From: Metabacillus sp. B2-18
GTDB lineage: Bacteria > Bacillota > Bacilli > Bacillales > Bacillaceae
Assembly (NCBI RefSeq): GCF_021117275.1
Contig: NZ_CP088245.1
Location: forward strand, 843,501 to 907,500
Reading direction: 5' to 3'
Length of the DNA: 64,000 nucleotides
This document shows, in pieces, positions 1-64,000 of the stretch (position 1 is its first letter; the number at the start of each line of letters is the position of its first letter). A program made the position numbers and the translations under genes. Below the pieces are notes generated by a model. That model was not told the DNA's origin. It was given only the letters and a program-made list of their open reading frames with translations, and made no database searches.

Positions 1-1678
1 GTCATTAAATCAGGAGCCACATTCACTTAAAATAAAGGCAGAGGGTTTATCTGAGCAGCTTACTTCTGATTTTTTATTTTTACAAGATAAAAAGCTAATA
101 GAAGAAGTTACAGTAGAGCAACTGATTGCACCAAATACGAATATTTCATTAGAACAAGGTTTTCAAACGTTTCAATTAGCGTTTAAAAATCTAAATCAAG
201 ATTATATATTATTACGTCAATCTCTTGAAATGAACGTAAAACAGTTGCGAGAATTGCAGCAGGAGGGAGTAAGAAGTAAAGATAGTATTTCCTCTGCAAA
301 TAATGATGTCCAGGAATGGATAAATAAACTCAATGAATACAAACAAAAGTACGAGAAAAGCTTAAAACATTACTCTGAGACCTTCTCTCAAATTCCAATT
401 GAAAATGTTGAACAGTTACAAAGAGAAATCTCTGAAAAAGATGAAGCACTCGAGCAGTTAAATGAACGAATTCAAAAGAGTTTTTCTTTCATAGAAGAAC
501 AAGAAGAAATCGTGAAAAAACAGGAAGAATTCAATCGTCATATAAAAGAACAACAGATTGAGCTTCAAGCCTTATTAAAGAATCGTGATTTTTCTATAAA
601 AGAAAAACAGGAAAAGCTAAAAGAAGTTGGTTTGGAAAAATCAATTTCTACTGTAATCACGGAAACAAATGCGATGATTAAACAATTAGCTGAAAAAGAA
701 AATGAGCTGTATCAAGGATGGCAAAAAGAATCTAATATGCTTCATCAATTGCAAAGTGAGCTTGCAGCACATGAAAGATCATATGAGCAAGCAAAACACC
801 AAGTTCAAGAATCAGAACAAAAATGGTCCCAAGTAAAAGAAAATACTTCGTTTAAAACCATTGAAGAAACACTAGCATCCCTACTAGGTGCAGAAAAAAG
901 GCAACAACTAAAGGCTGAAATTGAAGCTTTCTTGGATAAAATGAAGCAGCTTAACACAGACTTAAATCGAATTGAAGAAAAACTGGGGAATCAGCAGATT
1001 TCTCAAGAAGAATGGAATACTATTCAACAAATCAAAGTAGAGATGAAGCAGCAGGTTGAGGATGCTGTTGCCAGCAAGGGGGCGGCTACAAATGGCCTGC
1101 AGGTGCTTTTAGAGAAGCACGAGCGCTTCGTAGTCATAGAAAACCAACAAAAAGAACTTGATGATTTGTTGGGAAAACTAGAAAAACTTCAATCTGTTTT
1201 TAAAGGAAACAGCTTTGTTGAATATGTTGCAGAGGAGCAGCTGCAGCAAGTAAGTCGTGATGCATCTGAAAGACTTTCAATGTTAACGCGTGGTCGCTAT
1301 GCGATTGAAGTTGATTCACAAGGTGGATTTATTATGAGAGATGATGCAAACGGTGGAGTAAGAAGACCTGTTTCCACATTATCAGGAGGGGAAACGTTCT
1401 TAACCTCACTTGCACTTGCCTTATCGCTATCAACACAAATTCAACTTCGTGGTGAATACCCGCTTCAATTTTTCTTCTTAGATGAAGGGTTCGGAACGTT
1501 AGACATTGAGCTGCTCGATACAGTCATAACGGCTCTAGAAAAATTGCAATCACAAAATTTATCAGTTGGAGTTATTAGCCACGTGCAAGAGCTAAGAGCA
1601 AGACTGCCACGGAAACTAATTGTAGAGCCTGCTGAACCATCTGGTAAAGGAACGTCTGTTTATTTAGAATCGCTTTAA
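1..1678 (+). CDS. sbcC: SbcC exonuclease subunit, C-terminal part (5' end outside window)
   Basis: This is the C-terminal part of the SMC-like ATPase of the SbcCD nuclease, which opens hairpins and trims DNA ends during repair. The frame is open from base 2, upstream of the first internal ATG at 230, so the gene starts outside the window. A long glutamate/lysine/glutamine-rich coiled coil (about 230-1250) is followed by the ABC signature LSGGE (near 1380), the Walker B stretch FFFLDEGFG and a D-loop TLD. No CxxC zinc hook lies in this part; it should be upstream. Position directly before yisB matches B. subtilis. Family is certain; only the start is missing. Confidence 0.95.
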   Translation, partial: SLNQEPHSLKIKAEGLSEQLTSDFLFLQDKKLIEEVTVEQLIAPNTNISLEQGFQTFQLAFKNLNQDYILLRQSLEMNVKQLRELQQEGVRSKDSISSANNDVQEWINKLNEYKQKYEKSLKHYSETFSQIPIENVEQLQREISEKDEALEQLNERIQKSFSFIEEQEEIVKKQEEFNRHIKEQQIELQALLKNRDFSIKEKQEKLKEVGLEKSISTVITETNAMIKQLAEKENELYQGWQKESNMLHQLQSELAAHERSYEQAKHQVQESEQKWSQVKENTSFKTIEETLASLLGAEKRQQLKAEIEAFLDKMKQLNTDLNRIEEKLGNQQISQEEWNTIQQIKVEMKQQVEDAVASKGAATNGLQVLLEKHERFVVIENQQKELDDLLGKLEKLQSVFKGNSFVEYVAEEQLQQVSRDASERLSMLTRGRYAIEVDSQGGFIMRDDANGGVRRPVSTLSGGETFLTSLALALSLSTQIQLRGEYPLQFFFLDEGFGTLDIELLDTVITALEKLQSQNLSVGVISHVQELRARLPRKLIVEPAEPSGKGTSVYLESL

Positions 1679-1776
1679 TAGTTTGGGTGTGGAGTGTTGA
1701 ATATGTCTCGTTTAACTAATGAACACATAAGAAATCACATTTCACAGAGCCAATATGATAACAAAGGGATGTCGCG

Positions 1777-2085
1777 ATGGGAAAGAAAAAAGAAATTGGG
1801 ACATGTGAATTGTGTGAAAGAGAAGAAGTTGAAACAACCATTCATCATCTTACACCTAAGGAAATGGGTGGAACCTTCTTGCCTACTGCCAAGCTTTGTA
1901 TAGCATGTCACAAGCAAATTCATGCTTTATATACAAATGAAGAATTAGCAGCTAGGCTTTCAACCATTGAGGACTTAAAACAGGATGATAAAATCAAAAG
2001 TTTTATTAAATGGATAAGAAAGCAACCTTCTAGTAAGTTAGTTCCTACGAGAAAATCCAATGAACGAAAGCAGAAGGGGCGTTAG
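1777..2085 (+). CDS. yisB: YisB-like small HNH-type protein
   Basis: A 102-residue protein with a zinc-binding HNH-like arrangement: C10xxC13, H23H24, then C41xxC44H45 and H49. The fold suggests a small nuclease or nucleic-acid binder, but no substrate is visible. ATG 1777 follows AAAGGG with an 8-base gap. The gene sits between sbcC and the convergent gerP operon, as yisB does in B. subtilis, and is followed by a strong terminator. The family call is good; nuclease activity is inferred from the motif only. Confidence 0.85.
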   Translation: MGKKKEIGTCELCEREEVETTIHHLTPKEMGGTFLPTAKLCIACHKQIHALYTNEELAARLSTIEDLKQDDKIKSFIKWIRKQPSSKLVPTRKSNERKQKGR

Positions 2086-2091
2086 AAAGAG

Positions 2092-2124
2092 AAGACTGTC
2101 CGGGAATATGGGCAGTCTTTTTTT
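2092..2124 (+). terminator. Rho-independent terminator of sbcC-yisB
   Basis: Ten-base stem AAGACTGTCC / GGGCAGTCTT (one G-T pair) followed by a run of T, seven bases after the yisB stop codon. Confidence 0.9.
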
Positions 2125-2173
2125 GTGGAATTTTCGATTAATACATAAAGAAAACAACAGGACGCAATAATGA

Positions 2174-2202
2174 AAAGGCGGAAAAAGTGTTTTTTTCCGC
2201 CT
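2174..2202 (-). terminator. Terminator of the gerP operon
   Basis: On the minus strand GGCGGAAAAA pairs with TTTTTCCGCC and is followed by TTTT, just after the gerPF stop codon. Confidence 0.75.
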
Positions 2203-2207
2203 TACTA

Positions 2208-2426
2208 TTAATTATTCGCCAACATGTTTTGATCTGTTACATCTGGATCAATTAAATTGGTACCACTTATTCCATTATTAATAATGTGGAAATCTCCTGT
2301 GCTTCCTCCGCCAGAGCCTGAGGCACTCTTTGACTGGCTTTTTGGGGCAAGATAAAACGTATCCCCAAAGTTAACGACTCCGCCGCCTACTTCATTAATC
2401 TTAATTGGACCGACAATAGCTGGCAT
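2208..2426 (-). CDS. gerPF: GerPF, spore germination/coat permeability protein
   Basis: A 72-residue member of the GerPA/GerPF family, needed for small germinants to cross the spore coat. It starts MPAIVGPIKIN and has the family core VGGGVVNFGDT, then a Ser/Gly-rich stretch. An upstream in-frame ATG at 2435 lies inside the RBS (AAAAAGGATG), so ATG 2426 is chosen, giving the usual GerPF length. Last gene of the six-gene gerP operon; its paralogue GerPA is the first. Confidence 0.95.
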   Translation of the reverse strand: MPAIVGPIKINEVGGGVVNFGDTFYLAPKSQSKSASGSGGGSTGDFHIINNGISGTNLIDPDVTDQNMLANN

Positions 2427-2533
2427 ATAAAACATCCTTTTTAAAGTTTCCTATTACTTTAGTTTATGCAACTGAATACTAAGGTGTTAATCGTTTATCA
2501 AAGTTAGTGAGTAGGAGTTGGCTATTTTTATTG

Positions 2534-2899
2534 TTAACTCTTTAATTGGCGAATATGCTTTGTTCGTGACACTGCCCGAATATCCCTTGTAGAGCCAATC
2601 TGAAATACTGCTGAAGAGGACAGGGCTGTAACATCCACATGTTGAACAAATATTACGGGCTTTTCATGAAAAAAGTTTGTTATGATAGTTTCATAAAAAA
2701 TAGGCTGAGGAATTTCTTCTTCAAAGATTGGATACTCAGATAAGTCTCCTTCTGAACCAAAAAATCGTTCTTCCTCCCGCTGAACAGCAAGTGCTTTTAC
2801 ATTTGGTGTTATTTCAACAGAATCACCGATTTGAAAAACAGAGCTGATCCCGACTGAGTTAACATAGGCACTTACAACGTTACTATTACGACTGATCAT
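2534..2899 (-). CDS. gerPE: GerPE, spore germination protein
   Basis: A 121-residue GerPE-type protein. The short GerP motif occurs twice, as SVGISSVFQIGD near the N-terminus and SSAVFQIGST near the C-terminus, separated by an acidic stretch (about residues 42-65). Its ATG overlaps the gerPD stop (ATGA), implying translational coupling. It acts in or under the spore coat with the other GerP proteins; its molecular role is not known from sequence. Confidence 0.93.
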   Translation of the reverse strand: MISRNSNVVSAYVNSVGISSVFQIGDSVEITPNVKALAVQREEERFFGSEGDLSEYPIFEEEIPQPIFYETIITNFFHEKPVIFVQHVDVTALSSSAVFQIGSTRDIRAVSRTKHIRQLKS

Positions 2900-3072
2900 T
2901 GAGGCGCCAACGGCACTAATGGGCCGATAATTAAAGACTCAGGTGGGGTATCAAAGACAGAAGAAAGAGCAATGGTTTGAGTATCACCTATTAAAAAAAC
3001 AGATGAGCTAGATACCCCAATAACTTTAATAGCTCCCACCTGGATATCTTTATTAACTACAGTAAAATTCAT
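2896..3072 (-). CDS. gerPD: GerPD, spore germination protein (short)
   Basis: A 58-residue ORF read directly from the minus strand between gerPC and gerPE. It begins MNFTVVNKDIQVG, contains the shared GerP motif GVSSSSVFLIGD (about residues 19-30) and ends PLVPLAPQ, like the C-terminal region of GerPB. Its stop overlaps the gerPE start by two bases. Length, motif and position all fit GerPD. Confidence 0.93.
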   Translation of the reverse strand: MNFTVVNKDIQVGAIKVIGVSSSSVFLIGDTQTIALSSVFDTPPESLIIGPLVPLAPQ

Positions 3073-3086
3073 CGTTCTTCACTCCT

Positions 3087-3689
3087 TTATGGAGAATTTT
3101 TTGGCAAATGTTGCAGGAAATGCATAATAGAATTCTCGACATCCTTCTTCACCAATTGAAAAATTTCCTGTTTTTTATTTAGTAATGAATCTTGTTCAGT
3201 AAGAGGCTGAGCATTAATGTAGTACTGAATTCTGCTATCAATTTGTTTTCTAATGTCTTCAATAATATGTCTGCGGTGAGGGTCATCGAGAGTTAATTCA
3301 TATTGTTTTTCTGCTTGCTGTATATAATGAATACATTCTTGATTTAGAAAATGGTTAATATCTTGGCTGCATTGCTTCATAAGCTGATCTCGAAGTTGTT
3401 GTTGAACACCATTTACGTTCATCCCTTGTTGTTGAACCTCAAAGTTATCTATCTGCTCAGGATCGGTCGGATTGAGACCAATATTAAGGGTCCCATCTAA
3501 CTGTTCAACCTTTAGTTGATCAAATTTATACTCAATTCTTTCAATATTTGTGTAAGGTTGTTTTTTTAAGGAGTCCACATCGGTCCGTAAATCATTTATT
3601 AGGTTAGTAAGTTGTTGGATTTTTTTATCCTGCTGCTGAACATAGTTATGAAGCTGCTGGAGGTATTTAGTCATATCATGATAGTACAA
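3087..3689 (-). CDS. gerPC: GerPC, spore germination protein
   Basis: A 200-residue glutamine-rich protein with a predicted N-terminal coiled coil (about residues 10-50), the only gerP product without the short VFQIGD-type motif. It lies in the third position of the operon, as in other bacilli. It is thought to work with the other GerP proteins on inner-coat permeability; no enzymatic motif is visible. Confidence 0.93.
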   Translation of the reverse strand: MYYHDMTKYLQQLHNYVQQQDKKIQQLTNLINDLRTDVDSLKKQPYTNIERIEYKFDQLKVEQLDGTLNIGLNPTDPEQIDNFEVQQQGMNVNGVQQQLRDQLMKQCSQDINHFLNQECIHYIQQAEKQYELTLDDPHRRHIIEDIRKQIDSRIQYYINAQPLTEQDSLLNKKQEIFQLVKKDVENSIMHFLQHLPKNSP

Positions 3690-3774
3690 AGCTATTCACC
3701 CACCTTTTGTTCGCTCAAAAGTTGTTACTAACAATCTATGCAATAAAATAAAATGGGTGATAGCCTATAAAAAA

Positions 3775-4014
3775 TTATGAGCTTGCTGTTGGAGTAGCGA
3801 GAGGCACAAGAGGTCCCGGAGAAGACTCTGTTGCAACACCAGTTGGAGCCTCGGTTAAAATTTGGGGTGCTTCTTGAAAAAATCCACCAGTATTATAAAG
3901 GTTTGATAGGGGCTTTATCATTCCAGCACTCCCGATTTGCAGAACAGAAGAGTTGTTTACAGAGCCCACCCGCAGGTAATTTATGCAGATGGTTTGGTTA
4001 ATATAGAAATTCAC
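3775..4014 (-). CDS. gerPB: GerPB, spore germination protein
   Basis: A 79-residue protein beginning MNFYINQTICINYL, a typical GerPB start, followed by the GerP motif NNSSVLQIGSAG and a proline/alanine/threonine-rich tail ending near PLVPLATP. Second gene of the operon, between gerPA and gerPC. Function is known for the operon as a whole rather than for the single protein. Confidence 0.95.
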   Translation of the reverse strand: MNFYINQTICINYLRVGSVNNSSVLQIGSAGMIKPLSNLYNTGGFFQEAPQILTEAPTGVATESSPGPLVPLATPTASS

Positions 4015-4098
4015 CTTTCACATCCCCCTTTTGTGTGTTTATAAAAGGAAAAAGGCAGGAATAAGTGAGTCGAGAAGAACATCCCCTACCTCCAAAAT

Positions 4099-4320
4099 TT
4101 ATAAGTTTCCTGCCATTGGCTGGTCAATAACATCATTATCATACGTGTTGGTAACAGAATTTTGATTGTAAATGTTAAGACCATCACCTGTGTTAAAGGA
4201 ACCAGCACCAGCAAATGTTTTAACCTCGCTGTAAGGAGAAATAGTAATAACATCTCCAACATGAATAATGCTACTTGTTCCTACACTATTTACTTTAAAG
4301 GCACCTACAATAGCTGGCAT
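4099..4320 (-). CDS. gerPA: GerPA, spore germination protein
   Basis: A 73-residue GerPA/PF-family protein starting [14 protein letters not shown] with the motif [10 protein letters not shown]. The longer in-frame reading from 4353 begins upstream of the RBS; ATG 4320 has AAAGGATG just before it, so it is preferred. First gene of the operon, with a mother-cell type promoter about 60 bases upstream. Confidence 0.95.
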
Positions 4321-4377
4321 AGTCAAACATCCTTTGTTAGTGTTATAAAACAAAGCAACGACAATTGGCTTTTTCTA

Positions 4378-4404
4378 TACATTATGTTAGAAATGCGAAA
4401 AAGT
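4378..4404 (-). promoter_or_regulatory. SigK-like promoter of the gerP operon
   Basis: The minus strand reads AC, 16 bases, then CATAATGTA, fitting the SigK pattern AC-N16/17-CATANNNTA exactly. The B. subtilis gerP operon is known to be transcribed late in the mother cell by SigK. Assigned from consensus and context only. Confidence 0.75.
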
Positions 4405-4493
4405 GTGATAAACGCGGAAAAAACAAAGCTTGGATTTAAAGAGTATTGAGGGAAATGATAAGTAGAGTAAGTGAGGAGAATCGAGTTTTAAGT

Positions 4494-4676
4494 TTATAAG
4501 TACTCTTTCACTTGTTTATCATCTTTAATTAGGTGTTTATTACTCCCGAGGATTTCTTGTAATAAAAGCATATCAAGCTCTTGGCTGCATTGAATTGTTT
4601 GATCAGAATTAATTCCATATTTTTTGGCTGTTTTAATCAAGTGCTTTCTTTTTATTTCAATTTCATTCGTGAACAT
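4494..4676 (-). CDS. yisI: Spo0E-family aspartyl-phosphate phosphatase (YisI-like)
   Basis: A 60-residue two-helix protein with the Spo0E-family signature SQELD (residues 31-35) preceded by a basic helix RKHLIKTAKKYG. Members dephosphorylate Spo0A~P and delay sporulation. ATG 4676 has GGAG six bases upstream; ATG 4688 (64 residues) is an alternative. The position between gerPA and yisK matches yisI of B. subtilis. TGTCGAG, one base off a Spo0A box, lies about 30 bases upstream, which hints at feedback but is weak evidence. Confidence 0.85.
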   Translation of the reverse strand: MFTNEIEIKRKHLIKTAKKYGINSDQTIQCSQELDMLLLQEILGSNKHLIKDDKQVKEYL

Positions 4677-4902
4677 ATTTTTCTCCATCCTAGATTTAAG
4701 ATTTGTCGAGCAAAATGTAACCAAGTGTCGTTTAGGACATGCTTATTATACAACGGATTATCTTATAAAACTTAGATTCGCTAAAATAACAAAAAAGAAT
4801 ACAAAATTCTACAAGAAGCAACAGATTTATCTCTAAATTTTGTTTCTTTTAATAGAAGGTTGTACAATAAAAGTAGTATTATGCCAGAAGGAAGGGAACA
4901 TT

Positions 4903-5670
4903 ATGATTGATGCCCATCTCCATCTTGATCAATATGATCTAAATAAGCTAGAATTTCATATTGATATGTGGAGAAATCATGGAATTAAAGGAGTTGTAGC
5001 GGTTGCTACAAATTTACAATCAAGCTATAAAACATTAGAGCTAAAGCTTAAATACCCTACATTTATACGTGCTGCGATTGGCCATCATCCAGAAGCCCCT
5101 CCATCAACTAGTAAAGATCTAGCTGAACTTCTGAACTTAATAAAAAAGGAGAAAAACCACTTGTCAGGTATTGGTGAGATTGGTGTTCCAACCTATCAAA
5201 AAGAATCTTTATATGAAGTGTATGGTGAAGAACCATTTTTCGAACAATTAGAAGCGCTTTTAGAAATAGCAAAATCAGTAGATCTTCCCGTTGCTTTACA
5301 TGCTGTTCATGAAGAGTCAGAGAAGGTGCTTTTACTATTGAAAAAGCATGAAATAAAGAAGGCACATTTTCATTGGTTAAAAGCTTCGAATCAAATTGTT
5401 CAAGATATAATTTCTTGTGGTTATTATGTTTCTGTTACACCAGAGGTTTGCTATAGGGAACGGGACCAGCGTCTTGCCAAAATGATTCCAATGGATCAAT
5501 TATTAATCGAAACGGATGGACCTTGGAAGCATAGTGGACACTTTCAGCATCAAGACACAACTCCTCTCTTTTTAAAGGATATCGTGGACTCCTTATCGAA
5601 TATATTTTCACTATCAACTGTAAACATAAATGAAATACTAATGGCAAATACTAAAAGGCTTTATGATTGA
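4903..5670 (+). CDS. TatD-family metal-dependent hydrolase/DNase
   Basis: A 255-residue TIM-barrel hydrolase of the TatD type. Visible metal ligands are H5 and H7 (DAHLHLD), E92 (GEIG), H133 (ALHAVH), H157 (HFHW) and D205 (ETDGPW), in family order and spacing. It probably acts as a cytoplasmic Mg-dependent nuclease or phosphodiesterase. ATG 4903 follows GGAAGGGA; the longer reading from 4840 has no RBS. It lies 23 bases upstream of yisK on the same strand, so the two may be co-transcribed. It is not the main TatD/YabD gene, which lies elsewhere in bacilli. Confidence 0.85.
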   Translation: MIDAHLHLDQYDLNKLEFHIDMWRNHGIKGVVAVATNLQSSYKTLELKLKYPTFIRAAIGHHPEAPPSTSKDLAELLNLIKKEKNHLSGIGEIGVPTYQKESLYEVYGEEPFFEQLEALLEIAKSVDLPVALHAVHEESEKVLLLLKKHEIKKAHFHWLKASNQIVQDIISCGYYVSVTPEVCYRERDQRLAKMIPMDQLLIETDGPWKHSGHFQHQDTTPLFLKDIVDSLSNIFSLSTVNINEILMANTKRLYD

Positions 5671-5693
5671 TTCTATAGTAGTGGAGGATTTGT

Positions 5694-6596
5694 ATGAAAT
5701 TTGTATTAGCTACAATACATAGCGAACCTTTTATTGGATTGTTATATGGAGATAAAATTATTGATTTAAACAAAGCGGAACAAGAAATTTTTGAAATTAC
5801 TTCATTCCCAAGATCACTATTGGAATGCGTAACTTTGGGCGAAAAGTTTGTTCAAGACGTACTCCAAATAGTTGATAAAATAAAGAATGCTGATGGACAT
5901 GAAGGGTATGTATATTCTTTTTCGGATGTTAAAATACAAGCACCTATTCCAAGGCCAACAAAAAATATTTTTTGTGTTGGAAAGAACTATAGAGAACACG
6001 CGATTGAAATGGGAAGTGAAGAGGACATACCAAAGCATCTTATGATGTTTTCAAAAGCGCCAACATCTGTAATTGGTCATGAAGATGAAATTGATCCGCA
6101 TCTACATATTACAAGAGAACTCGATTATGAAGGTGAGCTTGCAGTGGTCATTGGTAAAAAAGGAAAACAAATCTCAGAAGAAGAAGCAATGAATTATGTG
6201 TTTGGCTATACAATTATAAACGACATTACAGCTCGAAATCTTCAATCACAGCACAAACAATTTTTAATTGGCAAAAGTTTAGACACTTCTTGTCCAATGG
6301 GGCCTTATTTAGTTCATAAATCAGCTATAAAAGATCCTTATGATTTAAGTATTAAAACAAAAGTAAATAATGAAGTGAGACAAGACGGACATACAAAAGA
6401 TATGATTTTTTCAATCGAGCATATTATTTCAACTCTTTCTCAAGGAACAACACTTGAGCCAGGGGATATCATTGCAACTGGAACCCCAGCTGGTGTGGGA
6501 AAAGGATTTAAGCCGCCGAAGTTTCTGAAGCCAGGAGATGTAGTTGAAATTGAAGTTGAAGGTATTGGAGTCTTGAGAAATAATATCATAGGATAA
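5694..6596 (+). CDS. yisK: YisK, fumarylacetoacetate hydrolase-family protein
   Basis: A 300-residue FAH-superfamily enzyme. The N-terminal part is followed by the catalytic fold with CVGKNYREHA (94-103) and the metal ligands E146, E148 and D177. B. subtilis YisK is reported as an oxaloacetate decarboxylase that also associates with the Mbl cytoskeleton; length and motifs agree. RBS GTGGAGG precedes ATG 5694. Family call is secure; the exact substrate is carried over from the homologue. Confidence 0.92.
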   Translation: MKFVLATIHSEPFIGLLYGDKIIDLNKAEQEIFEITSFPRSLLECVTLGEKFVQDVLQIVDKIKNADGHEGYVYSFSDVKIQAPIPRPTKNIFCVGKNYREHAIEMGSEEDIPKHLMMFSKAPTSVIGHEDEIDPHLHITRELDYEGELAVVIGKKGKQISEEEAMNYVFGYTIINDITARNLQSQHKQFLIGKSLDTSCPMGPYLVHKSAIKDPYDLSIKTKVNNEVRQDGHTKDMIFSIEHIISTLSQGTTLEPGDIIATGTPAGVGKGFKPPKFLKPGDVVEIEVEGIGVLRNNIIG

Positions 6597-6759
6597 TACA
6601 TGGAAAGGGAACCAATCAAGGGCTTCTTTTTTTGTAGATTTTTTTTGGACAACAGCGTTTTCAAAAAAAAGACACAAGATAATGAATGTTTACAGCTCTT
6701 TCTTTAATATTCGTCTTAAATCATGCTAAAATAAGGTTGTCTTTAACTAAGGAGGAAAA

Positions 6760-7122
6760 ATGATGACACATGCACACATTACTACATGGGTTGTAGCGAT
6801 TATTCTTTTCTTTGTTGCACATTCTTTATTTAAGTCTGGAAAAGAAAAGCCATCAAAAATTGTTCATATGGTTTTACGCTTGTTTTACATTTTAATTGTG
6901 ATTACAGGTGTTATTCTTGTTACTGGTGTGTATCAGTTAGATGGGGAATACATAGCGAAAATTGTTTTAGGAATCTGGACAATCGGTGCAATGGAGATGG
7001 TTCTGGTTAGATTGAAAAAGGGAAAACCAACAAGAGTTTTCTGGATTCAATTTGTAATTGTTCTACTTTTAACAATTGTATTAGGACTGCGTCTGCCTTT
7101 AGGAATTTGGAGTTTTTCTTAA
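6760..7122 (+). CDS. yisL: YisL-like membrane protein (DUF1516)
   Basis: A 120-residue integral membrane protein with four hydrophobic segments (about 8-25, 38-58, 64-84 and 98-116) and a short basic loop. It matches YisL/DUF1516 in length and position between yisK and yisN. Function unknown. ATG 6760 follows AAGGAGG (an ATG three bases downstream is also usable). A strong terminator follows. Confidence 0.87.
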   Translation: MMTHAHITTWVVAIILFFVAHSLFKSGKEKPSKIVHMVLRLFYILIVITGVILVTGVYQLDGEYIAKIVLGIWTIGAMEMVLVRLKKGKPTRVFWIQFVIVLLLTIVLGLRLPLGIWSFS

Positions 7123-7141
7123 AGAGTAGAGGGATAGAAGG

Positions 7142-7187
7142 CTGTAGATAGACTCGAGTGACAATCGAGTTTGTCTGCAGTTTTTTT
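7142..7187 (+). terminator. Terminator of yisL
   Basis: Sixteen-base stem CTGTAGATAGACTCGA / TCGAGTTTGTCTGCAG with three G-T pairs, a seven-base loop and a run of seven T. Confidence 0.92.
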
Positions 7188-7234
7188 GTTTGTTAAGAAA
7201 TTAAAACCAATATAAGGGCAGGAGTATTAAGAAA

Positions 7235-7690
7235 TGGTCATGGGCTTCATACAAGAGATGAAGACCAAAGCAAGGGTGAAATTCAGAAGAAATGGTCTTC
7301 ATACAAGAGATGAAGACTATTGCAAGTGCAAAATTGAGAAGAAATGGTCTTCATACAGGAGATGAAGACCAATGCAAGCGCGAAAATCAGAAGAAATGGT
7401 CTTCATACAGGAGATGAAGACCAATGCAAGTGCGAAAATCAGAAGAAATGGTCTTCATACAGGAGATGAAGACCAAAGTAAGGTCAAAAATCAGAAGAAA
7501 TGGTCTTCATACAAGAGATGAAGACCAATGCAAGTGCGAAAATCAGAAGAAATGGTCTTCATACAGGAGATGAAGACCATTGCAAGTGCAAAATTCACAA
7601 GAAGTGGTCTTCATCCAAGCAATGAAGACCATCACAAGGGCAAAAATCAGAAGAAATGGTCTTCATTGCTGCAAAAAGTGCCCCTCTAAC
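7235..7690. repeat. Tandem palindromic array 1, nine units, 52-bp period
   Basis: Units begin at 7235, 7293, 7345, 7397, 7449, 7501, 7553, 7605 and 7657. The spacing is exactly 52 bases except the first, which carries a 6-base insertion inside its left arm. Each unit is a 27-base palindrome, TGGTCTTCAT, 7 bases, ATGAAGACCA, followed by a 25-base linker of the type ATGCAAGTGCGAAAATCAGA plus AGAAA. The last unit keeps only the left arm. Middle units are nearly identical and the ends are decayed. The array lies between the convergent genes yisL and yisN, after the yisL terminator. Linkers are repeated rather than unique and no cas gene is near, so it is not CRISPR. Confidence 0.95.
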
Positions 7691-7708
7691 AAAAGTGACC
7701 AACTTCAC

Positions 7709-8269
7709 CTAAAACTTACTACAAACAAGCCGTCTTTCACCCAAACTTGTTGTTATTTCAAATCGATCCCCTGAATGGATGCCTCTTTCAAAGTGGTGTT
7801 GAATGGCGCAGATGGAATCTTCGTTATCAAATTGAAAGAAAGAAACCCCTTTTTTATTCACGCGATTTTCCATAAATAATAATTGATTATACGAATAAAT
7901 ACAGTCGTAAGGTGAAAAGCCAAGGGAGTTTAATTGTTTAATCAATCTGACAAATGTTTCATCTTGAAGTTCCTTTAACATTTCATCTAATGCTAAAGGT
8001 AATTTTTTTCTTATCCGCACTGTATCACCGTGATTTAATGATAGCGTTCCCATGTCAGTCTTGATCTTACCTAAGCCTATCCACCTACCTGTTGTCCATC
8101 CGGACGGATTTAAAATTTCTAGATGAGAATTTTGAATCTCATCTAATAAATGAAGCTCATCACTCATATCATCATAAATGACATACTGATCATTTGTAAT
8201 TTCGATCAGTCCAGTTAAATACGAACGTTTTTGATTTAATAGTAAGTCTGTTCGTTTAATTGGAAACAT
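7709..8269 (-). CDS. yisN: YisN-like protein (DUF2777)
   Basis: A 186-residue cytoplasmic protein, recognised as YisN/DUF2777 by composition and its place between yisL and asnO. It starts MFPIKRTDLLLNQKRSYLTG and has no membrane segment or clear catalytic motif. GGAGGT precedes ATG 8269. Its 3' end abuts palindromic array 1, with 18 bases between. Function is unknown. Confidence 0.8.
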   Translation of the reverse strand: MFPIKRTDLLLNQKRSYLTGLIEITNDQYVIYDDMSDELHLLDEIQNSHLEILNPSGWTTGRWIGLGKIKTDMGTLSLNHGDTVRIRKKLPLALDEMLKELQDETFVRLIKQLNSLGFSPYDCIYSYNQLLFMENRVNKKGVSFFQFDNEDSICAIQHHFERGIHSGDRFEITTSLGERRLVCSKF

Positions 8270-8379
8270 AGCATTTTACCTCCAAATCGTGTTTACACTT
8301 GTTGTATTGAAAAACGTTGATATCATCGTTTTTGACAAAAATGAGGAAGTTTATGCATTTCTGCATTTTACTTGGGACA

Positions 8380-8409
8380 ATTCAACATTTGAAGAATTGG
8401 GCATACAAT
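8380..8409 (+). promoter_or_regulatory. Possible SigE-type promoter of asnO
   Basis: CATACAAT at 8402-8409 fits the SigE -10 consensus; a weak A/T-rich -35 (CATTTG region) lies about 16 bases upstream. The same -10 could pair with TTCAAC as a SigA promoter. B. subtilis asnO is known as a sporulation (SigE) gene, which favours SigE. Confidence 0.45.
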
Positions 8410-8481
8410 GTCTACACCTATTAAGGTCACAGACGTTGGTGTGTATGAGATCATAATATAGATGAGGGAGATGAAGCTTTC

Positions 8482-10332
8482 ATGTGCGGAATAACAGGCT
8501 GGGTAAACTTTAAAGGAAATATACGCACTGAGCAAGAAACGATTAAGAAAATGGCAGAAACGTTAGCAAAACGAGGACCAGATGACACGAACATTTGGGG
8601 AGAAGATCATGTGCAATTTGGTCATAAACGTTTAGTGGTAGTTGACCCTGCCGGTGGTATTCAACCAATGACGCGGACTAAAGAAGGAAACTCTTATACG
8701 ATTTGCTATAACGGTGAGCTTTACAATACTGAGGACATTAGAAAAGAACTTCTTTCAAGAGGATATACCTTTAAAGGGCATTCTGATACAGAAGTTCTGC
8801 TTCAATCTTATATTGAATGGGAAGAAGAATGCGTACATCGTTTAAACGGAATATTTGCTTTTGCGGTTTGGGATTCAAAGAAAGAAAAATTATTTATTGG
8901 TAGAGATCGCCTAGGAGTTAAACCTTTATTTTATAAAGAAGAGAACGGATCTATCCTATTTGCGTCAGAGCTTAAAGCAATTCTAGCTCATCCTTCTGTT
9001 TCGGCTAAACTTGATAAAACAGGTCTTTCTGAAATATTTGGGGTTGGACCTTCGAGGACTCCGGGTGTTGGCGTTTTTAAAGGAATTGATGAACTGCGTC
9101 CTGCTCATGCCTTAGTTTATACAAAAAATGGCTTAAAGAAGTGGCGTTATTGGGATGTAGAAAGCAAACCACATGAGGATTCTGTTGAAGAAACAGCTGA
9201 TAAGGTTAGATTTTTATTTACAGATGCTGTTAAACGTCAATTAGTATCAGATGTTCCATTATGTACGTTCCTTTCAGGCGGAGTTGACTCGAGTGCGATT
9301 ACAGCTGTTGCTGCAGAGCATTATAAACAGGAAGGAAAAGGGCAACTTCATACTTATTCCATTGATTATGAAGATAATGATAAATTCTTTAAAGCTAATG
9401 AGTTTCAACCAAACTCAGATGGGCCTTGGATTGAGAAAATGAGTGAAACATTTAACACACACCACCATCGCTGTGTGATTACACAACAGGAATTAGTTGA
9501 TCATCTTATTGAAGCAACTTCTGTTCGTGACTTGCCTGGTATGGCAGATGTGGATTCATCTTTATTGTGGTTCTGCCGTGAAATAAAAAAAGACTTTGTG
9601 GTTGGTTTGTCAGGTGAATGTGCGGATGAAATTTTTGGAGGGTATCCTTGGTTCCATCGCCCTGAGGATTTAGCAAGTTCAGCATTTCCATGGATGCGTT
9701 CAACAGATGAGCGAGTTTCTTTATTAAAGCCTGAATGGCAGGATAAATTAAAACTACATGATTATGTGCAAGCTCGCTATCAAGAAACAGTTGACGAGAC
9801 ACCACTGCTTGAAGGTGAATCAGAGATTGAAGCCCAAAGACGTCAGCTATTCTACTTAAATATGCATTGGTTTATGGCGAATCTCTTAGACCGTAAAGAT
9901 CGAATGAGTATGGGTGCTAGCTTAGAGGTTCGTGTTCCATTTGCTGATCATCGTCTTGTTGAGTATGTGTGGAATATTCCTTGGGAAGTAAAAATGCATG
10001 GCGATCGTGAAAAAGGGATTTTACGAAAAGCGTTGGAGGGACTTCTTCCTAATGAGGTTCTATATCGTAAGAAAAGTCCTTATCCAAAAACACATAATCC
10101 AGAGTATACAAGATTAGTAACAAACTGGCTGAAATCTTTAGTAAGTCAAAAAGATTCGATTTTACATGAGTTGTTAAATAAACAAAAGCTCAATGATATT
10201 ATCGAAACAGAGGGGAAAGCATTCCAAGTCCCTTGGTTCGGCCAATTAATGTCAGGTCCACAGCTTCTTGCACATTTAGCACAAATTCATGTTTGGTTTG
10301 ACAGCTATTCAATTGATATTGATGAAAGATAG
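8482..10332 (+). CDS. asnO: Asparagine synthetase (glutamine-hydrolysing), AsnO type
   Basis: A 616-residue class II glutamine-dependent asparagine synthetase, converting aspartate, glutamine and ATP to asparagine. Cys2 after the start Met is the glutaminase nucleophile (MCGITGW). The N-terminal glutamine amidotransferase covers about 1-210, and the synthetase domain has the PP-loop SGGVDSS at about 265-271. Full length for AsnO (about 614). The position after yisN and the sporulation-type promoter fit asnO rather than asnB or asnH. A terminator follows immediately. Confidence 0.95.
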   Translation: MCGITGWVNFKGNIRTEQETIKKMAETLAKRGPDDTNIWGEDHVQFGHKRLVVVDPAGGIQPMTRTKEGNSYTICYNGELYNTEDIRKELLSRGYTFKGHSDTEVLLQSYIEWEEECVHRLNGIFAFAVWDSKKEKLFIGRDRLGVKPLFYKEENGSILFASELKAILAHPSVSAKLDKTGLSEIFGVGPSRTPGVGVFKGIDELRPAHALVYTKNGLKKWRYWDVESKPHEDSVEETADKVRFLFTDAVKRQLVSDVPLCTFLSGGVDSSAITAVAAEHYKQEGKGQLHTYSIDYEDNDKFFKANEFQPNSDGPWIEKMSETFNTHHHRCVITQQELVDHLIEATSVRDLPGMADVDSSLLWFCREIKKDFVVGLSGECADEIFGGYPWFHRPEDLASSAFPWMRSTDERVSLLKPEWQDKLKLHDYVQARYQETVDETPLLEGESEIEAQRRQLFYLNMHWFMANLLDRKDRMSMGASLEVRVPFADHRLVEYVWNIPWEVKMHGDREKGILRKALEGLLPNEVLYRKKSPYPKTHNPEYTRLVTNWLKSLVSQKDSILHELLNKQKLNDIIETEGKAFQVPWFGQLMSGPQLLAHLAQIHVWFDSYSIDIDER

Positions 10333-10341
10333 GAACGTAAG

Positions 10342-10375
10342 AGGAACTGCTCGGTAAGGGGCAGTTCCTTTTGTT
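10342..10375 (+). terminator. Terminator of asnO
   Basis: Stem AGGAACTGC / GCAGTTCCT with a ten-base loop, followed by TTTTGTTTT. Confidence 0.88.
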
Positions 10376-10471
10376 TTATTTAAATATAAGATTTTTATGA
10401 ATCATCATATAGGAGAGGGCTTAGAATAATCCAAGCTTCTCTAAATCTTTAAAATTGCAGAGCATTCTAAT

Positions 10472-10500
10472 TTGAGTTTCATATTTTAAGTGTGTATAAT
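10472..10500 (+). promoter_or_regulatory. SigA promoter of the + strand carotenoid operon
   Basis: TTGAGT, 17 bases, TATAAT. A vegetative promoter of good quality about 40 bases upstream of the first desaturase gene. Confidence 0.8.
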
Positions 10501-10540
10501 TTTTGTATAATAAATGTACATTTAAATAGGAGGCGTCATC

Positions 10541-12067
10541 ATGACGAAAATGGTTGTTATTGGAGCTGGACCTGGTGGATTAGCATCAGCCATGCTTCTG
10601 GCAAGCAAGGGGCATGAAGTTCATTTGTATGAAAAACAATCGTATATAGGTGGTCGAAACTCTTCAATCCAAGAAAAAGGCTATACATTTGATATGGGCC
10701 CTACATTTTTAAGCATGGTTCATATCGCGGAAGAAATTTTTCAAACGGTAGGAAAAAACCTTCATGACTATGTTGAACTTATTGAACTAAAGGAAATGTA
10801 TCAACTAATTTTCGATGATGCCACAATTAATATGACAAGAAATCAAGATGAAATGATAAAGAGGCTAAATCAACTTTCTCAAGGTGAAGGAAATGGCTAC
10901 CTAAAATTTATGAATGAAACAAGAAATAAAATGAATGCCCTCACACCTATCTTACAAAGTAAAATGGATAGATTTTAACATTATTTTAGATGGCGTGTCA
11001 TTAAGGCGTTGCCTCAGCTCACTGTCTCTAAAAGTTTATATGAAGTCCTTTCAAAATATTTTAAAGATGAACGTGTAAAGCTTGCATTTACTTTTCAATC
11101 TAAATATCTAGGCATGTCACCATGGGAATGCCCCGGAGCTTTTTCCATTCTTTCATATATGGAGCATGAGTATGGAATTTACCACCCAAAGGGAGGAGTG
11201 AATCAGCTTTCAAAGGCAATGGCAAAGGCATTTGAAGAGCTTGGGGGGCAAATTCACTTAAACAAGGGAGTGCAGAAGTTAGTATTGGACGGAAAAACAG
11301 TAAAAGGCGTTCAGCTTGAGGATGGACGAAAAGTTTTTGCTGATGAAGTGATCATTAACGGTGATTTTGCCCATGTAATGACAAACTTGGTGGATGAAGG
11401 TGTATTGAAAAAGTATTCAAAGAAAAAACTTCAGAAAAAGAAATTTTCATGTTCAACATTCATGATCTATCTTGGCATAAACAAGCAATACGATCTCCCA
11501 CATCATACGATTGTGTTTGCTCAGGATTATAAGAAAAATGTTGAAGAAATTACGAAAACACACTTAATGCCTGAAGATCCATCCATTTATGTTCAGAATG
11601 CTAGTGTCACAGATCCAACTCTTGCTCCGGAGGGACATTCAGCACTATATATCCTGGCTCCGGTACCAAGTAATTTTAGTCAACTAGATTGGGAGAAAGA
11701 AAAACATAGATTCAGAGATCTTGTATTAAAAACATTACAAGAAAAAACAATGTTTAAAAACATAGAAGAACATATTGAAGTTGAAAAAATCATCACTCCT
11801 AAGAATTGGGAAGAAGACCTATTTGTCTATAAAGGGGCAACATTTAACTTAGGACATCAACTTTCTCAAATGATGGTCTTGCGGCCACATAATGAATTTG
11901 AAGAGTTAAAAAATTGCTGGTTAGTTGGGGGAGGTACCCATCCTGGTAGTGGGCTTCCGACGATTCTCGAATCAGCACGTATCACGACGAAGGCAATAAA
12001 CAACCAATATAAGAAACAGCCGAATTCGATCTATCTACAAACAGGAGAAGTGAGGGATGTAAGATGA
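10541..12067 (+). pseudogene. CrtN/CrtI-type carotenoid desaturase interrupted by an in-frame TAA
   Basis: Two ORFs, 10541-10978 and 10979-12067, are in the same frame and separated only by a TAA at 10976-10978. Read through, they give about 508 residues, normal for CrtN/CrtI. The first half has the FAD motif VIGAGPGGLASA and GYTFDMGPTFL; the second has the C-terminal signature THPGSGLPTILESA. The frame is open on both sides of the stop, so this is a point nonsense change (for example from CAA, GAA or AAA) rather than a frameshift. A restart at TTG 11009 would give a fragment lacking the FAD site. Good RBS (AGGAGG) at 10541. The 3' end overlaps the next gene by four bases. It may be a pseudogene, a base-call error, or read through. 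Confidence 0.85.
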
Positions 12068-13530
12068 AAACCGTTATTGTTGGTGGAGGAATTGGCGGCT
12101 TACTATCCGCTCTGCTTTTGCATCAAAATGGAATTGACGTAATGATCGTTGAAAAACGAGATCGTCTAGGTGGCAGGTTGGCTTTTATTGAGCAAGATGA
12201 CTACAAAATTGATGAGGGACCAACGATTGTACTGCTGCCTGAGATGATAACAGAGTTGTTAAACGAAGCGGGTATTACTAGTGATGATTATGAATTAGTT
12301 AGGATTGATCCCTTATACAAAATTCATTTTCACGATGGAGCAACGTATGAAAAATATTCAGATCAGACTAAGCAGCTTAATGAACTAAGAAGATTATACT
12401 CAGAGGAACAAGCTGGGTACCTAAACTTTATGAAAGATATGGATGTACATTTCAAACTAGGAATGGACCGTTTCATCAAACGTTCCTTTGTCCAGAAAAA
12501 GGATTTTTGGTCAAAACAAAATATAAAAACATTATTAAAACTTAAAGCATATCGCTCTGTTTATCAATCTCTTAAAACATACTTTAAAGAAGAAAATCTG
12601 AGATTGGCGTATTCTTTGCAATCACTTTATATAGGCGGAAATCCATACGAATCACCGGCTCTTTATTCGCTTATTTCATATAGTGAGCATAAACATGGAA
12701 TTTATTATTTAAAAGGCGGTTATGCGAGTTTAGTAGATGTATTGAATAGAGAAATTGAGAAGAGTGGAATAAAGGTTTTCTTAAATTCTGAGGTAGCGTC
12801 TCTTACATTTACCAGAAATCGGGCAACAGGGGTGAATGTGAACGGGCAGTGGATAAAAGCAGATTCGGTTATCTTAAACGGAGATTATCCTGTTATATCA
12901 ACACTACTCGATCCTTCTAAGTCTGCTCAAAGAAGCTATACTCCTTCATCAAGCTGTTTATTGCTTTATTTTGGATTAGATAAAATCTATGAAAATACAC
13001 CCGTCCATCAGTTTTTTATGGGGAAAGACTTTTCAAACCATATGAGTGAAGTGTTCGAACAAAAAGTTGTACCTACTGACCCCGCATTCTATACTTTTCA
13101 TCCTTCAGTAATTGATACTACTCTTGCTCCAGAAGGAAAAGGGGTGTTGTATGTTTTAGTTCCAGTACCAGCGGGTTCTCATATTGAATGGTCTACTAAA
13201 CAATCGTTTATTGAGGGAATTATTGATTCATTAGAAAAAAGAGGGTATCCAAATTTACGACAGCATATTGTTTGGAAAAAGGTGCGAACACCAAATGATG
13301 CAGAAAGTGAAGGGATTTTTCAAGGGGGAAGCTTTGGCATTGCACCACTTCTTTTTCAATCAGGTGTGTTTCGCCCTCAGGCAAGACCTTCTAAATATGA
13401 AAATGTATATGCCGTTGGAGCATCCGTTCATCCGGGTGGAGGCATACCAATTGTGATGCAAGGTGCAAAGCTTATGGTTGATCAATTATTACATGACGCG
13501 GAACGGAGGGAGAAAGAATGGACAATTTAG
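12064..13530 (+). CDS. Carotenoid desaturase, CrtN-like (4,4'-diapophytoene desaturase type)
   Basis: A 488-residue FAD-dependent desaturase/oxidase of the CrtN/CrtI family. The N-terminal dinucleotide motif is GGGIGGLLSALLL with VEKRDRLGGR; the C-terminal signature is ASVHPGGGIPIV, with GSFGIAPLLFQSG resembling CrtN. It should desaturate a C30 precursor made by the adjacent CrtM. ATG 12064 overlaps the stop of the upstream interrupted desaturase (ATGA), and its end overlaps crtM by 13 bases, so the three form one operon. Which of the paralogues is the true diapophytoene desaturase cannot be settled by eye. Confidence 0.85.
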   Translation: MKTVIVGGGIGGLLSALLLHQNGIDVMIVEKRDRLGGRLAFIEQDDYKIDEGPTIVLLPEMITELLNEAGITSDDYELVRIDPLYKIHFHDGATYEKYSDQTKQLNELRRLYSEEQAGYLNFMKDMDVHFKLGMDRFIKRSFVQKKDFWSKQNIKTLLKLKAYRSVYQSLKTYFKEENLRLAYSLQSLYIGGNPYESPALYSLISYSEHKHGIYYLKGGYASLVDVLNREIEKSGIKVFLNSEVASLTFTRNRATGVNVNGQWIKADSVILNGDYPVISTLLDPSKSAQRSYTPSSSCLLLYFGLDKIYENTPVHQFFMGKDFSNHMSEVFEQKVVPTDPAFYTFHPSVIDTTLAPEGKGVLYVLVPVPAGSHIEWSTKQSFIEGIIDSLEKRGYPNLRQHIVWKKVRTPNDAESEGIFQGGSFGIAPLLFQSGVFRPQARPSKYENVYAVGASVHPGGGIPIVMQGAKLMVDQLLHDAERREKEWTI

Positions 13531-14354
13531 AGATTGCGTATAGGCAATGTGAGGAGATGATTAGGCAACACTCAAAAACGTTTTATAAGGCATTTTCTTT
13601 GCTTCCTGAAAAAAAGCGGAAAGCGGTGTGGGCTGTTTATGCGTTCTGTCGGCTTGTTGATGATATCGTTGATGAAGGAAGTTCTCCACATGAGGAACTG
13701 GAAAATTTTGAACAAGAGTTTACATTGTTTTTAAATGGAGTATTGCCGCTGAATCATCAATTTATGTGGATGGCTCTAAAAGATGCTTTCTCCCAGTATC
13801 AACTAGATGAAAAACCGTTTTTCGACATGCTGAAGGGACAGGGAATGGATTTAATCAAAACACGCTATGAAACGATGGATGAGGTGCTTGATTATTCCTA
13901 TCATGTTGCTAGTACAGTAGGGCTCATGCTGTTACCCATTTTGGCTCCAAAAGAAAAAGTAGCACTGAAAGATGGTGCCATTTCACTTGGCTTAGGTATG
14001 CAAATTACCAATATTCTACGTGACATTGGAGAAGATTTACAACGTGACCGTGTTTATATCCCGAAGGAATTATTGCTGAAATATCACTATTCCCATCTTG
14101 AACTTCAGCATGGGATTATTAATTCAGATTTTATTCAGTTGTGGGAGCATATGGCGCAGGAAGCTGAGATATACTATTCTAAGGCACTAGAAACAATGCA
14201 TCTTTACCCAATTGCCTCTCGTACTCCAGTTAAAGCATCGGCACTACTTTATCGTGAGATTTTAAATAAAGTTAGAGATCACGGATATCGAGTCTTTTCG
14301 GAGAAACAATTTGTCACGAATAAAGAAAAAACCACTATTCTTTCGGGGATATAA
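13518..14354 (+). CDS. crtM: Squalene/phytoene synthase family, CrtM-like
   Basis: A 278-residue trans-isoprenyl synthase joining two prenyl diphosphates head to head. Both aspartate-rich motifs are intact: DDIVD (48-52) and DIGED (169-173), followed by QRDRVYIPKE. In this cluster it most likely makes 4,4'-diapophytoene from farnesyl diphosphate. B. subtilis has a related gene, yisP, in the same neighbourhood, whose product acts as a farnesyl diphosphate phosphatase; the adjacent desaturases favour true CrtM activity here. GGAGGGAG precedes ATG 13518. Confidence 0.88.
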   Translation: MDNLEIAYRQCEEMIRQHSKTFYKAFSLLPEKKRKAVWAVYAFCRLVDDIVDEGSSPHEELENFEQEFTLFLNGVLPLNHQFMWMALKDAFSQYQLDEKPFFDMLKGQGMDLIKTRYETMDEVLDYSYHVASTVGLMLLPILAPKEKVALKDGAISLGLGMQITNILRDIGEDLQRDRVYIPKELLLKYHYSHLELQHGIINSDFIQLWEHMAQEAEIYYSKALETMHLYPIASRTPVKASALLYREILNKVRDHGYRVFSEKQFVTNKEKTTILSGI

Positions 14355-14483
14355 GGGTAATAGAGAGAGGGCAGCGCTAGAAATAGGCTGTCCCTTATTA
14401 AATTTGGTCTATTTTGGGGGTATTCTATCTACTTGGCCTTGTCCTCTATCAACCCACACGTTTTGCCGAATTTCAATATCAAT

Positions 14484-15956
14484 TTACAACCTCTTTGCCA
14501 AAACTTCAGCTACATTTAACCCACTAATTACAACCATCGGAGACCCTCCTCCAGGATGGGTACTACCGCCAACAAAGGATAAATTACGAATATCTTTTGA
14601 AAAATTGCTAGGTCTTAAAAAAGCATCTTTCCGTTTATTACTTGATAGCCCATATAATGACCCGCGGTAGGCACCAAACTTAGTTGAAATGTCTTTTGGT
14701 GTGATAATCTGCTCTTGTACAAGATGTTTTTTAATAGAAAGGCCCTTTTCCTCCAATTGGGAATAGATATGTTCTTTATATTCATGTGGATTCATTCCTA
14801 TTTCTCCATTTCTGCCTAATGCAGGGGCGTTGACTAAGATAAATAAATTATCTCCGTCTGGTGATCGTTCAGGGTCTGTATACGAGCTGTTACTTATATA
14901 AATAGATGGGTTTTTACTATACTTTTGTCCTTTAAACAGCTCTTGAAACTCCTCTTTATATTGATTTGAAAAAAAGACATTGTGATGAAGAAGCTGTGAA
15001 TGCCGAATGGATAAGCCTGCTAAAATAACAAATGCCGAAATAGATGGCTCATAGCGATTCCGTTTCAATTCTGAAAAGTTTGGACGATATTGCTTCTCTA
15101 CTAATTCAGGATAAGCCTTTAAAAGATCTGCATTCATGATCACTTCATCAGCGGAAATGGCTTCACTGTCTGCTAATAGAATAGAAGTCACTTTATTATT
15201 CTCAACGTTTAACTTTGTTACAGTTGTATTTAAGGTGATTTCAACTCCTAGCTTCTTAGCGAGTTGTTCATAGCTTTCAGCTAATTGAACATTGCCACCT
15301 TGAATAAAATAAACACCTTGCACAAGCTCCAAATAGGCAATCATGGCAAACGTTGCTGGACTCTCATATGGTGAGGAGCCAATATAAGTTGCGTATCGAG
15401 AAAATGCTTCAATCACTTCATTTTTCCTAAAATAACGACTGAAAAAGTGGTGAAGTGACTCGAACGGCCGCACTCTTAATAGAGCAGAAGCAAGTGTTGG
15501 AGACACATAATCTGACCATGATTGAAATGTTCTATAAAAGAAGTGCTTCTCTGATAATGAGTAAAGTCTAGTTATTTCTTTAATAAATGAATGATAGTGT
15601 TGTGCACCAAAGAGATCAATCTGAGCTAGCTGCTCCTTCATATGTGTATGATCATGGGTAAAGTCTAATATTTGTCCGTTGCTTAAAACATTACGAGTAT
15701 GAATCGGAAGTTTTTGAAAGGTAAGGTAATTTTCCGATTTCTCACCAGCTATTTCAAAAACACGTTTAAATATATGGGGCATGGTGATTGTATTTGGCCC
15801 AAAGTCAAACTGATGTGAGCCTAGTTTATAAGGCAGTAATTTTCCGCCACAATGATTGTTTTTTTCTATAATTTGTACTTTATGTCCTTTTGCGGCTAAA
15901 GAAATGCTAGCAGCTAATCCCCCTAAACCTGCTCCAATGATGACGACTTTCTTCAT
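14484..15956 (-). CDS. Carotenoid oxidase/ketolase, CrtP/CrtNb-like
   Basis: A 490-residue CrtN-superfamily flavoprotein with FAD motif VIIGAGLGGLAAS and IEKNNHCGGK. Features such as FDFGPNTITMPHIF, YRGSLYGLSS and GGSTHPGGGSPMV resemble 4,4'-diaponeurosporene/diapolycopene oxidases (CrtP, CrtNb) more than desaturases. It is last in the minus-strand operon (hydratase, acyltransferase, oxidase) and converges on crtM. Likely role: oxidising the terminal methyl group of the C30 carotene. The activity is inferred from subfamily-like motifs. Confidence 0.82.
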   Translation of the reverse strand: MKKVVIIGAGLGGLAASISLAAKGHKVQIIEKNNHCGGKLLPYKLGSHQFDFGPNTITMPHIFKRVFEIAGEKSENYLTFQKLPIHTRNVLSNGQILDFTHDHTHMKEQLAQIDLFGAQHYHSFIKEITRLYSLSEKHFFYRTFQSWSDYVSPTLASALLRVRPFESLHHFFSRYFRKNEVIEAFSRYATYIGSSPYESPATFAMIAYLELVQGVYFIQGGNVQLAESYEQLAKKLGVEITLNTTVTKLNVENNKVTSILLADSEAISADEVIMNADLLKAYPELVEKQYRPNFSELKRNRYEPSISAFVILAGLSIRHSQLLHHNVFFSNQYKEEFQELFKGQKYSKNPSIYISNSSYTDPERSPDGDNLFILVNAPALGRNGEIGMNPHEYKEHIYSQLEEKGLSIKKHLVQEQIITPKDISTKFGAYRGSLYGLSSNKRKDAFLRPSNFSKDIRNLSFVGGSTHPGGGSPMVVISGLNVAEVLAKRL

Positions 15957-15975
15957 AGCATAATCACAATCCTAT

Positions 15976-16635
15976 CTACAGTATCTGACGAAAGAAGCTC
16001 GTTTGTTCATGTACGACCTTGTTTTTTAGTAAATTCAGTTGTGATGTGAATCTATCTTCAAACTCCTTATTTCTCTCTTTACGTGTTTTTCCAGTAAGAG
16101 CTAAAGAATGGATAGGTTCTCCTATTACAATATAAATCTCCTGCTTTTTTGAATGTCCAAATGAGTAGTAAAAGCTTATTGGCAGGATTGGAACTGAAGG
16201 TCGCTTATCTTGTAACGCAATTGCTCCTGGTAGGAAGGTGAGCGGTCTTGTTTCTAAATGAAACTCATCACCCTGTGGGAAAAGGCCGACAGTTTTTCCT
16301 TGGTCTAGCAGTGTTTCACTGTATTTCAAACTGTAGAGAATATCTTTTGGGTGATCCCGGTTAACTGAGAAAGCACCAAGCTTACGAAAAAAGGGATATT
16401 GCCTTATCCCTTTTTCGTGCATCATCACATAGAGATCAGTTTTAAGGTAAGTACGGTTTAAATGAAATAAAACAAGCGCATCCCACCATGAGCTATGATT
16501 TAGACAAATGATAGCTGGTGTAGGAAAAGAAAGACTAGAAGAAACATATATTCCTTTAAAATATCTTCTAAGAAGCTGTTGATTATAAAGGTGAAACATT
16601 GCTTGAAACCAAGCCTTTTTATTTGCCTTAATCAT
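15976..16635 (-). CDS. PlsC-like acyltransferase of the carotenoid cluster
   Basis: A 219-residue membrane-associated acyltransferase with the HX4D motif HSSWWD (47-52) and a second block FPQGDE (119-124) in place of the usual EGTR-type block. Proteins of this type transfer acyl groups to glycerol phosphate. Its place between the hydratase and the oxidase suggests acylation of a hydroxylated or glycosylated C30 carotenoid, as in staphyloxanthin-like pigments, but no glycosyltransferase is visible in this window. The start overlaps no neighbour (10 bases from the cruF-like gene). Substrate is inferred. Confidence 0.8.
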   Translation of the reverse strand: MIKANKKAWFQAMFHLYNQQLLRRYFKGIYVSSSLSFPTPAIICLNHSSWWDALVLFHLNRTYLKTDLYVMMHEKGIRQYPFFRKLGAFSVNRDHPKDILYSLKYSETLLDQGKTVGLFPQGDEFHLETRPLTFLPGAIALQDKRPSVPILPISFYYSFGHSKKQEIYIVIGEPIHSLALTGKTRKERNKEFEDRFTSQLNLLKNKVVHEQTSFFRQIL

Positions 16636-16645
16636 TCTTTTTTCC

Positions 16646-17401
16646 TCATTTCAATTCGCTTCTTTTTCTCATGTAAAACATAAATGTTAGATAAGAAAGA
16701 AGACTTGTTAAAATGACTCCGAGCCATAGACCATGAATCAAAGCAAGAAAGACAAACATGCCTATAACAAGGAAAAAAACTAGTACAATTCTTGAGTGCC
16801 ATTCCGATATGGATAGCTTTGATTTTATGGTGATGATAAAAATAATAGAGTGAAGAAGAAATGCTACAACAAACCATCCGATAAAATTTGAGATGGGGAT
16901 ATTGTAATAAAAGCTTTCAGCATTCCATACCCAATATTGCTTCACTTCAAATGCAACAGGGTCAATAATTAAATCAATTAAAACAGCCAGCAATGAACCA
17001 ATTAGAGTATAAGAGATAAATTGATTTGTACCTGTTAAGACAATAGAAATAGCATGTGATCCAGCAATGACCATTAACCATGCAAATCCTATGGCAATTG
17101 GAACACCAAGTAATTGTGGTCCAAAGTCACTAGTATAATAATAGTCACCAAATAGAAGTCCATACTCGACCCCAAGATGCTCCGCAAATATGGATAATCC
17201 GACAACTAGTAGACTGATCGTTAGTCCGGTTAGTGTACCAAATGTTTTAATAAAATAAATTCCTCCAATAACTCCCGCTAACACAAGGAAAACAACATTT
17301 GCCCATTCTAAATAAGAAGGAATAAGGTCAAAGCTTAATAGCACAATTCCAATAAAATACCAAATGAGAAAAACCTTATATGTTAACTCATCTGCTTTCA
17401 C
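16646..17401 (-). CDS. CruF-family carotenoid hydratase-like membrane protein (DUF422)
   Basis: A 251-residue polytopic membrane protein with about seven or eight hydrophobic segments. It carries the family signature EHLGVEYGLLFGDYYY (about 74-89) and LLGVPI, plus a conserved LIDLIIDPVA...WVW. The CruF/bisanhydrobacterioruberin hydratase family adds water to terminal double bonds of carotenoids. First gene of the minus-strand operon, with a SigA-type promoter upstream. The family is recognised from motifs; hydration of a C30 carotene is an inference. Confidence 0.8.
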   Translation of the reverse strand: MKADELTYKVFLIWYFIGIVLLSFDLIPSYLEWANVVFLVLAGVIGGIYFIKTFGTLTGLTISLLVVGLSIFAEHLGVEYGLLFGDYYYTSDFGPQLLGVPIAIGFAWLMVIAGSHAISIVLTGTNQFISYTLIGSLLAVLIDLIIDPVAFEVKQYWVWNAESFYYNIPISNFIGWFVVAFLLHSIIFIITIKSKLSISEWHSRIVLVFFLVIGMFVFLALIHGLWLGVILTSLLSYLTFMFYMRKRSELK

Positions 17402-17425
17402 ACTAATCCCCCATTTCTATCCACG

Positions 17426-17455
17426 ATTATAGTGGATGTAAATTTCTTTGTACAA
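17426..17455 (-). promoter_or_regulatory. SigA promoter of the minus-strand carotenoid operon
   Basis: On the minus strand TTGTAC, 18 bases, TATAAT, with the -10 ending about 25 bases before the first ATG. Confidence 0.7.
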
Positions 17456-17589
17456 CTTGTGTATGCTGGACAAGAGAGGAATATGCATTTTCGCATTTGT
17501 AAGCATTTACTTTATTTAAAAGCTAGTTTAGTAGGAATATTCTTTATATAATGAAAAAATACAATGAAGAACAGACGAGGTAGAAGTCA

Positions 17590-19158
17590 ATGAACCAGGA
17601 ATTGGTCATGTACATCCTGATTAGTGTATTGGGTGGCTCAATAAGTATTTTTTTATGTGGTTATGGTTTAGTGAAAATAAAGGATGCTCCGGGTGGAAGA
17701 TATTATGTTTTAGCAACGTTTATGTGTGCTATTTTTGCTTTTGGCTATGCTTTCGAGCTAGCGAGTACTTCTTTGGAGCAAATGAGAATTTGGTTGAAAG
17801 TGGAGTATTTGGCTTTGCCGTTTATTCCAGTATTTATTTTACTTATGTGTTTTGACTATGTAGGAAAAAAGCTTAAGCAATGGGCTTACATTCTTTTATT
17901 TGGTATCCCAATTTTAACGATTACAATGCATTATACCAATGAATTTCATCATATTTATTACACATCTATGGATGTAAGAACAGATACTCCTTTTCCGGTA
18001 TTACAACTTGAAGGTGGCCCCTGGTTCTATATTCATTCTATCTTTTTATATATTTGTATTGTTATTAGTGTTGGTATACTTCTAATCCAGTTTCGGAAAG
18101 TAACCCATAAGTTTCGTTTGCAAACGAGCTTGATGATTGCAGGATTATTAGTTCCTGTAATGGGAAGTGTTTTTTATATTACGGATATGAGCCCAAGTGG
18201 TATTGATCTTGGACCAGTTTCAATGAGTATCACGTTTATTCTCCATGGTTTTGCATTATTATCCTTTCAGATGTTTAACGTTGTACCAATCGCGAGAGAA
18301 ACAGTGTTTGAAAGCATTGAAGAAGGAGTGATTGTGTTAAATCAACATGATGTGATTGTTGATTATAACTCAGCCATTATTCCGGTTCTTCCATCGTTTG
18401 GTTCTCATGCAATTGGAAAAGCTGTTAGAGATATTCTGCACGATCACCCACTACTTTTGGATATCATTTTTGAGAAGCAGGAAGGAGATTATCAGTTAAA
18501 AATTAATGATGTAAAGAACTATTTTTATGTTAAATTTTCTCCGGTCATAACGAAACAAAACAATTTAATCGGCAAAATTATCACCTTAGTAAATGTGACG
18601 GAAAGAGTAAATATGGAGCAAAAGTTAAAAGTGCTAGCAAGTATAGATGGACTAACAAAGATTTATAATCGAACTTATTTCTTAGATAAAACAGGTGCTA
18701 TTATACAGGATTTGTCTGTTAGCGGTGGCTGCTTATCTATTGTTATGTTTGACATAGATCATTTCAAAAAGGTAAATGATCAATACGGACATGATGCTGG
18801 TGATCGAATTTTAATGGATGTTTCTGCATTAACAAAGGATTATTTAAGGGATCAGGATCTTTTTGCACGCTACGGTGGAGAAGAGTTTATCATCTGCATG
18901 CCGAATACGACAGCCGCTGAAGCATATGAGAAGATTGATAACTTGCGAAAGAAAGTGTCGGAGTCTTTTTCAATAGTCAGTAATAATAAAATTCATATAA
19001 CCTCCAGTTATGGAAGTTCAACTTTTTATTTTAATTCGGAGGATGTGGATCTTACTATTCAAGAGCTAATGAGACAAGCTGACCAAGCTTTATATGCAGC
19101 AAAAAGGAACGGTAGAAATTGTGTGCAGTTGTATGAGAAGGAAGCGCAGTATGTATAA
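17590..19158 (+). CDS. Membrane diguanylate cyclase (7TM-PAS-GGDEF)
   Basis: A 522-residue protein: seven or so hydrophobic segments in residues 1-230 resembling the histidine-kinase-type 7TM sensor domain, a PAS-like region (about 235-345), and a GGDEF domain (about 350-515). The active-site GGEEF (429-433) and the inhibitory-site pattern RxxD (420-423) are both intact, so it should make cyclic di-GMP with product inhibition. It stands alone between the carotenoid cluster and array 2. Input signal unknown. Start ATG 17590 has GAGG about ten bases upstream, a modest RBS. Confidence 0.92.
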   Translation: MNQELVMYILISVLGGSISIFLCGYGLVKIKDAPGGRYYVLATFMCAIFAFGYAFELASTSLEQMRIWLKVEYLALPFIPVFILLMCFDYVGKKLKQWAYILLFGIPILTITMHYTNEFHHIYYTSMDVRTDTPFPVLQLEGGPWFYIHSIFLYICIVISVGILLIQFRKVTHKFRLQTSLMIAGLLVPVMGSVFYITDMSPSGIDLGPVSMSITFILHGFALLSFQMFNVVPIARETVFESIEEGVIVLNQHDVIVDYNSAIIPVLPSFGSHAIGKAVRDILHDHPLLLDIIFEKQEGDYQLKINDVKNYFYVKFSPVITKQNNLIGKIITLVNVTERVNMEQKLKVLASIDGLTKIYNRTYFLDKTGAIIQDLSVSGGCLSIVMFDIDHFKKVNDQYGHDAGDRILMDVSALTKDYLRDQDLFARYGGEEFIICMPNTTAAEAYEKIDNLRKKVSESFSIVSNNKIHITSSYGSSTFYFNSEDVDLTIQELMRQADQALYAAKRNGRNCVQLYEKEAQYV

Positions 19159-19259
19159 TAGAATACTAATTTTGAAATGCTCAGTGCTGTTTTAGGCTGG
19201 GTATTTTTTGGCTTGCTGGTTGGATGGACGACAAAAGGTTTAAGAGAAAAAGCGTGTAG

Positions 19260-19700
19260 TTTCGTTCATCAGGTGAATGAAGACCAAAACATGTATGGGA
19301 GCCCGCGCAAATGGTCTTCATAAGGCGAATGAAGACCAAAACATGTATGGAAGCCCGCGCAAATGGTCTTCATAAGGTGAATGAAGACCAAAACATGGAT
19401 GGAAGCCTGTGCAAATGGTCTTCATAAGGCGAATGAAGACCAAAACATGTATGGAAGCCTGTGCAAATGGACTTCATAAGGTGAATGAAGACCAAAACAT
19501 GTATGGAAGCCCGCGCAAATGGTCTTCATAAGGTGAATGAAGACCAAAACATGGATGGAAGCCCGCACAAATGGTCTTCATAAGGTGAATGAAGACCAAA
19601 ACATGGATGGAAGCCTGTGCAAATGGTCTTCATAAGGCGAATGAAGACCAAAACACAGATAGAAGCACGTCCCAACATTCTTCATAAACCTGATAAATGA
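19260..19700. repeat. Tandem palindromic array 2, nine units, 52-bp period
   Basis: Units begin at 19260, 19312, 19364, 19416, 19468, 19520, 19572, 19624 and 19676, exactly 52 bases apart; the first and last are decayed but in phase. Each has the same palindrome arms as array 1 (TGGTCTTCAT and ATGAAGACCA, 7-base loop AAGGCGA or AAGGTGA) but an unrelated 25-base linker of the type AAACATGTATGGAAGCCCGC plus GCAAA. The array fills most of the 637-base gap between the convergent diguanylate cyclase and yisQ genes. I see no other gene in that gap. Confidence 0.95.
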
Positions 19701-19747
19701 CAAGCATTACTTGAAAGTGGTCAAACTTTCATAAATTCAAATAAGAC

Positions 19748-19773
19748 AAAAAAAGCAGCCCAAATTGGACTGC
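19748..19773 (-). terminator. Terminator of yisQ
   Basis: On the minus strand GCAGTCC, 5-base loop, GGGCTGC (one G-T pair), followed by seven T. Confidence 0.85.
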
Positions 19774-19795
19774 AATTCCACATTATTGACTTACC

Positions 19796-21154
19796 TCATG
19801 AAACAGCAGCATGTTGAGAAAAGCGTTTCGTCATCCATGCTCTGGATTTCCAGCGATAGAACATAATAATACCTCTTACCCATTCGTCAGCAATAAAGGC
19901 GATCCAGATACCGATTAGTCCTAGATCAAAATGAATGCCAAGGATATAAGCGATTGGTACGCTGACTCCCCACATCGATAGTATCCCTACATAGGTTGGG
20001 AAGCGGATATCACCTGCAGCACGTAGTGAACCAATAATAACCATATTAAAGGCTCTGCCTGGTTCAAGAATAATGGTAAGAAGGATAAGGATCCCACCGA
20101 CTTCAAGTATTCGTTCATTTGATGTGAAAATACCTAGTAAAGAATCCGAGAAGAGCGAGAAAATCACGGCCATAAGCGTAGAGATAATGATTCCAGAATA
20201 TAGACTTTGTAAGCATCTTTTATATGCAGATTCATAATCTTTTGCCCCAATCATGTACCCAACTAGAATTTGTGTACCTTGGCTAACGGCTAAGCTAAAT
20301 AATAGAATAAGCATCATTAGATTTTGAGCATAGACCTTTGTGGTTAAAGCTTCGGTCCCAATCATTGTTATAAAGACTGTAATAACCATTTGCGACGTAT
20401 TGTAAGAAAGTTGCTCACCAGCTGTAGGTACCCCGATATGAAGCAGGTTTTTAAGATGGTGTACCGGAAGCTTAAAGAGCTCTTTAAAGTTAAGGGTAAA
20501 GTGAACACGCTTCTTTAAAATATAGAGGATGACAAAAAGACCGATAATCCTTGATACAACTGTGGATATGGCAACCCCTTGAACACCGAGTACCGGAAAC
20601 CCGAATGGACCAAAAATAAAGAAATAGTTCCCGATAATATTAAGCAGGTTCATGCCGATTGTTAAATACATAGTGTCTTTTGTATAGCCATAGCTCTTCA
20701 GTATAGCTCCTGATGTCATGATTAATGCTTGCACAAAGGAAAAGCCTCCTACAAGCTGTAAATAAATCGTAGCATCCGGCATTAGTTCTGGTGGTAAGTT
20801 CATCAATTGTAGGATGTCTTCACTTGCGATGACAATGACAACACTAATCAGAATACTAAATAATAGATTGGCAGAAAGTGAAACCGTTGATACCTCTTTG
20901 GCATCTTTATAATTAGTACCACCTATATATTGAGCAACCAGTATAGTTGTACCTGTTGCAATAAATCCAAACATGACGATTAATAGAAATAAAATTTGGT
21001 TGGAGACTCCAACAGCTGCTACTGAGTTATCAGAGTATTGACTAAGCATCAATGTATCAGCATTTCCCATTAACATATGCAGAAGAGTTTCAATAAAAAT
21101 TGGCCATGTTAGTGCAAATAATGTGATTTTACGACCTTGTCTTTCAAACGCCAT
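19796..21154 (-). CDS. yisQ: MATE-family multidrug/metabolite efflux transporter, YisQ-like
   Basis: A 452-residue, twelve-segment membrane protein of the MATE (MatE) family, exporting cationic compounds in exchange for Na+ or H+. The start at ATG 21154 (MAFERQGRK) has AAAGGAG eight bases upstream; the longer in-frame extension to 21358 runs into the divergent gene yisR and lacks an RBS. The yisQ-yisR divergent pair matches B. subtilis. Substrate unknown. Confidence 0.9.
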   Translation of the reverse strand: MAFERQGRKITLFALTWPIFIETLLHMLMGNADTLMLSQYSDNSVAAVGVSNQILFLLIVMFGFIATGTTILVAQYIGGTNYKDAKEVSTVSLSANLLFSILISVVIVIASEDILQLMNLPPELMPDATIYLQLVGGFSFVQALIMTSGAILKSYGYTKDTMYLTIGMNLLNIIGNYFFIFGPFGFPVLGVQGVAISTVVSRIIGLFVILYILKKRVHFTLNFKELFKLPVHHLKNLLHIGVPTAGEQLSYNTSQMVITVFITMIGTEALTTKVYAQNLMMLILLFSLAVSQGTQILVGYMIGAKDYESAYKRCLQSLYSGIIISTLMAVIFSLFSDSLLGIFTSNERILEVGGILILLTIILEPGRAFNMVIIGSLRAAGDIRFPTYVGILSMWGVSVPIAYILGIHFDLGLIGIWIAFIADEWVRGIIMFYRWKSRAWMTKRFSQHAAVS

Positions 21155-21271
21155 TTTGTTCAACTCCTTTACATTGCTTTGATAATACTTAATAAGTTTA
21201 CAAACATTGCAGTATAATAGAAAGAGAGAATAGCGATATATTTTGGATAAATACGACTTAAAGGAGAATTT

Positions 21272-22135
21272 GTGATGTTTCATATTGAGTTTTTTGCACC
21301 GCCTTCTCCCACTTTTATTCAGGGGGGAATTGCTATTTTTGAAAAAGGTACAAAGCATTTTCGAAGGGTTTTTACTGTGTTTGATTTGATTTATGTAAAA
21401 TCTGGTGAACTATTTATAACAGAAGCTGAAATTCCATACACAGTAAGAAAAGGACAATATATCCTTTTAGTTCCCGGTTTTGAACATTATGGACATAAAG
21501 GCAGCTCAATGAGGACAGAGTACTATTGGCTGCATTTTGCGATTCCAACTCATTATGAGCTTGTGGAAGAGGGGATTACGAATTGGGCGGACATCCACAT
21601 TTCAAAGGGTGATCATGAAACACCACCAACTTATAAATTCTCCATACCCTGCCTAGGGAAAATTGAGAATACGAACTTTATAGAAACGATATTTCTTAAC
21701 ATTTTAAATGTTGATCATCAAACACCGGATTATCAACTAAGACAGCAGCTGCACTTCCATGAATTTTTATTATATTTACAAAAAGAAGCATGCAAAATTC
21801 CAACAGCAGCTGAGAAAGTTGTGGAGGGAGCTGTTAATTATATACAAGAGCATTATAAAGAAGAGGTGAAAATGGAGGACATCGCCGCTGCTCTTCACTT
21901 TCACCCTGATTATGTAACACGTTGTATGCAAAAAATCGTCGGTGAAACTCCGAATATGTATTTAAACAAATACCGAATGAATCAAGCAAAAAAACTATTA
22001 GCAACAACTGATGATAAAATTGCCAACATAGCACAAGAAGTAGGAATTGAGGATTCCACTTATTTTTCAAAGCTTTTCAAAAGGATGGAGGGAACCAGTC
22101 CAATTGAGTACAGAAAAATGATTCTTAGAAGGTAA
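21272..22135 (+). CDS. yisR: AraC-family transcriptional regulator, YisR-like
   Basis: A 287-residue regulator with an N-terminal cupin-like ligand-binding region (about 20-160) and a C-terminal double helix-turn-helix of the AraC type (about 185-285; KYRMNQAKKLL and VGIEDSTYFSKLFK are typical). AAGGAG precedes ATG 21272. Divergent from the MATE transporter, which it may control. The next gene, an amylase, is convergent. Confidence 0.9.
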   Translation: MMFHIEFFAPPSPTFIQGGIAIFEKGTKHFRRVFTVFDLIYVKSGELFITEAEIPYTVRKGQYILLVPGFEHYGHKGSSMRTEYYWLHFAIPTHYELVEEGITNWADIHISKGDHETPPTYKFSIPCLGKIENTNFIETIFLNILNVDHQTPDYQLRQQLHFHEFLLYLQKEACKIPTAAEKVVEGAVNYIQEHYKEEVKMEDIAAALHFHPDYVTRCMQKIVGETPNMYLNKYRMNQAKKLLATTDDKIANIAQEVGIEDSTYFSKLFKRMEGTSPIEYRKMILRR

Positions 22136-22140
22136 AGAGG

Positions 22141-22166
22141 AAAGGGGAAAACTAATTTCCCTTTTC
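22141..22166. terminator. Shared terminator between yisR and the amylase gene
   Basis: Stem AAAGGGGAAA / TTTCCCTTT with a five-base loop and T on the + side. It sits between two convergent genes and touches the amylase stop codon. Confidence 0.55.
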
Positions 22167-23917
22167 TACTCGATTAGCAATAGGGCAAACTCATTAGCAT
22201 TGAGTGTTACTGATAACTCGTTTGAATGGGCGGCATATTCTTCTTCGTTCCATAGATCATGAATGGTGCGATCCTTCAATTTAACAGGCAATGGAAATGC
22301 TTGTTTTTGTGATGAAAGATTTATGATGATTATAACTAACTGCTTATTATTTTCTCTTTGATAACAAAGAACATTAGTTGATTCGTCGGCCATTAATATC
22401 GAAAATGCTCCGTCATTTGCAAGGACAGGATAAGAGTTACGGAGCTTGATGAGTTTCTTCATAAATGAAAGCATATCACTGTCTTGTTGATCTTCCTGCC
22501 ATACCATACAACCTCTGCATCCTGGATCCTGTTCACCTGATAGGCCAATTTCATCTCCATAGTAAATAGACGGAGAACCGTAAAAGCTAAATTGAAAAAC
22601 GCTTAATAATTTGACTCGTTGTTTGTTCATGCTCGCAAGATTTAAGATTCGCGGAGTATCATGACTTCCAACCATATTAAAGGAGAACTGATAAACAGGT
22701 TGTGGATATTGATGTAAATACCTTTGTAGCTCATCTGAAAATTGCTTTGCATTTAGATCATCATAGGCAAAAAAACGATGCAGCAAATTTGAGAACGGAT
22801 AGTTCATTACAGCATCAAACATATCTCCTTCAAGCCATGGCATCGCATCATGCCACACTTCTCCAACAAGATAAACGTCTTTATTGATTGACTTTATCGC
22901 GTGGCGAAAATCTCTCCAGAACTGATGGTCAATTTCGTTTGCAACATCTAATCTCCATCCGTCGATATTACATTCTTTTATCCAATACTGACCAACTTCT
23001 ATTAAGTATTTTTTCACTTCCGGGTGTTGTGTGTTTAATTTTGGCATCGACCTTTCAAAAGAAAAGGTTTCATAATGAATCTCCCCAGAATCTTTAATAG
23101 ATAAATGAAACCAATCCTTGTATGGAGAGTTTTGGCCATTTCGAAGCACATCCAGAAATGGTGGAAAGTTTTTTCCGCAATGATTAAACACAGCATCAAG
23201 CATGACCTTTATGCCTTTATCGTGACAAGAAGTAACTAGCCTTTTAAGTATTTTTTTATCTCCGAATTGTGGATCAATTTCAAAATAATCAATCGTGTCG
23301 TATTTATGATTAGAATGTGCCTTAAAAATAGGCGTAAAGTAAATTCCGGTTATGCCTAACTCAACTAGGTAATCTAAGTGTTCTATGACTCCTTCTAAAT
23401 CTCCACCGAATAGAGTAGTTGGTGTAGGTTCAGTGCTATTCCATGGAAGCGTACCTTCTGGATCATTATGAACATTTCCGTTCGCAAACCGGTCAGGAAA
23501 AATTTGATACCAAACAGTATTTTTTACCCAATCAGGTGCTGCAAACACGTCGGATTGATGAAAATAAGGAAGGCAAAAATAGGCTGAAAAGTCTTCATGA
23601 ACAGTTTCGTAAATTCCTTTCTCTGTAAAAAATAGCTCTTCGTCACTGCCTTTAATATGAAACGCATATCGTAATCGCTGTTGTGGAGGAGAGATGCTAA
23701 TGAACCAATAATCAAAAAAGCCATCACTTCCACTAATACTCATCTCCTTAGTTGTGTGAACCCAATTGTTTTCATGAAACTCAAAGGGATCTCCATAAAC
23801 AACAGTTACAGAGCTTATATCTTGTGCTTTCGTTCGGAGCTGAATATGAAAAGTTCCATCAAAATTAGGATAAGCATATTGATCTCTTGAACGATGATAA
23901 ATGGCTTCTTTTTGCAT
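22166..23917 (-). CDS. GH13 alpha-amylase family enzyme (neopullulanase/cyclomaltodextrinase type)
   Basis: A 583-residue cytoplasmic glycoside hydrolase with an N-terminal beta domain (about 1-120) of the CBM34 type and a catalytic barrel. All three catalytic carboxylates are present: D324 (GWRLD), E353 (GEVW) and D420 (SHD), plus DAVFNH (241-246). Domain order fits maltogenic amylase, neopullulanase or cyclomaltodextrinase. No signal peptide. ATG 23917 has GGAGG six bases upstream; the 14-residue N-terminal extension from 23959 lacks one. It is divergent from a degenerate, membrane-anchored GH13-like gene. Confidence 0.9.
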   Translation of the reverse strand: MQKEAIYHRSRDQYAYPNFDGTFHIQLRTKAQDISSVTVVYGDPFEFHENNWVHTTKEMSISGSDGFFDYWFISISPPQQRLRYAFHIKGSDEELFFTEKGIYETVHEDFSAYFCLPYFHQSDVFAAPDWVKNTVWYQIFPDRFANGNVHNDPEGTLPWNSTEPTPTTLFGGDLEGVIEHLDYLVELGITGIYFTPIFKAHSNHKYDTIDYFEIDPQFGDKKILKRLVTSCHDKGIKVMLDAVFNHCGKNFPPFLDVLRNGQNSPYKDWFHLSIKDSGEIHYETFSFERSMPKLNTQHPEVKKYLIEVGQYWIKECNIDGWRLDVANEIDHQFWRDFRHAIKSINKDVYLVGEVWHDAMPWLEGDMFDAVMNYPFSNLLHRFFAYDDLNAKQFSDELQRYLHQYPQPVYQFSFNMVGSHDTPRILNLASMNKQRVKLLSVFQFSFYGSPSIYYGDEIGLSGEQDPGCRGCMVWQEDQQDSDMLSFMKKLIKLRNSYPVLANDGAFSILMADESTNVLCYQRENNKQLVIIIINLSSQKQAFPLPVKLKDRTIHDLWNEEEYAAHSNELSVTLNANEFALLLIE

Positions 23918-24086
23918 GGATACCTCCTTAGTAGATTTTGTATTACTAAGCTTCTTCAAAACACATAAACGATATTCACTGAACTATCATTTTTAAGGAG
24001 AAGATCATTTACATTTGACGGTCGGTTGCCTGAAGCGATATTCTTAAGAACGTAGTGATATAAGAATGTAGGAGGAACGGAACAAA

Positions 24087-25424
24087 ATGCGTAGACAAGC
24101 TTTAAAACTTTTCCTCATTCCGTTACTTCTTTTTTATGCCTTCCCTGTGAGCGCAGCTGAAAAAGAAGAAAAGGCATGGCAGGAAGAGATTGCCTATTAT
24201 GTAGTTGTTGATCGCTTTAATAATGCAGACCCGAATAATGATGGAGACCAGAATTTTGAGGATCCTGCAGCATACCATGGCGGCGATATTGAAGGAATTC
24301 TAACAAAAATAGATTATCTTCATGAAATGGGATTTACCACCCTGATTTTATCTCCAGTGTTTAAAGAAACTGAGAACTCAGAGGTAAAGCAGATTGATGA
24401 GCATGCTGGAACAGTTGAAGATGTAAAGAGACTCGTTGATGAAGCTCATAAACTTAACATGAAAATTATGCTAGATTATGGACAGAAAAATGAAGATATG
24501 ATTTCAACTGCAACATCATGGATGCAAGAAACAGGGATAGATGGGTATTACATAAAACAAGCTGATGAAGTGAATCAGGAAGTTTGGCAGGAATTTCATC
24601 AAAAACTAAAAGAAATTAATGAGGATTATTATTTAGTAGGAACTGTAAAAGAGCATGATCCAGATGTGATCTCTGCTTATATGGAATCCGGTTTTGATTC
24701 GTTGCTGAATATTCCTTTTTATGAAGCAGCTACCCAAGCATTTACGAATGTTGATCAATCATTAAAACCTGTTACGGAAGTTGCAGAACAATCATCACCT
24801 TTACTTAGCACATATGTTGATAGCGATGAAACGGTTCGTTTTACAAGGCACGCCATTCAAAATAACCAACATCCTGGTGTAAGGTTGAAGATGGCTTTTG
24901 CTTATATGTATTCCATTCCAGGAACACCAATTGTGTACTATGGCTCTGAGATTGCTGTTGACGGAGGAGAACCGCCTACGAACCGACCGTTGATGAACTT
25001 CCAATCTGATGAAGAATTGATTGATTATCTTGAAAAGCTTGCGATCGTCAGAAAAACTCTACCTTCTTTAACAAAAGGTGACTATGAGTTGCTGTATGAA
25101 AAAGATGGGATGATTATTTTTAAGAGAACGTATGAAGAAGAAACGGTCGTAGTTGCTATTAATAATTCAACGAAATCACAGAAAGTAAAAATTTCTGATG
25201 ATAAAATAGCAGAGGATAAAAAACTTCAAGGACTTCTAACTGGAGATACGTTTGAAGAGGAAAACAATGAATATGAGTTTATCATTGATAGAGAGATTGC
25301 CGAAATATATGAAATAAAAGAAAAAACCGGTTTAAATATTCCGTTTATTAGTGTGTTTATTATTGTACCAACACTATTTATCATCTTTTTAATATTGGCT
25401 AAAAAGCGTGGAAAGAAGAAGTAA
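24087..25424 (+). CDS. Membrane-anchored GH13-like protein without catalytic residues
   Basis: A 445-residue exported protein: signal peptide (about 1-24, ending VSAAE), an amylase-like barrel, and a C-terminal membrane segment (about 417-437) with a basic tail KKRGKKK. The barrel starts like a true amylase (VVVDRFNNADPNNDG) but the catalytic positions are changed. GYYIK gives K157 where the nucleophile Asp should be, VGTV gives T186 for the acid/base Glu, VDSDETVRF gives E248 for the stabilising Asp, and LDYGQKN replaces DxxxNH. It is probably a carbohydrate-binding or scaffold pseudoenzyme on the outer face of the membrane. AGGAGG precedes ATG 24087. Confidence 0.85.
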   Translation: MRRQALKLFLIPLLLFYAFPVSAAEKEEKAWQEEIAYYVVVDRFNNADPNNDGDQNFEDPAAYHGGDIEGILTKIDYLHEMGFTTLILSPVFKETENSEVKQIDEHAGTVEDVKRLVDEAHKLNMKIMLDYGQKNEDMISTATSWMQETGIDGYYIKQADEVNQEVWQEFHQKLKEINEDYYLVGTVKEHDPDVISAYMESGFDSLLNIPFYEAATQAFTNVDQSLKPVTEVAEQSSPLLSTYVDSDETVRFTRHAIQNNQHPGVRLKMAFAYMYSIPGTPIVYYGSEIAVDGGEPPTNRPLMNFQSDEELIDYLEKLAIVRKTLPSLTKGDYELLYEKDGMIIFKRTYEEETVVVAINNSTKSQKVKISDDKIAEDKKLQGLLTGDTFEEENNEYEFIIDREIAEIYEIKEKTGLNIPFISVFIIVPTLFIIFLILAKKRGKKK

Positions 25425-25429
25425 GAGGA

Positions 25430-25459
25430 AGGCTGCCGTAATTATTCGGCAGCCTTTTT
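25430..25459 (+). terminator. Terminator after the GH13-like gene
   Basis: Stem GGCTGCCG / CGGCAGCC with an eight-base loop and five T. It lies between convergent genes and could serve both, though the minus side has fewer T. Confidence 0.85.
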
Positions 25460-25465
25460 GATTAA

Positions 25466-26338
25466 CTAGCCATTAACAATTTTCCCACCATTAACATGGA
25501 TCATTTGACCAGACATGTAGGAAGAATCGTCACTTGCTAAAAATACATATGCAGGAGCAAGCTCCTCTGGTTGGCCTGGTCGCTTCATTGGTACGTTTGA
25601 GCCAAATGTTGCAACCTGATCAGCAGGGAAGGTTGAAGGAATAAGTGGCGTCCAAATAGGACCTGGTGCAACACCGTTTACTCTAATTCCTTTTCCCGCA
25701 AGTGAGAGTGCTAGTGATCTTGTAAAGGTCGTAATTGCACCTTTTGTAGCAGAATAATCCAGAAGCTGCTCATTTCCTGCGTATGCCGTTACAGAAGAGG
25801 TGTTAACAATTGCACTGCCTTTCTTTAAATGAGGAAGAGCTGCTTTTGTTAAATAGAAAAACGAGAAAATATTTGTTTTAAATGTTCTTTCTAATTGTTC
25901 GCTTGTTATATCTTCAATACTTTTCTGCGGATGTTGTTCAGCTGCATTATTAACAACAATGTCGAGTTGACCAAATGCATCAATAGTTTTTGACACAATT
26001 TGCTGACAAACAGACTCATCTCCAATATCACCGGCTACAAGTAAGCATTTTTGACCTTGTGCTTCAACATGCTTTTGCGTTTCTTCTGCATCTTTTTGTT
26101 CATTTAAGTAAGAAATCACAACATTTGCACCTTCTTTTGCAAAAAACAACGCAACAGCTCGTCCAATTCCACTATCTCCACCAGTGATGATCGCTACTTT
26201 ATTTTTCAGTTTGCCAATTCCTGTATAAGAAGTATCATCAAATTTTGGTTGTGGATTCATCATATCCTCATGACCAGGTTGTACATCTTGATGCTGTGGT
26301 GGCATTGTTTGTTTTTGTTGATTTTGATTATTGCTCAA
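25466..26338 (-). CDS. Short-chain dehydrogenase, general-stress type (YdaD/YhdF-like)
   Basis: A 290-residue SDR oxidoreductase with an extra Gln/Pro-rich N-terminal tail (about 1-40). The nucleotide motif TGGDSGIG (52-59) is followed by NNAAEQ and the catalytic S182, Y195 and K199. Related bacillus proteins (GS39/YdaD, YhdF, YhxC) belong to the general stress response; a SigB-like promoter upstream agrees. Substrate unknown; often called glucose 1-dehydrogenase-like on similarity alone. RBS GAGGAGG. Confidence 0.88.
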   Translation of the reverse strand: MSNNQNQQKQTMPPQHQDVQPGHEDMMNPQPKFDDTSYTGIGKLKNKVAIITGGDSGIGRAVALFFAKEGANVVISYLNEQKDAEETQKHVEAQGQKCLLVAGDIGDESVCQQIVSKTIDAFGQLDIVVNNAAEQHPQKSIEDITSEQLERTFKTNIFSFFYLTKAALPHLKKGSAIVNTSSVTAYAGNEQLLDYSATKGAITTFTRSLALSLAGKGIRVNGVAPGPIWTPLIPSTFPADQVATFGSNVPMKRPGQPEELAPAYVFLASDDSSYMSGQMIHVNGGKIVNG

Positions 26339-26416
26339 AGAAACTACCTCCTCATTTTTTATCCTGTCATATTATGTGAAATAAACTGAAAAGTATGTTC
26401 TTGAAGTGGTATTGAT

Positions 26417-26442
26417 ATTCCCGATTAGAAAAGAAGGTAAAC
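26417..26442 (-). promoter_or_regulatory. SigB-type promoter of the SDR gene
   Basis: The minus strand reads GTTTAC, 14 bases, GGGAAT, a good fit to the SigB consensus (GTTTAA-N12/15-GGGWAW), about 80 bases upstream of the start codon. Confidence 0.65.
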
Positions 26443-26478
26443 AAAATAAAAAGAAACCTTCATCAGGTTTCTAAAGTG

Positions 26479-26904
26479 TCATGTTAAATTTGCCCGCATT
26501 TTTAAAAGGATTTTTCTAAGCTGATTGAGCTCTTCGGTGGTGATATTTTGACATACTAGAGTGTTAAACTGTTCAGCAATTGGAATAATATGCTTTTTAA
26601 GCTTTAGTCCACTTTCAGTTAAATATAACCGTTGAACCCGGCGGTCATTTGGACACATTCTTCTTTTTATAAAGCCTTTTTGTTCAAGGCCGTATGACAT
26701 TCTTGCAATGTTGGTTTTATCTTTATTCAACTTGGCTGCAATTTCATTTTGACTACGTCCATCATGTTCCCAAAGTAACATCATAATTAAGTTTTGCTCG
26801 GGGGCAATATTAAAGGGTGATAATTTATTTTTAACATAACTGGTTAATTCCAAGTCTGTTTGATGAATGAAAATACTAATATAGTCGTTTAAAGAAAGTG
26901 TCAT
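26479..26904 (-). CDS. MarR-family transcriptional regulator
   Basis: A 141-residue winged-helix regulator: GRSQNEIAAKLNKDKTNIARM is the recognition helix region, followed by the wing KRRMCPNDRRVQRLYLTESG. It ends in a helix that forms the dimer interface. Divergent from the DUF3231 gene, about 150 bases apart, so it may regulate itself and that gene. AGGAG precedes ATG 26904. Confidence 0.88.
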   Translation of the reverse strand: MTLSLNDYISIFIHQTDLELTSYVKNKLSPFNIAPEQNLIMMLLWEHDGRSQNEIAAKLNKDKTNIARMSYGLEQKGFIKRRMCPNDRRVQRLYLTESGLKLKKHIIPIAEQFNTLVCQNITTEELNQLRKILLKMRANLT

Positions 26905-27058
26905 TTATTACGGCTCCTATAATTTACTAAATATGTCTATTCATAAGTTTAGAGTTATAGCATGATCTTGTCAATTTGATGTGGGAAATGATCAACTACG
27001 GAAGATAATGTATTAAAAATAACCACTTAACAAATAATCTGAGGTAAAGGAGGTTACT

Positions 27059-28062
27059 ATGACTCAAAATGTTCGATTAACTGGACCTGAGATTACTGCA
27101 CTTTGGGGTCAATATATGAATGATAGTATGTCGGTTTGTGTTTTAACTTATTTTATTAAGACGGTAAAGGATGACGAAGTAAAATCAATCCTAGAATTTG
27201 CGTTGAACTTATCTAAAACACATGTTGAAAAAGTGAAGGAATTATTAAAAAAGGAAGAGTATCCTCCTCCAAAAGGGTTTACAGAAGAAGACATTAATCT
27301 TAATGCACCACCATTGTTTTCAGATAACTTCATGATGCAATATCTCTATGTGATGACCCTTCATGGTATGAATAGCTATTCACTAGCGGTTGGAACATCA
27401 GTGAGAGCCGACCAAAGAGAATATTTTATAAAATGTAATCAAGAGGCTACAACTTTATATGATAAAATGCTTGACTTAATGCTACATAAAGGTGTATTTA
27501 GTAGACCGCCATACATAAATGCTCCGCATGAAACGGATATTGTTGATAAGCAAGATTATTTGGGCGGCTGGTTTACAAAAAAGAGGCCTTTAAATGGAAT
27601 CGAAGTGGGAAACATCTATTACAATATGCAAAAAACGATTGCAAAAATTGATTTAGAAATTGGTTTTAGCCAAGTTTGTCACTCAAAAGAAGTAAGAGAA
27701 TATTTTCAAAGAGGGGCAAATATTTGCAAAAAGCATAATGATATTTTTACACAATTATTTTAACAGAAGATAATTTGCCATCACCAAGAAATTGGACATC
27801 TGAAGTATCTAATAGCACGGTCTCACCATTTTCAGACAAACTTATGCTGTTCCATATCGTGTCATTAGTTTCAGTAACAGTAGGCTATTATGGCACCGCC
27901 TTATCAACTTGTCAAAGAAAAGACGTTATTTTAAAATACATGAGATTACTTGCTGAAATAGGAATTTATGCTGAAGATGGGGCGAATATATTAATAAAAA
28001 ACGGCTGGTTTGAACAACCACCAACAGTAGATGACCGAGCTGCTTTAGCTAGGAAAAAATAA
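27059..28062 (+). pseudogene. DUF3231-type protein, frameshifted
   Basis: A protein of the DUF3231 type, made of two similar helical, ferritin-like halves (about 330 residues when whole). The frame from 27059 stops at a TAA at 27761-27763, while the rest (LTEDNLPSPRNW onward to 28062) continues in another frame. Adding one T to the run TTTT at about 27759 restores a single reading frame, so one base seems lost. This is either a real frameshift or a homopolymer sequencing error. The family is common in bacilli, and function is uncertain. RBS AAAGGAGG; a strong terminator follows. Confidence 0.8.
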
Positions 28063-28070
28063 ATAAAAAA

Positions 28071-28098
28071 AGCGAGCAGTAATGTGCTCGCTTTTTTT
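28071..28098 (+). terminator. Terminator of the DUF3231 gene
   Basis: Stem AGCGAGCA / TGCTCGCT followed by a run of seven T. Confidence 0.9.
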
Positions 28099-28341
28099 GC
28101 ATATGCATGGGTTTTTCTTATTTATTCTTAAATGAAGGAAGGTACATTCATTCTGTATGTTAGTTTTGAAACTTCTCTACTAATCGTGAATAGCCCTCTA
28201 TAAAACCTAATTAATAAGTTTATGATCATGCTAAGAATCGTCAAAGAAATCCCTCCGCACTGCAGTTTTGTGTTACTTATCTAACACTTATTTAGTATTT
28301 ATCTTTTTCAAGTGTTATATTCCATATCAAGAAAGTCTTGA

Positions 28342-28968
28342 TTAAAATTGAGTAGCAACAGATGCAGCTTTTTGAATACCAGCTTCAATAATTTCGTTCG
28401 TACGGTCAGGGAATTGGTTATGACCTTCAACTATTACGTCTGTTGTTTCTTTAATACCAAAGAAATCTAAAAGTGTTTTTACATAGTTAACCGACATTTC
28501 TTTTGATGCAGCAGGACCTTCAGAATAAACGCCACCACGTGCATTTAAAAGGACAACTTTTTTATCAGCTAATAATCCTACAGGACCTTCTGCTGTATAT
28601 TTGAATGTTGTTCCTGCTTGACATAGGTAATCCATGTACGTGTGAAGAACAGCAGGAACTGAGAAGTTCCAAAGTGGGAAGGCGAAAACAACTTTATCTG
28701 CTGCAAGGAATTGATCCAAATATTTTTGAACTGTATTTGCTGCATGTTCTTCTTCTGATGTTAATTCCATTCCTTTACCACGTTTGAACATTCCGTTAAT
28801 ACTGTCTACTCCATAGTAAGGTAAGTTTTCTTGGAAAAGATCAAGCTCTGTAATTGTATCTTCAGGATGAGATTCTTTATAGCTTTGTAAAAAAGCCTCA
28901 TATAATTGAACACTTACAGCCTGTTCAGTAGGGCGTGAATTTGCTTTAATAAATAATACGTTTGACAT
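28342..28968 (-). CDS. azoR: FMN-dependent NADH-azoreductase
   Basis: A 208-residue flavodoxin-fold enzyme of the AzoR family, which reduces azo dyes and quinones with NADH. Typical blocks are present: FIKANSRP near the N-terminus, FPLWNFSVPAVLHTYMDY in the middle (FMN phosphate and isoalloxazine contacts) and NARGGVYSEGP. AGGAGG precedes ATG 28968. Such genes are usually induced by quinones or electrophiles under MarR or YodB-type control; two palindromes lie upstream. Confidence 0.92.
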   Translation of the reverse strand: MSNVLFIKANSRPTEQAVSVQLYEAFLQSYKESHPEDTITELDLFQENLPYYGVDSINGMFKRGKGMELTSEEEHAANTVQKYLDQFLAADKVVFAFPLWNFSVPAVLHTYMDYLCQAGTTFKYTAEGPVGLLADKKVVLLNARGGVYSEGPAASKEMSVNYVKTLLDFFGIKETTDVIVEGHNQFPDRTNEIIEAGIQKAASVATQF

Positions 28969-29338
28969 AATAATTCCTCCTAATACATTTACGTAAAGAT
29001 GTTGCTATAGCAACTTTTTTGTGATAGATATCAACCATTTCTTAGGTATTTACTAATATAAGAATAGTTGTTGCGCATACTAAATAATATAGTTGATTCT
29101 AATCAATTAAGAAAGATGTGTCAAATAATAAGTTTTTTATAAAGATATCTTATTTGAGTTAAGTTAAGAAGCCTTGCAAGTTGTCGCTTCGACAGTAACT
29201 TTTTATATAGACCTAGTATATCTTTTTTAGCAATTAATTGTGGTCGGTCAAAAGGATGAGTTTTTCTAGCAAAAAAGACTTAAACTGTAGCAAAAAGAGG
29301 CCCTAAAACAACTTCGTTTCAGGGCTTTATATTTCAAA
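28969..29338. other. 370-base intergenic region with palindromes upstream of azoR
   Basis: No ORF is convincing here. It holds two perfect palindromes close upstream of azoR, TTTACGTAAA (28988-28997) and GTTGCTATAGCAAC (29001-29014), and a looser one, TTGATTCTAATCAA (29093-29106). The first two are well placed to be operators for a dimeric regulator. The metH terminator occupies the far end. Confidence 0.5.
29292..29325 (-). terminator. Terminator of the yitJ-metH operon
   Basis: On the minus strand GCCCT, one mismatch, AAAC, loop, GTTT, AGGGC, followed by CTCTTTTT; 14 bases beyond the metH stop. Confidence 0.75.
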
Positions 29339-32300
29339 TTACATAACATTAAAATATTTCGCTTCCGGATGAGACACGACAATTGCGGTAACAGAAGCCT
29401 CTGGTTCCATCATGAAGCCGTCTGTTAATTGAATTCCGATGTCTTCAGGTCGGAGCGCTTTGAATAGCTTTTCTTGGTCTTCAAGGTCTGGGCAAGCTGG
29501 ATATCCAAATGAAAAGCGTTGACCTTGATATTTAGCTGAAAAACGATGATCCATTGTAAAGTCAGGTGCATCAGGGAAGCCCCAACGGTCACGAATTAAT
29601 TGGTGAGTTCGTTCAGCTAATCCCTCTGCAAGCTCAAGAGCAAGGGCTTGAACTGCATGGCTCTTTAAATAGTCGCCTTGTTCTTTAAAGCCTTGTGCTA
29701 GTTCACGAATTTGACTGCCTGCTGTTACAGCAAACATGGCTACATAGTCAAACCCATTATCCTGCTTAGGACGCACATAGTCAGAAATACAACGATGTGG
29801 GAGCTTTTCCTGTCTTGGAAAATCATACGTTTGTAAAATAGAATCGGTATTGTCCGGATTCAAAATGTGTAGCTTGTTTCCTTCACTATAGGAAGGGAAG
29901 AACTGATACACAGCAGCTGGCTTAAACCATTTTTGCTTTGCACCATCCTTAAGGAGCTCCTGGATGAGCTCAACAAGCTCAAGTGCTTTTGGATCTTTTT
30001 TCTTCACTAATTCTTTAATTTTTCCTTTTAAACCAAGGTGATGACCAATTAGCATCTGCATATTCACATAAGGAATGATATGCGATAAGTCAATGTCTCT
30101 AATAATATGTCGTTTCGTATCATTAGGAGTGAAAATTGGCGCTTCACTTAGATTTCCGCGTTTGATTAATAAATCAGTCACAGCCTGAGACGGAGCAGCT
30201 TTCGTTTTTGTTTCTTCTGCAACTGCTGCTTCTTTTTGAGCAAATAATTCAGGTGAAGTTCGTAATTGATTTGCAAGTGATAATCCATCCATGGCGTCTT
30301 TTGCGTAAACAACAGGACCGTTGTATTCAGGAGCTATCTTCATTCTTGTAAACTTTCTAGAAAGAGCTGCTCCACCAACTAAAATCGGAAGGTCACAGTT
30401 TGCTTTATGCAGATCTTGTGCTGTAATGACCATTTGCTGAGCTGATTTAACAAGTAAACCAGATAAACCAATTAGATCCGGTTTTTCATCTTTCACAGCT
30501 TGAATAAGGGTTTGAGGTGTTACTTTAATTCCAAGATCGACTACTCTAAAACCGTTATTACTTAAAATAATATCCACAAGGTTTTTTCCGATATCATGAA
30601 CATCACCCTTAACAGTGGCAAGAAGGATTTTTCCTTTTCCGCTGTCATCACGTTTTTCCATGAACTGCTCTAGGTAGGAAACAGAGGCCTTCATCACTTC
30701 GGCGCTTTGTAATACCTCGGCAACAATTAGCTGATTATCGTTAAAAAGTACACCAACCTCGGCCATACCCGTCATTAAAGGTCCATTAATAATATCAAGA
30801 GGTTCTGGAAATTTCTTAAGAGCCAACTCTAAGTCAGGAATAAGTCCTTCTTTTGTTCCTTCTACTATATAGTTTGCTAGTCTTTCTTCTAATGAAAGAT
30901 TTTGGACAGGCTTTTTGTCTTCTTTTTTCTTTCCACGATAAAAGGCAGTGAATTTCGCAAGCGATTCATCCGTTGTTCTAAATAAAAGATCTTCCGCCAT
31001 TTGAATTTCCTCTTTAGGAATTGAAGCAAAACGTTCTAGCTTTTCTGTATTAACGATCGCATAATCTAGACCTGCTTGTGTACAGTGATAGAGGTAAACA
31101 GCGTTTAATACTTCACGACCAACAGGAGGAAGACCAAAGGAAACGTTACTTACTCCAAGAATCGTTAAACATTCAGGTAGTTTTTCTTTAATGAGCTGAA
31201 TGCCTCGCACTGTTTCACTGGCGGAACCAATGTACTGCTCATCACCAGTTCCAACAGGGAAGACGAGCGGGTCAAAAATTAAGTCACTTGCTTTTAGGCC
31301 ATGCTTTTTCACTAATAGATCATGAGAGCGAACAGCCACTTCTAGTTTTTTTTCAGCTGTTAATGCCATTCCAATTTCATCTATTGTTCCAACAACTAAT
31401 GAACCACCGTACTTCTTGATAAGAGGGACGATTGCATCAAAACGCTCTTCACCATCTTCAAGGTTAATCGAATTGATGATGGCTTTTCCTTGCGAATATT
31501 TTAACGCTCTTTCAATAACTTTTTCATCTGTTGAGTCGATAACAAGAGGAGCTTTAACCTTTTTTACAACCTCTTGGATGAATACCTCCATATCCTCAAG
31601 CTCGTCTCTGTCTGGATCAGCTAAGCAAATATCGATAACATGTGCACCGTTTTTAACTTGAGCTCTCGCAATTTCAGATGCTTCTTCAATCTTGCCTTCA
31701 GCAATAAGGCGTTTGAATTTTCTTGAACCAATAACGTTTGTCCGTTCACCAACAAATAGAGGACGCATTCCTTCTTCATAAATAAGGGCATCGATACCAG
31801 AAACGGTGTGACCGTTTGAGATTTCTTCCATTTTACGAGGAGAGATTGTTGAAACAGCTTCAGTAATAGCACGAATATGATCAGGTGTAGTCCCACAGCA
31901 TCCACCAACAACGTTAAGCCAGCCTTGCTCTGCAAAGGCAACCAATTTCTTTGCTAATGATTCTGGTGATTCATGATAATTTCCTTCTTCATCAGGTAAT
32001 CCTGCGTTTGGATAACAGCTAACTGCAGTGTTTGCTAAGCCTGATAATGTACGGATATGGTCTGTCATGAATTCTGGGCCTGTGGCACAGTTTAAACCAA
32101 CCGAAATTGGTTTCATATGCTCAAGTGAAACATAAAAAGCCTCAATATCCTGACCTGCTAAGGTTGTACCCATAGGTTCAATTGTTCCTGAGACCATAAG
32201 AGGTACTTCTTTACCAGTGTTTTCAAACGCTTGCTGAATGCCAAGGAACCCAGCTTTTACGTTTAGCATATCTTGACTTGTTTCTAGAAGAAGCAAATCA

Positions 32301-32761
32301 GCTCCTCCTAGAATTAACCCTCTTGCTTGTTCTTCATAATTTTCAACTAATGTGTCAAACGTTGTTCCACCAGTAACAGATAGAGTTTTTGTTGTAGGTC
32401 CCATTGCTCCTGCAACATATCGTGGTTTTTCATCTGTTGAAAATTTCTCAGTGGCACGTTTTGCAATTTTTGCAGATTCAATGTTAACTTCTAATGCTAG
32501 ATGACCAAGGTCATATTCGTCTAGAACAAGGCTTGTAGCACCAAACGTATTTGTTGAGATAATGTCCGAACCTGCTTCTAGATAAGCTTCATGAATGTCT
32601 TGAATTGTTTTAGGTGAAGTGAGTGTTAAGTATTCATTACATCCATCATATTCTTCGCCACCAAAGTCTTCAGCTGTTAGGTTTGCAGCTTGAATCATTG
32701 TACCCATAGCGCCATCGAGTACAAGTATTCGTTTTTTTAGTTCTTTTTTTATGCTAGACAT
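29339..32761 (-). CDS. metH: Cobalamin-dependent methionine synthase
   Basis: A 1140-residue MetH moving a methyl group from methyl-tetrahydrofolate to homocysteine through cobalamin. Domains in order: homocysteine-binding (about 1-325, zinc Cys in GLNCATG and GGCCGT), pterin-binding (about 340-620), cobalamin cap and binding (about 640-880, with DVHDIG for the axial His), and AdoMet reactivation (about 890-1140, with GYPACPD). All modules are present. ATG 32761 follows AAAGGA; the reading from 32800 lacks support. It overlaps the yitJ stop by eight bases, so both are under the upstream SAM riboswitch. B. subtilis 168 lacks MetH. Confidence 0.96.
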
Positions 32762-34607
32762 GGGTAATCTTCCTTTCAGCTCGCTGTTTTTCCTTTTCAT
32801 GGATGTAATTTGTTAACTCCACTGTCAGGTCATATTGTAAAAATGGGGTAATTAAGTAAATTCCATTAAATAAGTCAAATGCTGTATCAATTAAATCCTT
32901 CGCAATGGCCAGGCCTTCTTGACGAGCTTTTTCTTTGTCATTTCCAGCAGCCGCCATTTTTTCACGAATAGAATCAGAAAGCTTAATGCCTGGAATTTCA
33001 TTGTGAATGAACTCTGCATTACGGCTAGATGTTAATGGCATAATGCCGATATAAATTGGAGCTTGTAAATTTCTTGTTTCATTATACACATCGATAATTT
33101 GTTGACTTGAGTATAATGGCTGTGAAATAAAGTAATCCGCACCATGAGCAATTTTCTTTTCAAGTCTTAAAACAGCCTTATCAAGATGGCGTACGTTAGG
33201 GTTAAAAGCAGCTGCTACAGAGAAATTCGTTTTCTGACCAAGTGGTTTCCCTGAATAAGAAACACCTTCGTTGAATTGTTTAATTAAGCTGATTAAATCA
33301 AATGACGAAACATCATAAACAGATGTAGCTCCAGGGAAATCGCCAATTTTAGATGGATCCCCGGTGATAGCTAAAACGTCACTCATCCCAAGTGAATGTA
33401 ACCCCATTAAATGAGATTGTAAGCCAATTAAATTGCGGTCACGACAAGTAATATGAATTAATGTTCTTGCACCTGTTTTTTCCTTTGCTAAAATTCCTGC
33501 TGCTAGATTACTAATACGAGGTGATGCTAATGAATTATCGGCTAGTGTTAATGCATCAATTCCTGCATCATGCAGTGCTTGTGCTCCTTCTAAAAACTTC
33601 TCCATTCCAAGCTTTTTCGGAGGATCTAGCTCAACAATAACCGAGCGCTTTTCTCTCACAATTTCCTCAAGTGGTGGAAGGGAGTTTACCTGTTGATCTT
33701 GAACTTCAATCGTCGATTTTTTTGCGACTTTTACTTGCTTTGTTTGTACAGGCGCTAAATTAGCTACAGCCCCTGCCATTGCTTTAATATGGTTTGGTGT
33801 TGTCCCACAGCATCCGCCTATTAATCTTACACCTTGTTCTCTAAATTTTAGGGCGCTTTCCTTAAAGTAAGTTTCATCAGATTCATAGACAAGACGTCCC
33901 TCATTTAATGCAGGTAAGCTACTATTAGGGAAAACAGAAAGAAAAGCCTTCTCAGGAATAGGCACCTCTTCTAGAGATTGAATCATATGATGTGGACCTA
34001 GGCGGCAGTTTAAGCCAATTACGTTTGCTCCAAGTTCTTCTAAGATAGAAAATCCGTCTGTTAATGAAGTACCGTCCTGTAATACACCAGCTTCATGCAG
34101 TGATACATTTGCAATGATCGGTTTATTTGTTTCTTTTCGAGCAATTGAAAGGACAGTTTTCATTTCTTCTAAGTCATAGAATGTTTCAAGAAGTAGACCG
34201 TCCACATTTTCATTTAGCAAAAGATAGAGTTGCTCTCTAAAATTTCGTTTAATTTCTTCGATACTATGGGCACTCTTTTTAAAGGTACGGATGCCGCCGA
34301 TTGTTCCAAAAACATAGGTTGACTCTTTTGCAGCTTTTTTTGCAATTTCGATAGCTTTTTTATTGATTTGTCTAATGTCGTCCTCTAACCCGTAACGAGA
34401 CAATTTGATATCGTTTGCCCCATATGTATTCGTTTGGATGAGGTTAGCGCCTGCTTCAATATAGGCTTGGTGTACTGCAAGCACATCATCAGGCTTAGAT
34501 AGGTTTAATTCTTCAAAGCAGCGATCTACTCCGTGAGAGTAAAGCATTGTTCCCATTGCGCCGTCAGCAATTAAAATTTTACTTTTTAAGTCTTCTAAAA
34601 AATTCAT
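32754..34607 (-). CDS. yitJ: YitJ, homocysteine S-methyltransferase / methylenetetrahydrofolate reductase fusion
   Basis: A 617-residue two-domain protein. The N-terminal homocysteine methyltransferase domain (about 1-290) has [16 protein letters not shown] and the zinc pair [10 protein letters not shown]; the C-terminal MetF-like reductase (about 315-610) has an ELDPPKK start and FISQPLYS. It supplies methyl-THF to MetH, encoded just downstream. ATG 34607 is chosen; a TTG three bases upstream is possible. Preceded by a SAM-I riboswitch, like B. subtilis yitJ. Confidence 0.95.
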
Positions 34608-34655
34608 CAATAAGAGCCCCCGATCTATTTGAGTTTTGATTATATTTATACTAAT

Positions 34656-34682
34656 AAAAAAAGCCTTCTTGTTGAGAAGGCT
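34656..34682 (-). terminator. Riboswitch-controlled terminator before yitJ
   Basis: On the minus strand AGCCTTCT, loop, AGAAGGCT, seven T. It follows the SAM aptamer by about 18 bases and is the expected expression platform (off when SAM is bound). Confidence 0.9.
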
Positions 34683-34700
34683 GTATAATTATAAGCTTCC

Positions 34701-35074
34701 CTTATCTTCCAAGCATGTTGAATATGCTTGCTGGAATTAGCACCTTGGCACTCGCATAAGTCTTGGTGGGTGGTTTGAAATTGATTGACGGGTTTAGCTA
34801 GAGACGCTCTAAGATTAGAGATTCTACCTTTGTGTTGGGTGTTTTCTTTTAGCACGGCAAGCTTTCGCTTGTAGCGGCTTGCTTGGCAAGCCTTGGAAAA
34901 ATAAATAAAAATGCTTCGAACAAACAAAAGCGCTTTGTTCGAGTCATTTTTATTTATTTTTCTGTGCTAAAAGAAAATGACTCAATAGTAGTCAATCAAG
35001 TAAACCAGACTTCACTCGTTATGGACCGGTTGCTGAAGCTTCATCGGGCCAGTCCCTCAGCTTCTCTTGATAAG
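34701..35074 (-). promoter_or_regulatory. SAM-I (S-box) riboswitch with a very large P3 insertion
   Basis: Read on the minus strand. The 5' half (35074-35021) has CTTATC (P1), GAGAAGCTGAGGGACTGG, CCCGATGAAGC and CAGCAACCGG. The 3' half (34748-34701) has CCAAGGTGCTAATTCCAGC, the P4 hairpin CAAGCAT/ATGCTTG, then GGAAGATAAG closing P1. All core S-box blocks are present. Between the halves, where P3 is normally a short hairpin, lie about 275 bases. These fold into nested inverted repeats: 34772-34789 with 34991-35006, 34842-34855 with 34964-34977, and 34896-34913 with 34945-34962. It should control yitJ-metH in response to SAM if the aptamer still folds. Confidence 0.88.
34842..34977. repeat. Nested inverted-repeat element inside the SAM riboswitch P3
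   Basis: Outer arms of 14 bases, TTTTCTTTTAGCAC (34842-34855) and GTGCTAAAAGAAAA (34964-34977), enclose inner arms of 18 bases, GAAAAATAAATAAAAATG (34896-34913) and its complement (34945-34962). Within these a third pair TCGAACAAA / TTTGTTCGA lies at 34916-34924 and 34934-34942. A small hairpin GGCTTGC/GCAAGCC (34876-34892) sits on one side only. No ORF of note. Looks like a palindromic insert or a grown P3 arm. Confidence 0.8.
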
Positions 35075-35282
35075 ATATGAAATTTTCTTAATAACTTTAA
35101 CGTATTAAAAGGATTACAACTAATTTATCTAATATTGCGAAAAATATCAATAGTAAAATGATGATTTGTCTAAATTAAATAGTCTGTTATGCTTTTTTTA
35201 GATGGAAGTTTTGGTGAGTGTTTCCAAACGATGACAGTTAGAGCATATGATGAGATCGTGAGAATATGCGCATGATATAAGA

Positions 35283-35313
35283 AAAGTCAGGCTTTTGAAG
35301 GATGCCTGACTTT
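35283..35313 (-). terminator. Terminator of yitK
   Basis: Stem AAAGTCAGGC / GCCTGACTTT, perfect over ten bases, with T on the minus side; 20 bases after the yitK stop. Confidence 0.85.
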
Positions 35314-35332
35314 GTATGTATGATGTAGTTAG

Positions 35333-35824
35333 TTAGCGGTAGTTGATGAACTGAACATCAATTGGTAAATCAGCACCTTTGATGGCTGAGATAATTTGCT
35401 GAAGATAATCACGGTTTTTTCCGGTTACACGGATTTGGTCGTCTTGAATTTGAGATTTTACTTTTAGACCAGTGTTTTTAATAATGGTGTTAATTTTCTT
35501 TGCATTATCTTTATCAATTCCTGAAACCAACTCAGCTTTTTGACGAACAGTACCACCAGAAGCATTTTCAATTTTTTTATAAGAAATGTTTTTTATCGGT
35601 ACATCTCTTTTTATTAGCTTTGAAAGAAGAACATCTTTTAATTGCTCTAGTTTATACTCATCGTCTGAAACTAAAACAAGTTCTTCTTTTTCTAATGTAA
35701 GATTACTTTTACTACCTTTAAAGTCATATCTTGTTGCAATTTCTTTCATTGCGATATTGATTGCATTTGTAACCTCTGGAAACTCAACTTTTGATACAAT
35801 ATCAAATGAACTATCTTTCGCCAT
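35333..35824 (-). CDS. yitK: YitK, YajQ-family nucleotide-binding protein
   Basis: A 163-residue YajQ/UPF0234 protein, starting [18 protein letters not shown] and containing the typical block [10 protein letters not shown] near residues 30-40. Family members bind RNA, GTP or, in some species, cyclic di-GMP. GGAGG lies six bases before ATG 35824; the upstream extension to 35884 has no RBS. Divergent from yitL. Confidence 0.94.
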
Positions 35825-36005
35825 AATTATCCTCCATTGCGTATATAATATAGGTTGATTATAGTAAAATAAAACAATGATCACAACTTTTACCTAAAAA
35901 GTGTGAAGCAATTGTCGAGAAGACTCTTCGGGACTACCCGCGGATCTACTTACAATATAAACGGAAATGTATAAAACATATGATGAAAGGCAGGACATAT
36001 TATTT

Positions 36006-36869
36006 ATGATCCCAGGAACTTTTGCAACATTAACAATAGATGAGCAGGTGGATTACGGATATTTTTTAACAGATGGGAAGGACCGTGTTCTTTTACATAA
36101 TAATGAAGTGATCGGAGAAGTTGAAGAAGGAGAAAAAGTGGAGGTTTTCTTTGGTGTTGACGCACAAGATCGCCTTTATGCAACAATGAAAAAGCCGTTC
36201 ATTACCCAAGATACTTATGGCTGGGTTGAAGTGGTGGACATCGTTGAGGATATGGGAGCTTTTGTGGATATTGGTTTAAGTAAGGACGGATTAGTAGCTA
36301 AAGATCATCTTCCATATTTACGTGAAGTGTGGCCAAATGTAGGGGACAAGCTTTATTGTACGTTAAAGGTTTCGAAAAACGGCCGATTTTTTGTTCGACT
36401 AGCAACAGAAGAAATTGTAGAGCCGTTTTTTAAGAATGCTGATCGAGCTTTATTTAATAAGGAAATAACAGGAACTGTTTACCGAATGATCGTTGCGGGA
36501 TCGTTCATTCTTACAGAAGAAGGATACAAAGGGTTTATTCATTCCTCACAACGTGAAGTTGAACCAAGATTAGGTGAGACTGTTACCGGCAGGGTCATTG
36601 ATGTAAAAGAAGATGGAACAATAAATGTTTCGTTATTACCACGAAAGCATGAAGCACAAGGCAGTGATGCGGAAAGAATCTATGCCTATATGCAGGATAG
36701 AAACGGTGCTATGCCATTTACAGATAAAAGTGATCCTGATGATATAAAAGAACGCTTTAATCTTAGTAAGGGGGCATTTAAACGAGCTTTAGGGTTATTA
36801 ATGAAAAACAATCGAGTTTATCAAAAGGATGGCTGGACTTACTTTAAAGAAGAAGAAAATAATAAATAA
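36006..36869 (+). CDS. yitL: YitL, CvfB-like S1-domain RNA-binding protein
   Basis: A protein of 287 residues from ATG 36006 (300 if from 35967). It has consecutive OB-fold/S1 regions (about 3-60, 60-130, 135-210) and a C-terminal winged helix (about 225-285), the CvfB arrangement. Staphylococcal CvfB affects virulence gene expression through RNA. The shorter start is favoured because the first OB fold begins there and AGGA lies ten bases upstream. Position next to yitK matches B. subtilis. Confidence 0.88.
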   Translation: MIPGTFATLTIDEQVDYGYFLTDGKDRVLLHNNEVIGEVEEGEKVEVFFGVDAQDRLYATMKKPFITQDTYGWVEVVDIVEDMGAFVDIGLSKDGLVAKDHLPYLREVWPNVGDKLYCTLKVSKNGRFFVRLATEEIVEPFFKNADRALFNKEITGTVYRMIVAGSFILTEEGYKGFIHSSQREVEPRLGETVTGRVIDVKEDGTINVSLLPRKHEAQGSDAERIYAYMQDRNGAMPFTDKSDPDDIKERFNLSKGAFKRALGLLMKNNRVYQKDGWTYFKEEENNK

Positions 36870-36877
36870 TCGAGTTA

Positions 36878-36921
36878 AAAAAGCTTTCAATCTTAAATCA
36901 ATATGAGTGAAAGCTTTTTTT
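36878..36921 (+). terminator. Terminator of yitL
   Basis: Stem AAAGCTTTCA / TGAAAGCTTT with flanking A and T runs. Confidence 0.8.
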
Positions 36922-37007
36922 ATAGAAAAATACCTAAATAGAGTGGAAAAATGACAGAATTTGTCGATATAAGAAATGATATAAAATTGATAAAGTGAGG
37001 TTTTAAC

Positions 37008-37976
37008 ATGTTCATCAAGAATGTAACAGCCTTGTTTGCTTTCGTTTTTGTGATCATCATCGCTGGTTGTTCGCAGCAAGAGACCGTGAGCTCAGTTGAT
37101 GACAAGGTGAAAATTGGTATTATGTTGTCTGACGTCGGACTAGGTGATCAATCTTTTAGTGACTCGGCATTTAATGGATTAACAAAAGCAAGAGACGAGC
37201 TTGGAATTTTATTTGATTATAGAGAACTTAAGGAATCAGAAACGTATGAAAAAGGTTTAACAGAGTTAGTTGAAGAAGATCATGATATTGTTGTTGGGTT
37301 AGGTTTTATGGTGCAAACCGACCTTGAGAAAGTGGCTAAAAAATATCCTGATCAACACTTTATTTTAATTGATGCAGTTTCTGAACTTGAAAATGTAACA
37401 TCTATTACATTTAAAGAAGATGAAGGTAGCTTTTTAACAGGTGTAGTGGCAGCATTAGCGACAAAAACAAATAAATTAGGTTTTATTGGTGGAGACGATG
37501 TTCCACTAATTAATAAGTTTGAAGATGGCTTTATTGAAGGAGCAAAATCTGTAAATCCTTCTATCACAGTGGAGGTTAAATATGCGGGAGACTTCGGAAA
37601 CGACCAGCTTGGAGCGCAGCTTGCACGTGAAATGATTCAAAAAGATGTGGATGTATTATATGCGGCAGCTGGTTTTACTGGTGTTGGTATGTTAAAGGAG
37701 GCCCAAGCAAACAAAGTATTGGCCATCGGTGTTGATACTGATCAATATTTTTATGCTGAGAAAGCTGTTGTTACATCAATGCTGAAAAAGGTTGATACAG
37801 CTATGTATCAGTTAGCAGAGCAGTTAATAAAAGATGGAAAAATTTCTGAAGGTCACATTGAATTAGGAATTAAAGATAAAGGAATCGACTTGGCTCCACT
37901 TAGAGTCGTACCATTCAGTAAAGAACAACAACAAACGATTGATGAGTGGAAAGAAAAGCTCACAAGTGGCAGCTAG
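37008..37976 (+). CDS. BMP-family substrate-binding lipoprotein
   Basis: A 322-residue exported lipoprotein with lipobox IIAGC (Cys21) and a periplasmic-binding fold of the Bmp/Med/PnrA type: KIGIMLSDVGLGDQSFSDSAFNG, then GFIGGDDVPLINKFEDGFIEG and VDVLYAAAGFTGVG. Related proteins bind nucleosides. No ABC transporter genes follow; instead a chemoreceptor gene starts nine bases downstream, suggesting the lipoprotein presents a ligand to it. The pair interrupts the yitL-yitS order known from B. subtilis. Start is supported by GTGAGG upstream. Confidence 0.88.
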   Translation: MFIKNVTALFAFVFVIIIAGCSQQETVSSVDDKVKIGIMLSDVGLGDQSFSDSAFNGLTKARDELGILFDYRELKESETYEKGLTELVEEDHDIVVGLGFMVQTDLEKVAKKYPDQHFILIDAVSELENVTSITFKEDEGSFLTGVVAALATKTNKLGFIGGDDVPLINKFEDGFIEGAKSVNPSITVEVKYAGDFGNDQLGAQLAREMIQKDVDVLYAAAGFTGVGMLKEAQANKVLAIGVDTDQYFYAEKAVVTSMLKKVDTAMYQLAEQLIKDGKISEGHIELGIKDKGIDLAPLRVVPFSKEQQQTIDEWKEKLTSGS

Positions 37977-37985
37977 GAGGATAAC

Positions 37986-39638
37986 ATGACAATAAAGAAA
38001 AAGCTATTAATTAATTCAATAAGTGTACTACTGTTAGCGTTGTTTATGATTGCTTTTATCATTTATAATATGCTGTCTATACAATCATCTATTCAAGATG
38101 AAGTACCCAATTTATTAAACATTGAGAAATTACAAGCTGAATTGAATACATCAAAGCAAGGGTTAAATAACTTTTCCGTAACAGCAACAGACGCTCAAAA
38201 AGAAGAAGTGTTGCTCAGTATAGCAAAAAGTGACGAATTAATAGCTGATTTAAAAAAGGGGATCACTCACAAAAACAGTGTCGAGACGCTCGAAAAGGCA
38301 GTTGCAAAATATGAGCTGTGGAAAGTAGAAGCAAATACGGCGCTTGAGGATAAGATTGGTCCTGAAGCAAAACGTCAATCGGTTCGGATAGACGGAATCT
38401 TAAATGACATACATCTACTAAATGAATATGCAAATGAGCAATATACTATTTTACAACAAAATCTACAAAAGCAAATTTCCTTTGTCATTGTTTCAGCAGT
38501 AATCGGAAGTATCATTTTAGTGGTACTCAGCTTATTTATTGCGCTTAGAATGACAAATTCAATTACCCGCCCGTTAAAGGCATTATCAAGGAATGCGGAG
38601 GAAATTGCAGCAGGAAACCTTGTTATAGAGTCGATTACGTATAAAGGCAAAGATGAGCTTGGTGCTTTAAATACATCTTTTGAGCAAATGGTTGATCAGT
38701 TAAGAAGCTTACTAGTTTCTGTTGAAACAGTGAGTAAGGATGTTGAAGGCTTTGCTAAAGATTTAGAAACAGAAAATAAGGGCTTAACTGCTATTACAAA
38801 TCAAGTGGCAGTTTCCACAAATGAAATGTCAATTGGTACACAGTCTATTTCAAATGATTTGCAGGATGCTGTTTCTTTAATTGAAAGCATGGATAAAGGG
38901 TTTAAGGATAACGTGACCCAATCTGAAGAATCTGTTACCTTAGGGACCGAAGCTGTTTCAGCCATTACTTCTGGTCAAGAAGCCATTGAAACTCAGCGTT
39001 CATTAATGATGAAAAATCAAGATACAACTCGAAAAATTGATGAAGCAACAATAACGTTTACGAATTATGCAGCTCAAATTGAAGATATGGCAAAAACAGT
39101 TTCAGGTATCGCAGATCAAACTAATTTACTAGCTTTAAATGCTGCCATAGAGGCTGCACGAGCAGGTGAGGCTGGAAAAGGATTCGCTGTTGTAGCTGAT
39201 GAGGTGAGAAAGCTCGCAGAGGAATCAACAAACTCAACAAAACATATTTTTGAGATGGTTGCAAAAATAAAAGAAGGCATTTCTGAAATCACACAATTTG
39301 TTCAAGCGGATGTGTTTATTGCTGAAGAACAAAAAAGCTCAATGGATACGACAACAGACGCTTTTGATAACATCGGTGTTCGTGTGGATGAAATGATGAC
39401 ACGTTTGACATCATTGGTTGAGGGAATGAATTCTTCGAAGCAATTTGGTGAAAAGGTACTTAACAGCGTTGAGAGCATTAGTGCAGTTGTTGAGGAAACG
39501 GCAGCAGGTAATGAAGAAATTTCGGCGTCAACAACTGAACAATTGTCTGCTTTTGAGAAAATTGTAAGTAAAGTTGTTACAATGAGAGAATTAACGGATG
39601 ATTTAAATGAAACAATTGGCAAATTTAAGTTGAAATAA
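37986..39638 (+). CDS. Methyl-accepting chemotaxis protein
   Basis: A 550-residue receptor: transmembrane segment 1 (about 5-30), an outer helical sensor region (about 31-160), segment 2 (about 162-188), HAMP (about 190-245) and a long signalling coiled coil. The conserved hairpin tip [18 protein letters not shown] lies near residues 379-396. It should act on CheA/CheW in the polar receptor array. Co-transcribed with the BMP lipoprotein upstream. RBS AGGAGG. No C-terminal docking pentapeptide is visible. Confidence 0.93.
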
Positions 39639-39677
39639 GGAAGAGCCCCTTACATATACGTGAGGGGCTTCCTTTTT
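39639..39677 (+). terminator. Terminator of the lipoprotein-chemoreceptor operon
   Basis: Stem GGAAGAGCCCCT / AGGGGCTTCC (one bulged A), followed by five T, starting at the base after the stop codon. Confidence 0.88.
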
Positions 39678-39709
39678 ATATGTTAAGTTACCATTATGGC
39701 AACTATAAC

Positions 39710-39841
39710 TTACAAATGATCTGTTTTTTTAGAGTATTGGCGTTCGCCTTTTTGACGGTTTTTTTCACGCATCATATTTTTTTCATGACGTTTTGCGTTA
39801 TTGTCTTTTGCTTTTTTATCATTATCACTAGTGTGTGGCAT
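39710..39841 (-). CDS. Small DUF3941-type protein
   Basis: A 43-residue, highly charged protein read from the minus strand: it begins MPHTSDNDKKAKDNNAKRHE and ends QYSKKTDHL. I recognise it as the DUF3941 type found in bacilli. AAAGGAG lies nine bases before ATG 39841. The overlapping hydrophobic reading on the + strand (39680-39868) is a shadow. Function unknown. Confidence 0.8.
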   Translation of the reverse strand: MPHTSDNDKKAKDNNAKRHEKNMMREKNRQKGERQYSKKTDHL

Positions 39842-39902
39842 GATGATGCTCCTTTCAAACGAGTGTAAGCTTATCATTCCCACATGCTATAGCGAGTATG
39901 TG

Positions 39903-40760
39903 TTAAAGCTCGTCATTTAAAAAGAAAATCGCTAGTGTCCCTGGTCCTGAATGGGCACCAATAACAGCACCTACATAGTTTATATAAATATCCTTAGGTT
40001 GAAATTCATCTTGAATCAAAGCCTTTATTTCATTTGCGGATTCCTCATCATCACCGTGACTTATCGCGATTGTTTGATTTTGAAGATTTACTCCACGTTC
40101 TTTCATGATTTCAATAATTCGTTTAAATACTTTTTTACGTCCTCGTATTTTCTCAAGAGGGATAAGCTTCCCATCTTCAACATGTAATAATGGCTTAATA
40201 TTTAATAGTCCGCCAACAAATGCTGAAGCTTTACTAATTCGTCCGCCACGGGCTAAGTATTCAAGATTGTCAACGGTGAAGATATGCTCAACTTTTTGAC
40301 AATAGGTTTTTACAGCGTTTTCAATTTCTTCCAACGTTTTTCCGCTCTTTGCAAGCTCAACAGCATACTTAACGGCAAGGCCACAGCCAAGAGATGCGCA
40401 TTTTGAATCAATAATCATCAACCTGAAATCGGGATACTCTTCTAACACTTCATTTCGCATCATCATGGCTGTTTGGTATGTACCTGAGAGTTCTGATGAA
40501 AAAGCAACATATAAACAAGGCGTTCCTTTTTTGGCAAGCTCAGTAAAAACATCCTTAAATAATGATGGAGAAATTTGTGATGTTTTAATTAGGGTACCTT
40601 GTCGCATTTCTTCATAAATTTGTTTCGGCTTTATTTCTCTTTGATCCTCCAGTTGTTTCCCGTTTAGTTCAACACTTAAAGGAAGAAAAGTAATTGAATT
40701 TTCCTGGAAATATTCAATAGGTAAATCAGAAGCACTATCAGCTAAAATGTGAACATTCAT
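39903..40760 (-). CDS. yitS: YitS, DegV-family fatty-acid-binding protein
   Basis: A 285-residue DegV protein. It begins with the typical ADSASDLP block (residues 7-14) and has [24 protein letters not shown] and LARGGRISK in family order. DegV proteins bind a fatty acid and present it to fatty acid kinase (FakA); this one may be one of several FakB-like proteins. GAGGTG precedes ATG 40760. Divergent from yitT. Confidence 0.92.
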
Positions 40761-40905
40761 TTTAACACCTCATTTAACTTATAATAAGTTCTTTACAATA
40801 ATTTTAGTTTATCACTCCGGAGCTAAATTACAATCTTTGTGTTCAATTCTTATGAAGATGGGAAAAACTAGACTAAAGAGCCTGAACGACAGGAGGAAAA
40901 AATGA

Positions 40906-41748
40906 ATGTTGAAAACAGAAACCATGAAAATCATAGTTGTCATTCTCGGTGCATTATTAAATGCAGTCGGTTTAAATTTCTTTTTAATACCTGCAAATGT
41001 TTATTCAAGCGGTTTTACTGGTATTGCTATGCTGATATCGAGGGTACTGGAAGATTACACTCCTTTTTTTATCTCAACGGGAATACTGCTTTTACTTTTA
41101 AACATACCTGTTGCCATTTTAGGATGGTTAAAAGTAGGGAAATCGTTTACGTTATATAGTTTTTTTAGTGTAGCTGCAACAACATTTTTTTTAGAGCTTG
41201 TGCCCTTATATTCTTTTTCAGAGGATATATTATTAAATGCTGTTTTTGGTGGTGTTATTATGGCCATTGGAGTTGGAATTACGTTAAAGTACGGTGCCTC
41301 GACAGGTGGACTAGATATTATTGCGATGGTACTATCACGAATGAAGGACAAGCCTGTCGGAACCTATTTTTTTCTGTTTAATAGCATCATCATCTTGGCT
41401 GCTGGATTACTTTTTGGTTGGGAAAAAGCATTATACACATTAGTTTCACTCTATGTTTCCACGCGTGTTATTGATGCTATTCATACAAGACATGAAAAAT
41501 TAACAGCTATGGTCATTACGAAAAAAGCGGATGTATTAAAAAAAGCGATTCATTCAAAGTTAGTTCGGGGAATAACAATGATTCCTGCTAAAGGTGCGTT
41601 TACAAATGAAACGAAGGATATGTTAATCATTGTTATCACAAGATATGAGTTATACGACCTTGAAAAAATTATAAAAGAAGAAGATCCACAAGCATTTACA
41701 AACATTGTTCAAACGGCAGGTATCTTCGGCTTTTTTAGAAAGGAGTAA
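40906..41748 (+). CDS. yitT: YitT-family membrane protein
   Basis: A 280-residue protein with five or six N-terminal membrane segments (about 1-195; DUF161-type, with GASTGGLDIIA) and a C-terminal cytoplasmic DUF2179 domain (about 200-275). Function unknown; DUF2179 domains are suspected nucleotide- or ligand-binding. AGGAGG lies nine bases upstream of ATG 40906. The next gene starts five bases after its stop, so they are likely co-transcribed. Confidence 0.92.
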   Translation: MLKTETMKIIVVILGALLNAVGLNFFLIPANVYSSGFTGIAMLISRVLEDYTPFFISTGILLLLLNIPVAILGWLKVGKSFTLYSFFSVAATTFFLELVPLYSFSEDILLNAVFGGVIMAIGVGITLKYGASTGGLDIIAMVLSRMKDKPVGTYFFLFNSIIILAAGLLFGWEKALYTLVSLYVSTRVIDAIHTRHEKLTAMVITKKADVLKKAIHSKLVRGITMIPAKGAFTNETKDMLIIVITRYELYDLEKIIKEEDPQAFTNIVQTAGIFGFFRKE

Positions 41749-41752
41749 TGAA

Positions 41753-42235
41753 ATGAGGATAGCATTTTTCATCTTGGTGATCTTCTTCTTAACGGGTTGT
41801 TCTTTAGAAGATAGAAGTGAAGCAGAAAGCATTGTGCCTGAAACAGAGGTAAAAGAAGTGAAGAATGGAGAACTGGATTTGAATGTCTCCATATTTCCAG
41901 AGAAACAAACAATAAAATTTATTATTACGTTAATGAACAATACCAATGAAATGAAGAAGATTGAATTTCCTACGAGTCAAAAATATGAAATTGTTATAAA
42001 AAATAAAAAGAGTGAAGAAGTGTATCGTTATTCAAAAGGTAAAATGTTTACACAAGCAATTGAAACTGCCTTAATTAAATCAGGTGAAAGTATGGAGTGG
42101 GAAGAAATATGGGAATATTCGACACTTTCACCAGGAGTATATACAGCAGAAATCACCATTTTAGCTCCTGAGACAGTAAAGTTAAAAAAAGAAGAGAGTT
42201 TTCAAATTAGTGAAGAAGAAAGCGAACCAAAATAG
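41753..42235 (+). CDS. ipi: BsuPI-domain lipoprotein at the ipi locus
   Basis: A 160-residue protein with a lipobox FFLTGC (Cys16) and a beta-rich BsuPI-type domain (about 38-155), including SPGVYTAEITILAP near the end. The position between yitT and yizC is that of B. subtilis ipi, an intracellular proteinase inhibitor. Here the lipobox predicts export and membrane anchoring. ATG 41753 (after AAAGGAG) is chosen over the longer reading from 41705, which overlaps yitT. Confidence 0.82.
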   Translation: MRIAFFILVIFFLTGCSLEDRSEAESIVPETEVKEVKNGELDLNVSIFPEKQTIKFIITLMNNTNEMKKIEFPTSQKYEIVIKNKKSEEVYRYSKGKMFTQAIETALIKSGESMEWEEIWEYSTLSPGVYTAEITILAPETVKLKKEESFQISEEESEPK

Positions 42236-42244
42236 GTTCGCTTT
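42219..42244. terminator. Bidirectional terminator between ipi and yizC
   Basis: Stem AAAGCGAACC / GGTTCGCTTT, six-base loop, overlapping the ipi stop codon. Confidence 0.8.
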
Positions 42245-42250
42245 GCTTTG

Positions 42251-42445
42251 TTACATGCTAGTAAGTGTTTGCTGTAACTCTCGAAGTTGAGCACGTTCAG
42301 CATCTGTACAGTTTGCAAAAGCAGAAGATAAGGCATTTTTTGCCTTCATAACTGCTTCCTGTTGATCTCCCTGCTCAGAACCTGTGGATATAGAGTTTGC
42401 ATAGGCAACTGCTTCACGAGCTTGCTGAAATAATGGATTTGTCAC
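42251..42445 (-). CDS. yizC: YizC-like small protein (DUF3813)
   Basis: A 64-residue helical protein with GTG start at 42445, preceded by GGAGG that lies in the end of the upstream small ORF. It contains REAVAYANS and an Ala/Glu-rich helical second half ending QLRELQQTLTSM. Length and position fit YizC/DUF3813. Its start codon touches the preceding stop, so translation is probably coupled. Function unknown. Confidence 0.82.
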   Translation of the reverse strand: MTNPLFQQAREAVAYANSISTGSEQGDQQEAVMKAKNALSSAFANCTDAERAQLRELQQTLTSM

Positions 42446-42595
42446 TTATATCCCTCCAAGTGGAGTATCATCTGTTTTACTTTTATGTGCTTCTGATTCA
42501 GATAATGTTGAGTGGTAAGGGAACCTCTCATCGTGCTTAGTAACGATATCTTTGCCTTGTTGAACAAAACGTTTTGATTTGTTACGTTTACCCAT
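42446..42595 (-). CDS. Small basic hypothetical protein coupled to yizC
   Basis: A 49-residue ORF read from the minus strand: it begins MGKRNKSKRFVQQGKDIVTK and ends KSKTDDTPLGGI. AAAGGGGGG lies about nine bases before ATG 42595, and its stop is directly adjacent to the yizC GTG, whose RBS it contains. I do not recognise a family. Strong RBS and tight coupling support a real gene. Confidence 0.65.
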   Translation of the reverse strand: MGKRNKSKRFVQQGKDIVTKHDERFPYHSTLSESEAHKSKTDDTPLGGI

Positions 42596-42743
42596 TGAAA
42601 AAGCCCCCCTTTATAATGATGACGCTCTCGTTCGTTGCGTCAAGATTATTGTGTGCGAAAAAGTTGATTATATTAATGGCAATTACTATCTAGATTACAA
42701 AAGACTGTTGTCAAAAAATACATAAAACTACCTGTTTAAAGGC

Positions 42744-43556
42744 TTATAAGCCAAGTGTGTTTTTTAAATAATGGGCAACTCCGTCTTCTTCATTCGTTTT
42801 AGTTTCCTTGTTAGCAACACCTTTAAGCTTTGTGATGGCATTTCCCATCGCTACACCTTGTCCTGCGTATGTGAGCATTTCTAAATCATTATCTTCATCT
42901 CCGAATGCAATGATACGTTCAGAAGGGATATTATAATAAGAAGAGATTCTTTCCAAACCGATTGCTTTATTCATTCCTGCTCGAATAATTTCAATAACAT
43001 GCCACGGTGCTGCCCATCTGCGATGATCAACAACTTCAGCATGTACATCTGATAAGTAATTTCTAATTTTTTCAACATCTTCTTCAGCTGCATGAATAAG
43101 GATACTCGTTACATCATTCCCTAAATTTTGACGTAAATCACCGATTTTAATATCCGGATTTCCCATACTAAAAACATCGATCATTTTTTCATCATGATAA
43201 TGAAAATACACATCATCAATAATTTCAGCTAAAACATTATGTAAGTGATGCTCTTCAGCGACATCAATGATTTGCTTTACAACTTCCAAATCTAAAGTGG
43301 TATGATAGGTTCCCCAACTATCGTCCTTTGGATGATGAACATATGCACCATTAAAATTGACAATCGGTGTATCTAGGTTTAATTCATCATAATATATGGA
43401 GCTTGATCGAAATGGTCTACCTGTTGCGATGCAGACAATATGGCCTGCTGCTTTTGCTTTGCTGATTATTTCCTTAGAGTAAGGTGATATTGTTTTATCA
43501 TCTTTTAAAAGAGTCCCATCTAAGTCTAAAGCAATTAAAAAAGGTTTCGTTTCCAT
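42744..43556 (-). CDS. yitU: YitU, Cof-type HAD phosphatase
   Basis: A 270-residue HAD-superfamily hydrolase of the Cof (C2B cap) type. Motif I DLDGT has D11 and D13 (nucleophile and acid/base); motif IV GDEDNDLEML is near residue 215-225. In bacilli YitU is a candidate for dephosphorylating a riboflavin pathway intermediate (ARPP); related paralogues differ in substrate. AAAGGAG precedes ATG 43556. Divergent from yitV. Confidence 0.9.
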   Translation of the reverse strand: METKPFLIALDLDGTLLKDDKTISPYSKEIISKAKAAGHIVCIATGRPFRSSSIYYDELNLDTPIVNFNGAYVHHPKDDSWGTYHTTLDLEVVKQIIDVAEEHHLHNVLAEIIDDVYFHYHDEKMIDVFSMGNPDIKIGDLRQNLGNDVTSILIHAAEEDVEKIRNYLSDVHAEVVDHRRWAAPWHVIEIIRAGMNKAIGLERISSYYNIPSERIIAFGDEDNDLEMLTYAGQGVAMGNAITKLKGVANKETKTNEEDGVAHYLKNTLGL

Positions 43557-43722
43557 ACAGTCTCCTTTACCATATATGTTTTTTAGGTGATATCCGGTTT
43601 ATGTAGGCACAATTGCTACTTATAGGGTACACCTATTCAATAACAGTGTATCTTTTTTCCAACTTTAATGTCTACATGTTACACTAACAAAGTGGGAAAA
43701 TTACTCAGGAGGCGCATAATCA

Positions 43723-44490
43723 TTGATTATTGTTGAAAAATTACATATAGAAAACATTCCAGCCTTACACATCGTTAAACAGTCGCTTCAGGACACAAAA
43801 ACACCTTTCGTGATTTTTGTACATGGTTTTACAAGTGCCAAAGAAAACAACCTCCACTATGCTTATTATTTAGCCGAAAAAGGTATGAGAGTCATCTTAC
43901 CTGAGGCTTTATACCATGGAGAGAGAAGCGAGAATTATGACACTAAAGAATTAAGCTTAAATTTTTGGAAGATTGTATTGAATGAAATAAAAGAAGTGAA
44001 CATAATAAAAGAATACTTTGAACAAAAGCAGCTAATTGATTCAGAACGTATTGGACTAGCAGGTACCTCTATGGGGGGAATTACAACGTTAGGGGCTCTT
44101 ACTCAATATGAATGGATAAAAGCAGCAGTCAGTCTAATGGGAAGCCCATGTTATACAACGCTTCTAAAAGGGCAACTGTATTCTTTACAACAAAGCGGAG
44201 TGGAGGTTCCACTGTCAAATGAAGAAATAGAGGAACAACTAACACATTTACAGCCATTTGACTTGAGCCTGCAAAAAGAAAAGCTTCAAAATCGACCACT
44301 TCTCTTTTGGCATGGTGAACGAGATAATGTTGTTCCATTTGCTCCAACCTATCAATTTTACAAAGAAATCATACCAATGTATGAGGCACAACCAGAAAAG
44401 CTGAGGTTCATTGCTGACCCATTAGCTGACCACAAAGTTTCCCGAGAAGGCACATTGGCGTTAGTTGAATGGTTTGAGAGGTATCTATAG
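43723..44490 (+). CDS. yitV: YitV, alpha/beta hydrolase (esterase)
   Basis: A 255-residue alpha/beta hydrolase with a full catalytic triad: S116 (GTSMGG), D201 (HGERDNVVPF) and H237 (LADHKVS), and the oxyanion loop HGFTSAKEN. TTG start at 43723 follows AGGAGG with a ten-base gap. Likely a cytoplasmic esterase of broad substrate range, sometimes grouped with prolyl oligopeptidase-like proteins. Position agrees with yitV. Confidence 0.9.
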   Translation: MIIVEKLHIENIPALHIVKQSLQDTKTPFVIFVHGFTSAKENNLHYAYYLAEKGMRVILPEALYHGERSENYDTKELSLNFWKIVLNEIKEVNIIKEYFEQKQLIDSERIGLAGTSMGGITTLGALTQYEWIKAAVSLMGSPCYTTLLKGQLYSLQQSGVEVPLSNEEIEEQLTHLQPFDLSLQKEKLQNRPLLFWHGERDNVVPFAPTYQFYKEIIPMYEAQPEKLRFIADPLADHKVSREGTLALVEWFERYL

Positions 44491-44696
44491 GTGAATATGA
44501 AAAGGTAGTTGCTTTTTAAAATTAGGTTTATCTTTATAGTGGAGCGTAATAGAACGAACTAATTTGAAAGTGCCAATATTCGATTACTTCCTAAATATAA
44601 AGTTTACTTAAACAGAAAGAAAGCAGAATTCTTTCTTTCTACTTTCGCTTTTACTATACTCAAAGTACCACGATCTTAAAAGGAGTGCTTACCGAG

Positions 44697-45005
44697 ATGG
44701 ATGAATCACTAAAAGAAAATATTTATGGTGCGTTAGAAACAGTTGTCGATCCAGAGCTAGGTGTCGATATTGTCAACCTTGGACTTGTTTATGACATTGA
44801 AATGGATGAAGAAGGGAAAACAATCGTAACAATGACACTTACCTCAATGGGCTGCCCATTAGCAGGAACGATTGTTGAACAAATCAAAATTGCACTTGAT
44901 GATATCCCAGAAGTTAAGAGCACAGAAGTAAATATTGTTTGGAATCCACCATGGACAAAAGATAAAATGTCCAGAATTGCAAAAATTGCTCTGGGAATTC
45001 AATAA
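44697..45005 (+). CDS. yitW: YitW, MIP18/SufT-like Fe-S assembly protein (DUF59)
   Basis: A 102-residue DUF59 protein with the family block DPELGVDIVNLGLVY (18-32) and a conserved Cys53 in TSMGCPLAG. Members help load iron-sulfur clusters in the SUF route. ATG 44697 is chosen; a GTG at 44685 overlaps the RBS AAAGGAG. Followed by a strong terminator. Confidence 0.92.
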   Translation: MDESLKENIYGALETVVDPELGVDIVNLGLVYDIEMDEEGKTIVTMTLTSMGCPLAGTIVEQIKIALDDIPEVKSTEVNIVWNPPWTKDKMSRIAKIALGIQ

Positions 45006-45013
45006 ACATAAGA

Positions 45014-45054
45014 AAACATCAATTTACTCATATGAGTTAGATTGATGTTTTTTT
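45014..45054 (+). terminator. Terminator of yitW
   Basis: Stem AAACATCAAT / ATTGATGTTT with an internal smaller palindrome ACTCATATGAGT, then a run of T. Confidence 0.88.
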
Positions 45055-45075
45055 ATACACTTTTTTCGTTTCTTT

Positions 45076-45093
45076 TATGCATATTGATGTATA
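45076..45093. promoter_or_regulatory. Possible distal ARG box upstream of argC
   Basis: TATGCATATTGATGTATA matches the arginine-repressor box TNTGNATWWWWATNCANA with two mismatches, about 110 bases upstream of the promoter. Confidence 0.45.
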
Positions 45094-45168
45094 TATATAA
45101 ATGATGTCATTTCCAACATAAACTGACACAGTCTCAATATGCATAAGAATTAGTTTTAAAATTTAAAA

Positions 45169-45206
45169 AAATATTATTTATACACTTGATTTTATTTTTA
45201 TACAAA
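45169..45206. promoter_or_regulatory. Tandem ARG boxes overlapping the argC promoter
   Basis: ATTTTATTTTTATACAAA (45189-45206) fits the ARG box with two mismatches and covers the -35/-10 spacer. A weaker copy with the ATNCAN half intact lies at 45169-45186, two bases away, the usual side-by-side layout for an ArgR/AhrC hexamer. Confidence 0.55.
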
Positions 45207-45214
45207 CTTATAAT
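45186..45214 (+). promoter_or_regulatory. SigA promoter of the arg operon
   Basis: TTGATT, 17 bases, TATAAT. The -10 overlaps the TTG at 45214, which rules that codon out as the argC start. Confidence 0.85.
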
Positions 45215-45258
45215 TGAGAAATAATTTAGAAAACGAACTTACTAGAGGGTGTGATTTG

Positions 45259-46296
45259 GTGAAAGTCGGAATTATCGGGGCCACAGGATATGGTGGAGTC
45301 GAATTATATCGTATATTATCCAATCATCCACATGTAGAAGAATGTATCCTTTATTCATCTTCAGAAATGGATGTTCCATACAGTAACACATTTCCACATC
45401 TACATGATTTGAGTGATCACATATTAAAAAATATTGATGTGGAAGACATCAAAAAGAATATACATGTATTGTTTTTAGCAACACCTCCTGGGGTTTCAAG
45501 GAATTTATCACCACAATTTCTTGACTCAGATGTAAAGATTATTGATTTGTCCGGTGATTTGAGATTGAAGGACCGTAACGAGTATGAGCATTGGTATAAA
45601 CGTCCTTGTGTAGAAGATGAGGTTCTAGAAAAAACAGTGTACGGGTTGTCTGAATTAAATAAAGAAGAAATTAAGAAGGCAAAACTGCTTGCAAATCCAG
45701 GATGTTTTCCAACAGCTACGATATTGGGCTTAGCACCAGTTGTACAGAACAGGATTATTCATGAACAATCGATTATAGTGGACGCGAAAACAGGAGTTTC
45801 TGGAGCAGGCCGTAATATCTCACAAGCTACTCATTTTTCTGAAACAAATGAAAATATAAAAATTTATAAAGTTCATGAACATCAACATATACCTGAGGTG
45901 GAGCAAGCACTTTTTGCATTAAATGATGAGATAACAGCTATCTCATTTAATACACACCTCATTCCAATGACAAGAGGAATTATGGCGACGATTTATGCTA
46001 GTTTACAAGAGTCATATACAACAGAGAGCTTATTAGATTTATATAAAGACTTTTATGCTGCATCACCATTTGTGCGTGTTCGTAAACAAGGTGAGTTTCC
46101 TTCAACAAAGGAGGTTTACGGCTCAAATTTTTGTGACATCGGTCTAAAAGTAGATGAACGAACAGGAAGAGTAACGATTGTTGCGGTAATTGACAACTTA
46201 ATGAAGGGTGCAGCAGGTCAGGCGGTACAAAACTTCAACCTAATGAACGGCTATGAAGAAACAACGGGCTTGTACTTTGCACCTATATATCCATAA
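45259..46296 (+). CDS. argC: N-acetyl-gamma-glutamyl-phosphate reductase
   Basis: A 345-residue ArgC, third step of arginine synthesis, reducing N-acetylglutamyl phosphate with NADPH. It has the nucleotide motif GATGYGG (7-13) and catalytic C149 in [11 protein letters not shown] 45259 is chosen: it gives the standard length, follows AGAGGGTG, and the longer reading would start inside the promoter. First gene of argCJBD-carAB-argF. Confidence 0.95.
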
Positions 46297-46355
46297 GACG
46301 ATTTGTAAGTGATGAAGAGAATTAGATCATCATGACAACCAGGGAGGAAATAAAC

Positions 46356-47588
46356 GTGCTACAAGCAAAAGAAACATCTAGCATCAAAAAAATTGAGAAC
46401 GGGTCAATCGTTTCAGCAAAAGGTTTCTCTGCTGACGGTGTTCATGCTGGTTTACGATATTCGAAAAATGATTTAGGTGTTATTTATAGTGAAGTACCGG
46501 CGAGTTGTGCTGCTGTATACACTCAAAGTCATTTCCAAGCTGCACCATTAAAGGTAACACAAGAAAGTGTAGCAAAAGAAAACTTATTACAAGCGATTAT
46601 TGTTAACAGCGCAAACGCTAATGCATGTACAGGTGAACAAGGGTTAAAAGATGCATTTGAAATGAGAGAGCGCTGTGCAAGCCTGTTTAATATCCAGCCT
46701 CATTACGTAGCGGTTGCTTCAACAGGTGTTATTGGTGAATTTTTGAAGATGGATAAAATTCGTGCCGGAATTCAGGAGTTAAATCCTCAATGTAGTCAAG
46801 AAGCATCAGAGGCATTTCAAACAGCGATCTTAACAACAGATTTGGTTATGAAAAACTCTTGCTACGAAGTAGAAATTGATGGGAAAACAGTAACAATTGG
46901 TGGAGCAGCCAAAGGATCTGGAATGATTCATCCAAATATGGCAACAATGCTTTCATTTGTTACAACAGATGCGAATATTGATTCTGCATCCTTGCAAGCA
47001 CTATTAAGCGAAGTAACTGATAAAACATACAACCAAATTACTGTTGATGGTGATACATCAACAAATGACATGGTTTTAGTCATGGCAAATGGCAAGGCAG
47101 ATAATCATTCGCTAAATCCAAATCATCCTCAATGGAATGACTTTAAAGCAGCATTTCAATTAGTAAGTGAAGAGTTAGCAAAGCAAATTGCCAAGGATGG
47201 TGAAGGAGCAACAAAGCTGATTGAAGTAGAAGTAACAGGTGCTAAAACAAAGCAGGAAGCAAATGTTGTTGCCAAAAAAATCGTTGGTTCAAGCTTAGTG
47301 AAAACTGCGGTTTATGGGGCAGATGCGAACTGGGGAAGAATTATTTGTGCCGTTGGATATAGTGAGGCACAGGTTGAACCGGAAAAGATTGATATTTTCC
47401 TAGGAGATTTATGCTTGTTCACAAATAACAGTCCACAATCATTTTCCGAAGAATCTGCATCAAACTATTTAAAACAAGATTCAGTGAAAATAACAGTTAA
47501 CCTGGGAGTTGGGGATCAAGCCGGTAAAGCCTGGGGCTGTGATTTAACATATGATTACGTGAAGATTAACGCAAGCTACAGAACATAA
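46356..47588 (+). CDS. argJ: Ornithine acetyltransferase / amino-acid acetyltransferase, bifunctional
   Basis: A 410-residue ArgJ that recycles the acetyl group from acetylornithine to glutamate and can also use acetyl-CoA. The self-cleavage site is between A196 and T197 in HPNMATML; the new N-terminal Thr is the nucleophile. GTG 46356 has GGGAGG eight bases upstream and gives the family length; ATG 46332 is an in-frame alternative before that RBS. Confidence 0.94.
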   Translation: MLQAKETSSIKKIENGSIVSAKGFSADGVHAGLRYSKNDLGVIYSEVPASCAAVYTQSHFQAAPLKVTQESVAKENLLQAIIVNSANANACTGEQGLKDAFEMRERCASLFNIQPHYVAVASTGVIGEFLKMDKIRAGIQELNPQCSQEASEAFQTAILTTDLVMKNSCYEVEIDGKTVTIGGAAKGSGMIHPNMATMLSFVTTDANIDSASLQALLSEVTDKTYNQITVDGDTSTNDMVLVMANGKADNHSLNPNHPQWNDFKAAFQLVSEELAKQIAKDGEGATKLIEVEVTGAKTKQEANVVAKKIVGSSLVKTAVYGADANWGRIICAVGYSEAQVEPEKIDIFLGDLCLFTNNSPQSFSEESASNYLKQDSVKITVNLGVGDQAGKAWGCDLTYDYVKINASYRT

Positions 47589-47599
47589 GGGAGATCGTT

Positions 47600-48382
47600 A
47601 TGTCAAAAACAGTCGTATTAAAATGTGGTGGCAGTACCGTTCATCAATTATCAGAAACATTCTTCCAAAGTTTAAAAGATCTGGTTTCATCAAATTGGCG
47701 CGTCATGATTGTCCATGGTGGTGGTCCAGATATTACAAAGATGCTAAAAGCTCTGGAAATAGAAACTGAGTTCTATAACGGTCAACGAAAGACAACAGAT
47801 GACGTATTAGAAATTGCTGAAATGGTGCTAGCTGGTAAAATTAATAAACATCTGACAAATCTTCTTCAGCAAAAAGGGTTCAATTCGATCGGAGTATCAG
47901 GTACTGACGGTGGACTTTTACAAGCGGAATATTTAGATAAAGAGAATCTGGGATTGGTAGGAAAAGTAACCTCAGTTCAAACATCAGTTGTATCTTTATT
48001 AATGGATCATGGTTATATACCGGTTGTTGCACCACTGGCACGCACTGTGGCAAACGAGACACTTAATGTGAATGCAGATTTAGCTGCAGCAGCTATTGCA
48101 AATGGTGTAGGAGCTGAGAAGTTTTTATTTGTAACAGATGTACCTGGAATTATGGATCAAAATAAGCAGGTTATTGAAACCATTACACCTCAAGAAATTA
48201 CTGAATTGATTGCAAAAGAGGTCATTACAGGGGGAATGATTCCAAAGGTCGAATCAGCCGTATCGACTTTATCTGACATTTGTCAAGAGGTTATGATTGT
48301 AAGTGGAAGCGAGGCCTTTGTTGAGAACGGTATTTTCAAAGGAACAAAAATTGTAAGTGAAGGGGAGGTTTTGCAATCATGA
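47600..48382 (+). CDS. argB: Acetylglutamate kinase
   Basis: A 260-residue amino-acid kinase, second step of arginine synthesis. It has KCGGSTV at the N-terminus, the glycine loop HGGGPD (about 40-45) and the ATP-site region near [16 protein letters not shown] precedes ATG 47600. The stop overlaps the argD start (ATGA). Confidence 0.95.
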
Positions 48383-49539
48383 GTTATTTATTCCCTACCT
48401 ACGCGAGATGGGATGTAACGATGAAAGAAGCAAAGGGCTCATGGGTTACTGATGAGAATGATAAAAAGTATTTAGATTTTATCTCCGGTATTGCTGTTTG
48501 TAACTTAGGGCATGCAAATGAGGATGTGACGGCTGCTGTTGCAGAGCAGTTAACAAAGTATTGGCATATGTCTAATTTATTTCATCAGCCAATTCAAGAA
48601 GAAGTAGCAAAGCTCTTAGTTGACTCAACTGAAGGAGATGCTGTTTTTTTCTGTAACAGTGGAGCAGAAGCGAACGAAGCTGCAATTAAACTAGCACGCA
48701 AGCACACTGGAAAAACAAAGATTGTAACCTTTCTACAATCGTTTCATGGCAGAACGTTCGCAACCATGTCAGCAACAGGTCAGGAAAAAATTCAACAAGG
48801 CTTCGGACCCTTGCTTGAAACATTTCAATATTTGCCATACAACGATTCTAATTCGTTAGATGAGCTTGAAGACGATGTAGCAGCAATTATGCTAGAAGTT
48901 GTCCAAGGTGAAGGTGGAGTTGTTCCAGCACAACAAGAATTTCTTCAAAAAGTAACGGAAACGTGCAAACGTATCGGAGCATTATTAATCATTGATGAAG
49001 TTCAAACAGGTATTGGTCGTACAGGAAAGCCATTTGGCTATCAACATTACGAAATCTCACCTGATATTATCACTTCTGCAAAAGGGCTCGGCAGTGGATT
49101 ACCAGTCGGAGCAATGATCGGAAAGCAGTCACTAATTGATACGTTCGGGGCAGGAAGCCACGGATCTACTTTTGGTGGTAATCCAATTGCAATGGCTGCT
49201 GCAAAAGCAACACTTACCCAAATCTTTGAAGAAAATTTTCTTAAAGAAGTGGAAGAAAAAAGTAACTATCTGCTTGGCAAGTTGAATACTGTAATAGGAT
49301 CTCATTACCTGGTTAAAGAGATTCGCGGTAAAGGCTTATTACTAGGAATAGAATGTAAGGAACAAGTTGGAGAGATTATTAATCAGCTTAGAGAAAAACA
49401 ATTACTTGTTTTGCCAGCTGGACCAAATGTGGTCCGATTACTTCCTCCATTAACAGTATCATACGACGAGATCGATTTAGCGATTGAAACAATAGCAGGT
49501 GTGTTTTCAACTATCGAGCAATCTGTAGGTGCTCAATAA
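48379..49539 (+). CDS. argD: Acetylornithine aminotransferase
   Basis: A 386-residue PLP enzyme of class III, fourth step of arginine synthesis. [15 protein letters not shown] binds the cofactor phosphate; [13 protein letters not shown] contains the cofactor-ring Asp; [10 protein letters not shown] holds the Schiff-base Lys. ATG 48379 overlaps argB by four bases. Followed by a 120-base gap with a second promoter candidate before carA. Confidence 0.95.
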
Positions 49540-49562
49540 GATCAGTATTTTTTTTACATGTA

Positions 49563-49592
49563 ATTGAATAAAAATACTAAGTGTTTAATAAT
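49563..49592 (+). promoter_or_regulatory. Internal promoter with ARG box before carA
   Basis: TTGAAT (49564-49569), 17 bases, AATAAT (49587-49592). The 18-mer ATTGAATAAAAATACTAA (49563-49580), matching the ARG box with two mismatches, covers the -35. This suggests a second arginine-repressed promoter for carAB-argF. Confidence 0.5.
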
Positions 49593-49659
49593 TATCCACA
49601 TGCTAATAGGTGGACGTTTCCACTATTAGAAGAACTATAGACAAACGAGGTGTAAGCAG

Positions 49660-50730
49660 ATGAAAGGATATCTCCATTTAGAGGATGGATCAGTGTATAA
49701 CGGGATACTTGAACATAGCTCCTCGGAGGACATTAACGGAGAAATTGTATTTTTCACAGGAATGACGGGTTATCAGGAAGTATTAACAGATCCTTCCTAT
49801 AAAAATCAGATTGTTGTATTTACGTATCCTCTTATTGGAAATTACGGGATTAACATAAGTGATGATGAAAGTAAAAAGCCGCAAGTAAAAGCGGTAGTTA
49901 TCTATGAAAATACGACAAATTATTCACACTATGAAGCGCAATACAGCTTTAAGGAGTATCTAGAAAAGTGGAATATTCCAATCATTCACCACGTTGACAC
50001 ACGTGCTGTTGTGAAGAAAATTAGAAACCATGGATCAATGGCGGCAACGATCTCAACAACCTTAAACCAAGAAGAACAGCCTTGTGCAATCTTCGAAGAT
50101 GGAGTTTTTGAGGTTGTGTCCGATCAGCTTGAAACTTATGGTGAAGGTGAAAAACATATTGCTTTAGTTGATTTCGGCTATAAGAAATCAATTTTAACAG
50201 CCCTTTTAAATAGAGGTTGTAAGGTAACAACCGTTCCTTTTAAAATGATCGACAAAGTTGCTGATCTTAAACCTAACGGAGTCCTTTTATCAAATGGACC
50301 AGGAGATCCAGAGCAACTAGTAAACTATTTTTCACAAATTAAGAAAGTTGTTGCTGCTCACCCAACATTAGGTATCTGCTTAGGTCATCAGTTAATTGCC
50401 CTGTCATTTGGTGCAAAAACGAAAAAGCTGCTGTTTGGACATAGAGGGGCTAACCAGCCAGTATATGATGTGAAAACAAACAAAGTGTTTATGACCTCGC
50501 AAAATCACAGCTACGTTGTGATTAAAGATAGCTTAAAAGAAACAGAGTTAGATATGCGTTTTTATCATATTAATGATGATTCAATCGAAGGATTATCACA
50601 CAAGAACTTACCAATTATTACAGCACAATTTCATCCAGAGGCACATCCAGGACCTTCAGATAGTGAATGGATTTTTGATGAATTTTTAGATTTAGTCGCT
50701 GCTGCAAAAGGAGATATACTTTATGTCTAA
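49660..50730 (+). CDS. carA: Carbamoyl-phosphate synthase, arginine-specific, small subunit
   Basis: A 356-residue glutaminase subunit. The N-terminal half is the CPSase small-chain domain (ending near 150); the C-terminal class I amidotransferase has Cys in GICLGHQ and the His/Glu pair in QFHPEAHPG. It sends ammonia to CarB. Being in the arg operon, it is the arginine-specific copy rather than the pyrimidine one. GAGGTG precedes ATG 49660. Confidence 0.95.
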   Translation: MKGYLHLEDGSVYNGILEHSSSEDINGEIVFFTGMTGYQEVLTDPSYKNQIVVFTYPLIGNYGINISDDESKKPQVKAVVIYENTTNYSHYEAQYSFKEYLEKWNIPIIHHVDTRAVVKKIRNHGSMAATISTTLNQEEQPCAIFEDGVFEVVSDQLETYGEGEKHIALVDFGYKKSILTALLNRGCKVTTVPFKMIDKVADLKPNGVLLSNGPGDPEQLVNYFSQIKKVVAAHPTLGICLGHQLIALSFGAKTKKLLFGHRGANQPVYDVKTNKVFMTSQNHSYVVIKDSLKETELDMRFYHINDDSIEGLSHKNLPIITAQFHPEAHPGPSDSEWIFDEFLDLVAAAKGDILYV

Positions 50731-53700
50731 AAACCAATCAATAAAGAAAATCATCGTAATCGGTTCTGGCCCAATTGTGATCGGTCAGGCGGCAGAATTT
50801 GATTATGCAGGAACACAAGGATGCTTAGCGTTAAAGGAAGAAGGCTATCAAGTTGTCCTTGTTAATAACAATCCGGCAACAATTATGACAGATGAGGAAT
50901 TCTCAGATGTTCTGTATTTTGAACCTTTAACAGTTGAAAGCCTAACTAACATTATAAAAAAAGAAAAACCAGATGGTTTACTTGCTTCATTAGGTGGTCA
51001 AACAGGACTAAACTTAGCGATGGAACTTCACGAAGCAGGCGTTCTTGAAAAATATGGAGTGCAATTACTAGGTACTTCAATTGAATCAATCCGCAAAGGT
51101 GAAGATCGTAACGAATTTCGCCAGTTAATGTACGATTTAAACGAGCCAATACCTGAGAGCTCAATTGTCACCACTCTTGATGAAGCTCTTGAGTTTTCTG
51201 GAAAAATTGGCTTCCCAATTATCATTCGTCCAGCTTACACACTTGGAGGAAAAGGTGGCGGAATTGCTTCAAATCTAGAAGAATTTAAGAAGCTTGTAAA
51301 AAGTGGATTACATGCAAGCCCTATAACACAATGCTTAATTGAAAAAAGCATTGCAGGCTTTAAAGAAGTAGAGTATGAAATGATACGAGATCATAAAGGT
51401 ACATGTATTTCTGTATGTAATATGGAAAACATTGACCCAGTTGGTGTTCATACAGGGGACTCAATTGTTGTTGCGCCATCTCAAACGTTAACAGATCAGG
51501 ATTACCATATGCTAAGAAGCGCAGCAGTTAAGATCGTTTCAGCACTAGGTGTGGTCGGTGGATGTAACATTCAATTAGCTTTAGATCCAAAAAGTAAGCA
51601 ATACTATGTGATTGAAGTTAATCCACGGGTCAGCAGATCATCTGCTCTAGCATCAAAGGCTACTGGTTATCCAATTGCAAAAATCGCTGCAAAGCTTGCA
51701 GTTGGTTATACACTAGAAGAATTAAAAAATCCATTAACAATGAGCACATATGCAAGCTTTGAACCAGCACTTGATTATGTTGTTGTTAAATTCCCAAGAT
51801 GGCCGTTTGATAAGTTTAACAAAGCGGACCGTAAGCTTGGTACGAAAATGAAAGCAACCGGCGAGGTTATGGCCATTGAACGTAATCTTGAGGCTGCTCT
51901 TCAAAAAGCTTGTGATTCATTAGAATTAGATAACATCGGAACACATCTTCCGGAGTTAGTGACATTATCAACTGATGAAATCATTAACTTAATGAAAAAG
52001 ACTGATGATCGTAGATTCTTTGCTGTAATGGAGCTGATTAGAAGAGGAACCACAATTGAGGAAATTCACGAAATGACAGAAATGGATCTTTATTTCCTTT
52101 CATCTTTCAAAAAGATTGTTGATCTTGAGAACCAGCTTAAAGGAAAGTCTCTTGAAACACTAGAAGCTGATTTAATAGCTGAAGTAAAAGAAAAAGGTTT
52201 CTCAGACCGTACAATCGCATCACTTTTAAATGCTCCTGAGGCAAATGTTCGCAAGCTTCGTCTTGAAGCAGGAGTGAAGGCTTCTTATAAATATGTTGAT
52301 ACATGTGCAGCAGAATTTGAAGCACGTACAAACTATTTTTACTCCACGTATTTTGGAGAAAACGAACAGCCTGAACTGTCAGATAAGAAAAAAATCTTAA
52401 TTATCGGTTCCGGTCCAATTCGTATCGGTCAAGGAATCGAATTTGATTATAGCGCAGTACATGGAATTAAGGCTCTTAAGCAATTAGGTTATGAAGCAGT
52501 CATGATCAATAATAACCCAGAAACAGTAAGTACAGATTTTGAAACAGCTGATCGCCTGTACTTTGAACCAATAACCCTTGAGCACGTGTTAAACATTGTG
52601 GATTCAGAAGGGATCGATTCTGTTATTGTTCAATATGGTGGGCAAACAGCGATTAACCTTGCTGAGCAGTTAGAAACGGCAGGAGTTCAATTATTGGGTA
52701 CTGACACGGAAACTCTTGATTGGTTAGAGGATCGTGATAAGTTTTATCAAATATTAGATAACCTATCCATTCCACATGCTGCTGGTTTAACAGCAAACAA
52801 TGCAGAAGAAGCATTAAAGGGCGCTAGTGAAATTGGCTTCCCGCTTTTATTAAGACCTTCTTATGTTATTGGTGGAAAAGGAATGGTTGTTGTTCATAAC
52901 GAAGCAACATTAGCTAAGCTTCTTTCGGAAAATACAAATATGATTTATCCCGTATTGATCGATCAATTTGTTCAAGGCCTTGAAGGTGAAATAGACCTGA
53001 TTTCTGACGGTGAAGAAGCATTTATTCCAACATATATTGAGCATGTTGAGCCAGCGGGCGTTCACTCAGGTGACAGCTTAGCCATTTTACCATCTCAAAA
53101 TTTAACGGATAAGAATAAACAGGTGATTGCGGATTATGCTAATGCCCTTGTAAAAAAGCTTAACTATCGCGGCATTATGAATATTCAATTTTTAGTAAAT
53201 GGTGAAAACATTTACGTGCTTGAGGTAAACCCGCGTGCAAGCAGAACTGCACCAGTTATTAGTAAAGTAACAGGTATTCCAGTAATTAAGCATGCAACAC
53301 ATTTATTGTGTGGAAAAAAATTAAAAGAACTGCAAATTCAGTCATCAGAACAGTCGAATATGGTAGCTGTTAAGTACCCAGTCTTCTCAAGTCATGCTCT
53401 TCATGATGTTGATATCACATTAGGACCTGAAATGAAAGCAACAGGTGAAGGAATGTGTGTGGGCAAAGATATAAAGAGTGTTTACCGTAAAATTTTCAAA
53501 AAAGAGCTTGAAAATGTGACAAGTGTTTACTTTGATATAGAAAATGAAAAGGCGATTAAGATTGCAAAAGAAGCAGGTCTTAACGTAGTAACAAGTGATT
53601 ATCAAACATGGGTTGAGGGAGAAAAGGGGATTTTTGTATCCCTAGTTGATAGTGAAGAAGCAAAGCTAGAACGACAGCAAGCTTTAGAAAAAGGAATGAT

Positions 53701-53812
53701 TCTATTTACAAACCTTGCTACGTACTATGCTTGTATTAATAGCCTCTTTGCATTGGATGAGGATGTATCTTCTATTCAACAACTCACGAAGCCATTAGTA
53801 AAGAACTCATAA
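50723..53812 (+). CDS. carB: Carbamoyl-phosphate synthase, arginine-specific, large subunit
   Basis: A 1029-residue CarB with two homologous ATP-grasp halves: the first begins near IGSGPIVIGQAAEFDYAG and the second near IGSGPIRIGQGIEFDYS (about 560). It is a little shorter than the pyrimidine-type enzyme at the C-terminal allosteric domain, as expected for the arginine-specific form. Starts inside the end of carA (eight-base overlap) with AAAGGAG. Confidence 0.95.
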   Translation: MSKNQSIKKIIVIGSGPIVIGQAAEFDYAGTQGCLALKEEGYQVVLVNNNPATIMTDEEFSDVLYFEPLTVESLTNIIKKEKPDGLLASLGGQTGLNLAMELHEAGVLEKYGVQLLGTSIESIRKGEDRNEFRQLMYDLNEPIPESSIVTTLDEALEFSGKIGFPIIIRPAYTLGGKGGGIASNLEEFKKLVKSGLHASPITQCLIEKSIAGFKEVEYEMIRDHKGTCISVCNMENIDPVGVHTGDSIVVAPSQTLTDQDYHMLRSAAVKIVSALGVVGGCNIQLALDPKSKQYYVIEVNPRVSRSSALASKATGYPIAKIAAKLAVGYTLEELKNPLTMSTYASFEPALDYVVVKFPRWPFDKFNKADRKLGTKMKATGEVMAIERNLEAALQKACDSLELDNIGTHLPELVTLSTDEIINLMKKTDDRRFFAVMELIRRGTTIEEIHEMTEMDLYFLSSFKKIVDLENQLKGKSLETLEADLIAEVKEKGFSDRTIASLLNAPEANVRKLRLEAGVKASYKYVDTCAAEFEARTNYFYSTYFGENEQPELSDKKKILIIGSGPIRIGQGIEFDYSAVHGIKALKQLGYEAVMINNNPETVSTDFETADRLYFEPITLEHVLNIVDSEGIDSVIVQYGGQTAINLAEQLETAGVQLLGTDTETLDWLEDRDKFYQILDNLSIPHAAGLTANNAEEALKGASEIGFPLLLRPSYVIGGKGMVVVHNEATLAKLLSENTNMIYPVLIDQFVQGLEGEIDLISDGEEAFIPTYIEHVEPAGVHSGDSLAILPSQNLTDKNKQVIADYANALVKKLNYRGIMNIQFLVNGENIYVLEVNPRASRTAPVISKVTGIPVIKHATHLLCGKKLKELQIQSSEQSNMVAVKYPVFSSHALHDVDITLGPEMKATGEGMCVGKDIKSVYRKIFKKELENVTSVYFDIENEKAIKIAKEAGLNVVTSDYQTWVEGEKGIFVSLVDSEEAKLERQQALEKGMILFTNLATYYACINSLFALDEDVSSIQQLTKPLVKNS

Positions 53813-53845
53813 AGAGCAAGTGGAAATGAAAGGAAGTGGGCAAGA

Positions 53846-54784
53846 GTGAGTTTAAAGCTAAAAGAAAAAACGATACAAAAAAGAGATTTTTTAACTTTAC
53901 TTGATTATAGCCAGCAGGAAATTCTAGACTTAATTGAAGATGCTTTTAAGTTAGAAGAAAATCCGCTTCAGCCAGTGTTACAAGGTAAAACACTAGCAAT
54001 GATTTTTGAGAAATCGTCAACAAGAACTCGTGTGTCGTTTGAAACAGGAATGCTTCAATTAGGAGGTCATGCTTTATTTTTAAGCAGCCAAGACCTTCAA
54101 CTAGGCAGAGGAGAGCCTGTATCAGACACAGCAAAAGTATTGTCAGGATATGTAGATGCCATCATGATTCGTACATTTGGTCATGATAAAATTGAAGAAT
54201 TAGCTAAGCATGCAAGCATTCCAGTTATCAATGGATTAACAGACCTTTTCCATCCTTGTCAGGCACTTGCTGATTTAAAAACGATTTACCGTCTGAAAGA
54301 GAAATTCGTTGGCGTAAAAACAGCTTACTTAGGTGATGGAAACAATGTTGCACACTCTCTTATGATTGCTGCTGCTAAAGTAGGAATGGACTTTTCCTTA
54401 GGTTGTCCAAAAGGATATGAACCAAACCAAGCTGTGGTGGAAAAAGCTCAGGCACTTGCTGCTGAGACAGGTGCAAAAATTACAATCACAAATGACCCGG
54501 TTGAAGCGGTGAAAGATGCCGATATCATTTATACAGATGTATGGGCGAGTATGGGGCAAGAAAGTGAACAACAAGAACGTCTTGTTGCATTTAAAGACTT
54601 CCAAGTAAATGATGAACTCGTAAAGCATGCAAAGAAGGACTACAACTTCCTGCACTGCTTACCAGCACATCGTGAAGAAGAAGTAACAGCATCCATTATC
54701 GACGGCGAGCATTCAGCTGTATTCGAACAAGCAGAAAACCGTCTACATGTTCAAAAGGCATTGTTGGTAAAATTGTTGGGGTAA
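53846..54784 (+). CDS. argF: Ornithine carbamoyltransferase
   Basis: A 312-residue OTCase joining carbamoyl phosphate and ornithine into citrulline. [10 protein letters not shown] binds carbamoyl phosphate; HPCQALADL and the HCLPAHR loop complete the active site. GTG start at 53846 follows AAGGAAG. Last gene of the operon, with a strong terminator immediately after. Confidence 0.96.
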
Positions 54785-54794
54785 TACTTATATA

Positions 54795-54834
54795 AAAAGG
54801 CGTGTTAACTTGTTTTAGTTAACACGCCTTTTTT
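54795..54834 (+). terminator. Terminator of the arg operon
   Basis: Perfect 14-base stem AAGGCGTGTTAACT / AGTTAACACGCCTT, six-base loop, six T. Confidence 0.95.
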
Positions 54835-54919
54835 GGGGATTTGGGAGTAGATGTTGAGAGCAGAGAAAGGTGTTTTAATAATAGTGTGAATCTGACAAGA
54901 AAAGGGATTGAAAGGAGAG

Positions 54920-55121
54920 ATGTGTCTCAATACTGTGGAATCGGGACAGAAACAGGGAGGGATGAGAGGAATGAGTCTCGATACTGAGGGGATCGGGACA
55001 GAAAAAGGGAGGGGGCAGAGGGATGAGTCTCGATACTGAGGGAATCGGGACAGAAACAGGTAGGGAGCAGAGGGATGAGTCTCGATACTGAGGGAATCGG
55101 GACAGAAACAGGTAGGGAGCA
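54920..55121. repeat. Tandem palindromic array 3, left segment (four units)
   Basis: Units start at 54922 (decayed), 54973, 55025 and 55077: spacing 51, 52, 52. Each holds GTCTCGAT, nine bases, ATCGGGAC, a 25-base imperfect palindrome (one G-T pair on the + RNA), then a purine-rich linker such as AGAAACAGGTAGGGAGCAGA. The last unit is cut by IS copy 1 and ends in the target duplicate TAGGGAGCA (55113-55121). Confidence 0.93.
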
Positions 55122-55220
55122 GATTAAGTCCGTATAATTGTGTAAAAAGAAAAAGGGTTCATTTTATTCACTCTTGGCTACAATGTTTTCAGCTACGATA
55201 AACATGAAAAGAGGAATAAG

Positions 55221-56387
55221 ATGACCCAGTTACAGTTTAACCTAGATTTGGAAGTTTTAAAAGATTCTGTATTAAATTCTGATATTGATGCAGTAGTTAA
55301 ATCAGCAATTGTTTTGGTCTTAAATGAGTTTATGGAAAAAGAGAGAGATGATTATCTACATGCTGCTTCTTATGAACGCTCTGCAGCCCGTCGTGACTAT
55401 CGCAACGGCTACTATGAACGTGAATTAATTATGAGTATCGGCAAGATACAACTCAAGGTGCCGAGAACTCGTGATGGTGAGTTTTCGACTACAGTTTTTG
55501 AAAAATATGCTAGATGTGATCAAGCTTTAGTGATCTCCATGTTGGAAATGGTTATTAATGGGGTCTCAACACGCAAGGTAACACAAATAGTTGAACAGCT
55601 ATGTGGTAAATCTGTCTCAAAATCGTTTGTTTCTTCATTGACCTTGAAATTAGATCCAATCGTAAATGATTGGGCAAAGCGTCCTTTAAACGTCAAATAT
55701 TATCCCTATCTTTTTGTAGATGCCATGTATATCAAAGTGAGAGAACACCATAAGGTGGTCTCAAAGGCTGTTTATATTGCCACAGCTATTACAGATAAGG
55801 GCCAGCGTGAAATACTTGGTCTAAGTATTGATCATGCAGAGAATTACGAGAGTTGGAGTCGCTTCCTTCAACAGCTAAAATCACGAGGACTTCAGTCTCC
55901 GAAACTAGTGATATCAGATGCTCACCAAGGCTTACAAAAAGCCATACAACGTGAATTTTTAGGTACTAGCTGGCAAAGGTGTAATGTTCATTTTAAAAGG
56001 AACATTATTGAAAAGTTGCCCAAAAAGGATTCAGCTGATATTCGTATGATGATCAAGCGTGTGTTTGAGGCAATCACTGTTGAAGATATCAGAACCTTTA
56101 AGAATGAACTGATGACTCAATTTGGAAATAATCCAAAGTACGAAAAGGCTCTTACTATTTTCGATGAAGGGTTCGAAGATACCATTCAATATATGAATCA
56201 TCCAGTGAATATGCGCCCTCATATACGAAGTACGAACTCTCTTGAACGATTAAATCAAGAAGTACGAAGAAGAGAAAGAGTTATTCGTATCTTCCCAAAC
56301 ACACAATCTGCTTTTCGTTTAGTAGGAGCTGTTTTAATGGAATACCAAGAATCTGTTTACTCTACAAAATCTATAAGAAGATGCTAA
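55221..56387 (+). CDS. IS256-family transposase, copy 1
   Basis: A 388-residue transposase of the Mutator/IS256 type. The DDE residues appear in FVDAMY, VISDAHQGL and NSLERLNQEVRRRERVIRIF, with the conserved CxxH in WQRCNVHFKRN. The gene is full length and intact. RBS GAGGAATAAG before ATG 55221. Identical protein at 57059, so transposition was recent. Confidence 0.96.
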   Translation: MTQLQFNLDLEVLKDSVLNSDIDAVVKSAIVLVLNEFMEKERDDYLHAASYERSAARRDYRNGYYERELIMSIGKIQLKVPRTRDGEFSTTVFEKYARCDQALVISMLEMVINGVSTRKVTQIVEQLCGKSVSKSFVSSLTLKLDPIVNDWAKRPLNVKYYPYLFVDAMYIKVREHHKVVSKAVYIATAITDKGQREILGLSIDHAENYESWSRFLQQLKSRGLQSPKLVISDAHQGLQKAIQREFLGTSWQRCNVHFKRNIIEKLPKKDSADIRMMIKRVFEAITVEDIRTFKNELMTQFGNNPKYEKALTIFDEGFEDTIQYMNHPVNMRPHIRSTNSLERLNQEVRRRERVIRIFPNTQSAFRLVGAVLMEYQESVYSTKSIRRC

Positions 56388-56418
56388 TTTTTTCGTAGCT
56401 TCCATTATGGAATGATCA

Positions 56419-56474
56419 CATATCCAGGAAAGACTGTCAAAGTGAGGAACCTTTGACAGCCTTCCCTGGATATG
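56419..56474. repeat. Large hairpin downstream of the transposase gene, copy 1
   Basis: Arms of 24 bases (56419-56442 and 56451-56474) beginning CATATCCAGG and ending CCTGGATATG match at 22 positions, with an eight-base loop. No T run follows, so it is not a standard terminator. The two mismatches are A-C on the + RNA but wobble pairs on the minus RNA. It lies 31 bases after the transposase stop and is repeated at 58257-58312. Confidence 0.85.
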
Positions 56475-56587
56475 TAAGTGAAAGCCCATGGAATTTACGC
56501 AAAAAAAAATGTAGGGGATAATACACATATCCAAATGTAGTAGTTGAAAACATTGTATTAAATTTACACAATATTCTGGACTTGACT

Positions 56588-56959
56588 TAGGGAGCAGAGG
56601 GATGAGTCTCGATACTGCGGGAATCGGGACAGAAAAAGGGAGGGATGAGAGGGATGAGTCTCGATACTGAGGGAATCGGGACAGAAACAGGTAGGGGGCA
56701 GAGGAATGAGTCTCGATACTGCGAGAATCGGGACAGAAAAAGGGAGGGATGAGAGGAATGAGTCTCGATACTGCGAGAATCGGGACAGAAACAGGTAGGG
56801 AGCAGAGAAATAAGTCTCGATACTGCGAGAATCGGGACAGAAACAGGTAGGGGGCAGAGGAATGAGTCTCAATACTGCGAGAATCGGGACAGAAACAGGT
56901 AGGGGGCAGAGGAATGAGTCTCGATACTGCGAGAATCGGGACAGAAACAGGGAGGGATG
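56588..56959. repeat. Tandem palindromic array 3, middle segment (seven units)
   Basis: Units start at 56604, 56656, 56708, 56760, 56812, 56864 and 56916, all exactly 52 bases apart. Two loop variants alternate (ACTGAGGGA and ACTGCGAGA), as do two linker variants (GTAGGG.GCAGAG and GGAGGGATGAGAG). Bounded by the right target duplicate of IS copy 1 and the left one of copy 2. Confidence 0.95.
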
Positions 56960-57058
56960 GATTAAGTCCGTATAATTGTGTAAAAAGAAAAAGGGTTCAT
57001 TTTATTCACTCTTGGCTACAATGTTTTCAGCTACGATAAACATGAAAAGAGGAATAAG

Positions 57059-58225
57059 ATGACCCAGTTACAGTTTAACCTAGATTTGGAAGTTTTAAAA
57101 GATTCTGTATTAAATTCTGATATTGATGCAGTAGTTAAATCAGCAATTGTTTTGGTCTTAAATGAGTTTATGGAAAAAGAGAGAGATGATTATCTACATG
57201 CTGCTTCTTATGAACGCTCTGCAGCCCGTCGTGACTATCGCAACGGCTACTATGAACGTGAATTAATTATGAGTATCGGCAAGATACAACTCAAGGTGCC
57301 GAGAACTCGTGATGGTGAGTTTTCGACTACAGTTTTTGAAAAATATGCTAGATGTGATCAAGCTTTAGTGATCTCCATGTTGGAAATGGTTATTAATGGG
57401 GTCTCAACACGCAAGGTAACACAAATAGTTGAACAGCTATGTGGTAAATCTGTCTCAAAATCGTTTGTTTCTTCATTGACCTTGAAATTAGATCCAATCG
57501 TAAATGATTGGGCAAAGCGTCCTTTAAACGTCAAATATTATCCCTATCTTTTTGTAGATGCCATGTATATCAAAGTGAGAGAACACCATAAGGTGGTCTC
57601 AAAGGCTGTTTATATTGCCACAGCTATTACAGATAAGGGCCAGCGTGAAATACTTGGTCTAAGTATTGATCATGCAGAGAATTACGAGAGTTGGAGTCGC
57701 TTCCTTCAACAGCTAAAATCACGAGGACTTCAGTCTCCGAAACTAGTGATATCAGATGCTCACCAAGGCTTACAAAAAGCCATACAACGTGAATTTTTAG
57801 GTACTAGCTGGCAAAGGTGTAATGTTCATTTTAAAAGGAACATTATTGAAAAGTTGCCCAAAAAGGATTCAGCTGATATTCGTATGATGATCAAGCGTGT
57901 GTTTGAGGCAATCACTGTTGAAGATATCAGAACCTTTAAGAATGAACTGATGACTCAATTTGGAAATAATCCAAAGTACGAAAAGGCTCTTACTATTTTC
58001 GATGAAGGGTTCGAAGATACCATTCAATATATGAATCATCCAGTGAATATGCGCCCTCATATACGAAGTACGAACTCTCTTGAACGATTAAATCAAGAAG
58101 TACGAAGAAGAGAAAGAGTTATTCGTATCTTCCCAAACACACAATCTGCTTTTCGTTTAGTAGGAGCTGTTTTAATGGAATACCAAGAATCTGTTTACTC
58201 TACAAAATCTATAAGAAGATGCTAA
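57059..58225 (+). CDS. IS256-family transposase, copy 2
   Basis: A 388-residue protein identical to the one at 55221, with the same DDE motif positions and RBS. Intact. The two copies lie in the same orientation 1838 bases apart, so recombination between them could remove or duplicate the middle array segment. Confidence 0.96.
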   Translation: MTQLQFNLDLEVLKDSVLNSDIDAVVKSAIVLVLNEFMEKERDDYLHAASYERSAARRDYRNGYYERELIMSIGKIQLKVPRTRDGEFSTTVFEKYARCDQALVISMLEMVINGVSTRKVTQIVEQLCGKSVSKSFVSSLTLKLDPIVNDWAKRPLNVKYYPYLFVDAMYIKVREHHKVVSKAVYIATAITDKGQREILGLSIDHAENYESWSRFLQQLKSRGLQSPKLVISDAHQGLQKAIQREFLGTSWQRCNVHFKRNIIEKLPKKDSADIRMMIKRVFEAITVEDIRTFKNELMTQFGNNPKYEKALTIFDEGFEDTIQYMNHPVNMRPHIRSTNSLERLNQEVRRRERVIRIFPNTQSAFRLVGAVLMEYQESVYSTKSIRRC

Positions 58226-58256
58226 TTTTTTCGTAGCTTCCATTATGGAATGATCA

Positions 58257-58312
58257 CATATCCAGGAAAGACTGTCAAAGTGAGGAACCTTTGACAGCCT
58301 TCCCTGGATATG
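58257..58312. repeat. Large hairpin downstream of the transposase gene, copy 2
   Basis: Same 24-base arms and eight-base loop as at 56419-56474, within IS copy 2. Confidence 0.85.
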
Positions 58313-58425
58313 TAAGTGAAAGCCCATGGAATTTACGCAAAAAAAAATGTAGGGGATAATACACATATCCAAATGTAGTAGTTGAAAACATTGTATTAAA
58401 TTTACACAATATTCTGGACTTGACT

Positions 58426-58680
58426 GAGGGATGAGAGGAATGAGTCTCGATACTGCGAGAATCGGGACAGAAACAGGTAGGGAGCAGAGAAATAAGTCTC
58501 GATACTGCGAGAATCGGGACAGAAACAGGTAGGGGCAGAGGAATGAGTCTCAATACTGCGAGAATCGGGACAGAAACAGGTAGGGAGCAGAGAAATGAGT
58601 CTCGATACTGCGAGAATCGGGACAGAAAAAGGAAGAAAGCAGAGAAATGAGTCTCGATACTGCACAAAATCGGGCCTCAC
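58426..58680. repeat. Tandem palindromic array 3, right segment (five units)
   Basis: Units start at 58442, 58494, 58545, 58597 and 58649 (spacing 52, 51, 52, 52; the 51 reflects one lost G in the linker). The last unit decays after ACTGCACAAAATCGGG. With the left and middle segments this makes about 16 units, lying between the convergent argF and uppP genes. The bases 58684-58803 beyond it show no gene. Confidence 0.93.
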
Positions 58681-58803
58681 AAGCAAAGACTATCCCAACT
58701 CGCTTTAAATGCCGCCTTGTCCAGGTTCGGTACAACTATAATTACAACTCCTATAATGAAAACAAAAAAAGCGCAAGGTCGCCCTCCACGCTTTTAAATC
58801 TCT

Positions 58804-59612
58804 CTATGCAAACAATAAAACCGCAATCCCAACCACAAAACAATAAAAAGAAAAGTATTTTAAATTTCCTTTAGCCATAATATTCATAAACCATTTCAGT
58901 GAGAAATAAGAAGTAATAAGCGCTGCAATAAACGCAATAATATAAGGGATAAGTAAGGTGTCTAAATTTGGATCATCCATTAAATCCGTGATACTTAAAA
59001 TCATTCCCCCGAAGCTAACTGGGATAAAAAGTAGGAAAGAAAACTTTAAAGCTGTTTCCTGCTTCATACCCAAAGCATCGCTGCAACAATTGTAGCACCT
59101 GATCGACTAATTCCAGGAATTAGCGCAATTGCTTGAGCAAATCCCACAATAAGAGCATCTTTAAAAGTAAGATCTCCATCATTTTTTCTCCCGCGTAGGT
59201 TACGAATTGTCCATAATGCAATTCCTGTGATAATCAGGGTAATGGCTGTTATTTGAATGTGTTTTAGGTGCTTTGAAATCACATCATCAAATAGGATACC
59301 AATGACTCCTGCTGGGATCGTTGCGATTATAAGATAAATGATAAATTGAAAGTCATTTTTGCTATGCTTGTCTTTTGTTGATATGTATTTTAACCCATTT
59401 ACAGTTAATCTTACTAAATCTTCACGGTATATCATTAAAACAGCTATTAAAGAAGCTGCGTTAACTAACAATTCAAATGATAATCCTTCAATTTCAAGGC
59501 CAAGAAAATGCTGGGCAAAGACTAAATGTCCACTTGAAGAAATGGGGATTGGTTCCGTAAAACCTTGAAATACCCCTAATAAGAAGTATTTTATGATTAA
59601 AAATAGATCCAA
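58804..59612 (-). pseudogene. uppP: Undecaprenyl-diphosphatase (UppP/BacA), frameshifted
   Basis: An UppP-type membrane phosphatase split in two frames. The first part (59612-59064, TTG start after GGAGG) has the catalytic blocks [13 protein letters not shown] and [10 protein letters not shown], then ends abnormally AAMLWV. The second part (to 58804) resumes with [20 protein letters not shown]. Adding one T in the CTTTGGG stretch (about 59077-59083) joins them as AAMLLGMKQE, giving about 269 residues, the family length. Probably a one-base loss or a homopolymer error. UppP recycles the undecaprenyl carrier for cell-wall synthesis; bacilli usually have other copies (UppP, BcrC). Confidence 0.85.
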
Positions 59613-59751
59613 TTTAACATCCTCCGTTCATAAGATTTACAATCCTTTACCATTTAACTACAGGTTTGGAATCCTGTAAAGAACTTTTCTGAACTCATGA
59701 AATTTGGTCCTAGTGGAGATACTATGAGTAAGCAAGGGAGGAGGAGTTAAA

Positions 59752-59931
59752 ATGGGCCAACAACATCGTTTTAGAGCTGGTCAAAAAGCACCTAACAATG
59801 GAATGTATGTAGAAATAGGTGAATCAGGGGACAACGTAAAAAACCCTGGTCAAATTAAATTAAAAGCGGGAGATCGTTTCCCAGAAACAGCCAACCATAA
59901 TCGTCAATGGACATATAAAAGAAAGCCTTAA
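59752..59931 (+). CDS. yjzC: YjzC-like small protein
   Basis: A 59-residue protein read directly: it begins MGQQHRFRAGQKAPNNGMYV and ends RQWTYKRKP, recognised as the YjzC family. GGGAGGAGG lies nine bases before ATG 59752. Position after argF and before yjzD is that of B. subtilis, here with the array, IS copies and uppP inserted between argF and yjzC. Function unknown. Confidence 0.88.
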   Translation: MGQQHRFRAGQKAPNNGMYVEIGESGDNVKNPGQIKLKAGDRFPETANHNRQWTYKRKP

Positions 59932-59950
59932 GGATTTAGCTTTCAATGAA

Positions 59951-59984
59951 ACAAAAAACCCTACTTCTAAGTAGGGTTTTTTGT
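59951..59984. terminator. Terminator between yjzC and yjzD
   Basis: Sixteen-base perfect inverted repeat ACAAAAAACCCTACTT / AAGTAGGGTTTTTTGT with A and T runs, so usable from both sides. Confidence 0.88.
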
Positions 59985-60000
59985 CTTTTAGTCGAATCAT

Positions 60001-60192
60001 TTAATGATGGTCATGGTTTGGAACTGGCTCGCTAGGAATTAATTCCGCAATGACAAAGATGACAACGGTTGCAATCACAGCAAGTACCGTTGCAACCATA
60101 AAGTCATAATGACCACCTGTCATAGAGTTAACTACATATGACGCCATATGTATTAATAAAAAAGTCCAAAAAAATGTCCAAAAGAAACGCAT
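60001..60192 (-). CDS. yjzD: YjzD-like membrane protein (DUF2929)
   Basis: A 63-residue protein with two membrane segments (about 3-22 and 30-52) and a short His-rich tail. ATG 60192 follows GAGGTG by six bases; the upstream GTG at 60201 is part of the RBS. Fits YjzD/DUF2929 in length and place. Function unknown. Confidence 0.85.
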   Translation of the reverse strand: MRFFWTFFWTFLLIHMASYVVNSMTGGHYDFMVATVLAVIATVVIFVIAELIPSEPVPNHDHH

Positions 60193-60453
60193 ATCGTTCA
60201 CCTCTATTTCCAGACGAATTCTTACTATATATTATCACAATATCTTTCAATAATAAAAGAACCTTTTTTAATTGTTCATAAACTCTACAAATCCTGCATG
60301 AAATAATAAAACAAATTACTTATAAAAAGGTTGAAGAGGGTTGGAATCGTCTATATTTACACGAATAGTGATACAGTCCCATTCTTTTTGTATGTTAAGA
60401 CATACATTATAAAGAATAGAAAAGTCACAAAAGAGAAAGGTGGTGGGCAAGTG

Positions 60454-61188
60454 ATGAGTATATCGGAGCGTTTTTTTCAAATTGAAACGGAATGGAATGT
60501 AATCCATTTACCAACAAAGCCGAATGGGTTTGGAATATTTATCATCGGTGATCGATCAGATTTTGTTGATGGAACATCGAGTTTTTGGCATCAGCATTAT
60601 GGACGTAATCAATTAATTTCCGAGTTGATGAACAAAGGATATACCCTTTTTCACTCTAATTTATTTGGAAACCATTGGGGAAGTCCTAGGTCAGTTACTA
60701 TGGCAAAACAGCTTTATCATCTTGTAATGAAGAAAGAAATTTTAAATCAACGTATCCATCTGTTAGTCGACGGTATGGGTGGGTTAACTGGATTGCAATT
60801 AATGAATGAAATACCAGATAAGATTCGCTCTGTAGCCATGATGAATCCTTGCCTTGACCTCCAAGCCCATTTAGAAAATGAAAAAGAGCATAAGTTTTTT
60901 TATAAAAGATTAATAAAAGAAATTGCTGAAGCTTATGGGGCTGACCAGAAGAAGGTCCCTAGACTTGATTTACCAAATCTTACTACTATAAATTCACAAG
61001 TTCCAGTAAGAATTTGGCAAAGAATGAATAGCAGTACTTATGTTCATCATCATCATAGTAAACGGTTTGAAGAATTAAGGAAAGAGGCAGGTTCTCCAAT
61101 TCAATTAATTTACCATTTAGGTGATAATCCTTATCGAACGAATCAATCGATCATTCGGTTTTACAAAGAAAATGAGAGGATCTTATGA
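60454..61188 (+). CDS. yjaU: YjaU-like alpha/beta-hydrolase-fold protein without a serine nucleophile
   Basis: A 244-residue protein of alpha/beta-hydrolase type. At the nucleophile elbow, where GxSxGG is expected, it reads VDGMGG (105-110), with G107 in the Ser position. A His near the C-terminus (YHLGDN) does not rescue this. It may be non-catalytic or a carrier/binding protein. ATG 60454 has AAAGGTGG upstream; the longer reading from 60331 does not. Position matches yjaU. Confidence 0.8.
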   Translation: MSISERFFQIETEWNVIHLPTKPNGFGIFIIGDRSDFVDGTSSFWHQHYGRNQLISELMNKGYTLFHSNLFGNHWGSPRSVTMAKQLYHLVMKKEILNQRIHLLVDGMGGLTGLQLMNEIPDKIRSVAMMNPCLDLQAHLENEKEHKFFYKRLIKEIAEAYGADQKKVPRLDLPNLTTINSQVPVRIWQRMNSSTYVHHHHSKRFEELRKEAGSPIQLIYHLGDNPYRTNQSIIRFYKENERIL

Positions 61189-61198
61189 TGAAATATTT

Positions 61199-61226
61199 AA
61201 AGCGTCTTTAAGAGGCGCTTTTTTTT
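61199..61226 (+). terminator. Terminator of yjaU
   Basis: Stem AAAGCGTCTT with AGAGGCGCTTT (G-T pairs allowed) followed by eight T, just past the stop codon. Confidence 0.8.
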
Positions 61227-61312
61227 AGCAAGGCATCTTAAATTGATTTAAAGTACTAGTAACCGGTTCTCTCGCATATTTTGGTTATAACGCCTACTAA
61301 GGAGGTCATGTT

Positions 61313-62104
61313 ATGGTTAATTCTGTTATGGTATTTGGAGCACATTCTTATATTGGTTTTTCACTGATTGAAAAGTTTCTTGAAGAAGGGGTAGAAGTAA
61401 CAGGAATATTCACTGAACCAAGTAGAGATGATCAAAAAAACTTACTAAACGAACGACTTATGTTAATTGGAAGAAACGCTTATTTTCAAGCGAAGTTCTC
61501 TTCTCGTCATTTAACAGAAGAAAATCAAGCTGATGTTATAATGTTTTGCTTTGACATGGAAGAAAAGGATCTTAAAGAGGAAGAATTTAAAAAAGCCATA
61601 CAATTAGCTAAGAAACATAAAACTCAATTTCTTCTTATAGGGTCAAATGTTATTCATCCTAATAAAGATAGAAACCCTTTCATTGAAACAGGGCTAAGCT
61701 ACCTGTCTGAGCAGCTTGATCATTATTCTGTTTTGTTTTTTCCAAGTCTTTATGGTCCCTTTCAGCCTCCGGAAGAAAAAATTCATCAGCACTTGTTAGC
61801 TTATATAGACAATAAACAAACGTCCTTAAATATTGAGGAGCCCATTATGTATATAGAAGATGCAACAAATGCAGTTTGGGCCTATATGGATGAACTTGAA
61901 TTGGGAAAGATGTATTCCTTTCTAAGTGAACTGAATGATGAAACTAACTCCTTTTCAGTTGAGTTAAAAATGAATGCAACCTTTTCAGAGGTGGATGAAG
62001 TATTTGAGAAACAAGTTTTACATTCTTCTACGTCAATTGAAAAAGGTCTAGAGAAACAGCTTGATACTATTATAAGATTTCAAGATATTTATAAACTGAA
62101 ATAG
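61313..62104 (+). CDS. yjaV: YjaV-like NAD(P)-binding epimerase-fold protein
   Basis: A 263-residue protein with a Rossmann start VMVFGAHSYIGFSLIEKFLEEG (GxxxxIG form). The usual YxxxK pair of epimerases is not clear, so activity is uncertain. AAGGAGG precedes ATG 61313. The place between yjaU and med fits yjaV. Confidence 0.82.
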   Translation: MVNSVMVFGAHSYIGFSLIEKFLEEGVEVTGIFTEPSRDDQKNLLNERLMLIGRNAYFQAKFSSRHLTEENQADVIMFCFDMEEKDLKEEEFKKAIQLAKKHKTQFLLIGSNVIHPNKDRNPFIETGLSYLSEQLDHYSVLFFPSLYGPFQPPEEKIHQHLLAYIDNKQTSLNIEEPIMYIEDATNAVWAYMDELELGKMYSFLSELNDETNSFSVELKMNATFSEVDEVFEKQVLHSSTSIEKGLEKQLDTIIRFQDIYKLK

Positions 62105-62176
62105 AATGTTATTGTACAATTAAATATGGAAGATATAAAATAAAGGCAGTAAACTAGAAATAAGGGAGGGGTTGCC

Positions 62177-63130
62177 ATGTACATAAAGTTTGGTTTAGTC
62201 CTTATCCTTCTTTTTTCGCTTTTTGGTTGTGGACAACCCGTAGCTTCAGGAAAACTGGAGAAAGTAGGTTTACTTGTACCCGATACAATAGATGATAAAG
62301 TATGGGGAACAAAAGGGTACAAGGGGCTGCTGAAGATTCAGTCTGAACTAGGCGTGGATGTTTTTTATAAAGAAGGAATGAATGATGAATTTAGTATTCG
62401 TTCTGCTATTGACGAATTTCAAGAAAAGGATGTTAATCTGATTTTTGGTCATGGTAGTGAATATGCGGCTTTTTTCAATACGATTTGTAAAGATTATCCT
62501 GATATTCATTTCGTTTTATTCAATGGGGAAGCTTCTGGAGAAAATGTCACAAGCTTAAACTTTGAATCACATGCAATGGGCTTTTTTGGTGGAATGGTTG
62601 CTGGTGAAATGACGAATAATGATAAGGTTGGTGTATTAGCCGCATTTGAATGGCAGCCTGAAATTGATGGTTTTTTTGAAGGGGCATATTTCCAAAATGA
62701 AAATGTAAATGTTGATATTCAATATGTACAAGATTGGAATGATGTCACGACAGCTATGACCCTGTTGGATGCAATGATTGCTGAAGGAGTAGACATTGTT
62801 TATGTTGCAGGAGATGGTTATAATATTTCCGTCATTGAGCGTCTAAAGGAAGAGGGCTTGTATGCAATTGGATTTGTATCCGATCAATCTGATTTAGGGA
62901 AAGGAACAGTTCTCACAAGTACAGTTCAACATGTGGATGTTTTATATGAGCTTGTTGCAAAAAGTTTTGATAGCGGAGAACTAGAAAGTGGAGAATTATT
63001 TTATGATTTCCAAGATGGTGTTATTTCACTGGGGAAATTTAGCCCCTTAGTGGAAAAAAACTTTCAAACAGATCTTCAAGAATCCATTGAGGAATATAAG
63101 GAAAGTGGGCTTTTACCTAATCAATTGTAA
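62177..63130 (+). CDS. med: Med, BMP-family lipoprotein, positive regulator of competence
   Basis: A 317-residue exported lipoprotein with lipobox SLFGC (Cys18) and a Bmp-type binding fold (VGLLVPDTIDDKVWGTKGYKG; GFFGGMVAGEM). In B. subtilis Med raises comK expression and is co-transcribed with comZ, as here (70 bases apart). The ligand is unknown. GGGAGGGG precedes ATG 62177. It is the second BMP lipoprotein in the window. Confidence 0.92.
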   Translation: MYIKFGLVLILLFSLFGCGQPVASGKLEKVGLLVPDTIDDKVWGTKGYKGLLKIQSELGVDVFYKEGMNDEFSIRSAIDEFQEKDVNLIFGHGSEYAAFFNTICKDYPDIHFVLFNGEASGENVTSLNFESHAMGFFGGMVAGEMTNNDKVGVLAAFEWQPEIDGFFEGAYFQNENVNVDIQYVQDWNDVTTAMTLLDAMIAEGVDIVYVAGDGYNISVIERLKEEGLYAIGFVSDQSDLGKGTVLTSTVQHVDVLYELVAKSFDSGELESGELFYDFQDGVISLGKFSPLVEKNFQTDLQESIEEYKESGLLPNQL

Positions 63131-63199
63131 GCATGTTTCTATACATACAAGATCATGCATTATATGATAATACCAGAGAATATGAAGGAGTGATGATGA

Positions 63200-63382
63200 A
63201 TGGAACAACATCCAAAAACGATGGAATTTATGCAGATTGCAATGAAATATTTACCTGAAGCTAAGCAAAAATTGGAAGGTTCAGGGATTGACTTATCTAT
63301 GGAAACAATTCAACCTATGCTTGAGTTATTTACAAAGGTTATGGGAGAAGCGTACGAATTAGGAAAAAAGGATGCACAATAA
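63200..63382 (+). CDS. comZ: ComZ, negative regulator of late competence genes
   Basis: A 60-residue protein starting MEQHPKTMEFMQIAMKYLPEAKQ; B. subtilis ComZ represses comG and has nearly the same length and position after med. Two helical stretches, including LELFTKVMGEAYELG. RBS GAAGGAG. The stop overlaps the terminator stem. Confidence 0.92.
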   Translation: MEQHPKTMEFMQIAMKYLPEAKQKLEGSGIDLSMETIQPMLELFTKVMGEAYELGKKDAQ

Positions 63383-63404
63383 AAGCTGCCATTGGCAGCT
63401 TTTT
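63382..63404 (+). terminator. Terminator of med-comZ
   Basis: Stem AAAGCTGCC / GGCAGCTTT, three-base loop, then TTTTC. Confidence 0.88.
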
Positions 63405-63418
63405 CTTGTTTGGGGAAA

Positions 63419-63730
63419 TCATTTCTTCTTTTTTAAAAAATCCATAATAGGGGATAATTCCTTTAAAACTGGTTTAAGGTTTTCGAGAGAAACCATAATA
63501 TCATCGATTTGCCCCATTAAAGTAAAATAGTTTACATCTTCTTTTTTGTTTTCTTGCTCTTCTTCTTGGTGCGAGGAATGTTGAAGTCTTTTTGGAACTC
63601 TATTTCCGAACATGAGTTGAGTGAATTTATCTGTTGAAACGGTGGTCTTCTCTTTATTTTCATCGTTTTTGGTTATTGGATCATTTAAATTATGAGAGTT
63701 TTCTTCAGAAATTGTTTCGTTATATTCCAT
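63419..63730 (-). CDS. Hypothetical acidic protein between comZ and fabHA (yjzB position)
   Basis: A 103-residue hydrophilic protein rich in Glu, Asn and Lys, with a C-terminal helical part (QIDDIMVSLENLKPVLKELS). AAGGAGG precedes ATG 63730. It lies where B. subtilis has yjzB, but I cannot confirm homology. No known domain is recognised; convergent with comZ. Confidence 0.7.
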   Translation of the reverse strand: MEYNETISEENSHNLNDPITKNDENKEKTTVSTDKFTQLMFGNRVPKRLQHSSHQEEEQENKKEDVNYFTLMGQIDDIMVSLENLKPVLKELSPIMDFLKKKK

Positions 63731-63830
63731 CTTAACACCTCCTTAAAGAGATTAGTGTCAGGGTCCAGGTAATAATATTTTATGAATGTGATCAAGACGG
63801 GTTCTAGACTCGTGAACCAAAACATTCATA

Positions 63831-63875
63831 TTGAAAAAAATTTTTGAATAAGATAAAATTAGTACCAAGTCATAA
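63831..63875 (+). promoter_or_regulatory. fabHA promoter with FapR-type operator
   Basis: TTGAAA (63831-63836), 17 bases, TAAAAT (63854-63859), then TTAGTACCAAGTCATAA (63859-63875) at the expected transcription start. TTAGTACC is a perfect half of the FapR box; the other half is degenerate. fabHA is a known FapR target, repressed unless malonyl-CoA is present. Confidence 0.7.
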
Positions 63876-63947
63876 CATTTGATATAAATTTAGATAAAAT
63901 AAATTCACTTGTTTACTATTTATTAAAAAGATAAAGGGGCTGCACAA

Positions 63948-64000
63948 ATGAACGCAGGGATCATTGGTATCGGACGATACACACCTGAAAAAGTTGTTAC
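63948..64000 (+). CDS. fabHA: 3-oxoacyl-ACP synthase III, N-terminal start (cut by window end)
   Basis: Only the first 17 codons are seen: MNAGIIGIGRYTPEKVV, a typical FabH start. AAAGGGG precedes ATG 63948. The med-comZ context and the FapR-like operator support fabHA, which starts fatty acid chains from acyl-CoA and malonyl-ACP. Confidence 0.9.
   Translation, partial: MNAGIIGIGRYTPEKVV

Follow-up and report, generated by a model that had tools for sequence, protein, structure and literature searches.

Replication-polarised arrays of palindromes at 52-bp spacing in a Metabacillus-like chromosome, possibly phased protein-binding sites

We found that a Metabacillus-like chromosome carries a genome-wide family of intergenic arrays in which palindromes with conserved arms recur every 52 bp, in which the unpaired part of each unit is purine-rich on the replication-leading sense, and into which a transposon inserts at positions set by the palindromes. 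Our preferred reading, to which we assign a probability of roughly 0.3, is that these arrays are phased binding sites that perhaps insulate genes against head-on transcription. Taken by itself, the part of this reading in which a specific duplex-binding protein reads the arrays stands at about even odds.

The window, i.e., the whole stretch of 64,000 nucleotides that was analysed, comprises bases 843501-907500 of a 5,138,672-bp contig. Its asnO-like protein shares 88-94% identity with those of the 10 nearest named relatives, mostly Metabacillus (M. halosaccharovorans, M. litoralis), so that the genus is probably Metabacillus. A preliminary description had reported period-52 arrays at three places in the window, which Tandem Repeats Finder and reading of the sequence bore out (Table 1; 8.2 copies of period 52 in array 1). 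Arrays 1 and 2 indeed have common arms but unrelated linkers, their palindrome being TGGTCTTCAT-N7-ATGAAGACCA (class A), while array 3 is, as described, built on a different palindrome, GTCTCGAT-N9-ATCGGGAC (class B). It is a single array in three pieces, interrupted by two transposon copies.

Table 1. Arrays and associated features of the window (positions counted from its first base).
Feature	Position	Strand	Description	Flanking genes
Predicted intrinsic terminator of + gene ahead of array 1	7142..7188	+	-23.2 kcal/mol	
Array 1	7240..7666	+	Class A, GGTCTTCAT-N7-ATGAAGACC; period 52; ~8 units plus degenerate ends	+ gene with DUF1516 (yisL-like); - gene with DUF2777 (yisN-like)
Array 2	19265..19655	+	Class A; period 52; ~7.5 units (Tandem Repeats Finder)	+ GGDEF gene; - MatE gene
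Array 3, piece 1	54915..55123	+	Class B; 4.0 units (Tandem Repeats Finder)	
Transposon copy 1	55122..56587	+	Transposase_mut; mid-linker of array 3; core 55127-56583; ends inferred from terminal bases	
Array 3, piece 2	56588..56957	+	7.1 units (Tandem Repeats Finder)	
Transposon copy 2	56960..58425	+	Mid-linker of array 3; identical over 1457-bp core (56965-58421)	
Array 3, piece 3	58427..58663	+	4.6 units (Tandem Repeats Finder)	

The three arrays are real and form part of a far larger family. Across the whole genome, the palindrome of arrays 1 and 2 gave 149 matches at up to 3 mismatches, against 2 for a reversed control pattern, and that of array 3 gave 203 forward and 156 reverse matches, against 1 and 1 for the control; a third arm class (class C, GTCGTTCAT) had 34 matches against 1. 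Recurrence so far above the control is not due to chance. We then scanned the window and fetched stretches for 25-bp palindromes, with genes called by a home-made coding model, and obtained 40 palindrome chains. Leaving out the 3 that lacked class A, B or C arms yielded 37 pieces with 275 units in these classes, or 31 arrays after rejoining pieces that transposons had split (two into one for L200 and for L202, three into one for L204 and for array 3 of the window). A systematic sample of 59 stretches, each of 20 kb, contained 6 arrays.

In all three classes, the unit consists of a 25-bp palindrome and a 27-bp linker. Class A has arms GGTCTTCAT in a 9+7+9 bp layout, class B has arms GTCYCGAT in an 8+9+8 layout, and class C has arms GTCGTTCAT in a 9+7+9 layout; single arrays can mix classes A and C. 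The units within an array run head-to-tail with one loop orientation, and linkers differ from array to array. Spacing was nearly invariant: the palindrome scan found 206 pairs of centres exactly 52 bp apart and 13 at 51, against a mean of 5.4 for unrelated distances, and the successive spacings (n = 238) were 52 in 224 cases, 51 in 13, and 53 in one. Because this period is held while the sequence changes, and in other genera as well, the selection on spacing that had been suggested for the three arrays is credible.

Replication polarity was absent from the preliminary description and is a stronger rule than gene convergence. The GC skew of the stretches locates the replication origin close to base 1 and the terminus around 2.35 Mb. 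On the replication-leading sense, all 31 arrays (37 of 37 pieces) have loops and linkers rich in purines, with a purine content of 0.58-0.85; the unpaired consensus is composed of A at 0.41, G at 0.33, T at 0.14, and C at 0.12. The rule held even for the two arrays that lie between two lagging-strand genes (L027 at 466 kb and L033 at 3.85 Mb). Other gaps have a purine content of 0.51-0.52, and a general mutational skew was accordingly rejected as the cause. Among 10 further short rows with class A, B or C arms, two of which are far pieces of split arrays, 8 agreed and those at 4275178 (0.34) and 2391362 (0.48) did not. With local GC skew as a proxy for the leading strand, 21 of 24 arrays agreed in genomes G006 and G015, and 12 of 14 agreed in a set of six genomes from other genera. 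Unrelated tandem rows with periods of 19-22 or 40-43 agreed as well, in 11 of 13 cases, and the polarity may therefore be general for long intergenic arrays rather than tied to the palindromes. By lagging-sense pyrimidine content, 31 of 35 pieces rank within the top 5% of 300-nt windows. Rho was found in 17 of the 17 array-bearing genomes examined; since no more than 18 of 35 pieces show a strong C-over-G bias of the kind expected for this factor, we dropped it as the sole reader.

Array 3 is split by a Transposase_mut element, which we take to be of IS256 type. The genome holds nine identical copies, one copy of 96% identity, and three copies of a relative at 69%; all nine identical copies and all three copies of the relative adjoin class B arrays, unlike the 96% copy. 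For 8 of the identical copies, insertion could be measured on both sides and lay 17-20 bp past one palindrome and 16-19 bp ahead of the next, with the target repeat within ~2 bp of mid-linker; the ninth copy has another element on one side and a distance of 17 on the remaining one. Target repeats of 8-10 bp were present in 7 of the 9 copies. As the linkers differ in sequence, mid-linker insertion means that the palindromes set the insertion position and that something reads them, in duplex DNA, as marks at fixed intervals. REPs too are targets of insertion sequences (PMC1525189), which are described there as going into the REP itself.

The siting of the arrays relative to genes proved less strict than the window suggested. 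The preliminary description had placed all three of its arrays between convergent genes, which is true of them but of only 10 of the 31 arrays genome-wide; 17 have leading-strand genes on both sides, 2 have lagging-strand genes on both sides, and 2 sit in divergent gaps (L208, L038). For L205, L036, and L112, flanking genes were read past the transposon. The raw 37 pieces, in replication-leading orientation, divide into 18 ++, 13 +-, 4 -+, and 2 --, and several of the genes adjoining array pieces are transposases. Among 978 background gaps from the 59 systematic stretches, 662 were between two leading-strand genes, 119 convergent, 76 between two lagging-strand genes, and 121 divergent, so that convergent gaps are enriched (10/31 versus 119/978; odds ratio 3.4, Fisher p = 0.0034), also when compared with gaps of at least 100 bp (65/552, p = 0.0032); most of the array stretches had been picked for palindrome matches, not for gene orientation. 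A preference for convergent gaps is thus real but partial, and convergence as a rule was rejected, the majority of arrays being in other gap types. Of the 27 places that carry exact class A sites or near-exact class B sites, 23 fall in the origin-proximal half of the chromosome.

These data bear directly on one alternative, namely that the palindromes are sites for gyrase, or for a nucleoid protein in charge of intergenic supercoils, much as BIMEs are, and that polarity is secondary. The convergent enrichment, a spacing near five helical turns, and a transposon that reads the sites as duplex are all what one would expect of such topological sites. Yet they would leave the replication polarity unexplained, more than half of the arrays (17/31) lie between codirectional leading-strand genes, and the family is concentrated near the origin rather than where converging genes are. 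We consider this account doubtful.

The distribution among genomes was patchy. Requiring two arms and the next arm at 52 bp with at most 2 mismatches, we found arrays in 28 genomes among the 397 of the order that were searched (own genome included), spread over 9 of 136 genera and 8 families; excluding the own genome, this amounts to 27 of 396 genomes and 8 other genera, with differing linkers. The reversed control gave zero in all 397 genomes. Congeners are mostly devoid of arrays: among 20 other genomes of the genus, 4 have at least 58 class A matches, 3 more have one or two, and 2 have class B. Twenty stretches (400 kb) of G004, G008, and G014, genomes without class A, contained no 52-bp array, a weak result given that ~2 were expected. 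Where arrays are present, their loci can be stable, as 19 of 20 class A array stretches of G006 and G015 align over their flanks with array-bearing stretches of the own genome (one own counterpart, L031, holds a lone palindrome rather than an array). The array 1 locus aligns at 93-96% identity, with 8 palindromes here, 9 in G006, and chains of 7 and 4 in G015. In five named relatives (L039, L040, L041, L047, L089), the gap at the yisL/yisN position measures ~40-290 bp and has no palindrome row, and a sixth (L046) has another gene there. Among 65 named loci around asnO, period 51-52 repeats occurred in two of other genera, one in Peribacillus frigoritolerans (L048) with no clear palindrome and one in an Alkalihalobacillus MAG (L078) with unrelated stem-forming arms.

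Such patchiness and the variable unit number at the array 1 locus would also fit repeats with no host function, which arise by slippage, spread by copying, and acquire their purine bias from a replication-linked process acting on repeats. Unrelated repeat families with the same polarity agree with this idea, as do linkers that are slightly more alike between arrays than shuffled ones, as after copying (0.44 versus 0.31 in class A; 0.46 versus 0.31 in class B). However, spacing has been kept at 52 although class A linkers have lost most of their similarity (at least 70% identity in 1 of 120 pairs), and arms and spacing are common to several families. Ordinary gaps, moreover, lack the purine bias, and the arrays scarcely agree in the order of purines and pyrimidines along their linkers (0.611 versus 0.585 shuffled), which looks like a kept composition. 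On this balance, an origin of the arrays without host function seems rather unlikely.

Symmetric arms are predicted equally by duplex half-sites and by hairpins, and the two were compared through the changes that the arms have undergone. The class A consensuses carry a fixed change in one arm in 5 of 17 pieces, none of them compensated, which counts for duplex half-sites. Class B consensuses are asymmetric in 15 of 18, with T.G at position 4 in 13 and C.A in 2; at the level of units, position 4 showed T.G 79, C-G 32, T-A 21, and C.A 13, near the 76, 34, 23, and 11 expected if the arms were independent. With the two most variable positions set aside, the counts of G.T (26) and C.A (16) did not differ (p 0.16). 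Symmetry among class A units was 0.923 versus 0.906 for shuffled ones, and 0 of 1000 shuffles reached it, while the class B signal was weaker (34 of 1000 reached the observed value); these shuffles ignore relatedness among units. The uncompensated changes in the array consensuses speak against a pure hairpin and lend no support to strict hairpin selection, although the class A unit-level test favors pairing. The HrcA/CIRCE-type operator, which has 9-bp arms and a short spacer and serves as the duplex site of a dimeric protein, resembles the palindromes in its arm layout but is a single promoter operator of other sequence that forms no arrays.

The same tests weigh on the idea of an RNA element, in which a string of leading-sense hairpins with purine-rich single strands would serve RNA stability or protein binding. 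The folding of pieces from arrays 1 and 2 surpasses that of shuffled sequences on either strand (z -3.5 to -5.2), and that of a piece of array 3 does so on the + strand only (z -3.06 versus -0.81 on the lagging sense). The excess of T.G over C.A in the class B consensuses and the class A unit-level symmetry are in line with paired RNA. Against this stand the uncompensated one-sided class A changes, the near independence of the class B arms at position 4, and the lack of a G.T/C.A difference elsewhere. A predicted terminator of the upstream + gene precedes each of arrays 1-3 (that of array 2 at only -8.2 kcal/mol), the purine-rich strand is antisense to both neighbours in L027 and L033, and no Rfam family was found in the window. 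We regard an RNA element as improbable.

Comparison with described systems sets the arrays apart from them. Like REPs and BIMEs, they are many-copy short intergenic palindromes with a preference for convergent and codirectional gaps (PMC3733652), and both are targets of insertion sequences (for REPs, PMC1525189). The BIME likeness raised in the preliminary description nevertheless fails on the REP hallmarks examined: a GTAG or CGTC tetranucleotide at one palindrome end is such a hallmark (PMC3733652), and no conserved GTAG or CGTC stands beside the arms here, which in the linker consensuses are mostly followed by AA.. and preceded by ..AAT or ..GT. BIME units, in addition, alternate in orientation and come with a RAYT (Y1) transposase, whereas the present units are head-to-tail and show no Y1 link. 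A REP-like hairpin that a Y1 (RAYT/IS200-type) transposase moves on the lagging-strand template would account for a replication-linked orientation, and five Y1_Tnp genes exist in the own genome, but it is very improbable, as it lacks the GTAG/CGTC tag and the presence of Y1_Tnp does not follow the arrays in the set of own genome and relatives (60 genomes including the own): G013 has 58 class A matches and no Y1_Tnp match, G002, G004, G008, and G014 have Y1_Tnp and no class A match, and no array lies within 1.5 kb of the five Y1_Tnp genes, with isolated arm-like words at two of these loci only.

The nearest described design among the literature matches listed is that of the STAR elements of Staphylococcus, which are described as intergenic, with a short core, longer locus-specific recurring spacers, and no known function (PMC3532100). 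In both, copy number varies at stable loci and linkers differ per locus. The STAR core, however, is a 14-bp GC-rich direct repeat with a spacer of at least 40 bp, in contrast to a 25-bp palindrome at a strict 52-bp period, and in a search run without a positive control the core TDTGTTGKGGCCCM had 0 matches in the own genome and 0 in 398 genomes of the phylum; membership was rejected, the motif being absent from the own genome. AIMS, leading-strand-biased 8-bp words (PMC5993296), have the replication strand bias in common with the arrays (31/31 arrays and 8/10 short rows here), yet they are single words that rise towards the terminus, unlike arrays that are mostly origin-proximal (23/27 places). 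The triplex repeats described in PMC4666352 did not match the arrays, and Bhal-1 of B. halodurans (PMC2267715) did not enter the comparison. No description of 52-bp palindrome arrays appeared among the matches listed from the open-licence full-text literature, in keeping with the earlier suggestion of an undescribed repeat system. We class the arrays with intergenic tandem repeats rather than with REP, BIME, or STAR elements.

In the reading that we prefer, an array would be a row of two-fold-symmetric duplex sites for a putative sequence-specific protein, and sites about five helical turns apart would place the bound dimers on one face of the helix. The linker would be free in sequence, fixed in length, and purine-rich on the replication-leading sense. 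The strict spacing, the recurrence of arms and spacing in other genera, the one-sided arm changes, and the mid-linker position of the transposon copies speak for sites of this kind. Placed in a long intergenic gap, such a row might act as an insulator and hamper transcription that heads against replication: a head-on transcript would be pyrimidine-rich and form a weak RNA-DNA hybrid, which in arrays 1 and 2 would lie behind repeated stems. The replication polarity, the pyrimidine-rich lagging sense, the terminator-like features of the lagging sense, and the convergent enrichment all point to an insulator. The terminator-like features consist of a stem with a U tract within the array, found on the lagging sense of 17 and on the leading sense of 2 of the 37 pieces, with a mean of 3.3 versus 0.8 U in the 8 nt after the stem and at least 5 U in 15.6% versus 1.1% of units. 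The weakness of these U tracts, the non-folding of array 3 on the lagging sense, and a C-over-G bias that is strong in only half of the pieces count against an insulator, and many genes beside arrays have predicted terminators of their own, so that an insulator may be redundant. The two arrays in divergent gaps, the polarity common to unrelated tandem families, and the absence of arrays from most congeners also count against the preferred reading. A bolder form of it, which we put forward only tentatively, holds that these are chromosome-wide, replication-polarised, phased nucleoprotein arrays with a putative dedicated protein common to several families, which would mark long gaps and block anti-fork processes.

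If the preferred reading is true, repeats that look like minisatellites would obey three strict rules in several families, namely 52-bp spacing, conserved half-sites, and replication polarity, and would offer a testable handle on how genes are shielded from head-on transcription or how intergenic DNA is organised. The array DNA itself could serve as bait for the candidate protein, and the transposon that inserts mid-linker represents a natural site-selective integrator.

The palindrome arrays are unevenly placed along the chromosome of Metabacillus sp. B2-18: 23 of the 27 places with exact class A or near-exact class B arms fall in the origin-centred half of the chromosome, which extends for a quarter of its length in each direction, so that these places are mostly origin-proximal. 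One class A array, the eight-unit row of L023, lies inside what is typically a tight ribosomal gene cluster, in the putative tuf/rpsJ gap.

The same genome holds a second intergenic tandem family with a period of 20-21 or 41, whose motif on the replication-leading sense is ATCGCGGATAAA. This family is likewise replication-polar, i.e., purine-rich on that sense, with the rows at 4811079 and 4829859 as exceptions. We also found intergenic arrays with a period of 153-154, approximately 3 x 51, and the one in L108 contains a long palindrome around GCTTTTATA.

Coordinates of the features discussed
Feature	Sequence	Position	Strand	Remarks
Class A array	L023	9471-9859 (140.5 kb)		8 units; between putative tuf and rpsJ, by eye
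Period 20-21/41 family, example rows	own genome	1045206, 2226622, 4287021, 4916521		
Period 153-154 array	L108	349595		intergenic
Period 153-154 array	L160	4920128		intergenic
Period 51-52 arrays	L078, Alkalihalobacillus MAG	9299-9785; 11933-12158		intergenic; unrelated arms
BacA/uppP-like gene	window	58804-59612	-	adjoins array 3

The gene adjoining array 3, the class B array of the window, is split between two overlapping reading frames, one matching the initial portion of the Pfam profile and the other its final portion; the split reflects either a frameshift or a sequencing error. Array 3 itself is cut by two IS256-type copies, and a second, two-gene transposon type (putatively IS21-like, by eye) lies beside or within the arrays at three loci (L202, L204, and L036). 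Given that this second type also occurs at arrays, the arrays may be refuges for transposons in general.

Among the 397 genomes of the order that were searched for two arms followed by the next arm at 52 bp (up to two mismatches), the highest count was obtained for G416, a genome of genus g16, with 346 forward and 394 reverse matches; among the g16 sites listed, the pair immediately outside the arms was often A-T, not T-A. In the Alkalihalobacillus MAG, the period recurs with unrelated arms, which suggests that the 51-52 spacing may outlast the arm sequence.
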